Shown here: piece after piece, positions 1 through 64,000 of the stretch
How positions within the stretch are numbered: position 1 is the stretch's first letter
Layout: the number at the start of each line of letters is the position of its first letter
Notes under the pieces: model-generated
The model's input: the letters and a program-made list of their open reading frames with translations, nothing else
Told to the model about the DNA's origin: nothing
The model's database searches: none
Made by a program: the position numbers and the translations under genes
NCBI GenBank assembly: GCA_016165875.1
Contig: JABBOT010000031.1
Location: 62,001-126,000, forward strand
DNA from: Acanthopleura granulata
Taxonomy: Eukaryota; Mollusca; Polyplacophora; Chitonida; Chitonidae
Direction of reading: 5' to 3'
DNA length: 64,000 nucleotides

Positions 1-567
1 GAGGCCCCGATAGAGTACACCAGGGAAGTCGTTCAGTGCTAATTTATTCACAGTGTCCTTGGCAATAAGGGGACAGACGAGCCTGGGGGTACTTGCCGTT
101 TTCGTCACCAATGTATCACACGAAGAGAAGTTCATCAATTACTTACCAAAGGCACTTTCGTTACCTCAACCGAAATTAATAACTGATACACTGTCGTATA
201 ACTGAAATACTGATGAGGATAATGTTAAACAAACCAATAAGTCATATATACTCAAAGTTCACATAGTGCTGTTACGAGCCTTCTGTTGCCTAATGTCACT
301 TAAATATATGCAAAAATGAGGAGTTCAAAAACGACAAGATGAAGGAGAAGCTAGTGAGAGCTTCTTTGATAAATGTACAAACGGACGGGATGAAAATTGG
401 AAATAAAGAACGCCAGAGAAGAAAAAGAGAACGGCATAAGATCAGAAAATGTCGAACTGTGCTTACTGGAACAAAGAGAGAATACTGAAAAAGGAATAAG
501 GTCATAGACAAGAAGAAGTAGAAAATAAAACGGAAGGGAAAAAATAGACTGTGTCTCCAGAGAGTTC
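1..567. other. Intergenic, nothing recognised
   Basis: I see no coding exon with flanking splice sites and no RNA gene here. Open frames are short and AT-rich, without recognisable motifs. Confidence 0.5.
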
Positions 568-700
568 CAGAGAATAGATTAGTTCCATATCCTCTAGAGC
601 CTCTAGTATAAGACGAGTGAAAGGGGCAATTTGTTTGCCATGGGCTGGGACCAGTGATGGCGGAGGACGGGATCCTGGTGGCTGAAGAATGGCGCGAACG
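568..700 (+). repeat. Old fragment of LINE 5' UTR
   Basis: This stretch resembles the LINE 5' UTR seen at 2900-3020, 18850-18960 and 45680-45800. Shared blocks include gaaaggggcaatttgtttgc and gaggacgggatcctggtggc. It is diverged and isolated, with no ORF1 following, so it is an old truncated or deleted insertion. Confidence 0.7.
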
Positions 701-2174
701 ACCACGTGCTTTTGCTTATCTCCCGTACCATGCGTTCTGCTCAACTCGAAAATGCTATGTGGCTTATGGTTTCGTTAAATAAACTAAAGGCACCGAACTG
801 CGATAAATGACTGCTTAAGACGTAACGTACCTTAAATTTGAGTGGGTTTATCGATATGGAGCATATAGAAATCTATTATTACCTAGTTTAGAAAATAACA
901 TTCCATACTTTCTATTGCCTTACAGTTATTACCGCAAAAATCTGGCTTATGGATAGCTGTGTATCTGTATACCGTTCATTTGGGGAAATATGAAAACCTG
1001 AACGCAAATGTACACATTTATAATTTCCTGAAACATAATTTAAAAGGTATAAAGATCCGCAATAACGTATCATGTCTTGAATTCCATGTCTTGAATTCCA
1101 ACTTCTGGCAGGCAGTGGGTCGCGAAAACTTTATTTCATACTCATTCGCTGTAAAGAGTATGTTTTGAGTGGGATATCACCTACCAGAAGTTGGATTTCA
1201 AGACATGGCGAAAAATGGCCCGAAACGTTCGATTCAAATGTTTAAACGGCTGATTATTGTTGAAAGATGGTTTTCCGGTGCTGTAAGGTGGCTGTTATTT
1301 ATAGTGAATATGTCAAAGTGGACTTCTATGGGACGAATGGGTAGGCGACCAGCTGGCTGTGCTGTTCCCTCTAGTGATTTATGAACGAAATCAATGAAGC
1401 CACAAAAAAATGGCGTTCGACTGACCCATTTAAAATTAAAATTTATACCCTTAAAGGTAAAAGATTGTAATGGCGCCCAACAATTGGGATGTTGGGATGA
1501 ATATGAGGCAGTTTCAATACATTTTATTTAACAGATTGTTCCATGAATGAAAATTTGCCACGCAAAAATAAGTGTTGCGTTGACACATAATCCCTTCTCA
1601 GTAAAAAGCAACCATGTTACTTATTTGCAGGCGTTTTTAAACAGTTGAACGCGTTAAACTATTGAGCTGATTGGGGAAACCACCTAGTTCTTGGAGCCAA
1701 AGCCTGTTGGGCGATTTGAAAATTTCAAAGGTATCGTAAAATTTACTCATAAGAACTTATGTAAAGTTCCTTTCCTTCAAGATGTTCGACGGTTAGAATG
1801 TGAAATTTTAAGTTCATATTAAAATTTAAACAGAAGTACAAATTTAACTTTGAGATTCTCTTTCACAGAAACAATACACATTACATGCTGGCCTACTCCA
1901 TCACCTCCACTGTCGCTGGGTTATTTGGATGTTGCTCTACCAGTGGAGTATGGTGACGTCTCATTTCGCCTACTTCTTCTGTTTCAAATTAAATAAATCG
2001 TAGTGGGCGAGTTGCGACTGGCGAGCTGTCTATAAGTAGGGAACAATACGGGGATTAAAAGATTAACAAGGCTTAACACCCATGTGGCACCATTTGATCT
2101 TTATTTAGGTAAGTAATATTTGCAGCATTTGAAAACCCGAAAGATAAAATCGGAAAGAATACAGAAAAATTAAA
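701..2174. other. Non-coding stretch with one palindrome
   Basis: Apart from the palindrome at 1085-1207 I see no gene, RNA or repeat that I recognise. Short open frames at 959-1384 overlap the palindrome and have no family features. Confidence 0.5.
1085..1207. repeat. Palindromic MITE-like element
   Basis: The 24-base arms at 1085-1108 and 1184-1207 are inverted repeats with one mismatch (catgtcttgaa[t/a]tccaac...). Inside lies a second short inverted pair, catactc/gagtatg, so the whole would fold as a nested hairpin. Just left of it, 14 bases of the left arm are repeated directly (1071-1084). This fits a small non-autonomous DNA transposon or a foldback, but no target duplication is clear. 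Confidence 0.55.
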
Positions 2175-2811
2175 TTACAGGTACAGAAAAGCCTGTTCAC
2201 TGCCAAGATGTAGGAAATATAACACCTGATCGGCAAATTCAATGGATAAAATGTCCCCAATGGTTAATCGGTCTGTCATTTGCATTAGACGCTCATTCAG
2301 CTTCCTGTATTTCCAGCGCTTTGGGGGAAATCTTGCACCACACTCTATCTGAGATATTTTAGCCTCTGTTGCTGACTGCTCATCCTTCAGGATGTTAATT
2401 AATTCGAATAGGTTTGAGTAACATTTTCCGGCTACAGAGTTTATTCCTTGGTGCCATCCTTCAGGGTTGTTATTCGTTCTGTTGTGGTTCCATATCCCCT
2501 TACCCCACCCCGTTTACTCCATCCTCCTTCTATCCAATATTCGGTTACATAGTCCATAAACTTGGTATATTGTTCCGTTGACGGCAAATCCTCTATGGCA
2601 TTAACTCAAACATCTTCAACGTCTTCTAAGGGAACAAGTGGAAGGGAGGCAGCGCGGCGGACCAATTTCTGAACTGAGGTGTGACTTTTGTACAATGTTT
2701 GTGATCTGAACTTCTGACAATTTCGCCAAATGGACTACGTGTAGTGAAAAAACACCCTCTTATATCCGCATCAGGGAAAACAGTCTGCACTCATCGTAAA
2801 ACACCCTTCCT
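2175..2811 (-). pseudogene. MULE-type transposase, C-terminal fragment
   Basis: On the minus strand, reading from 2811 down, the translation contains the blocks DADIRGCFF, a stop, then AIEDLPSTEQYTKF, then IWNHNRTNNNPEGWHQ, GKCYSNLFELINILKDEQ and RFPPKRWKYRKLNERL, ending at a stop at 2175-2177. The W..H....TNN..EGWH block followed by a K-x-E-Q helix is typical of animal MULE (Mutator-like) transposase tails. At least one stop (TGA near 2600) and one frameshift (near 2500) break it, so it is a dead fragment. The LINE beginning at 2812 cuts into it, so the upstream catalytic part is absent. I judge the family from motif resemblance only. Confidence 0.7.
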
Positions 2812-5028
2812 GGGGTTCCCGGGAGTGAAAAGAATAGGGCCCCAGTTCTCTTGGCAAGCTTGTCGTACGAGGCGACTAACCTAGGGCTCTCCCGTGTGGT
2901 TCCGGTGAATAGAATAGTTCCACAGCCTCCCCGGGCTTGTCGTACAAGTCGACTAAAAGGGGCAACCTGTTTGCCGTGGGTTGCGACCCGTGATGGGGGA
3001 GGACGGGATCCTGGTGGCTGAGGGCGGGTTGAACTTGCGAAATCCTCACACCCAACACTCCACTTCGGCCCTTACTTCTCCAAAGACGGGCGGTCGGATG
3101 GCCCGATCCGATCAATCGGCTGGTCACGCCAGAGATGTTCTGTGAGGCTGATATCACTCCACACTCTCAATGCAGCAGATGACCCTATATTTAAATTTAA
3201 TGAGATTAATTACCGTCCCATAGCTCTTACCAGTTGCGTCTGTAAGACTATGGAACGGATGATAAATGATAGACTTCTTTGGTTTCTTGAAACCAACAAG
3301 TTACTATCTAATTTTCGTCGATCCACAGTGGATCACCTTGTTCGACTTGAAAGTTTCATTCGCGATGGTTTTATTAATAATGAACATGTGGTGTCAATAT
3401 TTCTTGACCTTGAAAAGGCCTACGACACCACATGGAAATATGCCATTTTAAAGAACCTCGTGGATATGGGCCTTAAATGTCGATTACCTGTATATATATC
3501 CAAATTTTTATCATATCGTCAGTTTAAGGTACGGGTGGGCGTCCACTCTTTCGGACTCTTAGGAACAAGAGATGGGTGTGCCCCAGGGCAGTATCCTTTC
3601 ACCAACACTGTTCAGCATAAAAATTAATAGCTTGGCCCAAACATTAACATCTGGTACTGAGTGTTGTTTATATGTAGATGATTTTCTGATATGCTACCGG
3701 GCGAAAAATGTGAATCACATCGAGCGGCAACTGCAGCTTTGTCTCAATAAGATCGAGAAATGGGCAGTTACCAATGGTTTTAGATTTTCTACTTCTAAAA
3801 GCGTCGGTATGCATTTCTGTAATAAATGAAAACTTCATGTAGACTCTGAGCTTAAATTTTGTGGTGAACCAGTGAAGATTGTTGGGGAAAATAAATTTTT
3901 AGGAGTTATATTCGATAGTAAACTATCTTTTATACCTCACATAAAAACGCTTTAAGCTAAATGCATAAAGGCTTTCGATATAATTAAGGTCGTGTCTAGC
4001 ACCGATTGGGATGCTGACCGATCTGTTTTACTTAATTTATATCGTTCTCTGGTGAGGTCTAAATTGGAGTATGGGTCCATCATTTATGGTTCCGCGAGGA
4101 AATCATACCTTAAAATGTTGGATCCGGTCCATCACCAAGGTCTGAGGTTCAGCCTTGGTGCCTTCTGAACCTCACGAGTAGAGAGTTTATACGAGGAGGC
4201 CAATGAGCCTTCTTTACATAACCGACGTATTAAACTCAGCCTTCAATATACAACAAAGCTTAAAGCTCACCCAACAAACCCTGCCTACGACTGTGTTTTC
4301 AATCCATCATACGTAGACAAATATACTAAATGTCCTAACAAGATCCCTCAGTTTGGTGTTCGTATGCAGGACGATGTTGTGTACTCTAACATCCAGCTAG
4401 AGGAGATAGCTCCGGTATCTTTTTTGGAGTCTCCTCCCTGGATTCTTCCACAACCTAAAGTAATATTTGCCCTACGCCAACATAATACATCGAATACAAA
4501 TCCTCTTATAATTCAACAAGCTTTTGCTGAAATTTAGGGTAATTATCCAAATTATAAATTTATATACACTGACGGGTCGAAAGATGGGGACAGGGTTGCC
4601 GCTGCGGCTGTCTTAGAACAGCGGGTCTCTTCTCTTCGTCTTCCGTCTTCATCGTCTATCTTTTCTGCAGAAGCCAGGGCTATACTCCTGGCCTTATCAT
4701 ATGTTCCCTCTGGGCGTGCCCAGAGGGCAATGATATGCAGTGACTCGCTCTCCTGCCTTTTGGCAATGCAGAATAATAGATTCAAAAATCCGCTTATTCT
4801 GCAAATTTTAGCCTTACACAGAAAATTGATTAAAAGAGGCAGATATATTATATTCTGTTGGATACCAAGCCATATTGGTATCCATGGAAACACAGTCGTG
4901 GAAAGGGAGGCAAAGGCCGCCCTAGAAAAATCCGTATCAAAAGTTAAAATCCCGTACACTGATTTTAAATCTAACATTCTTAAGTATATGCGTCGCCTTT
5001 GGCAGGATGAATGTTACGTGCAGGTCTG
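2812..5028 (+). mobile_element. I-type LINE copy 1, internally deleted
   Basis: It begins with the family's 5' end (ggggttcccgggagtg) and about 315 bases of 5' UTR. At about 3130 it jumps straight into the endonuclease/RT linker of ORF2 (agatgttctgtgaggctga). At about 3206 it jumps again into the RT domain, and then continues to the RNase H domain. At 5028 it stops inside ORF2 and joins the middle of the 5' UTR of a second copy. ORF1, the endonuclease and the 3' UTR are all missing. Confidence 0.85.
3133..5028 (+). pseudogene. LINE ORF2 remnant (RT-RNase H)
   Basis: Recognisable pieces in shifting frames are the RT blocks [48 protein letters not shown] and [11 protein letters not shown] (catalytic YVDD), then RNase H blocks [11 protein letters not shown] and FCWIPSHIGIHGN. 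Frameshifts near 3330 and 3560, stop codons near 3829 and 3955, and further breaks make it non-functional. It is a close relative of the ORF2 at 20741-24436, which is the best copy for comparison. Confidence 0.85.
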
Positions 5029-5306
5029 TGATTCTTCTCAAATTTCGTTCGTGGGATTGCGTTTGAATCGGTGGCTGTAGGATCACTCAAGTAGTGCGTG
5101 TCTAATGTGCAACCTCCTTCATAGGATGGGTGAAGGAGGAGCTCGGGTGGGGAATGGGGTGTGCATATTCAGGCCATCTTTTTGAGTATACCCCATGTGG
5201 AATCCTTGGTGTCTTTCCTGCTGGGTATCCCCAGGTTCAGGCATCGCCCTTGTTGGAACTCCGCAGTGGGTGGGGAACACGTGGGGTGAATCACGAATTT
5301 ATTATT

Positions 5307-6674
5307 ATGAATCCCCTAAACCTTTCAAACAATGTTCATAATTTGAGATCGTCTTCTCAGCCAATTTCAGGGGCTGATAAAAAGAGGAAACTGGAAGCTT
5401 TATCAGATTCTATAGACATTGGACAGGAAAGTTGGCCGGCTTTTATTGTTCTCTCAACAAAGAGTGAACAAAAGCCGGCCTCGAAAATACATCCTTTTCT
5501 TTCGAAGAGGGCTTTGGAGGGTGCAGCAGGCACTTTCAAAAACGTTAAAAAGCTGCGATCCAGAGACATTCTAATCGAATGTTTCCGGAAACAACAATCT
5601 AAAAATTTACTATCATTCAATAAAATTTCCGATATATCTGTTTTTACATCCCCTCACAATACCCTGAACAGCTGTCAGGGAATAATACGTGACAGGGATG
5701 GGGATATCTTCGACCTATCTGAAGAAGAAATCTGTGCAGAACTAAAACCACAGGGTGTTGTCAGAGTGAAGTGTTTCACAACAAAAAAAGCTGGCAACAT
5801 CCTCAAATTAAACACATATCTGATAACCTTTAATAGTACCTCTCTACCATCATATATCTACATTGGCCCGTATAGGGTTAATGTGGATTTATACACACCT
5901 AACCCGACACGGTGTTTTACTTCCCAAAAGTTTGGTCATGGCAAAGGCCAGTGTAAAAAAAAACTGGTTTGTTTCCGATGCGGCAGTGAAGGTCATGATG
6001 GTTTTGACTGCAGCAGCACAATCAAGTGCTGCAATTGCGGCCGAGATCACATGGCCTCCTCTAAGGACTGTCCTCTTTTCATTAAAGAAAAACAAATAAT
6101 CACTTTAAAAACTGAAAACAACATTTCCTATCACGAGGCCCGCAAATTGGCCTCACTTTCGAGTATGCCACCGCAGACTTCGTTTGCCAATGTGGTCAAG
6201 CGAGCTGCAACATCTGTTGGAACTCAAACTTCCCTGACTTGGCCCATTGGAAACGACAAACCTAGTTTGATCACTGTGGAACCTTCAGCTCAACCTGTCC
6301 GGAACTCTTGTTCAACCCAGACCATCACAGTACAAGAAATAAAACCAGTAAACAATGCAAAACAAACTGATAAACCTGAACCTCAGCCCTCTAAAAATCA
6401 TAATGACAAAAACAAATCCAAAAGTACAACTCCAAGTAGTAATATTAAAACCGGTAAACCCAGTGGCCCAACAGAACGTCTGTCTAAGGCCACAAGAGAT
6501 CCTGTCCAAACATTTAACAGGTTAGAATCGTTGGAGGACGTTGTCCCTTCAACATCAGATGCGGATGTGATGGATACATCACCCGCACCAGGGAGATCTT
6601 CCAGCCGATCTCCAAGGAAGGGTCGTCCTAGATCCAAACATAAAGGGAAATCTCCTATACGCCTCCCTCCGTAA
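5307..6674 (+). CDS. LINE ORF1, gag-like zinc-knuckle protein
   Basis: This ORF encodes about 455 residues of an RNA-binding nucleocapsid-like protein of the LINE. I chose the ATG at 5307 because the protein start (MN.LNLS.N) is conserved in the copies at 19374 and 46229; the frame is open further upstream, but that is 5' UTR. The C-terminal half has three cysteine clusters: a first knuckle ([14 protein letters not shown]) whose second Cys is replaced by Ser, then [14 protein letters not shown] (CX2CX4HX4C) and [15 protein letters not shown] (CX2CX3HX6C). A Ser/Pro/Lys-rich basic tail follows. It is the only uninterrupted ORF1 in the window. The stop overlaps the ORF2 start as TAATG. Confidence 0.85.
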   Translation: MNPLNLSNNVHNLRSSSQPISGADKKRKLEALSDSIDIGQESWPAFIVLSTKSEQKPASKIHPFLSKRALEGAAGTFKNVKKLRSRDILIECFRKQQSKNLLSFNKISDISVFTSPHNTLNSCQGIIRDRDGDIFDLSEEEICAELKPQGVVRVKCFTTKKAGNILKLNTYLITFNSTSLPSYIYIGPYRVNVDLYTPNPTRCFTSQKFGHGKGQCKKKLVCFRCGSEGHDGFDCSSTIKCCNCGRDHMASSKDCPLFIKEKQIITLKTENNISYHEARKLASLSSMPPQTSFANVVKRAATSVGTQTSLTWPIGNDKPSLITVEPSAQPVRNSCSTQTITVQEIKPVNNAKQTDKPEPQPSKNHNDKNKSKSTTPSSNIKTGKPSGPTERLSKATRDPVQTFNRLESLEDVVPSTSDADVMDTSPAPGRSSSRSPRKGRPRSKHKGKSPIRLPP

Positions 6675-9600
6675 TGTCTACATACGACAAAATTATACAG
6701 TGGAATTGTCGAGGTCTTAAGGTTAATTTTATTGAAATAACACAGCTGGTCCAATCATTAAATCCCATTGCCCTTTGTCTTCAGGAAACTCACCTGAAGA
6801 CATCTGATAAAGATAAAATAACTCTCAAAAATTATTCACTTTATAGTACATTTTGTCAGGAAGAAGAGCGAGCTGTAGGCGGCTCCTCTATCTTCATAAA
6901 TAACAATATTATCCACAGTCCTGTTGCTCTGGATACAGAGCTTCAGGCTGTGGCCGTTCGTGTCTCATTGTCTAAGACAGTCACTTTGTGTTCGGTTTAT
7001 ATTCCTCCGAACACTTCTTTGTCAGCTTTACAGTTACATAATTTGAAAGAACAATTACCTACGCCGTTTATAATAACGGGCGATTTTAATTCCCATAACC
7101 CCTTATGGGGAAGTAACAGCATAAATAATAAGGGCAAGGTGGTAGAAGATTTTTGAACTAAGGAGGAACTGTGTTATTTCAATGATGGTTCTAATACTCA
7201 TTTGCATGCGGGTAATGGCATTTATTCTGCTATCGATCTCACTATCACCGATCCATCACTTCTCCTGGATTTTTCTTGGAGAGTGCATGAGGATCTTTGT
7301 GGTAGTGAACATTTTCCTATTATCCTAGAGCATGTCACTTCTAATTCTTTAGAAGGTGTAGCTAGGTGGAAGTTCGATAAAGCAGATTGGATGGCATTTG
7401 AGATGTTCTGTGAGGCTGATATCACTCCACAGACCCTCAATGCAGCAGATGACCCAATATTTAAATTTAATGAGCTTATATTACGAGCTGCAGATAGTCC
7501 AAAATCCAAAAGTAAACCCTGGTACGACAATGACTGTCGTAAAGCCATAAATGACCGTAAAAGGGCTGAACACAAGTTCAACCATTGCCCTACTGATAAA
7601 AATTTAAACCAGGTTCGTATTCTTGCAGCTAAGGCTCGTCGATTACTTAAGTCCAAGAGACGATCTTGTTGGCGGAACTTTGTTTCAGGCATTACGTCCA
7701 AAACACCTATGCGTAAGGTCTGGAATATGGTTCAGAAACTAAAGGATAAAAATAACAAAGCAAAAGTCCAGCGCTCAAAAGATGGAGATAACATACTAAC
7801 TTCTCCATCCGATATAGCTAATAAATTAGCGGAATCAATTTCTAAAAACTCTTCTTCTGAGAATTATACTTCAGAATTTCAGCATGTCAAAAACCAGAAG
7901 GGGAAAATTGAATTGCCCTTTTCTTCTAAAAACTTAGAAGATTATAATCGTCCTTTTAATATCGATTAACTAAAACTGCACTCAGAAAGGCACATGATAC
8001 AGCATGTGGTCCTGATAATGTATATTATAAATTTCTGAACGATTTACCAGCTGAACCACTTGAGACTCTCTTGGACTTATTGAACGATATTTGGATAACT
8101 GGTAATTTTCCACCCTCATGGAGTGAGGCATGTATTATCCCGGTTCCCAAACCGGGTAAGGATCATACTGATCCAAATAACTACCGTCCCATAGCTCTTA
8201 CCAGTTGCGTCTGTAAGACTATGGAACGGATGATAAATGATAGACTTGTTTGGTTGCTCGAAACCAACAAGTTACTATCTAATATCCAATGTGGTTTTCG
8301 TCAAGGTAGATCCACAGTGGATCACCTTGTTCGACTTGAAAGTTTCATTCGCCATGGTTTTCTTAACAATGAACATGTGGTGTCAGTATTTTTTGACCTT
8401 GAAAAGGCCTCCGACATCACATGGAAATATGGCATTTTAAAAGACCTCGTGGATATGGGCCCTAAAGGTCGATTACCTATATGTGTATCCAAATTTTTCT
8501 CAAATCATCAGTTTAAGGTGCGGGTGGGGTCCTCTCTTTCGGACTCTTATGAGCAAGAGATGGGTGTACCCCAGGGCAGTATCCTTTCACCTACGCTGTT
8601 CAGCATCAAAATTAATAGCTTGACCCAAACATTAACATCTGGAACCGAGGGTTGTTTATATGTAGATGATTTTCTGATATGCTACCGTGCGAAAAATATG
8701 AATAACATCGAGCGGCAACTGCAGCTTTGTCTCAATAAGATCGAGAAATGGGCAGTTGCCAATGGTTTTAGATTTTCAACGTCTAAAACCATCGGTATGC
8801 ATTTCTGTAATAAACGGAAACTTCATGTAGACTCTGAGCTTAAATTTTGTGGTGAACCAGTGAAGATTGTTGGGGAAAATAAATTTTTAGGAGTTATATT
8901 CGATAGTAAACTATCTTTTATACCTCACTTAAAAACGCTTAAAGCTGAATGTATAAAGGCTCTCGATATAATTAAGGTCGTGTCTAGCACCGATTGGGGT
9001 GCTGACCGATCTGTTTTACTTAATTTATATCGTTCTCTGGTGAGGTCTAAATTGGAGTATGGGTCCATCATTTATGGTTCCGCTAGGAAATGATATCTTA
9101 AAATGTTGGATCCGGTCCATCACCAAGGTCTGAGGCTCAGCCTTGGTGCCTTTAGAGTCTCACCAGTAGAGAGTTTATACGAGGAGGCCAATGAGCCTTC
9201 TTTACATAACCGACGTATTAAACTCAGCCTTCAATATGCAACAAAGCTTAAAGCTCACCCAACAAACCCTGCCTACGACTGTGTTTTCAATCCATCATAC
9301 GTAGACAAATATACTAAATGTCCTAACAAGATCCCTCCGTTTGGTCTTCGTATACGGCACCATGTTGTGGAAGCTAACATCAAGCTAGAGGAGATAACTC
9401 CGGTATCTTTTCCGGAGTCTCCTCCCTGGCTTCTTCCACAACCTAAAGTAATATTTGATCTACGTCAACATAATAAATCGAACACAAATCCTCTTATAAT
9501 TCAGCAAGCTTTTGCTGAAATTAAGGCTAATTATCCAAATTATAAATTTATATACACTGATGGGTCGAAGGATGGGGACAGGGTTGCGGCTGCGGCTGTC

Positions 9601-10344
9601 TTAGAACAGCGGGTCTCTTCTCTTCGTCTTCCGTCTTCATCGTCTATCTTTTCTGCAGAAGCCAGGGCTATACTCCTGGCCTTATCATATGTTTCCTCTG
9701 GGCGTGCCCAGAGGGCAATGGTATGTAGGGACTCGCTCTCCTGCCTTTTGGCAATGCAGAATAATAAATTCAAGAACTCGCTTTTTAGGCAAATTTTAGC
9801 CTTACATAGAAAATTGATTAAAAGAGGCAAAGATATTATATTCTGCTGGATACCAAGCCATGTTGGTATCCATGGAAACACAGTCGTGGACATGGAGGTA
9901 AAGGCTGCCCTAAATAAATCCGTATCAAAAGTTAAAATCCCATACGCTGATTTTAAATCTAACATTCTTAAGTATATTCGTCGCCTTTGGCAGGGTGAAT
10001 GGGACGTGCAGGTGTGTAATAAACTGCACGCTATTCACCGTGTCATTGGCCATAACTCTTATACACTGGGTATGTCTCGTAGAGACCAAGTGGTTTTAAC
10101 AAGATGCCGTGTTGGGCATTCTCGTCTAACACACAATTTCATCCTGGATGGGAGCAGTGCTCCCGAGTGTGTTGGATGTGGTGCTGAATACGGCATCAAA
10201 CATATCCTGGTGGACTGTGTGGACTTTGCCCATGTGCGGCAAAAATTCTACACAGTAAACTCCATGTCTGATTTGTTTGACAGCATCGCTGGCGACGCTG
10301 TCATAAAATATTTGAAGGCCATTGGCCTGTATCATAAAATATAA
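6674..10344 (+). pseudogene. LINE ORF2 (endonuclease-RT-RNase H), inactivated
   Basis: This is the polymerase protein of the element. The order is: endonuclease ([10 protein letters not shown] at the start, [21 protein letters not shown], but the SDHFP motif reads SEHFP here), RT ([24 protein letters not shown]), RNase H ([33 protein letters not shown]) and a C-terminal CX2C...HX4C cluster ([17 protein letters not shown]). Lesions are a TGA at 7154-7156, a seven-codon loss near 7497, a frameshift near 7970 and a TGA at 9091-9093. It starts at the ATG that overlaps the ORF1 stop. It cannot make a full protein. Confidence 0.9.
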
Positions 10345-10587
10345 ATTTTATTTTGATAAATACTCGTCATAATACGTCCTTAATATGCTGGTTTTCGAGT
10401 TCTAGCTGTTTTGGTTTTCTTACCTGACTTTAATCATGTCCGTACGTTTTTGGTTTGTTTTTAATGTTCTCATGTCACCATCGAAAACCTGAACTGTCTC
10501 GTGGTTCCACCTTGTTCTCGCCACGATATGGCTGAGATATTGCCGATGTGGCGTTAAGCCATAATCATTCATTCATTCATTCATTCG
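10345..10587 (+). repeat. LINE 3' UTR and (CATT)n tail
   Basis: This 3' UTR is conserved in the copies ending at 24684, 32564, 36149, 50692 and 58168. It ends with gagatattgccgatgtggcg, ttaagccataat and then CATT repeats. A simple-repeat tail instead of poly(A) is known for several I-group LINEs and marks the 3' junction. Confidence 0.9.
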
Positions 10588-10705
10588 ATATTTATTCAAA
10601 GAGTGAATAACAAAGTTGCACTGAATATGAGCTCAAATGTTCCTTTTGTCGTGAACAGGCCTCTGTTTACATGTGTATATAATATACATGTAGTCTATAC
10701 AGAAG

Positions 10706-10935
10706 TCCGTAATGACCCAAGTGCCTCCCACCAATGCTGTTGCTGTGAGTGTAAGTCCAGCTCATGCTGGCTTCCTGTCCGGACGTGCGTGGAAAGCTCT
10801 GCCAGTAATCTGCGGATGGTCGTGCGTTTCCATCGGGCTCCGCCCAGTTTCCTCTCACCATTATAATGCCCACCGTCGTATAAGTGAAATACTCTTGAAA
10901 ACGGCGTAACAACAATCAAATAAATAAATAAATAT
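10706..10935 (+). repeat. SINE-like dispersed repeat, copy 1
   Basis: It shares an ordered set of blocks with the repeats at 25271, 37860 and, inverted, at 42543: gtgcctcccaccaatgctgt, ctgcggatggtcgtg, gtcgtataagtgaaatact, and a tail of AATAAATA units. The length of about 230 bases and the simple tail suggest a SINE. I did not find clear tRNA A/B boxes, so a non-autonomous LINE or DNA element is also possible. Confidence 0.65.
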
Positions 10936-11216
10936 ATGCAGGTCTTCTTTATCAATGATTTTCTCACTCAACACATGCTTACGTATATAGAATGCCAACA
11001 AGTAAGTAGAAAACACAATATGAGCATTTACAAGTGGGTGACTACATGTATATGCATTGGACTATACAGAGCATACCAACTCTAATGTATAGGCCTATCG
11101 TATAAACATGATATGCTCATGGGTATGCATTATTTTCCTAAAACTGAAGACTAAAATTGCACTGATGGTTAAAATTATAGATACAGTTTATAATTTATGC
11201 GATCGCTGGCTTCATC

Positions 11217-11373
11217 TACAATGGAACGTGGTAAGGTCTGCAAAATAACCTGTGGATGGTTGTGGGTTTTCCGCGGGATCTGCCTGATTTCCATTCACCA
11301 TAATGCTGGTCAGCGTCGTATGAGTGAAATATTCCTGAGTACGGTGTAAAATACTACTCAAGTAAATAAATGA
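11217..11373 (+). repeat. SINE-like repeat, truncated copy
   Basis: It carries the 3' half of the same family (ctgtggatggttgtgggttt ... cgtcgtatgagtgaaatatt ... gtaaataaatga). The 5' half is missing. Confidence 0.6.
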
Positions 11374-12461
11374 ATTACAGTTATAGTACCACAAGTTATT
11401 GTTATACGTGTAGAATGGCCTAATAAATATATACCGGTAGTTAGGTGGGCCAAATCCGTATACAGGTTGTAAAAAACTTGGTCCAAGAAATTAATTATTT
11501 CACATGTTTTGTCTATTCAGTATCGTAAAGTTATAATCACAAGTGCTGTGCGAGATTATTTAAGCCTAAAATACTTCAAGCTCACATGCTAAATCTATAT
11601 ACGCCTACTGCACCCTCCCAGTGGGTTTGTTTATGTCAAATTTTCCGATGTCAGGGGCGATCACGTGCCACTCGCGCCTGCGGACTCCAAGACAAGATGT
11701 GGCTTATTAAACCTGAGAAAGTTCAACGTGTTAGACAAATGCAGATGAACTGCAGATGTGCTTTACTCATTAGACCTGGCGGATACCCATTCTGAAGATA
11801 CACACTTGACACCGGATGTAACAGTGTGCATGTGTATATTATTTAATCTAATAGAAAAGATGCATTATTTCACCGAAGTGACTTCATTCTAATGTATTGT
11901 TTTACCTTTCATTGTATTCACTGTATATAGATTTTGTCATGCTCTTCCGCGAGAGGAAATTGAATTTCACTATAAAATACATAATTAATTAATTAATTCT
12001 GATTGTACAAAATATTGATTCAAGACGATCCCTACACACAATGGAAATATAAAAACGGATATGTAATATACTAGTAAATGTCTCAACGAGAACAGCTCTC
12101 TCATCCGGCAAAATATTACCGATTATCTTACTTTTTGAGTTTCGAAGTTTGTTTTGGCTGTAAACATACTCATAGTAAAGATAGTCATGACGCTCGTCTC
12201 ACATCATGCCCGCTCGAAAAACATAATCTTTATGTACACATAGCGCTTGCTTGACAGCGACGACCTACTTTCGATTTCGCAGGAAATTTCGTGGTTCGGC
12301 AAGCCTAGGTAATATGACTGTCTCACGTGTAAACCATGTCGTTTATCTCGGCCATGGAGTAGGTTGATACACACTCGAGGAATGATATGTATATCGCTAA
12401 ATTTGAGATGCACCTGTAATATTACGCGATATGATCGTTAATATCTTGAACAGAAGTACAT
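11374..12461. other. Upstream region, nothing recognised
   Basis: There is no coding exon, RNA gene or known repeat that I can support. It lies just upstream of the RLR-like gene and probably holds its distal regulatory DNA (inference). Confidence 0.4.
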
Positions 12462-12468
12462 TATAAAA
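12462..12468 (+). promoter_or_regulatory. Possible TATA box of the RLR-like gene
   Basis: The sequence tataaaa lies about 335 bases before the inferred ATG. Transcription would start near 12495. This rests only on the match and position. Confidence 0.3.
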
Positions 12469-12799
12469 TCCCGCAAAAACCAGCATCGGAGAAACCAACC
12501 CGGAAGACACGAGGTGTTAGCTCTAAACAGTGTAGTGGAGATCAGACAGCTGTCAGAATCGTCTAGATTCTGTCTAGGGTTGGCAGAGTTCAGCAGGTGT
12601 GTTCTTGGGAGGTTTCGAGATTGTGACCTAAAAGGTGTGATGTTGTCGGCGGTGCGCGGCCCACAAGGTACAAGGGATCACAACCAAGCTGATTTCACTT
12701 CGGTCGGATGAAAAACAGAGTCGAGAAGACGTGCTAGAAATTTTCGCACAGTGACCCACATATAGTATGTGTACAAACATATAGCCTATACGCTGGACG

Positions 12800-12953
12800 A
12801 TGTCTAAAATGGCAGCCAGGGACCCATGCAACGACTTCCTCTTCAGCAAGAATGTCTCGAGCAAATTCGACGAGCACAGACGATTTTTTGTGACACGTCT
12901 TCGCTGTACAGATTTCTTGCCCTATATGAGGGATATCGAAGGATTTGATGATG
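12800..12953 (+). CDS. RLR-like exon 1: start and first half of CARD1
   Basis: The start is [15 protein letters not shown]. The ATG at 12800 has A at -3 and is the first ATG after an in-frame TAG at 12782-12784; a second Met follows at 12809. The donor is G|GTGAGT and the exon ends in phase 1. The CARD helices include [20 protein letters not shown], which lines up with the N-terminal CARD of RLRs. The 850-base intron that follows shows nothing recognisable. Confidence 0.75.
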
Positions 12954-15900
12954 GTGAGTATTAAGGCACATCCATGTAGTTTCACCATTTTGTTCTGGAT
13001 GGCCCCACAGTATAGTGACATATCCTGTATTATAAGCTGATCTTAATTTGGTGATTATTCCACATTTTTGTATCAGTTTTGTAGGTTCTGTGTCTGTTAA
13101 AGTAGAATCACAGGTCATTTAGTGCAAGTTGAATTCTGGCCCTGTTTTAAATAACCTTTCCACCACACAATAATATGGCAAGTTCGCGTTTCTTGGTGTT
13201 TGGTCAATGTCCGACATTTTATATGTCGTTTCTGTGTTATAGATTTGATGTCAATAAATCCCTAATTATTGTTTGTCTTAAGTGGCCTGTCCATCACAAA
13301 TTTTTGTCTAAAGTTGCAGATTCATGTCTAGTATTACTTTCCATTTAATGCATCATTGTTGTCAGCTACCAAGTCAAATAAACTGTATTTGGGGGTACCA
13401 TAAAATCGAAAGTGCCGCTTTAGAAATGCAAAGGAAGGCTGAGGTGCTACAGGGGACTTCTGGACCATAATGAACAGGCTGAAGTACAGTGACACCACAG
13501 ATTGTTTTCAGCTGCTAAATAAGCACCTCAGTCTTTATTTCTATGTTATTCGCTGTTAAAAATGCAAGAAATAATAAAGAACACATTTGGAATCAGCACA
13601 TGGAAGGTATGCAAGCAGGTGGGCTACCTGTAATACCTAACCAAATAGTCCAAGTTTTTGCACCTCTCATATAGAATCCATCTCAGCTAGCTCTTGGAAT
13701 TACCTGCTGTGTGGGTTTACTAAAAATGCTGAACACCAAGTATAATTTCACTCGACAACAAGGTGGTCTGTATGATGTCATAGTTCTGGTTATATGTGTG
13801 GGACTGTTGTAGAGAAACGTACTACGATTCAACAGACAGCCGGCAAACACACACCAGCGGAGGCCAATGAAATGTTTCTGGAGACTCTGAGAAAGAGCAA
13901 TGGACAAGGAAAATGGTTGAGATTTGTAGAAGTGTTGGAGGAGCTTGGTGAGATATCTTTGTAACTATTCTGCTTTAAACATTCTGCCTTGAGTATTCTG
14001 GCATTTGATACGGGCTAAGGGTTCGTGTGGCTACTTGATCCGAGCGCAGAGTTTGTAGAGGAAGCGTTTTGAGTGGAAGCGTTTTAGGGAAACTCTCACG
14101 ATGGAGCCTATATAGTTTTGTCAGACACAACTAGGTAACACAACGTGCAGAGTGGAAACTATGCGCTGAGGTTGCCACTAACTATACCCGTAACCTTTAT
14201 AAAACTATATAGTTTTATAGATAAACCTGTGGACAAAGTGACTACAACGACAAGGGGTTAAATAACAAGAAAAGAGTTCTTTAATATATACTTACTACTT
14301 ATACTTACTATGTGCCGCTGTCCCGGGTTCAAAGTGGAGAGAGAGCGAACGCCAGCCAAGCAAGTCAATCCCAGTTCAATTTGGTGAAGTCCGAAAGCAG
14401 AGGGTATCTCCAAGGAGAGAAGTTATAGTCTTAGATCGGGGGTATCAGGAAGCACAGTAACGTAGCGTGTGAGTGGCCAAAGACTTCTGCTTCTCTTTTT
14501 TAATTGAAACTGGGGGATTCGCTTATATAGCAGTGAACAAGTAAATCTTTTGTTTCTAAATTACCGGTCGTAAATTTTGAAGCCTGCGTTATCTCACTTA
14601 ATGTATCGTCTGGAGGTGCTCTCTTTCCTCCTTTGGGTAACATTAATGGGGACCAACGGCGAGAACCATTTTTGACACATGTGTGGGAATTTCAGCTTGG
14701 GCCATGATGTAGCGTTGTCCCATCTGGACAATCAGCCACGCCAAACGAACTTAAACCCGACCGTGAATTTAATAACCTTGTGTGGGCCTTAAACTTACGC
14801 GGTTCCTAACCCGGACACATGTAATCACGACATGTGCCTCGTAACATTATCCCGCCACTCGAAAAAGCACGTGACCTCACGTGTTATTAAGTTTAGATGA
14901 TGGCCCAGATGAAAATCCCTCAATGTGTTTACATGAAGTGGAACTAGATAGAACTAAAGTATAATTGCTACAGCACGACGTCAAACATGATTTGTGGAAA
15001 TATTTATCGTACACAAATAGAAAATCCATTACAACACCAAACAATGAAGCGATTACAACATTGATCAGACATGATTTGAATCGATTACAACACCAAACAA
15101 TGAAGCGATTACAACATTGATCAGAAATGATTTGAATCGATTACAACACCAAACAATGGAGCGATTACAACATTGATCAGACAGGATTTGAATCGATTAC
15201 AGCATCAAACAGTTCGTTAGCTACGAGGAAGAAGATAAAATGTATTTAAGACGGAAACAATCTGAACGAACATCGCATGGGAACATGCATTTATCACAAG
15301 AACACATATATGTATACATGTATTTTTCCTAATAATGGCTGCGAGTGAAGTCATCATATCTCTTCCTTTATCATGGGTGATCGAAAGGCTTGCGGTACGT
15401 CTCCTAGCTGGATGAAGGTAGGGCATACATCACGAGGAACATAAATCCAAGGCTCGGCACATCCCCTGGCTGATTCGGGCGACTTTGTAACTATCGAAGA
15501 GCAGTATCAGGCACGTAGAACGCAACATTCCAAGATTAAGGAAGAGTGAATGTTTACCATATAGTTATATGCCACGGTTACAGTTCTTGAGAATAAAGTT
15601 TGGATGCCCACTTTGTATAATTGTAACTGATGTCACGTGTCTAGCAAGTGATTAGAGATAGTCTAACCGATTTACCAAGGCATGATCTACACTTAGCCGT
15701 CGCAGGTAGAGTCATTACTCTCGCGCTGTGGTCGTCACCAGGCGGCTTGATAAGGTTAGCTGAAGGAAGGTCGCTTGCAGAGAATTCAAATACGAGATGA
15801 CACACTGTGACATGATACAAAACAACCTGGAAATTCACCTACCTAGAATTAGCTACCACGCAAATATACTTGAACCTATGGACCATGGATTCCAAGATAC

Positions 15901-18900
15901 GGTTTGGAATACCACATTCCGTGCGATTTGTGGGGTTTCAGAATCTCCATCGATAACATGAGGCTGCAAAGGACTTACATAGCGAGTTAGTACAACGAAT
16001 GACAACAATAAGGATCCCGGGAATGAACACATGGAGTTAATTCAATTCACACGTCAACCTTCTTCATAGGGACGGACTGGATGTACCTATTTAGGAGAAA
16101 GTATAGGTTAGCTCGGTATGGAGAGTGCAGTATATGCCGCACTCTCCCATATTCTATCACCGACATGTTTGAATAGTACTCCTAGTCGTGTTTGACGACT
16201 ATGCGCTCCGACTAGGTCCATTATAGCAAACAGAGGGATGTAAAACACAGTGATCAGCATCTGGAAGTAGACAGTTATTTATCATTAGCATGAAAATTAT
16301 CAATAAGAGATTGATCCAAAATGTGTGACTCGGGTTCCCAGGTATTGTGTTTGGGACCATATCCTGCCCACTTGATCTTATAATAGTTAACTCCTTTTAC
16401 CTTCTTGTGACGTAAAATCTTTTCCACTGTCCATATGTCATCGGTTACATCGGTGCTACCCTCTGGTGATGATTGTGTATTTGGGTTCGGATTTGCTGTA
16501 GGACAGTCCTCGGTGTTGATACCAGAACCTATTTGTCTAGTATCTGGATGCAAACAAGGCTTGAGGCGATTAGAGTGAATAAGGGTACCCAGCATTCTAC
16601 CGTTAATCCGTCTTAGACGATATGTGCAATTACTGGGCATAGATTGCACTATGAAGGGTCCTTCCCATGGATGGGACAGCTTTTTACTAAGTCCTTTCCG
16701 GACTTTTGGGTTATGTAACCACACTAAATCACAAATCTTGTAGGGTGGAGGCCTAGCGTTTCTGTCATAGTTCTTTTTCATACGGTCTCTAGAAATTGAC
16801 AAGTTAGCTCGTGCCAGTGTTTGGGCTACTTGTAAGTTAGCTTTAATCTCATCCAAGCATTCACTGAATGATAGTGGGTTACCGTCTTTACTATGTAAAG
16901 TAACATCCATCGGTAGGTTAGCCTCACGGCCATACAACAAATGAAAGGGGGTGAGACCTGTACTTTCAAGGGCAGGGGACGTTCTGTAAGCGAACAAAAT
17001 GGATGGTATGTAGGTATCCCAATCGTCCTGTGAGTCGTTTGTAAACATTGAAATACCAGTTACCAGGGTTCCGTTGAACTTTTCCGTAAGGCCATCAGTT
17101 TGGGGATGGAAAGGGCTTGTTTTTACATGCTTGGTATTAAACAACTTACACAACTCTTGGACAAGGCGCGAGAGAAAATTTGTACCCCTGTCGGATAATA
17201 ACACCTTGGGTGACCCATGGCGACATATTATCTCATTATAAAAGACTTTGGCAATTACAGGCGCCTCAATTGACGGGACGGCGAAGGCTTCCGGCCAACG
17301 CGTCCTGTAATCCGTAATTACGACAATATACTTATTACCTTGAGTCGTTGTGGGTAGTGGGCCGACACAGTCAATAGCGATTCGGTCGAATGCACTCTCT
17401 ACGGGAGGTAGGGGATTTAGAGGAGCTTTGCGACAATACTTAGGTGTCTTCCTAGTATTACACTTAGTGCAAGTTTTAACCCAATGTTCAGTGTCAGCAT
17501 ACATGCCGTGCCAAAAGTAACGTCGTTTAATTTTCTCATAGGTCTTACTAATGCCAAAATGACCACCAGTGGGATCGTCGTGATAAGCGCATAATATCTG
17601 TTTCCTTAGTTGGTTTGGAACAACTAATAACAGCCCTTTCGCATTGGCTGGACTTTTGTCAGATATGGAAATGCGATGAAGGATACCATCCGAATCCAGA
17701 GCATAGTGATCAGCTGTTAGCAAAATAGTTCTAGCATCGGCATCTTTTGACGGCAGCTGCTTGTTTTCCAAGTATGCCATTAGCATGGAGGTTGTCGGAT
17801 CTTGCCTTTGAAAGTCAGAGAGCTGGGCCAAGGGGAGATCCAAGGCATTGATACTGACTTCTTTAGCTGTGGATTTGCTTACCTCAGATGATTTAAAAGG
17901 AATTCTAGACAACCCGTCGGCATTTTCATGAACTCTACCTGCTCGATGAACTACTGTAAAGTCGAACTCCTGGAGAGCCATAGCCCAGCGTGCTAATCTT
18001 CCAGAAGGTTCCTTAAGCTCCAGAAGCCATCGGAGGGCGCTATGTTCGGTTATCACAGTTAAATGCCTACCATACAGATAAGGCCTGAAATACTTGATAC
18101 CGTCTATTACAGCAAGTGCCTCTTTCTCGGTAATGCTATAATTTTTCTCATGGATGGTTAGCGACCTACCTGCGTATGCTACTACAGCCTCTTTTCCATG
18201 TTTGTCCTGAGCCAGAATCATACCTATTCCTAAGTCACTAGCGTCTGTACAGGGTTTAAATGGCTTGGTGAAGTCGGGAAAGACCAACACAGGAGGGTTA
18301 CCTAGCGCAAGCTTTAGGTTTTCAAAAGCTTCCTGGCATTCAGCAGACCACATAAACGGTTTGTCTTTCTTTGTGAGCTCATTTAGAGGAGCAGCTATGG
18401 CCGAAAATCCTTTCACAAATTTCCGATAGTAATTAGCCAAACCTCTGAAAAGTTCTTTAAGGTTCCTGGGCCTTGGGTACTCATTGATAACACTGCATTT
18501 CTCTGGATCTGGACGAATTCCATCTTTAGATACCACATGACCCAAATACTTTACCTCTCTGCAAGCAAAATTGCACTTTTGAGGCTTCAGCCTTAACCTG
18601 GCCTCCTTAAGTCGCTGGAATACCGCTTCCAGATGTTTAAGATGATCTTCAAAACTCGGAGAGAATACAATTATATCATCGATATAAATGAGGCAGATAT
18701 CATAGGTTAAACCTCGAAGAACACTTCGCCCGTGGGGTTCCCGGGAGTGAAAAGAATAGGGCCCCAGTTCTCTAGGCAAGCTTGTCGTACGAGGCGACTA
18801 ACCTAGGGCTCTCCCGTGTGGTTCCGGTGAATAGAATAGTTCCACAGCCTCCCAGGGCTGGTCGTACAAGGCGATTAAAAGGGGCAACCTGTTTGCCGTG

Positions 18901-21900
18901 GGTTGCGACCCGTGATGGGGGAGGACGGGATCCTGGTGGCTGAGGGCGGGTTTATCTTGCGAGATCCTCACGCCCAACACTCCACTTCGGCCCTTACTTC
19001 TCCAAAGACGGGCGGTCGGATGGCCCGATCCGATCAATCGGCTGGTCACGCCTTGCCTCTGCGTGGTCCCAAAACTTCTCTCTATAAACACTCTTTAGAG
19101 AACAAATGATTTTTCTCAAATTTCGTTCGTGGGATTGCGTTTGAGGCGGTGGCTGTAGGGTCACTCAAGTAGTCCGTGTCTAATGTGCAACCTCCTTCAG
19201 AGCGTGGGTGATGTAGGAGCTCGGGTGGGGAATGGGGTGTGCATATTAAGGCCATCTATTTGAGTGGAATCCTTGGTGTCTTTCCTGATGGGTATCCCCA
19301 GGTTGAGGCATCGCCCTTGTTGGCACTCCGTGGTGGGTGGGGAACACGTGGGGTGAATCCCTGATTATTTATTATGAATACCCTAAACCTTTCCAAAAAT
19401 GTTTCTAACATTCGATCGTCGTCTCAGCCGAATTCAGGGGCTGATAAAAAGAGGAAGCTAGAGGTTCTATCAGACCCGCGAGACATTGGACAGGAAAGTT
19501 GGCCGGCTTTTATTGTTCTCTCAACAAAGAGTGAACAAAAGCCGGCCTCGAAAATACATCCCTTTCTTTTGAAGAGGGCCTTGGAGGGTGCAGCAGGCAC
19601 TTTAAAAAATGTTAAAAAGCTGCGATCCGGAGACATTCTGATAGAATGTTTCCGGAAACAACAATCTAAAAATTTACTATCGCTGAGGAAACTTTGGGAT
19701 TTATCCGTTTTTACATCCCCTCACAATACCCTGAACAGCTGTCAGGGAATAATACGTGACAGGGATGAGGAATTTTTCGACCTAACTGAAGAGGAAATAT
19801 GTACAGAATTAAAGCCACAGGGTGTTGTCAGAGTGAAACGTTTCACAACATAAAGAGCTGGCAACATCCTCAAATTAAACACACACCTGATGACATTTAA
19901 TAGCACCTCTCTACCATCATATATCTACATTGGCCCGTATAGGGTTAATGTGGATTTATACATCCCTAACCCAACACGATGTTTTAATTGCCAAAAATTT
20001 GGTCATGGTAAAGGCCAATGTAAAAATAAACTGGTTTGTTTCAGATGCTGCAGTGAAGGTCATGATGGTTTTGATTGCAGCAGCACAATCAAGTGCTGCA
20101 ATTGCGGCCGAGATCACATGGCCTCCTCTAAGGACTGTCCTCTTTTCATTAAAGAAAAACAAATAATCAACTTAAAAACTACAAACAACATTTCCTATCA
20201 GGAGGCCGGCAAATTGGCCTCACTTTCGAGTACGCCACCGGAGACTTCGTTTGCCAATGTGGTCAAGCGAGCTGCAACATCTGTTGCAACTCAAACTTCT
20301 TTGACTTGGCCCATTGGAAACGACAAACCTAGTTCGATCTCCTTTGAACCTTCAGCTCAACCTGCCCGGAACTCTTGTTCAACTCAGACCATCACAGTAC
20401 AAGAAACAAAACCACTAAACCATGTAAAACAAACTGATAAACCTGAACCTCAGCCCTCTAAAAATCATAATGAAAAAACCAAATCCAGAAGTACAACTCC
20501 AAGTAGTAATATTAAAGCCAGTAAACCGAGTGGCCCCAGAGAACATCTTTCTAAGGCCACTCGAGATCCTGTCCAAACATTTAACAGGTTTGGATCGTTG
20601 GAGGACGTTGTCCCTTCAACATCAGATGCGGATGTGATGGATACATCACCCGCACCAGGGAGATCTTCCAGCCGATCTCCAAGGAAGGGTCGTCCTAGAT
20701 CCAAACATAAAGAGAAATCTCCTATACGCCTCCCTCCGTAATGTCTACATACGACAAAATTATGCAGTGGAATTGTCGAGGTCTTAAGGTTAATAAGATT
20801 GAAATAACACAGCTGGTCCAATCATTAAATCCCATTGCCCTTTGTCTTCAGGAAACTCACCTGAAGAAATCTGACAAAGATAAAATAACCCTCAAAAATT
20901 ATTAAGTTTATAGTACATTTTGTCACGAAGAAGAGCGAGCTGCAGGCGGCTCCTCTGTCTTCATAAATAACAATATTATCCACAGTCCTGTTGCTCTGGA
21001 TACAGAGCTTCAGGCTGTGGCCGTTCGTGTCTCATTGTCTAAGACAGTCACTTTGTGTTCGGTTTATATTCCTCCGAACACTTCTTTGTCAGCTTTACAG
21101 TTACATAATTTGAAAGAACAATTACCTACACCCTTCGTAATAATGGGCGATTTTAATTCCCATAACCCCTTATGGGGAAGTAACAATATAAATAATAAGG
21201 GCAAGGTAGTAGAAGATTTTTTAACCAAGGAAGAACTGTGTTATTTCAATGATGGTTCTAATACTCATTTGCATGCGGGTAATGGCATTTATTCTGCTAT
21301 CGATCTCACTATCACCAATCCATCACTTCTCCTGGATTTTTCTTGGAGAGTGCACGAGGATCTTTGTGGTAGTGACCATTTTCCTATTATCCTAGAGCAT
21401 GTCACTTCTAATTCTTTAGAACGTGTAGCTAGGTGGAAGTTCGATAAAGCAGATTGGATGGCATTTGAGATGTTCTGTGAGGCTGATATCACTACACAGA
21501 CTCTCAATGCAGCAGATGACCAAATATTTAAATTTAATCAGCTTATATTACGAGCTGCAGATAGAACTATCCCTAAGACCTCGACCAGTCCAAAATCCAA
21601 AAGTAAACCCTGGTACGACAATGACTGTCGTAAAGCTATAAAGGACCGTAAAAGGGCTGAGCGCATGTTCAACCATTGTCCTACTGATAAAAATTTAAAC
21701 CAGGTTCGTATTCTTGCAGCTAAGGCTCGTCGATTACTTAAGTCCAAGAGACGATCTTGTTGGCGGAACTTCGTTTCAGGCATTACGTCCAAAACACCTA
21801 TGCGTAAGGTCTGGAATATGGTTCAGAAACTTAAGGGTAAAAATAACAAAGCAAAAGTCCAGCACTTGAAAGATGGAGATAACATACTAACTTCTTCATC

Positions 21901-24900
21901 CGATATAGCTAATAAATTAGCGGAATCCATTTCAAAAAAATCTTCTTCTGAGAATTATACTTCAGAATTTCAACATATCAAAAACCAGAAGGAGAAAATG
22001 AAATTGCCCTTTTCTTCTAAAAACTTAGAAGATTATAATCGTCCTTTTAATATCGATGAACTAAAAACTGCACTCAGACAGGCACATGATACAGCATGTG
22101 GTCCTGATAACGTATATTATAAATTTCTGAACCATTTATCAGCTGAACCACTTGAGACTCTCTTGGACTTATTGAACGATATTTGGATAACTGGTAATTT
22201 TCCACCCTCATGGAGGGAGGCATGTATTATCCCGGTTCCCAAACCGGGTAAGGATCATACTGATCCAAATAATTACCGTCCCATAGCTCTTACCAGTTGC
22301 GTCTGTAAGACTATGGAACGGATGATAAATGATAGACTTGTTTGGTTTCTCGAAACCAACAAGTTACTATCTAATATCCAATGTGGTTTTCGTCAAGGTA
22401 GATCCACAGTGGATCACCTTGTTCGACTTGAAAGTTTTATTCGCCATGGTTTTATTAATAATGAACATGTGGTGTCAGCATTTTTTGACCTTGAAAAGGC
22501 CTACGACACCACATGGAAATATGGCATTTTAAAAGACCTCGCGGATATGGGCCTTAAAGGTCGATTACCTATATTTATATCCAAATTTTTATCAAATCGT
22601 CAGTTTAAAGTACGGGTGGGGTCCACTCTTTCGGACTCTTATGAGCAAGAGATGGGTGTACCCCAGGGCAGTATCCTTTCACCTACGCTGTTCAGCATCA
22701 AAATTAATAGCTTGGCCCAAACATTAACATCTGGAACTGAGGGTTGTTTATATGTAGATGATTTTCTGATATGCTACCGGGCGAAAAATATGAATAACAT
22801 CGAGCGGCAACTGCAGCTTTGTCTCAATAAGATCGAGAAATGGGCAGTTGCCAATGGTTTTAGATTTTCTACGTCTAAAACCGTCGGTATGCATTTCTGC
22901 AATAAACGGAAACTTCATCTAGACCCTGAGCTTAAATTTTGTGGTGAATCCGTGAAGATTGTTGGGGAAAATAAATTTTTAGGAGTTATATTCGATAGTA
23001 AATTATCTTTTATACCTCACATAAAAACGCTTAAAGCTAAATGTATAAAGGCTCTGGATATAATTAAGGTCGTGTCTAGCACCGATTGGGGTGCTGACCG
23101 ATCTGTTTTACTTAATTTATATCGTTCTCTGGTGAGGTCTAAATTGGACTATGGGTCCATCATTTATGGTTCCGCTAGGAAATCATATCTTAAAATGTTG
23201 GATCCGGTCCATCACCAAGGTCTGAGACTCAGCCTTGGTGCCTTTAGAACTTCACCAGTAGAGAGTTTATACGTGGAGGCCAATGAGCCTTCTTTACATA
23301 ACCGACGTATTAAACTCAGCCTTCAATATGCAACAAAGCTTAAAGCTCACCCAACAAACCCTGCCTACGACTGTGTTTTCAATCCATCATATGTAGACAA
23401 ATATACTAAATGTCCTAACAAGATCCCTCCGTTCGGTCTTCGTATACAGGACCATGTTGTGGAAGCTAACATCAAGCTAGAGGAGATAGCTCCGGTATCT
23501 TTTCCGGAGTCTCCTCCCTGGCTTCTTCCACAACCTAAACTAATATTTGATCTACGTCAATATAATAAATCGAATACAAACCCTCTTATAATTCAGCAAG
23601 CTTTTGCTGAAATTAAGGCTAATTATCCAAATTATAAATTTATATACACTGATGGGTCAAAGGATGAGGACAGGGTTGCGGCTGCGGCTGTCTTAGAACA
23701 GCGGGTCTCTTCTCTTCGTCTTCCGTCTTCATCGTCTATCTTTTCTGCAGAAGCCAGGACTATACTCCTGGCCTTATCATATGTTTCCTCTGGGCGTGCC
23801 CAGAGGACAATGGTATGTAGTGACTCGCTCTCCTGCCTTTTGGCAATGCAGAATAATAAATTCAAAAACCCGCTTATTATGGAAATTTTAGCCTTACATA
23901 GAAAATTGATTAAAAGAGGCAAAGATATTATATTCTGTTGGATACCAAGCCATGTTGGTATCCATGGAAACACAGTCGTGGACAGGGAGGCAAAGGCTGC
24001 CCTAAATAAATCCGTATCAAAAGTTAAAATCCCATACGCTGATTTTAAATCTAACATTCTTAAGTATATCCGTCGCCTTTGGCAGGATGAATGGGACGTG
24101 CAGGTGTGTAATAAACTGCACGCTATTCACCCTGTCATTGGCCATAACTCTTATACACTTGGTATGTCTCGTAGAGACCAAGTGGTTTTAACAAGATGCC
24201 GTGTTGGGCATTCTCGTCTAACACACAATTTTATCCTGGATGGGAGCAGTGCTCCCGAGTGTGTTGGATGTGATGGTGAATACGGCATCAAACATATCCT
24301 GGTTGACTGTCTAGACTTTGCCCATGTGCGGCAAAGATTCTACACAGTAAACTCCACATATGATTTGTTTGACAGCATCGCTGGCGACGCTGTCATAAAA
24401 TATTTGAAGGCCATTGGCCTGTATCATAAAATATAAATTTTATTTACATACATACTCGTGATAAAACTTCCTTAATATGCTGGTTTTCGAGTTTTAACTG
24501 TTTTGGTTTTCTTACCTGATTTTAATCATGTCCGTACGTTTTTGGTTTGTTTTTAATGTTCTCATGTCACCATCGAAAACCTGAACTGTCTCGTGGTTCC
24601 ACCTTGTTCTCGCCACGATATGGCTGAGATATTGCCGATGTGGCGTTAAGCCATAATCATTCATTCATTCATTCATTCATTCATACCTCACCAGTGCTTT
24701 ACAAACCCTCGACATAATGTCCCAGTGGAACAAGTTAAGTTAGTGGAACAGGGTCAGTTAATACGGCCATGTCGGTGGTTCTAAAAGCCCGTGGTTTCAC
24801 TGAAACTCCTAAGTTGTATAATTTAAGCAAAAGAACTTTTGCTCAGGTAAGTTGATAAATTTAAGCTGGTTTCTCCAAACGACTTATGGAGAAATGTAAT

Positions 24901-27900
24901 TTACTCAGCTGACCATAACTTAATATAGTTAAACTTACATAAATATTTAAAAGGTATCGTGGAGCTGTTTAATAAATAAAGGTTAACTGTTCGTAAAAAA
25001 TAAAAAGTCTAGTAACTAACAAGATCTACAAATTCTACGATACCTGTAACATTTTAATAAGTTTTGTGGCTAGGGTCCGATTCAGCAAGGCTATTTTTTT
25101 ACTTCTGTCAAAACCTTTAAGCTCACCTTGTTCGATACCTGCTGATATTGAAATTAGTGCCACCAGTCCCTCAGCATGATATCCATGTCTTTATTTTAAA
25201 ATTTCAAGAATGTTCGATTTTAGTTAAGATGAAAAAGTTTTACTTAAGTACAAAAGGGGGTTAACGAGACAGCGCAGAGTAGTAACCCAGGTGCCTCTCA
25301 CCAATGCTGTCAGTGTGAGTTCCAGTCCAGCACATGCTGGCTTTCTCTCCGGTCGCGCAACCTGCGGATGGCCGTGGGTTTCCCACGGGCTCTGCCAATT
25401 CTCCTTCCACCATTATGTATTCTTGAGTTTTGAGTAAAATATAATCAAATAAACACATTTTTTGTGCAGGTTACGAGCTGCTGAGGGAAATACTGACGGA
25501 AGAAACAGACATTGCTGAAATCAAGCGCAGTGAGAGATTCCTGGAATTTATACAACCTGAGATCAAAGATAAGGTTAAACCCGTTACTCTACTGCCTTAC
25601 CTCGATGGCTATCTAGACAGCATTGACAAACAGGCTATTGAGGGCATATGCTTGCGTGGCGAAGGCGATATAGCAGGGACCAAGGAGTTGTTAATTCGTG
25701 TTCAGCGTTTGAAAAAGGACCCGTGTTTCGGACTTGAACAAGCCTTTCGTAATAATGGGATGGATACAGTAATTGAGGTGATGAATAAGTGTTATAAAGG
25801 TTAGTGTTTTTTATGTCTTATACACCAATAAGCCGTATAAAGGTTTCGAGTTGCACATGAGCAGAACGCGACATACGGTAGACAAATTCATGTCTATCTC
25901 TTAATATTACAGACTTCGTCAACAGCCCAGTGTAGAGCTCGGTTCTAATTTTTTCTGTGTTTTTCACAGAGTTTTCCACTTGAAACAGCCCTAGAGACCA
26001 CGCATAGTCTCAAATGTCACACAGACACATAAAATGCACGAAATGAACTGAATTGTGTGTGACTGCCTACAGTTACAATGGCTTCAACACAGCTGCGAGT
26101 GTCTCTTTATTTAGCAGCGAAGGAAATCCGGTCTGCCCAATCGAAACAGCTATCTGGCTTATGAAGAAATAACATCTGGCTTCCCATGTACAAATCACCT
26201 AGAAAACAATACAGACGGGAGTTGTCCACTCTTTGAGAACGAGGGCTCACAGACTCAGCTTCTGAGACGGTGAACAACTCCGCGCTGTTGTGTGTTATCT
26301 TAGGTGATTTGAACATGGCAAGCTACGTTTTATTTCTATTCAAACATACCATTAGAAAATATTAGAGCCTTTCTATCTCGAAATTGGAAAATAAAGTAGG
26401 ACTGAAAGCATTCGCTCTCCCCTTTTTGTTAATATATACATATCCAAGGTTGTACTGTCATAGTTTTGGCCCAGTTCATGCCAATATCACGGGTGTAACT
26501 GAAAATAACCTGTCATGCATGTCTTCTTTACATACTTTATACCCCAACGAGCCTAAATATATTGGTCAATACTTATAATTAAGTTCAAAAACAAATGCAA
26601 AAACTTTGGTTTTGTAACATTCTTGAAATACGTCTTTATTTGTAATTCAAGGGGCGTTTGTCTTAAGGAGGCGTACAAATGTTATCAATGAAACGTGCAT
26701 ACAGATCAAACGCAACAATGTTCTCATTACGTCACGACAGCAGACAGACATCAGCGGAAAGTTTTATCGGCGGCATGCAGGCGTTCAACGATTGCGGTGC
26801 TGTGTAGAAAATTGTAATACGATTGTAGAAAGTTGAATGAGATATGAATCAAGATAATGGAAAATCACGTGGGTTGTGACACGTGATAGGGTAGGAAGGG
26901 ATCCTGGTGGCTGAGGGCGGGTTGATCTTGCGAGATCCTCACTTCAAACACTCCACTTCCGCCCTTCCTTCTCCAAAGACGGGCGGTCGGATGGCCCGAT
27001 CCAATCAATCGGCTGAAAACGCCTTGCCTCTGCGTGGTTCCAAAGTTTCTCCATATCAACACTCTTAAGAGAACAAATGATTTTTCTTAAATTTCGTTAG
27101 TGGGATTACGTTTAAGGTGGTGGTTCATGGGTCAATCAAGTAGTTCGTGTCTGATGTGCTACCGCATTCTTTGGGTGGGTGATGGAGGCGCTCGGGTAGG
27201 GAACCGGGTGTGTATGTTAAGGTCTTCTGTTTAAGTATACCCCATGTGGAGTCCTTGGTGTCTTTCCTGTTGGGTACCCCCAGGTTCAGACATCGCCCTT
27301 GTTGGCACTCCGTGGCGGGTGTGGAACACGTGGGGAGAATTCCTAATTATATATTATGACTTCCCTAAACCTTTTGCCAAATACCTCTAAGATTCGATCC
27401 TCCTCTCAGCCAACTTCAGGTGTTGATAACAAAGAGGAAGCTGGAGGTTTTGTCAGACCCACTTGACAATGGACAGGAAAGTTGACTGGCATTTATTGTT
27501 CTCTCAACAAAGAGTGAACAAAAGCCCGCTTCGAAAATTCATCCTTTTGTTTTAAAAAGGGCCTTACAAGGTATAGCATGTACTAAAAAACGTTAACAAA
27601 CTACGATCTGGAGACATTCTCATCGAATGTTTCCTGAAACAATCGAAAAAATTATCATCATTAAATAAAATTTCCGATATAGCTGTTTTTACATCCCCTC
27701 ACAATACCCTGAACAGCTGTCAGGGAATAATACGTGACAGGGATGCGGATATCGTCGACCTATCTGAAGAAGAAATCTGTACAGAATTAAAACCACAGGG
27801 TGTGGCAATATCTTCAAACTAAGCACATACTTTTTACCTTTAATAGCACCTGTCTACCATGATATATCTACATTGGCTCGTATAGGGTTAAAGTGGATTT

Positions 27901-30900
27901 ATATATACCTAACCCAACACAATGTTTCACCTGCCAAAATTTTAGTCACGGCAAAGGCCAATGTAAAAACAATCTGGTTTGTTTCCGATCCGGCAGTGAA
28001 GGTCATGATGGTTTTGCCTGCAGCAGCACAGTTAAGTGCTGCAATAGCGGCGAATAATTTTAATAATCATGGCCTCTTCTAAAGACTTTACTTTTTTCAT
28101 TGAAGGAAAGCAAATAATCAATTTAAAAACGACAAACAACATTTACTATCAGGAGGCCCGCAAATTAGCCTCGCTTTCTAGTACTTCACCGCAGACTTCG
28201 TTTGCCAATGTAGTCAAGCGGGTTGCAACATCTGTTGGAACTCAAACTTTCTTGACTTGGCCCTTTGAAAACGACAAACCTAGTTCGATCTCTTTTGAAT
28301 CTTCGGCCTGTCCGGAACTCCTGTTCAACTCAGACCACCTCAGTACAAGAAATAAAACCAGTAAACATTACTGAAAAACCTGTTAAACCTGAACCTCAGT
28401 CCTCTAAAACTAATAATGACAAAAACAAGTCGAAAAACAAACTTCAAAGTAATAATATTAAAACCAGTAGACCGAGTGGCACTACAGGACGCCTGTCTAA
28501 GGCCACTCGAGATCCTGTCCAAATATTTAATAAGTTTGGATCGTTGGAGGACGTTGTACCTTCAACATCAGATGCGGATTTGATGGACACATCACCCGCA
28601 CCAGGGAAATCTTCCAGCCGATCTCCAAGGAAGGGTCATCCTCGGTCCAGACATAAAGAGAAATCTCCTATAAGGCTCCCGCCGTAATGTCTACATACGA
28701 CAAAATTATACAGTGGAATTGTCTTAAAATAAATTTTATTGAAACAACACACCTGGTCCAATCATTAAATCCTACTGCCCTTTGTCTTCAGGAAACTCAC
28801 CTGAAGACATCTGACAAAGATGAAATAACTCTCAAAAATTATTCACTTTACATTTTCTCACAAAGAACAGCGAGCTGCAGGCGGCCCCGCTATCTTCATA
28901 AATAACAATATCCACAGTCCTGTTGCTCTGGATACAGAGCTTCAGGCCGTGGTCTTTCGTGTTTCATTGTCTGAGAAAGTCACATTGTGTTCTGTTTATA
29001 TTCTCTGAACACTTCTTTGTCAGTTTTCCAGTTGCATAATTTGAAAGAACAATTATCTAGGCCGTTCATAATAATGGGATATTTTAACTCTCATAACCCC
29101 TTATGGGGAAGTAATAACATAAATAATAAGGGCAAGGTAGTAGAAAATTTTGTAGCCAAGGAGGAACTGAGTTATTTCAATGATGGTTCAAAAACCGTTT
29201 AACATTCCGGTAATGGCGTTTATTCTACTATCGATCTCACTACAACCCATCCATCAATTCTCGCGGAATTTTTCTTGGAGAGTGCATGAGGATCTTTGTG
29301 GCAGTGACCATTTTCCTATTATTCTTGAACATCTCACTTCTAAGTCTTCACAACGTGTAGCTAGGTGGAATGTCTATAAAGCAGATTGGATGGCATTTGA
29401 GATGTTTTGTGAGGCTGACATCACTCCACAGACTCTCAATGCAGCAGATGATCCTACATTAAAATTTAATGAGCTTATTTTACGAGCTGCAGATAGAACT
29501 ATTCCAAAGACGTCGAGGAGTCCAAAATCTAAAAGTAAACCCTCGTACCATAATGACTGTCGTAAAGCCACAAAGGACCGTAAAAAAGCTGCACGCAAAT
29601 TCAATCATTGTCCTACTAATAATAATTTAAACCAGGTTTCTTAGAGCTAAAACTCGTTGATTACTTAAGTCGAAGAGACGATCTTATTGGCGGAACTTTG
29701 TTTCAGGCATTACCTCACAAACACCCATGCGTAAGGTCTGGAATATGGTTCAGAAACACCTGAAAGATGTATATAATAAACTAATTTCTGCATCCGATAT
29801 ACCTAAAAAATTAGCTGAGAAAATTTCTAAAAAATCTTCATCTGAGAATTATACATCAGAATTTTAGCATATTAAAAACCAGAAGGAGAAAATTAAATTG
29901 CCCTTTTCTTCTAAGACTTTAGAAGACAATAATCGTCTATTTTCAATTAAAGAGCTTAAAACTTCTCTAAGAAAGGCACATGATACTGCGTGGGGCCCGG
30001 ATAATATTACAAGCTTCTGAACCATTTACCATCTGAGCCATTGGAGACACTCTTGGACTTACTTAATGATATTTGGATGACTGGTAGATTTCCCCCATCA
30101 TGGAGAGAAGCGTATGTCATCCGGGTCCCTAAACCGGGCAAGGATCATAATGATCCAAGAAATTAGCGTCCCATACCTCTTACCAGCTGTGTCTGTAAGA
30201 CTGTGGAATGGATGATAAATGATAGACTTGTTTGGTTTCTTGAAGCCAACATGTTTCTATCAAATATCCAATGTAGTTTTCGTCAAGGTAGATCCACTAT
30301 GGATCACCTGTTCGATTTGAAACTTTCATTCGTGATGGTTTTATTAATAATGAGCATGTGGTGTCGATATTTTTCGACGTCGAAAAGGCCTACGACACCA
30401 CAAGGAAGTATCGCATTTTTAACAGACCTTGCTGATGTGGGTTTAAAAGGCCGATTACTAATATTTATATCAAAATTTTTACCCGATCGTCAGTTTAAGG
30501 TACGTGTGGAGTGCACCCTTTCTGACTCTCATGAGCAGGAAATGGGTGTACCTCAGGGCAGCATCCTATCGACTACTTTCAACTTAAAAGGAAATAGTTT
30601 GGTTAAAACCGAAGATCTGATATAGAGGTTTCTATATTTGTGGATGATTTCCTGATATGCTACCGTGCTAAAAATATGAATACTATCGAACGTCAATTGT
30701 AGTTTTGTCTCAAAAAGATCGAGAAATGGGCAAGTGAAAAAGGTTTTAGATTTTTAACGTCTAAAACTGTCGTTATGCATTTTTGCAATAAACGGAAACT
30801 TTATCTTGACCCTGAGCTTAATTTTTGTGGTAAACAGATAAAAATTTTTGGAGAAGCTAAATTTTTAGGTATAATATTTGATAATAAGCTATCTTTAATA

Positions 30901-33900
30901 CCTGACTTTAAAGTGCTTAAAGCTAAATGTACAAAAGCTCTCGATATATTTAAGGTCGTGTCTAGCACCGATTGGGGTGCTGACCGATCTGTTTTACTTA
31001 ATTTATATCGTTCTCTGGTGAGGTCTAAATTGGACTATGGGTCCATCATTTATGGTTCCGCTAGGAAATCATATCTTAAAATGTTGGATACGGTCCATCA
31101 CCAAGGTCTGAGGCTCAGCCTTGGTGCCTTTAGAACCTCAGCAGTAGGGAGTTTATACGTGGAGGCCAATGAGCCTTCTTTACATAACCGACGTATTAAA
31201 CTCAGCCTTCAATATGCAACAAAGCTTAAAGCTCACCCAGCAAACCCTGCCTACGACTGTGTTTTCAATCCATCATATGTAGACAAATATACTAAATGTC
31301 CTAAGAAGATCCCTCCGTTCGGTCTTCGTATACGGGACCATGTTGTGGAAGCTAACATCAAGCTAGAGGAGATAGCTCCGGTATCTTTTCCGGAGTCTCC
31401 TCCCTGGCTTCTTCCAAAACCTAAAGTAATATTTGATCTACGTCAACATAATAAATCGAATACAAATCCTCTTATAATTCAACAAGCTTTTGCTGAAATT
31501 AAGGCTAATTATCCAGATTATAAATTTATATACACTGATGGGTCGAAGGATGGGGACACGGTTGCGGCTGCGGCTGTCTTAGAACAGCGGGTCTCTTCTC
31601 TTCGTCTTCCGTCTTCATCGTCTATCTTTTCTGCAGAAGCCAGGGCTATACTCCTGGCCTTATCATATGTTTCCTCTGGGCGTGCCCAGAGGGCAATGGT
31701 ATGTAGTGACTCGCTCTCCTGCCTTTTGGCAATGCAGAATAATAAATTCAAAAACTCGCTTATTCTGCAAATTTTAGCCTTACATAGAAAATTGATTAAA
31801 AGAGGCAAAGATATTATATTCTGTTGGATACCAAGCCATGTTGGTATCCATGGAAACACAGTCGTGGACAGGGAGGCAAAGGCTGCCCTAAATAAATCCG
31901 TATCAAAAGTTAAAATCCCATACGCTGATTTTAAATCTAACCTTCTTAAGTATATCCGTCGCCTTTGGCAGGGTGAATGGGACGTGCAGGTGTGTAATAA
32001 ACTGCACGCTATTCACCCTGTCATTGGCCATAACTCTTATACACTGGGTATGTCTCGTAGAAACCAAGTGGTTTTAACAAGATGCCGTGTTGGGCATTCT
32101 CGTCTAACACACAATTTTATCCTGGATGGGAGCAGTGCTCCCGGGTGTGTTGGATGTGGTGCTGAATATGGCATCAAACATATCCTGGTTGACTGTGTGG
32201 AATTTGCCCATGTGCGGCAAAAATTCTACACAGTAAACTCCATATATGATTTGTTTGACAGCATCGCTGGCGACGCTTTCATAAAATATTTGAAGGCCAT
32301 TGGCCTGTATCATAAAATATAAATTTTATTTTCATACATACTCGTGATAAAACTTCCTTAATATGCTGGTTTTCGAGTTTTAGCTGTTTTGGTTTTCTTA
32401 CCTGACTTTAATCATGTCCGTACGTTTTTGGTTTGTTTTTAATGTTCTCATGTCACCATCGAAAACCTGAACTATCTCGTGGTTCCACCTTGTTCTCGCC
32501 ACGCGATGGCTGAGATATTGTCGATGTGGCGTTAAGCCATAATCATTCAATCATTCATTCATTATAAACCCGTTGAATCTTCACTAAATGCAGCGGGTGA
32601 TAAATATCATAAAAAAGATAAACATAGTAGCCCCACAAAGCGTCCCTCTAAGGCTACTAGGGACCCTATCCGAACTTTCAATAAGTTTGCGTCGTTGCAG
32701 GATGTTGGTCCTTCAACGTTGGATGCGAACATGATGGATACATCATCTGCATCGGGGAGATCTACTAGTAGGTCTCCCAAAAATGGTCGTGCACGGTCCA
32801 AACATAACTCTCCCATACGCCTCCCTCCATAATGAATTCCTTAGACAAAATTATACAGTGGAATTGTCGAGGTCTTAAAATAAATTTTATTGAAATAACA
32901 CAGTTAGTTCAATCCTTAAATCCAATTGCCCTTTGTCGTCAGGAAACTCACCTGAAGACATCTGACAAAGATAAAATATCACTGAAAAATTATACACTAT
33001 ATAGCACTTATTCAAATGAAGTAGAGCGAGCTTGTGGCGGTTCCTCATTTTTAGTGAATAATAATATAATTCTCAGCCCTGTTGCTCTCGATACAGAGCT
33101 TCAGGCTGTGGGCGTCCGTGTTTCCTTATGGGAAACAATCACTTTATGTCCAGTTTATGTTCCTCCTCATTCTTTCTGACAAAACCTTTGTCATTTTGGC
33201 AGTTGCATAATTTAAAAAACCAACTGCCTACTCCTTTCATAATTAATAATAATGTGAATGATAAGGGCAAAATAGTAGAAGATTTCTTATGTAAAGATGA
33301 ACTATGTTATTTCAGTAATGGTTCTAATACCTACTTACATCCAGGTAATGGTTCACATTCTGCTATCGATCTCACTATCACCGATCCATCACTTCTCCCG
33401 AATTTGTCTTGGAGAGTGCATGACGATCTTTGTGGCAATGACCATTTTCCTATTATTCTTGAACATCTCACTTCTAATTCTTTAGAACGTGTAGCTAGGT
33501 GGAAGTTCGATAAGGCAGATTCAATGGCATTTGAGATGTTCTGTGAGGCTGACATAACTCCAGAGAATCTTAATGCTTCAGATGATCCTTTGCTTATATT
33601 TAACATTTAACATTTGGACATATTAACAGCAGCCGATAGAACCATCCCTAACACCTCGACAAATCCGAAATGGAAAGGTAAACCCTGGCATGATAATGAC
33701 TGTCGAAAGGCCATTAGGGAACCGTAAACTGGCCGAGCGCAGATTTAATCATTGTCCTACTAATAATAATTTAAACAGTGTTCGTATACTTAGAGGTAAA
33801 ACTCGTCGATTATTTAAGTCGAAGGGGCTATCTTGTTGGCGGAACTTTGTTTCAGGCATTACCTCACAAACAACCCTGCGAAGGTCTGGAACATGGTTCA

Positions 33901-36900
33901 GAAATTTAAGGGCAAAAGATAATAAATAAAAATAATAATAACCCTGCGAAGGTCTGGAACATGGTTCAGAAGTTTAAGGGCAAAAATAATAAAGCCAAAG
34001 TTCAGCACTTGCAGGATAGTGATACCTTATTAACTTCACCGCATGATGTAGTCAATAAAATAGCTGAAACAATATCCCACAAATCTTCATCTGAGAATTA
34101 TTCTCCTGAATTTCAGCATATTAAAAACCAGAAGGAGAAAATTAAATCCCCCTTTTCTTCTGAGACTTTAGAAGACAATAATCGTCTATTTTCAATTAAA
34201 GAGCTTAAAACTTCTCTAAGAAAGGCACATGATACTGCGTGGCGCCCGGATAATATATATTACAAGCTTCTGAACCATTTACCATCTGAGCCATTGGAGA
34301 CACTCTTGGACTTACTTAATGATATTTGGATGACTGGTAAATTTCCCCCATCATGGAGAGAAGCGTATGTCATCCGGGTCCCTAAACCGGGCAAGGATCA
34401 TAATGATCCAAGAAATTAGCGTCCCATACCTCTTACCAGTTGCATCTGCCAGACTATGCAACGGATCATAAATGATAGACTTGTTTGGTTTCTTGAAGCC
34501 AACATGCTTTTATCAAATATCCAATGTGGTTTTCGTCAAGGTAGATCCACTATGGATCACCTGTTCGATTTGAAACTTTCATTCGCGATGGTTTTATTAA
34601 TAATGAACATGTGGTGTCGATATTTTTCGACGTCGAAAAGGCCTACGACACCACAAGGAAATATGGTGTTTTAAAAGACCTTGCTGATATGAGTTTTAAA
34701 GATCACTTACCTTTATTTATGTCTCAATTTTTATCTGATCGTCAGTTTAAGGTACGAGTGGGGTGCACTCTTCCGGACTCTTATGAGCAAGAGATGGGTG
34801 TGCCCCAGGGCAGTATCCTTTCACCAACACTATTCAGCATAAAAATTAACAGCTTGGCTCAAACATTAACATCTGGAACCGAGGGTTCTAGCGACAACTG
34901 CAGCTTTGTCTCAATAAGATCGAGAAATGGGCATTTACCAATGGTTTTAGATTTTCTACGTCTAAAACCGTCGGTATGCATTTCTGTAATAAACGGAAAC
35001 TTAAATTTTGTGGTGAACCAGTGAAGATTGTTGGGGAAAATAAATTTTTAGGGGTTGTATTCGATAGCAAACTATCTTTTATACCTCACATGAAAAGGCT
35101 TAAAGCTAAATGTATAAAGGCTCTGGATATAATTAAGGTCGTGTCTAGCACCGATTGGGATGCTGACCGATCTGTTTTACTTAATTTATATCGTTCTCCG
35201 GTGAGGCCTAAATTGGACTATGGGTCCATCATGTATGGTTCCGCTAGGATATCATATCTTAAAATGTTGGATCCGGTCCATCACCAAGGTCTGAGGCTCA
35301 GCCTTGGTGCCTTTAGAGTCTCACCAGTAGAGAGTTTATACGTGGAGGCCAGTTTGCCTTCTTTACATAACCGACGTATTAAACTCAGCCTTCAATATGC
35401 AACAAAGCTTAAAGCTCACCCAACAAACCCTGCCTACGACTGTGTTTTCAATCCATCATATGTAGACAAATATACTAAATGTCCTAACACGATCCCTCCG
35501 TTCGGTCTTCGTATACGGGACCATGTTGTGGAAGCTAACATCAAGCTAGAGGAGATAGCTCCGGTATCTTTTCCGGAGTCTCCTCCCTGGCTTCTTCCAC
35601 AACCTAAAGTAATATTTGCTCTACGCCAACATAATAAATCGAATACAAAGCCCCTTATAATTCAACAAGCTTTTGCTGAAATTAAGGCTAATTATCCAAA
35701 TTATAAATTTATATACACTGACGGGTTGAAGGATGGGGACAGGGTTGCGGCTGTCTTAGAACAGCGGGTCTCTTCTCTTCGTCTTCCGTCTTCATCGTGT
35801 ATCTTTTCTGCAGAAGCCAGGGCTATACTCCTGGCCTTATCACATGTTTCCCATCGCTTGCGACGCTGTCATAAAATATTTGAAGGCCATTGGCCTGTAT
35901 CATAAAATATAAATTTTATTTTGATAAATACTCGTCATAAAACGTCCTTAATATGCTGGTTTTCGAGTTCTAGCTGTTTTGGTTTTCTTACCTGACTTTA
36001 ATCATGTCCGTACGTTTTTGGTTTGTTTTTAAAGTTCTCATGTCACTATCGAAAACCTGAACTGTCTCGTGGTTCCACCTTGTTCTCGCCACGATATGGC
36101 TGAGATATTGCCGATGTGGCGTTAAGCCATAATCATTCATTCATTCATCTGGTCTTCGTGTTCGGGACCATATTGTGGAAGCTAATACCAACCTGGAGGA
36201 TATAGCTCCGGTTTCTTTTCCGGAGTCTCCCCCCTGGCTTCTTCCACAACCAAAATTAATATTTGATCTACGTCAACATAAGAAATCCGATACATACCCT
36301 CTTATAATTCAGTAAAGGTTCGCTGAAGTAAAAGCTAATTATCCGTATTATAAATTTATATATACTGACCGATCAAAGGATGGGGACATGGTCGCGGCTG
36401 CGGCTGTCTTGGAACAGCGAGTCACCTCTCGTCGCCTTCCATCCTCGTCTTCAATATTTTCTGCCGAGGCCAGAGCTATACTTCTGGCTTTATCATATGT
36501 TTCTTCCGGCTCTGCCCAGAGCGCAGTGATATGCAGTGCCTCGTTGTCCTGCCTTTTGGCAATAGAGCAAAATAAATTTCAAAATCCGTTAATACTGGAA
36601 ATATTAGCCATCCACAGAAAGTTAATTAAAGGAGGTAAAGATATTGTATTCTGTCGGATTCCAAGCCATACTGTTATTCACGGAAACACAGTCGTAGACA
36701 GGGAAGCGAAAGCTACTCTTAGTAATCCCATATCTAAGATTAAAATTCCTTACACTGATTTTAAATCTAATATTCTTAAATATATTTGTCGCCTGTGGCA
36801 GTATGAACTTAACCTGCAGATCGATAAGAAAACTGCCTGCTATTCACCCTGTCATAGGATATGACTCTTATACTTTTGGTATGTCTCGTAGAGACCACGT

Positions 36901-39900
36901 GGTTTTAACAAGATGCCATGTTGGCCGTTCACGTCTCACGCACAAGTTTGTTCTGGATGGGAGCAGTGCTCCCGAGTGTGTTGGATGTGATGCGCAATAC
37001 GGCATCAATCATATCCTTGTTGACTGTGTGGAATTTGCTCATATTCGGCAAAGATTCTCCACAGTGAATGCTATATTTTACTTATTTAGCAGCGTCGCTG
37101 GCGATGCTGTGATTAATTTTTTGAAGCCTGTTGGCGTGTATAATAGAATATAGTTTATGTATAGATGTATATATCTTTTCATTGTATAAAATAGCATGCA
37201 ATTGTGCTTTTCGACTTTCAACCAATATTTATTTTTTTAACTGGTTTAAAAAAAAAGAGTTAGTCTGCTTTTTCTTTAAATTTTGAATGTTCATCCATCA
37301 TGTCGAATACTATTCAAGGCTTCCTCATTTGAGATATTGCCAATGTGGCGTTAAGCCAAAATCATTCATTCATTCATTCATCAAAGATTTAAACTACCAG
37401 CAAGTGTTGTTTTAGAGGTTTTTTCTGGTTCAGAAACAATAAATTTCAAGGTAGATCATAACACATTTTCGACCGCGAAAAATAAATGCCTCCATGTAAA
37501 GGGACGTAACTGTGAAAATAATTTTGACCAATCAAAAGACAGGATTATTTTGGACACCCTTACCGCATACGACTTGATTCGGACCGGTAAGTAAATATCA
37601 TTGCATTTCTGGACTGTAGACAGCGTTACTCTTGTACATATGAATTCAACACGATTGAGATGGCGCGATCCGCCGTATTCACTTCATTCAGCCAGCTTCG
37701 GGTCGGTAAAATGTCGGTGTCATCTGACAGCTATGGGAGGTTACAACGATAAAGCATATGATTCTTAGAGCACATCTAACATTTTCTAAATCTTCTAACC
37801 GTACTCTTTTTATTACAATTTACGTTATACTTCCTTTCCTTTTGTTTAGGTAGAGAGAAATACGGTCGCCGTGAGTTCAAGTCGTGGGAAGGCCTGCCAT
37901 CATCATGCGGATGGTAGTGGTTTTCCCCCGGGATGTGCCCGGTTTTCTCCCACCGTAATGCTGACCGATGTCGTACAAGTGAAATATGAGTACGGCGTAA
38001 ACGACCAATCAAATAAATAAATCAAATGAATCATATAGGAAGAATTTTGAAATTTTATGTTCAGATCTATCACACTATTTCACACTATCATACCTCCCCC
38101 GTTTACTATTACAGTGTGTAATCCTCGACAGGTCTTTGCATAATTTCCTCACTGATAGTGTTGACAGTATTTATTGCCTCGAGGTTTAGGACTTTTTCAG
38201 GTGATGCGGCCTTCAAGATTATCCCATTTCCCCCAACAGATTTCGACCTTCAGTGTAGATCATACGTTATTGATTATCGGTCCCTAAGTGCTTATAATCA
38301 GATAAACACTGAACGATTTGTTTTCTTTACTTGTCGCATACAGAGTTTTTAGAGCGAGACGCAGGCGATGGACTTTCCACTTTGCCATCATCATTCTCAA
38401 GACTGGGTCTTAGAGATTCATACAGAAAGCGTTCTAGGCTCGGAAGCAGTTCTCTGTCTGACGAGGAGGAGGCCACATCACCGCCAGGTCTGCACACTGT
38501 AGTACTTTACTTAAGGTTTTACCAATGATGCTCCTTCATTTGGGTCATTCAAAGAACTTTCCAAAAGATTGACGGATTTTTGAAATGAATTATAATATCG
38601 CCTTTAGATAAGAAAGATCGCTGTTTGAAGAGAGGCATCACTGAATAGGCCTATTAGGAAAAACATGTGAATGGCAATGTATATCATTATACAGTGTCGT
38701 CATATGTAAACGTTATCGTGCATATTTTGACGGTGATTGGCACGGGAATATGAACCTTGGAATTTTGATAGGTCTTGTAGTTTTGCATCGACCGCTGATC
38801 GTGTTGTATTGCCGGAAGGCCACAACATCTGGTCTTACTTGCTTTTGAATGTAAAAGAAAACACGTTAACAGGTTATGTATTAGGAAATTGTCTGGCGTC
38901 TGTCTGTCTGCCAGTCCGGTGACTGTTAAATTTTCCGTCAAAACGCTACACCTACCGTTTTTGTCTGATTTACGACACATTGCAAAAGTGTAGACTACAT
39001 CAAGATACATAAATCCTAGTATCGATTTTTCTTTTCGATGATCGGTTGTCCATCTATCTGTTCATACAACATTTCTTTCAAAATGCTACTAGTTATTCCT
39101 ACAGCTTTTGTCCAGTTTCAGCAAAACTTGGTACAATTGAATCAAGATACACATTTCGTTGTGTTGATTTTCAATTTTGATTGTTCATTGTGCGTTATAC
39201 ATACATAATTTTGTCCAAACCAGTACAGTTACCGTCTCATCAGACTCTGTTTTTACAGTGTATACACAAAATCTTTTGTCCCAACCAGTACAGCCACCGT
39301 CTCATCAGAGACTCTGGTTTTACAGTGTATATACAAAATCTGAGTTGTATTTTCCTTTTAACTAATCAACAGAAAGATCTGGGTCACCAACACTTTGCGA
39401 ACCAAAGGATTTAAAGCTAAAGGAATACCAGAGAGAACTGTACCTTTCGGTGCCGAGAGACAAGAACACCATGATTATTTGTCCAGTGAAAAGTGGGAAA
39501 CGTTTTGTGGCTTTGGAAGCTATAAAGGTAAGTCCCTGACGAGTTAATCGTGCCCTTTTCGTTGGCACATACTTCAACTTACCAGCCATACTTAGTTTTC
39601 CAATAAGTGTTTTCTGAGCATAAAGGTGACGATGTTTTTAACATTCAGCCAACCGATATACGCCAGAAGGACACTCGTCAAATAAAATTGAGGGATAAAT
39701 GGCATATCTGTGTGTAGACAGTTTAAATGCGAAATATCTAATTTCCCTGCTTAATTGTCGTTGATAATTTGGGTGTTGGCCATTTGCTTTTGTTTTCGCT
39801 TTATTCTGTCCATAAAATCCTGTGTTTAGCTTTATCTTTGTATGTTTTATCAAGGCGCATCTCTCACTAGCTGGAAACCCAGACGGAAAGGTGGCTTATC

Positions 39901-42900
39901 TGGTGACAAAATCAAAATTGGCGGAAAAAGTGTTGAGAAGATGCAAAGTTTTCCTGAACAACCGTCCTTCTGCTCAAATGGAAACTGTGACATCTGGTGA
40001 CCGCTTCTCTAAAGTTCTCGAAGAAAACAGCATTGTGATCGCAAAGGCGAAACTGTTTAAAAATGCCCTGAGAGAAAATATGGTTAAATGGACAAAGTTC
40101 TCGATGGTGGTTCTGGAATTAGGGATCGACTACTTCACGGAGCCAAAACATGATTATAAACAAGTCATGAAGAATTATCATGACTTGAGGAGGTCCTCAC
40201 AGCCACCAAAACATTCGCCTCAGGTATCTTGCTTGGTATTAGGTTGACTGAAAAATAGGAAAAATAGCACACAACCTGCGAGAGCTTCCATCCGACTTCT
40301 TTCACTATTAATTTCTTTCTGATAAAATGAAAACCCACAGTAGCTTTTGTAGACGTATCTCACTAAGAATAAATAAGAATAAGAAACATTATTTTTCATG
40401 TGCGTATACATGACTTCTTCCACTATTAATTTCTTTCTAATAAAATGAAAACCCACAGTAGCTTTTGTAGACGTATCTCACTAAGAATAAAGAAGAATAA
40501 GAAACATTATTTTTCATGTGCGTGTACATGTAACCCTTTTGTTTTCATATTGAGCGCAGATCCACTACTGAAGATCCGGTATCTTTTTATCTAGAAGCAT
40601 TCAGAGACGTGGTGGAATGTTCCCAAGTAGTATCACGAAAGCACCCAGTGCATTCAAGAGTGTTTGTAAATGTCAGTCCATTTTGGGGGCTGGAAATTTT
40701 CTCTACATTTTTATATTCAAAATGTGTTAGTTGATGAACTTTTCGTGTTTATTTTTCACTGGCGTGTTATTAAAGAGATGTGTTGCTATCCCATTTGATG
40801 TCTTTTTTCTCTTATAAATTATTCTTTTTGTCCTATAATTTATTCTAAGTTGTCTTACTATTTACCAAGATACTGGTGCTGTCGACGTCAATCTGTGGGG
40901 AATCGCCTTTGGAAGACCTCTATTGCACAGCGATGGAAACCTGTGCAACGTTTGATATTGAAGCTATTGCCCTGGTTCGAAACTGCGTCAATTCTCTACG
41001 ACATCAAGTTTCTATTCCACATGTGGGTGAGTCGACAGTTGAAAAGAGCTAAAGTTGTTACATTAATATTCGAAATATAGACAACTTTTAACACGTCGTT
41101 TGAGTTTCAGAAAATTCAGGAAATTTCGTTCCGGTAGTTTTCTGAGATTTCATGAGATTTCTTTGGGTGTACTGCATTTGCTGCCTTGCCTTCATGAAAT
41201 ATGGAATCACTTTTGTGGGATAACCAGTACAGTAAACTAAATGAACATAAACAGTGAGATGAGAGTTTTTTCTAAAGCTATCTAAGAGCTAACTGAAAAG
41301 AAAGTTTTATTCATTTATAGATTTTCTCTCATTATCTGCGAAGACGCTTTACTTCAGATTTGCCTTTTCCTCATGGTACAATGTCATATCTTGGTTACTA
41401 CTAGTCAGAAATATCAAAGAATATGGTAACTTTGTTTGGTGTCGGGAATAGCCATTAGTGTCGGCTTCCTTTCGGCTGTCAGTTTGGCGACGTGTCAGAG
41501 GGTACTTTGCTTTGAAGAATTCAACTTCACACACTTAGCCAGCAAATCGCACTAAAGTATACTACTTGTTAAATATCTTGATGATCTATCTTCGTGTCGG
41601 TAACTTTGCCCGGGAAAGACGTCACACATTGGCGGACTGTCAATTCGGAAGTAGTAGAGGAAATTGTGTGTATCACGTGACTAGTGGCGGCCGCAGAAGA
41701 GAAGGAGACACTTTCACACTCACTGTCCAGTAACGATCCTACAACGTGACATCTTTCCCGGGCACAGTATCCGTGTCACTCATGCAGATAATTATCAAAT
41801 GCAACGTGTGGATGTTTCCCTCAGGCTCTGCTTGGTTTGCACCGATCGTGATGCCAGCTGCCATCATATAAGAGAAATAGTCTTCAGTACGGCGTTCAAC
41901 ACCAATCCACACACAAAAAAAATCAAAATTAACAAAAGGTATTGTAGCGCGCTATGTGCGAGGTCACTGTGAATTTGCATCCCTCGAAGCGAAGTTAGAT
42001 GGCATCCAAGAGACAGCTTTTGTATGGGTAGGTGTTCATATGTTAATGACGAAGTCTGGAAAACAACAATACAAAGTCGTTCAGTGTCTGAAATTCAGAC
42101 TAAATCACAACAAGTACTAATAAAACCCTCCACTTAAAAAAAAATATTTCAAGTACACATTCGACGTGTATTCAATACAGGTGGTAATATATGCATTGTA
42201 TATGTATTTTTCTGTAGAAAGGACAGTAGTACCCGAAAAACACAACCTGGGGTTTGATGGAATGATCAATGAGCTTATGTCACGTGTAGAAAAGGCCATG
42301 AAGGAACACTATCAGTCCAACAGTAAGTCATCAAGGCGAACTGTTACTTTAAGTAACTATTATAGATCCGTGTTACTGGAATACGGCGGTCGACATGCAT
42401 TGTAAGCGAATTGATTTTTAAACTCCCTACCCGCATGGTGGCTGGGTATGTATAGGATTGCAATTTGTCTGTCAGTCTGTCAATCCGGCAGTTGGTCACA
42501 AACGTTTTCTGGACTGTTAAGAAAACGGTACCACGTAATCAATTCAATTGGTGTTTTACGCCGTACTCAACATTATTTCACTTATACGACGGCGGCCAAC
42601 ATCATTGTGGGAGGAAACAGGACAGAACCGGGCGAAACCCACGACCATCTGTAGGTTGCTGGCTGACCTTCCCACGTACAGCTGGAGAGGAAGACAGCAT
42701 GATTTTATATATATATATATGTATGTGTATGTCCTTATATATACATATATGTATGTGAGTGTATATATAGATGCTTGTATGTATGTATATATATATATAT
42801 GTATGAATATATATATGTATGTAACAGTTACAGCGTACATAACATCAAAGAAATCTGTGACATCACTGTACTTCAACGTGTTCGGTGTGGTTAAAAAAGA

Positions 42901-45900
42901 ACCAAAATAAAATTTTGCACTAAACTATGTGTTTTTTGCCCTAAGTTTTGCTCTAAGTAACTAATATGTCTCTTCTAGAGATGCCTTCCGATCATTCCGA
43001 AAACAGAATGGAGGAGTTGATCGCCCCTCCTACGGACAGGACATCGGTGAAGTACGTGACCTGGCTGAAAACTAACAAGGCCACATTGGGAGAAGCATCA
43101 AAGAGAGAAGGATGCAAACGCGCAGAATTTTTCTTGAGCTGTTTGAGACTGGCCACGGTATTTATTGATTTATTTATTAATTTTTTTATTGATTGATTGA
43201 GTGATTGGGTGGTCGATTTTATGTATTTGTTTATTTATTGCATGTATGGTTTTGTTGCGTTTGTGTGCGCAGTTATTTATGTAACTTTGCTTTTGTTCTG
43301 TGCGATGGTAATGAAACAGCAGCCATATACAAATTCAACAAGTGGCGTAGGAACATTACAACGTTAGACTGCGCACACGGGCTGCTCATTGCCCTCATGG
43401 CCCTACTGACATTCACTCAGAACGGGGGAATCAGCAGATTCTCTGTCCATTGACACTGAACCCATACATGGTCTGTCCTTGGGATTGATAGACAAACGCT
43501 TTTAACCACGAGCGGTCACGATCCGCTTCCACATAGCAATACACCAGTGATGACGGTCCAGGCGATATACCTATATGGCATAAATATCTAGAGGATATCG
43601 CATGTATCACTGACGATAATAATGATTAAACTTTGGTTCGGAGAACGTACGTAAATATAAATGATACTGTAGAAGGGACAGTTTACTTTCATTTTAGACC
43701 TGGTATTTGATCTCCTTGATATCCAGTTATTAAAAGTTGAATGGCGTTCTTCACTTGACCGATTTTGATACTAATTTTTGTACTGGCCTGTTATGTAAAT
43801 GTAAACTAAGAAAGAAAACAAGGCGAACCTCGTGTTCGATTTCAACGTAATTGTATATTTGTTAAGTTGTAGAAATCAACTTCTAAAAGTGGGCTAGAGT
43901 TGCGGATGCTAGAACCACTCAGAAGCAAAATTATACATTTTGGCTTGAGTAGCCCAAAATATTGATCGAATATAGTCATATGCTGATAGATGTTAAAGGG
44001 CTGTGGATTTCAAAAACACTTTCAAAATTTACCACATATTTATGAAAATAAGGGACATTATAAATCAGAATTCTTTTATGTTGTGTTATGTTTTCGCTAA
44101 TTGTCATCATTTCAAACGCTCTTTTCTAAGTGCATAGTTTACCATTTAAACCAAAAACGGCACCACGGACTTTTAATATTCATTTTAAATTGGTTCGAGT
44201 GATCATTTAAACAGGAATTGTCAAACAGAATGTCAGAATGTAACTATATCAATCCACTCATGCAAAATTTAAACAAAAGTGTAAATTGCTACAAAACCTA
44301 CTGGAGCGTGTTTATAAATCTATCCCCAAACAGCACCCCGGTGGAGTGTTAAAGGCTGTTGCTGTTAATAGGCTGATAACAGGTATGTAACGTGTACAGT
44401 GTTTGCTTGGGTATAAGCAGTGATGCACAGTTTATGGATAAGTGTTATCCGGAGGCAATACACATTTGTTACGGGCCTGTCTACCCTCAGTGAGTTATTT
44501 CCCCTAGTCAGGGAGACCTGAGAAAACACAACCGCCTTAGTACACAACAAGTTATACTTTTTGTCAGATTTAAGGTGTTCAGTTCATTTATGGTTATTCA
44601 TTTTTCCGTGAGAGGAAGATAAGAAAACGAAGAATCAAAACGGGAATAATTTGGGCCGCATTTCATCGCTGAGGGGGTTCTAGTATCATTTAGTTGGAGG
44701 AAAACGGACCATTTGGCTTACGCGTGGAGATTAAGCCAGCGTGAGCTGGACTTGAAGAATACCATTTTATCATCTTGGTAGCCTGAGCGAGGCGGTGGTG
44801 GTGGTGGTGGTGGTGGTGGTATTAACCCTGGGGAAACGTTTTCAGTTGTATTCAAAGCAGACAAAATTCTGATATATTTTAACTAGGTGTAAAATGACAT
44901 TATGGATTCAAAGCAGACAAAATTCTGATATATTTCAGTTGAGAACCAAATATTAGACCCTGTTGGTTGAATTGCGGATGTGTAACGTATAACACTGGAA
45001 AATTTTTTGAATTTTGTGCCAATAATATCTTCCTTTGATGCTGGCACACAAAACAAAATATTATATGTCTCAGGGCAACAATAAATATTGGGGGTGGGGT
45101 GGGGGGTGTATCTGGGATCCCGCTCAGGTTGATAATTTGGGTATCTAGAATATACGAATTTGTGGAGAAGGGGGTATAAATTTCTTTTCTGTGAAAATAT
45201 ATTCGTCCTGTTTTTCCTTGAAATGAAACACTTGTGGTTATCAGAAACTCAAATTTTACCACCCATCAGCAACAGGAATGAAGTTATGTAACAACTGCTA
45301 TCCCTACTCCCTTTTGTGCATTTACTCACTAATTGCTCCAAAAACTGCCAATTTTTGGAATTCTCATACAAAGGCAGCCCCTTCAACCAGATTGTATGAA
45401 ACATGATAAACAGCTCAACTTTTAGACATATTTTGAAACATGCTTTCAGCAAATTTAATTCTTTTTGAGTCATTGTCCATGTGGAAGATTGAAAACAGAT
45501 AATTGCGCATTGTTAAAATAAGTCTGACATGTATCCCTTACAGAAAAATGGGATGAAAATAACTGTTTATGTCATTAAACAGTTCCCGGGAGTGAAAAGA
45601 ATAGGGCCCCAGTTCTCTAGGCAAGCTTGTCGTTCGAGGCGACTAACCTAGGGCTCTCTCGTGTGGTTCCGGTGAATAGAATAGTCCCACAGCCTCCCCG
45701 GGCTGGTCGTACAAGGCGACTAAAAGGGGCAACCTGTTTGCCGTGGGTTGCGACCCGTATGGAGGAGGACGGGATCCTGGTGGCTGAGGGCGGGTTGATC
45801 TTGCGAGATCCTCACGCCCAACACTCCACTTCGGCCCTTACTTCTCCAAAGACGGGCGGTCGGATGGCCCGATCCGATCAATCGGCTGGTCACGCCTTGC

Positions 45901-48900
45901 CTCTGCGTAGTCCCAAAACTTCTCTATAAAAACACTCGTTAGAGATCAAATGATTTTTCTCAAATTTCGTTCGTGGGATTGCGTTTGAGGCGGTGGCTGT
46001 AGGGTCACTCAAGTAGTCCGTGTCTAATGTGCAACCTCCTTCATAGGGTGGGTGATGGAGGAGCTCGGGTGGGGAATGGGGTGTGCATATTAAGGCCATC
46101 TATTTGAGTATACCCCATGTGGAATCCTTGGTGTCTTTCCTGCCGGGTATCCCCAGGTTGAGGCATCGCCCTTGTTGGCACTCCGTGGTGGGTGGGGAAC
46201 ACGTGGGGTGAATCCCTGATTATATATTATGAATACCCTAAATCTTTCCAAAAACGTTTCTAACATTCGATCGTCGTCTCAGCCAAATTCAGGGGCTGAT
46301 AAAAAGAGGAAGCTAGAGGTTCTATCAGACCCGCCAGACATTGGACAGGAAAGTTGGCCGGCTTTTATTGTTTTCTCAACAAAGAGTGAACAAAAGCCGG
46401 CCTCGAAAATACATCCCTTTCTTTTGAAGAGGGCCTTGGAGGGTGCAGCAGGCACTTTAAAAAATGTTAAAAAGCTGCGATCCGGAGACATTCTGATAGA
46501 ATGTTTCCGGAAACAACAATCTAAAAATTTACTCTCACTGAATAATCTTTGCGATATATCGGTTTTTACATCCCCTCACAATACCCTGAACAGCTGTCAG
46601 GGAATAATACGTGACAGGGATGGGGATATTTTCGACCTAACTGAAGAGGAAATATGTACAGAATTAAAACCACAGGGTGTTGTCAGAGTGAAACGTTTCA
46701 CAAGAAAAAGAGAGGGCATCATCCTCAAATTGAACACACACCTGACATTTAATAGCACCTCTCTACCATCATATATCTACATTGGCCCGTATAGGGTTAA
46801 TGTGGATTTATACATACCTAACCCGACACGATGTTTTAATTGCTAAAAATTTGGTCATGGTAAAGGCCAATGTAAAACTAAACTGGTTTGTTTCAGATGC
46901 TGCAGTGAAGGTCATGATGGTTTTGACTGCAGCAGCACAATTAAGTGCTGCAATTGCCGACGAGATCACATGGCCTCCTCTAAGGACTGTCCTCTTTTCA
47001 TTAAAGAAAAACAAATAATCACTTTAAAAACTAAAAACAACATTTCCTATCAGGAGGCCCGCAAATTGGCCTCACTTTCGAGTACACCACCGCAGACTTC
47101 GTTTGCCAATGTGGTCAAGCGAGCTGCAACATCTGTTGCAACTCAAACTTCCTTGACTTGGCCCATTGGAAACGACAAACCTATTTCGATCACTGTGGAA
47201 CCTTCAGCTCAACCTGAACGGAACTCTTGTTCAACTCAGACCATCACAGTACAAGAAACAAAACCAGTAAACAATGTAAAACAAACTGATAAACCTGAAC
47301 CTCAGCCCTCTAAAAATCATAATGACAAAAACAAATCCAAAAGTACAACTCCAAGTAGTAATATTAAAGCCAGTAAACCGAGTGGCAATAAAGAACGTCT
47401 GTCTAAGGCCACTCGAGATCCTGTCCAAACATTTAACAGGTTTGGATCGTTGGAGGACGTTGTCCCTTCAACATCAGATGCGGATGTGATGGATACATCA
47501 CGGGCACCAGGGAGATCTTCCAGCCGATCTCCAAGGAAGGGTCGTCCTAGATCCAAACATAAAGAGAAATCTCCTATACGCCTCCTTCCGTAATGTCTAC
47601 ATACGGCAAAATTATAGAGGGGAATTGTCGAGGTCTTAAGGTTAATTTTATTGAAATAACACAGCTGGTCCAATCATTAAATCCCATTGCCCTTTGTCTT
47701 CAGGAAACTCACCTGAAGACATCTGACAAAGATAAAATAACTCTCCAAAATTATTCACTTTATAGTACATTTTGTCAGGAAGAAGAGCGAGCTGCAGGCG
47801 GCACCTCTATCTTCATAAATAACAATATTATCCACAGTCCTGTTGCTCTGGATACAGAGCTTCAGGCTGTGGCCGTTCGTGTCTCATTGTCTAAGACAGT
47901 CACTTTGTGTTCGGTTTATATTCCTCCGAACACTTCTTTGTCAGCTTTACAGTTACATAATTTGAAAGAACAATTACCTACGCCGTTTATAATAATGGGC
48001 GATTTTAATTCCCATAACCCCTTATGTGGAAGTAACAGCATAAATAATAAGGGCAAGGTAGTAGAAGATTTTTTAACTAAGGAGGAACTGTGTTATTTCA
48101 ATGATGGTTCTAATACTCATTTGCATGCGGGTAATGGCATTTATTCTGCTATCGATCTCACTATCACCGATCCATCACTTCTCCTGGATTTTTCTTGGAG
48201 AGTGCACGAGGATCTTTGTGGTAGTGACCATTTTCCTATTATCCTAGAGCATGTCACTTCTAATTCTTTAGAAGGTGTAGCTAGGTGGAAGTTCGATAAA
48301 GCAGATTGGATGGCATTTGAGATGTTCTGTGAGGCTATCACTCCACAGACTCTCAATGGAGCAGATGACCCTATATTTGAATTTAATCAGCTTATATTAC
48401 GAGCTGCAGATGGAACTATCCCTAAGACCTCGATCAGTCCAAAATCCAAAAGTAAACCCTGGTACGACAATGACTGTCGTAAAGCCATAAAGGACCATAA
48501 AAGGGCTGAACACAAGTTCAACCATTGCCCCACTGATAAAAATTTAAACCAGGTTCGTATTCTGGCAGCTAAGGCTCGTCGATTACTTAAGTCCAAGAGA
48601 CGATCTTGTTGGCGGAACTTCGTTTCAGGCATTACGTCCAAAACACCTATGCGTAAGGTCTGGAATATGGTTCAGAAACTAAAGGGTAAAGATAACAAAG
48701 CAAAAGTCCAGCACTTGAAAGATGGAGATAACATACTAACTTCCCCATCCGATATAGGTAATAAATTAGAGGAATCAATTTCTAAAAAATCTTCTTCTGA
48801 GAATTATACTTCACATTTCAGCATGTCAAAAACCAGAAGGAGAAAATGAAATTGCCCTTTTCTTCTAAAAACTTAGGAGATTATAATCGTCCTTTTAAAA

Positions 48901-51900
48901 CCGTCGGTATGCATTTCTGTAATAAACGGAAACTTCATCTAGACCCTGAGCTTAATTTTTGTGGTGAACCAGTGAAGATTGTTGGGGAAAATAAATTTTT
49001 AGGAGTTATATTCGATAGTAAACTATCTTTTATACCTCACTTAAAAACGCTTGAAGCTAAATGTATAAAGGCTCTCGATATAATTAAGGTCGTGTCTAGC
49101 ACCGATTGGGGTGCTGACCGATCTGTTTTACTTAATTTATATCGTTCTCTGGTGAGGTCAAAATTGGACTATGGGTCCATCATTTATGGTTCCGCTAGGA
49201 AATCATATCTTAAAATGTTGGATCCGGTCCATCACCAAGGTCTGAGGCTCAGCCTTGGTGCCTTTAGAGTCTCACCAGTAGAGAGTTTATACAATGAGCC
49301 AATGAGCCTTCTTTACATAACCGACGTATTAAACTCAGCCTTCAATATGCAATAAAGCTTAAAACTCACCCAACAAACCCTGCCTACCACTGTGTTTTCA
49401 ATCCATCATACGTAAACAAATATACTAAATGTCCTAACACGATCCCTCCGTTCGGTCTTCGTATACGGGACCATGTTGTGGAAGCTAACATCAAGCTAGA
49501 GGAGATAGCTCCGGTATCTTTTCCGGAGTCTCCTCCCTGGCTTCTTCCACAACCTAAAGTAATATTTGATCTACGTCAACATAATAAATCGAACACAAAT
49601 CCTCTTATAATTCAACAAGCTTTTGCTGAAATTAAGGCTAATTATCCAAATTATAAATTTATATACACTGATGGGTCGAAGGATGGGGACAGGGTTGCGG
49701 CTGCGGCTGTCTTAGAACAGCGGGTCTCTTCTCTTCGTCTTCCGTCTTCATCGTCTATCTTTTCTGCAGAAGCCAGGGCTATACTCCTGGCCTTATCATA
49801 TGTTTCCTCTGGGCGTGCCCAGAGGGCAATGGTATGTGGTGACTCGCTCTCCTGCCTTTTGGCAATGCAGAATAATAAATTCAAAAACCCGCTTATTTTG
49901 CAAATTTTAGCCTTACATAGAAAATTGATTAAAAGAGGCAAAGATATTATATTCTGTTGGATACCAAGCCATGTTGGTATCCATGGAAACACAGTCGTGG
50001 ACAGGGAGGCAAAGGCTGCCCTAAATAAATCCGTATCAAAAGTTAAAATCCCATACGCTGATTTTAAATCTAACATTCTTAAGTATATTCGTCGCCTTTG
50101 GCAGGGTGAATGGGACGTGCAGGTGTGTAATAAACTGCACGCTATTCACCCTGTTATTGGACATAACTCTTATACACTGGGTATGTCTCGTAGAGACCAA
50201 GTGGTTTTAACAAGATGCCGTGTTGGGCATTCTCGTCTAACACACAATTTTATCCTGGATGGGAGCAGTGCTCCCGAGTGTGTTGGATGTGGTGCTGAAT
50301 ACGGCATGAAACATATCCTGATTGACTGTGTGGACTTTGCCCATGTGCGGCAAAAATTCTACACAGTAAACTCCATATATGATTTGTTTGACAGCATCGC
50401 TGGCGACGCTGTCATAAAGTATTTGAAGGCCATTGGGCTGTATCATAAAATATAAATTTTATTTTCATACATACTCGTGATAAAACTTCCTTAATATTCT
50501 GGTTTTCGAGTTTTAGCTGTTTCGGTTTTCTTACCTGATTTTAATCATGTCCGTACGTTTTTGGTTTGTTTTTAATGTTCTCATGTCACCATCGAAAACC
50601 TGAACTGTCTCGTGTTTCCACCTTATTCTCGCCACGCGATGGCTGAGATATTGCCGATGTGGCGTTAATCCATAATCATTCATTCATTCATTATACATAA
50701 ATACTAAAACAGTTTTGGTCAGATAGATTCAATGGCTTTATCATACGTTTCATCCGGCGCTGCCCACAGAGCAGTCATATGCAGTGACTCATTGTGGCTC
50801 CTGGAAGTGACGTGATAGCATTTTGTTACCTTGGTAACCTCGAGGGGTGGGTATGGATATTAATCCTGGGAAAACTTTGTCAGTTTTATTCACAAAGAAA
50901 TAAAATTCTGACGTATTTCAACTAGGTACAAAATGAGAGTATAGAAATTTATACTGCATCAAGAACCTTAGACTCTGTGTGGCAGTGTCATCCAGTCTGT
51001 GCTCCAGCACTCTTAAATTCGGAGCCAAATCGGGGACCCAACTGATCGAATTGCGCATGTGTCAGCTGAACTCGCACAGTTCTCCTGGGTCATTACACTG
51101 CATTAGCGACTAACCCCTCTTATCCACGGACTCCTCAAGTGAATAAATAATGTCACACTGTCATCGCTGGTGTGTGTTTTCCTAAAGCAAGTCAGTAAAA
51201 CCAGTGTACTCTTTTTTTTCTGTGATGGATGCACGTCAGCCTTTCTGTATGGTTGTGCTCCTAAAATAAAGGGGTTTATATAGGTCAAAACCAATGAATT
51301 TAAAGAGCAGAGAATGATAATCCTAAAGAATTAGACTTTGCATGTTACGGATTTTAAATGCTAGGTCCATTTCAGAAACCAGGGGTATTTTCCTATCCGA
51401 TGATGCCAAGCCTTTAAAATATGTATGTTCTTCAATCAGCAATGATTAGCTGAGGAGAGCACAGTGCAGGAGTTTTAAAACCCCTCTGTTAAGCTCACAT
51501 CGATTGTTTAAGGCAGCGACCCCATTATTAACTACTTAATAACTACTGTCTAGCCGATCGCTAGACATTTTTGTTTATCGTAAATTCTCCGCACTGTTGC
51601 GGGTTTTAGGCTTTTGAGCTACCCAATGTGGAACAGTGTGAATCCTGCAACGAAAAACTCCTGCGATCATTGCTGATACCCCAGATTTTTCGAATGGACC
51701 TCTGTTAGACGTTGTATCCGTCGCATACAACGTATACTTCATGAGGCAAGAGGATGGAGTGTTTCGACACAGCTTAGTTCCACCTTGTTTAAGTGATGTC
51801 ATCCGCAATACCAAAATAAATGTTGAATCATGCATGAAATTCGAAGTATATAAATCTACCCTACCTTACCATAAGATCCTACAAGGTGGTGTAGTCATAA

Positions 51901-52670
51901 ACAGTAAAGCTTAATATTGATATTATAATAATGCCGCTAATCTATATTCAGATTTACCAGAGTGGCTTGTTCATCAACACTGAATGTAGGAGGTTCGAAG
52001 TCTTGATGTATATGCAAAAGAAAGTGGCGAAATTAAGGGAGGAGATCTCTGAATCTGGCGAAAGCATTGTGATGGACTTAATTCAAGATTTCAACGGTAT
52101 GATAGTTAGTTATTTACAAAAGGGTATCAAATTAATGGAAATAAATATTTGCTCCTCACAAAAGAGGGGCACATATTATTAGGATTGTGAGACAAACAGC
52201 TGCTTACATGCTATCAGGTATAGTGGGTTATAGCGTTCATTGCAGACAGCGCCTAGAAGAAGGTCGACCTGCTCGACCCCGCGAAAGGCGCGGAGAGCGT
52301 GGACCCACGTCCTCGGCGACTTCCTTGCCCTCCGCAGGGCCCGCGAATGTCACGGTTTTATTCAACAAGCGCTGGTATCTTGAAACTAGAAAGGTAATCA
52401 TGAAAACCTCAGAGGCTACGCCCAGCACATGTACTTGAGTATCGGTATGGAGATCAAACTACCGCGAGTAGCTTACAAGTGTTGCATATTTATGTAATTC
52501 CCATTAGTTATTGGTTTCTGCGCAATTGCGGCGCTTTTTATATAGTGCGGATGCTTTGTATATAGTATTGTGTTCACTTTCATTTTGTCTATCCTCAGAT
52601 TAAGCTTAAAACCCGACAGGATTCAAGGCATAATGTTTACACACTTAATGATTTCCTTGATTCGGACTGA
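12800..52670 (+). CDS. Tandem-CARD RIG-I-like protein with degraded helicase (13 exons)
   Basis: Joining exons 12800-12953, 13813-13947, 25470-25799, 38344-38487, 39373-39527, 39855-40223, 40870-41026, 42218-42322, 42979-43157, 43343-43444 (weak), 51952-52096, 52338-52393 and 52599-52670 gives one frame of about 700 residues, with matching phases at every junction. Approximate order: CARD1 18-105, CARD2 115-205, Ser/acidic linker 207-260, helicase from 265. The CARDs resemble those of RIG-I/MDA5, which bind MAVS-type adaptors in the cytosol. The helicase follows the RLR motif order, but motif I reads PVKSGKR (residues 292-298), the DECH box reads ELGI (394-397), motif III reads STS (434-436) and motif V is unrecognisable. 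It stops in Hel2, with no motif VI and no C-terminal RNA-binding domain; vertebrate RLRs with CARDs are 900-1000 residues. A pseudo-helicase sensor or adaptor is my inference. An old pseudogene is less likely because frame and splice sites are intact. Confidence 0.75.
13813..13947 (+). CDS. RLR-like exon 2: second half of CARD1
   Basis: The acceptor is tgttgtag and the donor is G|GTGAGA; it enters and leaves in phase 1. It encodes residues 52-96, with [20 protein letters not shown] and EELG. The W..F...L...G signature matches the last helices of RLR CARD1. A Gypsy LTR probably begins only about a dozen bases past the donor. Confidence 0.75.
13960..14846 (-). repeat. Probable 3' LTR of the Gypsy element
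   Basis: On the minus strand a purine-rich tract (gagtggcgggataa) is followed by tgttacgagg at 14846, a common LTR start. The far end is set tentatively at 13960, where the minus strand reads ...gttaca. A TATA-like tataaaac lies inside near 14200. The start is moderately supported and the end is a guess, because no second LTR is present to compare. Confidence 0.45.
15028..15211 (-). repeat. 56-base tandem repeat in the Gypsy 3' region
   Basis: The block caccaaacaatg...gcgattacaacattgatcag recurs at 15035, 15091 and 15147, with a partial unit at 15203: period 56, about 3.2 copies, few mismatches. It lies between the integrase stop and the LTR. The rest of 14847-16274 is non-coding, with two short hairpins at 16119-16147 and 16164-16197. 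Confidence 0.85.
16275..18727 (-). CDS. Gypsy pol C-terminal part: RT, RNase H, integrase, chromodomain
   Basis: About 815 residues are open without a break. From the N-terminal side: the RT catalytic box [10 protein letters not shown], the thumb ([20 protein letters not shown]), RNase H ([24 protein letters not shown]), the integrase zinc finger (H...H...CTKC), the integrase core with [12 protein letters not shown] and LLSDRGTNF, then [16 protein letters not shown], which carries the final Glu, and a C-terminal chromodomain ([20 protein letters not shown], then TWEPESHI). Chromodomains in this position steer integration toward marked chromatin in chromoviruses. The ORF runs on upstream into LINE sequence by chance (to 18779), so its true start is lost. 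It cannot transpose alone. Confidence 0.9.
19374..20741 (+). pseudogene. LINE ORF1, one nonsense codon
   Basis: It is the same protein as the ORF1 at 5307. A TAA at 19851-19853 replaces a Lys codon in a run of A, after 159 residues. Beyond it the frame is open to the stop, with all three knuckles, the first one intact as [15 protein letters not shown] single substitution would account for its inactivation. The TAATG overlap with ORF2 is kept. Confidence 0.88.
20741..24436 (+). pseudogene. LINE ORF2, 1231 codons with a single nonsense codon
   Basis: The frame is open for all 1231 codons except a TAA at 20903-20905 (LKNY*VYS where other copies read NYSLYS). It has the endonuclease ([24 protein letters not shown]), RT ([72 protein letters not shown]), RNase H ([41 protein letters not shown]...VDREAK) and a terminal Cys/His cluster. 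Every catalytic motif is present, so this copy died recently. Confidence 0.92.
24685..25270. other. Intron 2, nothing recognised
   Basis: This is AT-rich intronic DNA. I tested whether it holds the missing 5' half of the Gypsy element and saw no RT or protease blocks. Confidence 0.5.
25271..25456 (+). repeat. SINE-like repeat directly before exon 3
   Basis: It belongs to the same family as 10706-10935 (gtgcctctcaccaatgctgt, cctgcggatggccgtgggtt, aatcaaataaaca). It ends only about 14 bases before the exon 3 acceptor, so its A-rich tail probably sits among the branch-point or pyrimidine-tract sequence of that exon. Confidence 0.7.
25470..25799 (+). CDS. RLR-like exon 3: complete CARD2
   Basis: The acceptor is ttttttgtgcag and the donor is G|GTTAGT; it is phase 1 on both sides. 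It encodes residues 97-206. It opens with [20 protein letters not shown], then [13 protein letters not shown] and a six-helix CARD ending in [20 protein letters not shown]. The order I/L-QP....K....LL..L...L, then a glycine-rich loop and T..LL.R, is the pattern of the second CARD of RIG-I/MDA5. It is the strongest single exon of the gene. Confidence 0.8.
26184..26318. repeat. Palindromic hairpin element in intron 3
   Basis: Arms 26184-26200 and 26302-26318 (ccatg[t]acaaatcacct against its reverse complement, one mismatch) enclose further imperfect pairing such as gggagttgt/acaactcc. It resembles a small foldback or MITE. I do not recognise the family. Confidence 0.5.
27356..28687 (+). pseudogene. 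LINE ORF1, decayed
   Basis: The ATG at 27356 is followed by frameshifts within 100 bases and again near 27570 and 27800. Knuckle remnants remain in shifted frames near 27920-28060, and the Ser-rich tail is open from 28265 to the stop that overlaps ORF2 as TAATG. It cannot make a protein. Confidence 0.8.
28687..32322 (+). pseudogene. LINE ORF2, decayed 5' part and intact 3' part
   Basis: The endonuclease and RT parts have several frameshifts, short deletions and a stop (TAG near 30165), and the YVDD region near 30650 is out of frame. From 30775 to 32322 a 515-residue frame covers the RT thumb, RNase H ([26 protein letters not shown]) and the Cys/His cluster without a break. The contrast between the halves is unusual for one insertion. 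Confidence 0.85.
32600..32832 (+). pseudogene. LINE ORF1, C-terminal end only
   Basis: The readable tail [20 protein letters not shown] ... SPIRLPP ends at the TAA overlapping the next ATG. It matches the ORF1 tails of copies 2, 3 and 7 at a diverged level. Confidence 0.75.
32832..35905 (+). pseudogene. LINE ORF2, broken
   Basis: It has an endonuclease start ([10 protein letters not shown]) and a loss of the [12 protein letters not shown] motif near 33240. A 62-base direct duplication (rcctgcgaaggtctggaac) lies at 33885-33998, with a stop near 34418. A deletion near 34886 removes YVDD. Another near 35850 joins the middle of RNase H to the last residues. It is dead. Confidence 0.85.
36150..37381 (+). 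mobile_element. I-type LINE copy 6, older subfamily, 5'-truncated
   Basis: It contains only the end of ORF2 (RNase H, 36150-37153) with an early stop near 36314 and a frameshift near 36830. RNase H reads YTDRSKDGD, with the Gly of the motif changed. The 3' UTR differs from the other copies over most of its length, yet keeps gagatattgccaatgtggcg and the CATT tail, so this is a sister subfamily. Confidence 0.85.
37860..38026 (+). repeat. SINE-like repeat in intron 3
   Basis: It is the same family (catgcggatggtagtggttt, gtacaagtgaaatatgagta, tcaaataaataaatcaaatg). The stretch 37382-37859 before it holds nothing I recognise. Confidence 0.65.
38344..38487 (+). CDS. RLR-like exon 4: linker between CARDs and helicase
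   Basis: It has a strong pyrimidine-rich acceptor (ttttctttacttgtcgcatacag) and donor G|GTCTGC, phase 1 on both sides. It encodes residues 207-254, rich in Ser, Arg and acids ([20 protein letters not shown]). Low-complexity charged linkers are usual between CARDs and helicase in RLRs. There is no motif of its own, so support is from splice sites, phase and position. Confidence 0.6.
39209..39340 (+). repeat. Tandem duplication, about 65 bases, intron 4
   Basis: ttttgtccaaaccagtacag and its neighbour (from 39274) repeat the same block, including ccgtctcatcaga and tacagtgtat. There are two copies with a few differences. The rest of intron 4 shows nothing recognisable. Confidence 0.8.
39373..39527 (+). 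CDS. RLR-like exon 5: Q-like region and helicase motif I
   Basis: The acceptor is ttaactaatcaacag and the donor is AAG|GTAAGT; it enters in phase 1 and leaves in phase 0. It encodes residues 255-306. [20 protein letters not shown] followed by [18 protein letters not shown] lines up with the RLR block L..YQ.E.....L..KN.IIC.PTGSGKT.VA. The Walker Lys is kept (K297), but the first Gly of GSGKT is Lys (K294) and the Thr is Arg (R298). See findings. Confidence 0.78.
39855..40223 (+). CDS. RLR-like exon 6: Hel1, motifs Ia to II
   Basis: The acceptor is tatgttttatcaag and the donor is CAG|GTATCT, phase 0 on both sides. It encodes residues 307-429. [18 protein letters not shown] corresponds to motif Ia (VLV.K..L..Q), [14 protein letters not shown] to the block before motif II (IIISTAQIL.N.L), and [12 protein letters not shown] to motif II, where RLRs and Dicer have a DECH box. 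The two acidic residues of the box are lost (only Glu394 at its first place). The exon ends at SPQ, the usual residues before motif III. Confidence 0.78.
40294..40530 (+). repeat. 118-base tandem duplication in intron 6
   Basis: cactattaatttctttct recurs at 40303 and 40421, followed by cagtagcttttgtagacg and gaaacattatttttcatgtg in both units. The two units differ at only a few positions, so the duplication is recent. Confidence 0.9.
40870..41026 (+). CDS. RLR-like exon 7: motif III and end of Hel1
   Basis: The acceptor is ttactatttaccaag and the donor is G|GTGAGT; it enters in phase 0 and leaves in phase 1. It encodes residues 430-481. [11 protein letters not shown] replaces the RLR block ILGLTASPGVG; what follows ([19 protein letters not shown]) lines up with the L...LDA..I.TV....V stretch after motif III. 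Another frame of the same DNA is also open but has no family resemblance. Confidence 0.75.
41801..41915 (+). repeat. Degenerate SINE-like fragment (three tandem-block copies)
   Basis: Weak resemblance to the SINE-like 3' half: gtgtggatgtttccctcagg, catataagagaaatagtctt, cggcgttcaacaccaatcca. It is repeated in the other blocks near 53429 and 61170. Intron 7 otherwise shows nothing. Confidence 0.45.
42218..42322 (+). CDS. RLR-like exon 8, copy 1: Hel1-Hel2i linker
   Basis: The acceptor is gtatttttctgtag and the donor is A|GTAAGT, phase 1 on both sides. It encodes residues 482-516: [20 protein letters not shown] and [15 protein letters not shown]. It corresponds to the F...L..IM..I helix at the start of the RLR insertion domain. 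Confidence 0.72.
42543..42690 (-). repeat. Inverted SINE-like repeat (three tandem-block copies)
   Basis: The reverse complement reads ccgtcgtataagtgaaataa, acggcgtaaaacaccaattg and ctggcttcctc-type blocks of the SINE-like family. Copies are at 54171 and 61914. It is followed by a TA/TATG-rich microsatellite (42702-42821 here), which differs in length among the blocks. Confidence 0.65.
42702..42821. repeat. Microsatellite, TA/TATG-rich
   Basis: Alternating tatata and tatgta runs; longest in copy 3 (62080-62240) and shortest in copy 2 (54336-54450). The open frames through it are artefacts of low complexity. Confidence 0.9.
42979..43157 (+). CDS. RLR-like exon 9, copy 1: Hel2i
   Basis: The acceptor is atgtctcttctag and the donor is ACG|GTATTT; it enters in phase 1 and leaves in phase 0. 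It encodes residues 517-576. [20 protein letters not shown] and [15 protein letters not shown] line up without gaps with the RLR Hel2i stretch (G.Q.YE.W......A.......C...L..Y..AL). In-frame AG|ATG at the exon start could also look like a start codon. Confidence 0.72.
43343..43444 (+). CDS. RLR-like exon 10 candidate, copy 1: Hel2i helix
   Basis: The frame [17 protein letters not shown] matches the RLR helix that follows the previous exon (I.D..R..DAL..L..F). The flanking signals are weak (acceptor aattcaacaag, donor TCT|GTCCAT), and a TGA lies six bases past the donor. It may be a terminal exon of a short form, or the borders may be wrong. The same frame is open in copies 2 and 3. Confidence 0.4.
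43454..45581. other. Intron, copy 1
   Basis: It is intronic in the model. It contains a GGT microsatellite at 44791-44820 and no exon that I can support. Counterparts are at 55082-57240 (copy 2) and 62875-64000 (copy 3, with a deletion of about 475 bases at 63795). Confidence 0.6.
46229..47593 (+). pseudogene. LINE ORF1, one nonsense codon
   Basis: It is open for 205 residues to a TAA at 46844-46846 inside the first zinc knuckle (CFNC* where others read CFNCQ). It is then open to the end, with [14 protein letters not shown] and [15 protein letters not shown]. One base change would explain the loss. It overlaps ORF2 as TAATG. Confidence 0.88.
47593..50455 (+). pseudogene. LINE ORF2 lacking most of RT
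   Basis: The endonuclease is intact ([10 protein letters not shown]). A frameshift occurs near 48815. At about 48896 an internal deletion joins the N-terminal linker (YNRPF) directly to the RT thumb ([14 protein letters not shown]), removing the FFDLEKA to YVDD blocks. There is another frameshift near 49300, then intact RNase H to 50455. It has no polymerase activity. Confidence 0.88.
50733..50795 (+). repeat. Short LINE ORF2 scrap in copy 1
   Basis: ggctttatcatacgtttcat and gcagtgactc are the start of the older LINE fragment that copy 2 carries at 57283-58168. Here all but about 63 bases were deleted, up to ggctcctggaagtgacgtg. Confidence 0.8.
50796..51951. other. Intron, copy 1
   Basis: No exon or known repeat is seen. 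It is nearly identical to 58522-59675 in copy 2. Confidence 0.6.
51952..52096 (+). CDS. RLR-like exon 11, copy 1: start of Hel2
   Basis: Two in-phase acceptors are possible (attcag before 51952 or ttaccag before 51961). The donor is G|GTATGA. It enters in phase 0 and leaves in phase 1. [18 protein letters not shown] and [11 protein letters not shown] correspond to LF.EN.........PE...L.KLR..I, which precedes motif IV in RLRs. Copy 2 differs by two residues (RFDAL). Confidence 0.65.
52338..52393 (+). CDS. RLR-like exon 12, copy 1: motif IV
   Basis: The strong acceptor gacttccttgccctccgcag gives phase 1 entry, and donor AAG|GTAATC leaves in phase 0. [19 protein letters not shown] resembles motif IV (.IIF..TR....L). 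In copy 2 the frame stays open past this donor to 60216; in copy 1 an extra C near 52408 shuts that longer form. Confidence 0.6.
52599..52670 (+). CDS. RLR-like exon 13, copy 1: degenerate motif V and stop
   Basis: The acceptor is cattttgtctatcctcag, phase 0. It encodes [20 protein letters not shown] then DSD and TGA at 52668-52670. The spacing matches F.....NLL.AT.VA.EG.D of RLR motif V, but the conserved residues are replaced. It ends the protein before motif VI. Confidence 0.6.
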   Translation: MKLKTRQDSRHNVYTLNDFLDSD

Positions 52671-53845
52671 TCGTTGGTTTAGTTGTCACCTTAATATTCG
52701 AAATATAGACAACTTTTAACACGTCGTTTGAGTTTCAGAAAATTCAAGAAATTTCGTTCCGGTAGTTTTCTGAGATTTCATGAGATTTCTTTGGGTGTAC
52801 TGCATTTGCTGCCTTGCCTTCATGAAATATGGAATCACTTTTGTGGGATAACCAGTACAGTAAACTAAATGAACATAAACTGTGAGATGAGAGTTTTTTC
52901 TAAAGCTATCTAAGAGCTAACTGAAAAGAAAGTTTTATTCATTTATAGATTTTCTCTCACTATCTGCGAAGACGCTTTACTTCAGATTTGCCTTTTCCTG
53001 ATGGTACAATGTCATATCTTGGTTACTACTAGTCAGAAATATCAAAGAATATGGTGATTTTGTTTGGTGTCGGGAATAGTCATTAGTGTCTGCTTTCTTT
53101 CGGCTGTCAGTTTGGCGACGTGTCAGAGGGTACTTTGCTTTGAAGAATTCAACTTCACACACTTAGCCAGCAAATCGCACTAGAGTATACTACTTGTTAA
53201 ATATCTTGATGATCTATCTTCGCGTCGGTAACTTTGTCCGGGAAAGACGTCACACATTAGCGGACTGTCAATTCGGAAGTAGTAGAGGAAATTGTGTGTA
53301 TCACGTGACTAGTGGTGGCCGCAGAAGAGAAGGAGACACTTTCACACTCACTGTCCAGTAACGATCCTACAACGTGACATCTTTCCCGGGCACAGTATCC
53401 GTGTCACTCATGCAGATAATTATCAAATGCAACGTGTGGATGTTTCCCTCAGGCTCTGCTTGGTTTGCACCGATCGCGATGCCAGCCGCCATCATATAAG
53501 AGAAATAGTCTTCAGTACGGCGTTCAACACCAATCCACACACAAAAAAAATCAAAATTAACAAATGGTATTGTAGCGCGCTATGTGCGAGGTCACTGTGA
53601 ATTTGCATCCCTCGAAGCGAAGTTAGATGGCATCCAAGAGACAGCTTTTGTACGGGTAGGTGTTGATATGTTAATGACGACGCCTGGAAAACAACAATAC
53701 AAAGTCGTTCAGTGTCTGAATTTCAGACTAAATCACAACATGTACTAATAAAACCCTCCACTTAAAGAAAAATATTTCAGGTATACATTCGCCGTGTATT
53801 CAATACAGGCGGTAGTATATGCATTGTATATGTATTTTTTTGTAG

Positions 53846-53950
53846 AAATTACAGCAGTACCCGAAAAACACAACCTGGGGTTTGATGGGATGATCAATGA
53901 GCTTATGTCACGTGTAGAAAAGGCCATGAAGGAACACTATCAGTCCAACA
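53846..53950 (+). CDS. RLR-like exon 8, copy 2
   Basis: Same splice sites and phase as copy 1, frame open. It differs at the start (EITAVPEKH instead of ERTVVPEKH). Confidence 0.65.
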
Positions 53951-54606
53951 GTAAGTCATCAAGGCGAACTGTTACTTTAAGTAACTATTATAGATCCGTG
54001 TTACTGGAATACGGCGGTCGACATGCATTGTAAGCGAATTGATTTTTAAACTCCCTACCCGCATGGTGGCTGGGTATGTATAGGATTGCAATTTGTCTGT
54101 CAGTCTGTCAATCTGGCAGTTGGTCACAAACGTTTTCTGGACTGTTAAGAAAACGGTACCACGTAATCAATTCAATTGGTGTTTTACGCCGTACTCAACA
54201 TTATTTCACTTATACGACGGCGGCCAACATCATTGTGGGAGGAAACCGGACAGAACCGGGCGAAACCCACGACCATCTGTAGGTTGCTGGCTGACCTTCC
54301 CACGTACAGCTGGAGAGGAAGCCAGCATGATCTTGTATATATATATGTATGTGTATGTATATATACATATATGTATGTGTGTGTATATATAGATGCTTGT
54401 ATGTATGGATGTATGTATGTATATATATGTATGAATATATATATGTATGTAACAGTTACAGCGTACATAACATCAAAGAAATCTGTGACATCACTGTACT
54501 TCAACGTGTTCGGTGTGGTCAAAAAAGAACCAAAATAAAATTTTGCACTAAACTATGTGTTTTTTGCCCTAAGTTTTGCTCTAAGTAACTAATATGTCTC
54601 TTCTAG

Positions 54607-54785
54607 AGATGTCTTCCGATTATTCCGAAAACAGAATGGAGGAGTTGATCGCCCCTCCTACGGACAGGACATCGGTGAAGTACGTGACCTGGCTGAAAAC
54701 TAACAAGGCCACATTGAGAGAAGCATCAAAGAGAGAAGGATGCAAACGCGCAGAATTTTTCTTGAGCTGTTTGAGACTGGCCACG
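54607..54785 (+). CDS. RLR-like exon 9, copy 2
   Basis: Frame, acceptor and donor are kept. Replacements include MSSDYSEN for MPSDHSEN and TLREASK for TLGEASK. Confidence 0.65.
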
Positions 54786-54970
54786 GTATTTATTGATTTA
54801 TTTATTAATTTTTTTATTGATTGATTGAGTGATTGAGTGGTTTATTTTATGTATTTGTTTATTTATTGCATGTATGGTTTTGTTGCGTTTGTGTGCGCAG
54901 TTATTTATGTAACTTTGCTTTTGTTCTGTGCGATGGTAATGAAACAGCAGCCATATACAAATTCAACAAG

Positions 54971-55072
54971 TGGCGTAGGAACATTACAACGTTAGACTGC
55001 GCACACGGGCTGCTCATTGTCCCCATGGCCCTACTAACATTCACTCAGAACGGGGGAATCAGCAGATTCTCT
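54971..55072 (+). CDS. RLR-like exon 10 candidate, copy 2
   Basis: The counterpart of 43343-43444, open with two replacements (LLIVPMALL). The borders are as uncertain as in copy 1. Confidence 0.35.
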
Positions 55073-57282
55073 GTCCATTGACACTGAACCCATACATGGT
55101 CTGTCCTTGGGATTGATAGACAAACGCTTTTAACCACGAGCGGTCACGATCCGCTTCCACATAGCAATACACCAGTGATGACGGTCCAGGCGATATACCT
55201 ATATGGCATAAATATCTAGAGGATATCGCATGTATCACTGACGATAATAATGATTAAACTTTGGTTCGGAGAACGTACGTAAATATAAATGATACTGTAG
55301 AAGAGACAGTTTACTTTCATTTTAGACCTGGTATTTGATCTCCTTGATATCCAGTTATTAAAAGTTGAATGGCGTTCTTCACTTGACCGATTTTGATACT
55401 ACTTTTTGTACTGGCCTGTTATGTAAGGGTAAAATAGGAAAGAAAACAAGGCGAACCTCGTGCTCGATTTCAACTTAATTGTATATTTGTTAAGTTGTAG
55501 AAATCAACTTCTAAAAGTGGGCTTGAGTTGAGGATGCTAGAACCACTCAGAAGCAAAATTATACATTTTGGCTTGAGTAGCCCAAAATATTGATCGAATG
55601 TAGTAATATGCTGATAGATGTTAAAGGGCTGTGGATTTCAAAAACACTTTCAAAATTTACCACATATTTATGAAAATAAGGGACATTATAAATCAGAATT
55701 CTTTTATGTTGTGTTATGTTTTCGCTAATTGTCATCATTTCAAACGCTCTTTTCTAAGTGCATAGTTTACCATTTAAACCAAAAACGGCACCACAGACTT
55801 TTAATATTCATTTTGAATTGCTTCGAGTGATCATTTAAACAGGAATTGTCAAACAGAATGTCAGAATGTAGCTATATCAATCCACTTATGCAAAATTTAA
55901 AAACAAAAGTGTAAATTGCTGTCCTGTCCTGACAGTTCTGAGCAAAACCTACTGGAGCGTGTTTATAAATCTATCCCCAAACAGCACCCCGGTGGAGTGT
56001 TAAAGGCTGTTGCTGTTAATAGGCTGATAACAGGTATGTAACGTGTACAGTGTTTGCTTGGGCATAAGGAGTGATGCACAGTTTATGGATAAGTGTTAGC
56101 CGGAGGCAATACACATTTGTTGCGGGCCTGTCTACCTTCAGTGAGTTATTTCCCCTAGTCAGGGAGACCTGAGGAAACACAACCGCCTTAGTACACAACA
56201 AGTTATACTTTTTGTCAGATTTAAGGTGTTCAGTTCATTTATGGTTATTCATCTTTCCGTGAGGGGAAGATAAGAAAACGAAGAATCAAAACGGGAATAA
56301 TTTGGGCCGAATTTCATCGCTGAGGGGGTTCTAGTATCATTTAGTTGGAGGAAAACGGACCATTTGGCTTACGCGTGGAGATTAAGCCAGTGTGAGCTGG
56401 ACTTGAAGAATACCATTTTCTCACCTTGGTAGCCTGAGCGAGGCGGTGGTGGTGGTGGTTGTGGTGGTGGTATTAACCCTGGGGAAACGTTTTCAGTTGT
56501 ATTCAAAGCAGACAAAATTCTGATATATTTCAACTAGGTGTAAAATGACATTATGGATTCAAAGCAGACAAAATTCTTATATATTTCAATTGGGAGCCAA
56601 ATATTAGACCCTGTTGGTTGAATTGTTCATGTGTAACCTATAGCACTGGAAAATTTTTTGAATTTTGTGCCAATAATATCTTCCTTTGATGCTGGCACAC
56701 AAAACAAAATATTATATGTCTCAGGGCAACAATAAATATTGGGGGTGGGTGGGGGGTGTATCTGGGATCCCGCTCAGGTTGATACTTTAGGTATCTAGAA
56801 TATACGAATTTGTGGAGAAGGGGGTATAAATTTCTTTTCTGTGAAAATATATTCGTCCTGCTTTTCCTTGAAATGAAACACTTGTGGTTATCAGAAACTC
56901 AAATTTTACCACCCATCAGCAACAGGAATGAAGTTATGTAACAACTGCTATCCCTACTCCCTTTTGTGCATTTACTCACTAATTGCTCCAAAAACTGCCA
57001 ATTTTTGGAATTCTCATACAAAGGCAGCCCCTTCAACCACATTGTATGAAACATGAAACCAGATTGTATGATAAACAGCTAAACTTTTAGACATATTTTA
57101 AAACATGCTTTCAGCAAATTTAATTCTTTTTGAGTCATTGTCCATGTGGAAGGTTGAAAACAGATAATTGCGCATTGTTAAAATAAGTCTGACATGTATC
57201 CCTTACAGAAAAATGGGATGAAAATAACTGTTTATGTCATTATACATAAATACTAAAACAGTTTTGGTCAGATAGATTCAAT

Positions 57283-58168
57283 GGCTTTATCATACGTTTC
57301 ATCCGGCGCTGCCCACAGAGCAGTCATATGCAGTGACTCGTTGTCCTGCCTTTTGGCAATAGAGCAAAATAAATTTCAAAAACCCGTTAATACTAGAAAT
57401 ATTAGCCATCCATAGAAAGTTAATTAAAAGAGGGAAAGATATTGTATTCTGTTGGATACCAAGTGATACTGGTATTCACGGAAACACAGTCGCAGAGAGG
57501 GAAGCGAAAGCTGCCCTTGGTAAACCCATATCTAAGTTTAAAATTCCTTATACTGACTTTAAATCTAATGTTCTTAAATACATTTGTCGCCTTTGGCAGG
57601 ATGAATGGGACCTGCAGGTCGATAACAAACTGCACGCCATTCACCCTGTCTTAGGCTATGACTCTTATACGTTTGGTATGTCTCGTAGAGACCAAGTGGT
57701 TTTAACGAGATGCCGCGTTGGGCATTCTCGTCTAACACACAATTTTATCCTGGATGGGGGCAGTGCTCCAAAGTCTGTTGGATGTGGTGCTGAATACGGC
57801 ATGAAACATATCCTGATTGACTGTGTGGACTTTGCCCATGTGAGGCAAAGGTTCTACACAGTAAACTCCATATATGAAGTGTTTGACAGCATCGCTGGCG
57901 ACGCTGTCATAAAATATTTGAAGGCCATTTTATTCTCAAAAATAAATATTTGTTATAAAATTTCCTTAATATGCTGGTTTTCGAGTTTTAACTGTTTTGT
58001 TTTTCTTACCTGATTTTAACCCATGTCCGAATTTTTTTGTTTTCTTTTTAATGTTCTCCACTGAATATCGAAAACCTGAACTGTCTCGTGTTTCCACCTT
58101 GTTCTCGCCACGATATGGCTGAGATATTGCCGATGTGGCGTTAAGCCATAATCATTCATCCATTCAAT
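57283..58168 (+). mobile_element. I-type LINE copy 8, 3' fragment
   Basis: It holds the end of ORF2 from mid RNase H (starting [10 protein letters not shown]), with a frameshift near 57410, then the Cys end (57678-57940), where the Cys pattern is altered (SVGCG). A deletion removes the last ORF2 residues. The 3' UTR and CATT tail follow. The first part is like the older copy 6 and the end like the young copies, another mosaic. Confidence 0.85.
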
Positions 58169-59675
58169 CGTAGAATTATCTGTGCCAAAGAATGTTAAAA
58201 AATCATGCCCGTTCAAGCTTGGCTAATTATTGGGGATCACCCATGATAAATATTCACGAAAACAGTCTCAGATCATTTTCACATACTTACAACTTCGTCT
58301 GAACACCATGAAGGTGACAAGACAAAACTGGTCGTTTCCTACTGGTTACACTAGCGCATTGACTTTTCTTACTATTTATGTAGTAAATTTGTCAACTTCA
58401 ACCCCAAAAATATATCCCCAAACTTTCACGTGGTGAGATGCCATACCACCACACACAGTTTGGGTTTTTCTTTGCATCATATCAAAAAATCGACCTAGCA
58501 TGACTACCATTTTTGAGCTGTGGCTCCTGGAAGTGACGTGATAGCATTTTGTTACCTTGGTAACCTCGAGGGGTGGGTATGGATATTAATCCTGGGAAAA
58601 CTTTGTCAGTTGTATTCACAAAGAAATAAAATTCTGACGTATTTCAACTAGGTACAAAATGACAGTATAGAAATTTATACTGCATCAAGAACCTTAGACT
58701 CTGTGTGGCAGTATCATCCAGTCTGTGCTCCAGCGCTCTTAAATTCGGAGCCAAATCTGGGACCCAACTGGTCGAATTGCGCATGTGTCAGCTGAACTCG
58801 CACAGTTCTCCTGGGTCATTACACTGCATTAGCGACTAACCCCCTATTATCCACGGACTCCTCGAGTGAATAAATAATGTCACACTGTCATCGCTGGTGT
58901 GTGTTTTCCTAAAGCAAGTCAGTAAAACCAGTGTACTCTTTTTTTCTGTGATGGATGCACGTCAGCCTTTCTGTATGGTTGTGCTCCTAAAATAAAGGGG
59001 TTTATGTAGGTCAAAACCAATGAATTTAAAGAGCAGAGAATGATAATCCTAAAGAATTAGACGTTGCATGCTACGGATTTTAAATGCTAGGTCCATTTCA
59101 AAAACCAGGGGTATTTTCCTATCCGATGATGCCAAGCCTTTAAAATATGTATGTTCTTCAATCAGCAATGATTAGCTGAGGAGATCGCACAGTGCAGGAG
59201 TTTTAAAACCCCTCTGTTAAGCTCACATCGATTGTTTAAGGCAGCGACCCCATTATTAACTACTTAATAACTACTGTCTAGCCGATCGCTAGACATTTTT
59301 TTTTATCGGAATTTTTACGCACTGTTGCGGGTTTTAGGCTTTTGAGGCACTCAATGTAACTGTGAATTCTGTAACGAAAAACTCCTGCGATCATTGCTGA
59401 TACCCCAGATTTTTCGAATGGATCTCTGTTAGGCGTTGTATTCGTCGCATACAACGTATACTTCATGAGGCAAGAGGATGGTGTGTTTCGACACAGCTTA
59501 GTCCCACCTTGTTTAAGTGATGTCATCCGCTATACCAAAATAAATGTTGAATCATGCATGAAATTCGAAGTATATAAATCTACCCTACCTTACCATAAGA
59601 TCCTACAAGGTGGTGTAGTCATAAACAGTAAAGCTTAATATTGATATTATAATAATGCCGCTAATCTATATTCAG
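58169..59675. other. Intron, copy 2
   Basis: 58169-58520 is unique to this copy; the rest matches copy 1. No exon is seen. Confidence 0.6.
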
Positions 59676-59820
59676 ATTTACCAGAGTGGCTTGTTCATCA
59701 ACACTGAATGTAGGAGGTTCGACGCCTTGATGTATATGCAGAAGAAAGTGGCGAAATTAAGGGAGGAGATCTCTGAATCTGGCGAAAGCATTGTGATGGA
59801 CTTAATTCAAGATTTCAACG
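59676..59820 (+). CDS. RLR-like exon 11, copy 2
   Basis: It has the same frame and donor (G|GTATGA) as 51952-52096, with [15 protein letters not shown]. Confidence 0.6.
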
Positions 59821-60061
59821 GTATGATAGTTAGTTATTTACAAAAGGGTATCAAATTAATGGAAATAAATATTTGCTCCTCACAAAAGAGGGGCACATAT
59901 TATTAGGATTGTGAGACAAACAGCTGCTTACATGCTATCAGGTATAGTGGGTTATAGCGTTCATTGTAGACAGCGCCTAGAAGAAGGTCGACCTCCTCGA
60001 CCCCGCGAAAGGCGCGGAGAGCGCGGACCCACGTCCTCGGCGACTTCCTTGCCCTCCGCAG

Positions 60062-60216
60062 GGCCCGCGAATGTCACGGTTTTATTCAACAAGCGCTGGT
60101 ATCTTGAAACTAGAAAGGTAATCATGAAAACTCAGAGGCTACGCCCAGCACATGTACTTGAGTATCGGTATGGAGATCAAACTACCGCGAGTCGCTCACA
60201 AGTGTTGCATATTTAT
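60062..60216 (+). CDS. RLR-like exon 12, copy 2: motif IV, longer form
   Basis: It has the same acceptor as copy 1. The frame can end at AAG|GTAATC (60117) or run on to TAT|GTAATT (60216), both phase 0. The longer form adds [20 protein letters not shown], which fits the RLR stretch between motifs IV and V (ILTG....MT...Q..IL..F) better than the short form does. Which is used cannot be told from sequence. Confidence 0.5.
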
Positions 60217-60321
60217 GTAATTCCCATTAGTTATTGGTTTCTGCGCAATAGCGGCGCTTTTTATATAGTGCGGATGCTTTGTATATAGTATTGTGTTCAC
60301 TTTCATTTTGTCTATCCCCAG

Positions 60322-60393
60322 ATTAAGCTTAAAACCCGACAGGATTCAAGGCATAATGTTTACACACTTAATGATTTCCTTGATTCGGACTGA
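60322..60393 (+). CDS. RLR-like exon 13, copy 2: stop exon
   Basis: Identical coding sequence to 52599-52670, with TGA at 60391-60393. Full conservation of this short exon between copies is consistent with use or with recent duplication. Confidence 0.55.
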   Translation: MKLKTRQDSRHNVYTLNDFLDSD

Positions 60394-61587
60394 TCGTTGG
60401 TTTAGTTGTCACAAAGTCTAAAGTTGTCACCTTAATATTCGAAATATAAACAACTTTTAACACGTCGTTTGAGTTTCAGAAAATTCAAGAAATTTCGTTC
60501 CGGTAGTTTTCTGAGATTTCATGAGATTTCTTTGGGTGTACTGCATTTGCTGCCTTGCCTTCATGAAATATGGAATCACTTTTGTGGGATAACCAGTACA
60601 GTAAACTAAATGAACATAAACTGTGAGATGAGAGTTTTTTCTAAAGCTATCTAAGAGCTAACTGAAAAGAAAGTTTTATTCATTTATAGATTTTCTCTCA
60701 CTATCTGCGAAGACGCTTTACTTCAGATTTGCCTTTTCCTGATGGTACAATGTCATATCTTGGTTACTACTAGTCAGAAATATCAAAGAATATGGTGATT
60801 TTGTTTGGTGTCGGGAATAGTCATTAGTGTCTGCTTTCTTTCGGCTGTCAGTTTGGCGACGTGTCAGAGGGTACTTTGCTTTGAAGAATTCAACTTCACA
60901 CACTTAGCCAGCAAATCGCACTAGAGTATACATACTTGTTAAATATCTTGATGATCTATCTTCGCGTCGGTAACTTTGTCCGGGAAAGACGTCACACATT
61001 AGCGGACTGTCAATTCGGAAGTAGTAGAGGAAATTGTGTGTATCACGTGACTAGTGGTGGCCGCAGAAGAGAAGGAGACACTTTCACACTCACTGTCCAG
61101 TAACGATCCTACAACGTGACATCTTTCCCGGGCACAGTATCCGTGTCACTCATGCAGATAATTATCAAATGCAACGTGTGGATGTTTCCCTCAGGCTCTG
61201 CTTGGTTTGCACCGATCGTGATGCCTGCCGCCATCATATAAGAGAAATAGTCTTCAGTACGGCGTTCAACACCAATCCACACACAAAAAAAATCAAAATT
61301 AACAAATGGTATTGTAGCGCGCTATGTGCGAGGTCACTGTGAATTTGCATCCCTCGAAGCGAAGTTAGATGGCATCCAAGAGACAGCTTTTGTACAGGTA
61401 GGTGTTCATATGTTAATGACGACGCCTGGAAAACAACAATACAAAGTCGTTCAGTGTCTGAATTTCAGACTAAATCACAACATGTACTAATAAAACCCTC
61501 CACTTAAAGAAAAATATTTCAAGTACACATTCGCCGTGTATTCAATGCAGGTAGTAGTATATGCATTGTATATGTATTTTTCTGTAG

Positions 61588-61692
61588 AAAGGACAGCAGT
61601 ACCCGAAAAACACAACCTGGGGTTTGATGGGATGATCAATGAGCTTATGTCACGTGTAGAAAAGGCCATGAAGGAACACTATCAGTCCAACA
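61588..61692 (+). CDS. RLR-like exon 8, copy 3
   Basis: Frame and splice sites are intact (ERTAVPEKH). Five extra bases lie just past the donor, in the intron. Confidence 0.65.
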
Positions 61693-62080
61693 GTAAGTCA
61701 TCAAATCAAGGCGAACTGTTACTTTAAGTAACTATTATAGATCCGTGTTACTGGAATACGGCGGTCGACATGCATTGTAAGCGAATTGATTTTTAAACTC
61801 CCTACCCGCATGGTGGCTGGGTATGTATAGGATTGCAATTTGTCTGTCAGTCTGTCAATCTGGCAGTTGGTCACAAACGTTTTCTGGACTGTTAAGAAAA
61901 CGGTACCACGTAATCAATTCAATTGGTGTTTTACGCCGTACTCAACATTATTTCACTTATACGACGGCGGCCAACATCATTGTGGGAGGAAACCGGACAG
62001 AACCGGGCGAAACCCACGACCATCTGTAGGTTGCTGGCTGACCTTCCCACGTACAGCTGGAGAGGAAGCCAGCATGATTT

Positions 62081-62113
<33 letters not shown>

Positions 62114-62399
62114 ATGTCTGTATATATACATATATGTATGTGTATGTCTGTATATATACATATATGTATGTGTGTGTATATATAGATGCTTGTATGTATG
62201 GATGTATGTATGTATATATATGTATGAATATATATATGTATGTAACAGTTACACCGTACATAACATCAAAGAAATCTGTGACATCACTGTACTTCAACCT
62301 GTTCGGTGTGGTCAAAAAAGAACCAAAATAAAATTTTGCACTAAACTATGTGTTTTTTGCCCTAAGTTTTGCTCTAAGTAACTAATATGTCTCTTCTAG

Positions 62400-62578
62400 A
62401 GATGCCTTCCGATCAGTCCGAAAACAGAATGGAGGATTTGATCGCCCCTCCTACGCAGAGGACATCGGTGAAGTACGTGACCTGGCTGAAAACTAACAAG
62501 GCCACATTGGGAGAAGCATCAAAGAGAGAAGGATGCAAACGCGCAGAATTTTTCTTGAGCTGTTTGAGACTGGCCACG
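62400..62578 (+). CDS. RLR-like exon 9, copy 3
   Basis: Frame and splice sites are intact. Replacements are MPSDQSEN, EDLIAPPTQRT. Confidence 0.65.
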
Positions 62579-62763
62579 GTATTTATTGATTTATTTATTA
62601 ATTTTTTTATTGATTGATTGAGTGATTGAGTGGTTTATTTTATGTATTTATTTATTTATTGCATGTATGGTTTTGTTGCGTTTGTGTGCGCAGTTATTTA
62701 TGTAACTTTGCTTTTGTTCTGTGCGATGGTAATGAAACAGCAGCCATATACAAATTCAACAAG

Positions 62764-62865
62764 TGGCGTAGGAACATTACAGCGTTAGACTGCGCACACG
62801 GGCTGCTCATTGTCCCCAAGGCCCTACTAACATTCACTCAGAACGAGGGAATCAGCAGATTCTCT
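62764..62865 (+). CDS. RLR-like exon 10 candidate, copy 3
   Basis: The counterpart of 43343-43444, open, with [14 protein letters not shown]. The borders are uncertain. Confidence 0.35.
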
Positions 62866-64000
62866 GTCCATTGACACTGAACCCATACATGGTCTGTCTT
62901 TGGGATTGATAGACAAACGCTTTTAACCACGAGCGGTCACGATCCGCTTCCACATAGCAATACACCTGTGATGACGGTCCAGGCGATATACCTATATGGC
63001 ATAAATATCTAGAGGATATCGCATGTATCACTGACGATAATAATGATTAAACTTTGGTTCGTTGAACGTACGTAAATATAAATGATACTGTAGAAGAGAC
63101 AGTTTACTTTCATTTTAGACCTGGTATTTGATCTCTTTGATATACAGTTATTAAAAGTTGAATGGGTTTCTTCACTTAACCGATTTTGATACTACTTTTG
63201 TATTGGTCTGTTATGTAAGTGTAAACTAAAAAAGAAAGAAAAAGGCGAACCTCGTGCTCGATTTCTACTATATTGTATATTTGTCAGTTGTAGAAATCAA
63301 CTTCTAAAAATGGGCTAGAGTTCAGGATGTTAGAACAGCTCAGAAGCAAAATTATACATTTTGGCTTGAGTAGCCCAAAATATTGATCGAATATAGTCAT
63401 ATGCTGATAGATGCTAAAGGGCTGTGGATTTCAAAAACACTTTCAAAATTTACCACATATTTATGAAAATAAGGGACATTATAAATCAGAATTCTTTTAT
63501 GTTGTGTTATGTTTTCGCTAATTGTCATCATTTCAAACGCTCTTTTCTAATTGCATAGTTTACCATTTAAACCAAAAACGGCACCACAGACTTTTAATAT
63601 TCATTTTAAATTGGTTCGAGTGATCATTTAAACAGGAATTGTCAAACAGAATGTCAGAATGTAGCTATATCAATCCACTCATGCAAAATTTAAAAACAAA
63701 AGTGTAAATTGCTGTCCTGACCTGACAGTTCTGAGCAAAACCTACTGGAGCGTGTTTATAAATCTATCCCCAAACAGCACCCCGGTGGAGTGTTAAACCC
63801 TGGGGAAACGTTTCCAGTTGTATTCAAAGCAGACAAAATTCTGATATATTTCAACTAGGTGTAAAATGACATTATGGATTCAAAGCAGACAAAATTCTGA
63901 TATATTTCAATTGGGAGCCAAATATTAGACCCTGTGGGTTGAATTGCGCATGTGTAACCTATAACACTGGAAAATTTTTTAAATTTTGTGCCAATAATAT

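Follow-up and report, generated by a model that had tools for sequence, protein, structure and literature searches.

A predicted CARD-bearing pseudo-helicase of the RLR lineage in the chiton Acanthopleura granulata

Gene structure of the locus

The window, i.e., the whole 64-kb stretch of Acanthopleura granulata DNA that was analyzed, is a retroelement-rich, intron-rich animal locus. It carries a gene of ten exons on the forward strand (12800-52096), which are joined by nine GT-AG introns of matching phase and together form an open frame of 624 codons. The gene model was first built by eye and then refitted to the best relatives; all coordinates are those of the window (Table 1). An earlier note on this DNA had described thirteen exons with compatible phases. 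The matching phases were borne out, but only ten exons are supported, and the last exons of that model, which reached to 52670, find no support as 52096-52670 matches no stretch of the two closest relatives, P0001 and P0002 (see below). Exon E3b can be skipped in frame (phase 1-1) and is found in P0002 but not in P0001; it is likely an alternative exon. It encodes a serine/arginine-rich linker between the CARDs and the helicase.

Table 1. Features of the locus (window coordinates; bits from tblastn).
Feature	Position	Strand	Content and evidence
E1	12800-12953	+	Start codon and first half of CARD1; tblastn P0001 1-47, 67 bits; GT donor, out phase 1
E2	13813-13947	+	Second half of CARD1; tblastn P0001 49-94; AG/GT, phase 1->1
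E3	25470-25799	+	CARD2; Pfam CARD_2 5.7e-8; P0001 94-204, 115 bits; AG/GT, phase 1->1
E3b	38344-38487	+	Optional CARD-helicase linker; tblastn P0002 48-118, 61.6 bits; AG/GT, phase 1->1
E4	39373-39527	+	Q motif and altered motif I (CPVKSGKR); P0001 206-257, 81.6 bits; AG/GT, phase 1->0
E5	39855-40223	+	Motifs Ia, Ib (IAKAK), II (ELG); P0001, 171 bits; AG/GT, phase 0->0
E6	40870-41026	+	Motif III (LSTS), end of Hel1; P0001 380-430, 85.9 bits; AG/GT, phase 0->1
E7 copy 1	42218-42322	+	Hel2i; matches P0001/P0002; AG/GT, phase 1->1
E7b copy 1	42979-43157	+	Hel2i; P0001 468-529 inside 95.5-bit match; AG/GT, phase 1->0
E8 copy 1	51952-52096	+	Hel2i; P0001 530-576, 58.9 bits; AG/GT, phase 0->1
E7 copy 2	53846-53950	+	4/105 mismatches to copy 1; reading frame and splice sites intact
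E7b copy 2	54607-54785	+	3/179 mismatches to copy 1; reading frame and splice sites intact
E8 copy 2	59676-59820	+	3/145 mismatches to copy 1; reading frame and splice sites intact
E7 copy 3	61588-61692	+	2/105 mismatches to copy 1; reading frame and splice sites intact
E7b copy 3	62400-62578	+	4/179 mismatches to copy 1; reading frame and splice sites intact
Tandem array, ~7.7-kb unit with E7, E7b, E8	41053-63797		Repeats 95.0-96.6% identical
Non-LTR retroelement, long copies	5029-10585, 19107-24678, 27078-32563, 45951-50692		
Non-LTR retroelement, fragments	32.6-37.1 kb, 57282-58169		
Ty3/Gypsy-type pol, 840 open codons	16278-18797	-	RNase H, integrase, C-terminal chromodomain; intron E2-E3

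One non-LTR retroelement of the endonuclease-reverse transcriptase type is present in at least four long copies in the introns and the flank of the gene. Its open reading frame at 20906-24433 matches RVT_1 (1.4e-33), and the youngest pairs of copies are 94-97% identical.

Encoded domains and relatives in a second chiton

The joined protein consists of two CARDs, an RLR-type Hel1 and part of Hel2i. In Pfam it matches two CARD_2 stretches and RIG-I_C (1.5e-7), and the CARD2 exon is recognized on its own (Table 1), which bears out the tandem CARDs described earlier, while E1 and E2 alone matched no Pfam family. For the Hel1 exons RIG-I is the best solved-structure match (1.9e-5), in line with the RLR-type helicase claimed before; structure models gave further support for Hel1 only. 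The SF2 Hel1 with an RLR-type Hel2i insert that is typical for CARD-bearing RLRs is therefore found in the window gene.

Two proteins, both from Liolophura sinensis (Mollusca, Polyplacophora), were listed among the 7992 scored candidates of a protein search with the window gene. The best match, P0001 (LOC135477010, uncharacterized, 928 aa), shows 63% identity over 84% of the query; the second, its paralogue P0002 (LOC135476093, uncharacterized, 815 aa), begins inside CARD2 as annotated. Both match RIG-I_C and RIG-I_C-RD, and the window gene is 64-69% identical to the Liolophura proteins. A profile search added P0003 (LOC135476782 isoform X2, 464 aa), which stops within Hel2i, and a mussel protein named IFIH1 (P0004), which was used as control. 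No relatives beyond these four were found in a third protein search.

With P0001 as tblastn query the window yields 14 pieces of at least 40 bits, which run in order along the window. Leaving E3b aside, this number equals that of the exon copies, namely six exons present once, E7 and E7b in three copies each, and E8 in two. The best of 50 shuffled versions of P0001 reached 28.5 bits and the reversed protein 21.6 bits. As these controls score far below 40 bits, the match is more than chance.

Altered ATPase motifs

The pattern search for motif I gave CP[AV]KSGKR in the window gene, P0001 and P0002, and KSGKT in P0003. The DECH of motif II is changed to ELGx, with ELG in all four family sequences (window gene, P0001, P0002 and P0003), so that the DECH glutamate is lost in each of them, whereas it is present in the mussel control. 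Motif Ib, TPQ, is changed to KAK, which reads IAKAK in three of the four sequences and MIGE in P0003. In motif III the change is mild: LTAS became LSTS in three sequences and LSAS in P0003. The mussel protein shows SGKT, TPQ, DECHH and LTAS at these places. P0003 keeps the SGKT of motif I but has ELG in motif II.

Placed on the rows of RIG-I, the window gene keeps Q247 and K270, while G267 is exchanged for Lys, T271 for Arg and T347 for Lys. E373 aligns to Leu (in the ungapped and in a separate alignment) or to Ile (in the gapped HMMER alignment), and to Glu in none. The P-loop lysine is present in all four family sequences; since it is kept together with the Q-motif glutamine, ATP binding is still possible. 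Judged from P0003, loss of the catalytic glutamate probably preceded that of the P-loop threonine, and P0003 itself may represent an intermediate stage on the way to a lost ATPase.

The DExD/H ATPase motifs I and II of a CARD-bearing RLR are not retained in the window gene, P0001 and P0002. Because the homology fits the RLR lineage but these defining motifs fail, the gene is, by homology, an RLR-lineage pseudo-helicase, and not RIG-I or MDA5. The earlier note had listed motifs I, II, III and V as altered. This stands for I and II and in mild form for III, and motif Ib has to be added, but for motif V no support was obtained. Relatives with the same replaced residues do exist among the Liolophura genes, and as these are the genes of another chiton, the reading as a CARD-bearing RLR relative with a dead-looking helicase is supported more strongly than before.

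Hel2 and the C-terminal domain

Within the window no match to the Hel2 motifs IV-VI was found. In the full-length relatives P0001 and P0002 Helicase_C is not matched in Pfam, whereas the mussel protein matches it at 9.1e-19, and their Hel2 as a whole gives no significant alignment to the mussel Hel2. The region where motif V is expected reads FHVLITTWPILAFHLG in both proteins (16/16 identical), and none of the three RGR patterns tried for motif VI was found in them.

The C-terminal domain (CTD) of P0001 and P0002 is matched by Pfam RIG-I_C-RD (1e-7 and 2e-9) and contains two CxxC pairs. Between the two proteins it is the best-conserved domain measured, with 110/143 identical positions (Hel1: 138/192). 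Compared with the duck RIG-I CTD (4a2v, E 0.0034) the basic positions are kept; on this alignment we find lysines at what we take to be K858 and K888, and an Arg at the presumed K861. It is plausible that the CTD binds RNA ends.

The window stops short of the part that RIG-I_C-RD would cover and does not match this family, and residues 578-928 of P0001 gave no window match above background (tblastn). The Hel2i exon array runs to the right edge of the window, and the 3' exons therefore probably lie beyond base 64000. The missing end described earlier is thus probably an effect of the window edge, as the full-length relatives do have a C-terminal domain.

If the helicase part had no nucleic-acid role at all and merely placed the CARDs, the gene would encode a CARD adaptor. 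The exchange of the RNA-contact residues TPQ of motif Ib for KAK and the unrecognizable Hel2 would fit such a protein; however, that the CTD of the relatives is their best-conserved domain and keeps its basic positions speaks against it, and we regard it as most improbable.

The protein may instead be an active sensor, in which RNA binding alone frees the CARDs and signaling proceeds without proofreading by ATP, like in the human Singleton-Merten variants of RIG-I. In RIG-I, ATP binding is described to lead to the signaling state and ATP hydrolysis to the release of self RNA; E373Q, E373A and C268F signal without infection, with the E373 variants being constitutive and C268F being independent of ATP but dependent on RNA, and variants of the motif II glutamate are a cause of autoinflammation in humans (PMC4733034, PMC6086658). 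The absence of the E373-equivalent glutamate from all four family sequences would agree with this, as would the retained P-loop lysine, which is used by the salt bridge of C268F. However, E373Q is reported to still need T347 (PMC4733034, PMC6086658), and the aligned position is a Lys here. Moreover, the partner in the salt bridge sits in Hel2, for which the relatives gave no significant alignment. An active sensor is therefore unlikely in our view. RIG-I needs ATP binding for signaling, and its K270I variant, which binds ATP poorly, holds stimulatory RNA and is silent (PMC4733034). The replaced T347 position and the decay of Hel2 lead us to favor a silent RNA binder that would brake or tune ordinary RLRs over a sensor free of proofreading.

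Tandem array of Hel2i exons

Downstream of E6 the Hel2i exons are repeated in a tandem array, whose unit starts 23-27 bases beyond the end of this exon. The repeats pair 41053-45581 with 52681-57246 (96.6% identity), 41049-44353 with 60418-63797 (95.0%) and 50793-56004 with 58519-63797 (96.5%), and bring the exons to three copies of E7, three of E7b and two of E8. As the exons of one unit enter and leave in phase 1, the array is an in-frame repeat. The first unit is enlarged by a retroelement of ~5 kb, whereas the second has a different, older fragment at this place (84% identical).

The array could reflect repetition of Hel2i, a set of alternative exons, copies in decay or an error of the assembly. 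In the latter case, which concerns the array only, the three copies would not exist in the genome. With 95-97% identity between the copies and a window edge that falls within the third, the array has traits that an assembly error might produce; however, three copies exceed what two haplotypes would give, and the first two units differ in their retroelements. We therefore consider an assembly error somewhat unlikely.

Conservation and selection

In the helicase 369 columns are common to the window gene, P0001 and P0002, of which 207 are invariant. The windows of motifs I-III are invariant in 24 of 30 columns compared to 183 of 339 elsewhere (Fisher P 0.004, for windows chosen by us and with two of the three sequences being paralogues of the same species). 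In a random-window test 3.2% of 20,000 sets do as well, which makes the signal moderate only. Outside of the Fisher test, invariant columns amount to 5/8 in motif Q, 8/9 in Ia and 8/12 in Ib. The conservation of the altered motif windows above the rest of the helicase argues that the replaced residues are kept and do not drift.

For the copies of E7 and E7b, amino-acid-changing versus silent differences are 6/1 (copy 1 versus 2), 5/1 (1 versus 3) and 9/0 (2 versus 3), and the two E8 copies differ by two changing and one silent exchange. In these small numbers the tandem exon copies show no sign of constraint, i.e., purifying selection, since their duplication, which weighs against the reading as a retained pseudo-helicase. 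In E8, copy 2 (FDAL) agrees with both relatives, but copy 1 (FEVL) does not.

This pattern among the repeated Hel2i exons, the introns packed with retroelements and the 3' end outside of the window are what one may see in a pseudogene that decays while the rest of its family works. Against this, the frame is kept over 624 open codons and all nine introns are GT-AG, reading frames and splice sites are intact in the extra exon copies as well, and the gene retains 64-69% identity to the Liolophura proteins with motif windows above average. The pseudogene is thus an improbable explanation. As genes of another chiton carry the same losses, the window gene looks like a retained, ATP-independent relative of RIG-I and not like a broken one.

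Discussion

The most likely reading, in which we place about even trust, is that this gene of the RLR lineage has lost its ATPase center and codes for an ATP-independent, RNA-binding regulator with CARDs. The window would hold the 5' part of the gene, encoding CARD-CARD, Hel1 and Hel2i, and as in the full-length relatives this part would be followed by an unrecognizable Hel2 and a putative C-terminal RNA-binding domain. The protein would work without ATP turnover: the CTD would bind RNA ends, the Hel1-Hel2i body would serve as a scaffold, and the tethered CARDs would tune MAVS-type signaling by ordinary RLRs as decoy, brake or co-assembly partner. We predict that the protein is devoid of ATPase activity and that it regulates signaling instead of starting it. 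Its role may be that of an adaptor, decoy or regulator, as the earlier note had proposed. The CARDs of oyster RIG-I are reported to bind oyster MAVS (PMC5557890). A possible precedent for regulation by an inactive helicase is LGP2, of which a catalytically inactive mutant is described to still inhibit RIG-I (PMC3914343).

The Liolophura proteins P0001 and P0002 are the closest known counterparts of the window gene. They share the altered motifs I, Ib, II and III and the order of the exons, and extend through the Hel2 remnant and the CTD, whereas the part in the window stops earlier. Two CARDs, Hel1, Hel2i and, in the relatives, the CTD follow each other in the same order as in RIG-I and MDA5; however, the DECH glutamate, the P-loop threonine and TPQ of motif Ib are replaced here and Hel2 is not recognizable. 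LGP2 likewise combines an RLR helicase with a CTD and is the best single solved-structure match of P0001 (1.2e-17), but it has no CARDs and is reported to have ATPase activity of its own (PMC10909783), unlike the CARD-bearing window gene. In the helicase of vertebrate Dicer, from the wider group, the ATPase function is described as lost although the helicase was kept in the protein (PMC10159624). The ATPase motifs of Dicer are, however, described as well conserved and CARDs are absent, while the motifs are replaced in the chiton gene. Tandem duplication and exon shuffling are also reported for lophotrochozoan RLR paralogues in a survey that stresses N-terminal variety and screened for the helicase domain and the CTD (PMC8998645); its main text contains neither 'chiton' nor 'polyplacophor'. 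In the collection of literature that was searched, no description of a CARD-bearing pseudo-helicase of this kind was found.

A wider proposal, which we put forward tentatively and think rather unlikely as a whole, is that a class of RLR-lineage proteins in chitons senses or polices RNA by CARDs and CTD without an ATPase. Here selection would have kept the motor fold as a scaffold whose nucleotide site was rebuilt (KSGKR, ELG, KAK), and the Hel2i repeat, being symmetric in phase, would provide repeated or interchangeable segments that vary the contact to RNA. Should this be true, it would be a natural experiment on the part of ATP in RLR proofreading.

Surveys that require a recognizable helicase domain, as the one in PMC8998645 did, could miss such genes. 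A CARD-bearing relative that has replaced the motif II glutamate and further motif residues but persists at two or more loci of chitons would show either that RLR-type signaling is controllable without ATP, or that molluscs retain dead RLRs as dedicated regulators.
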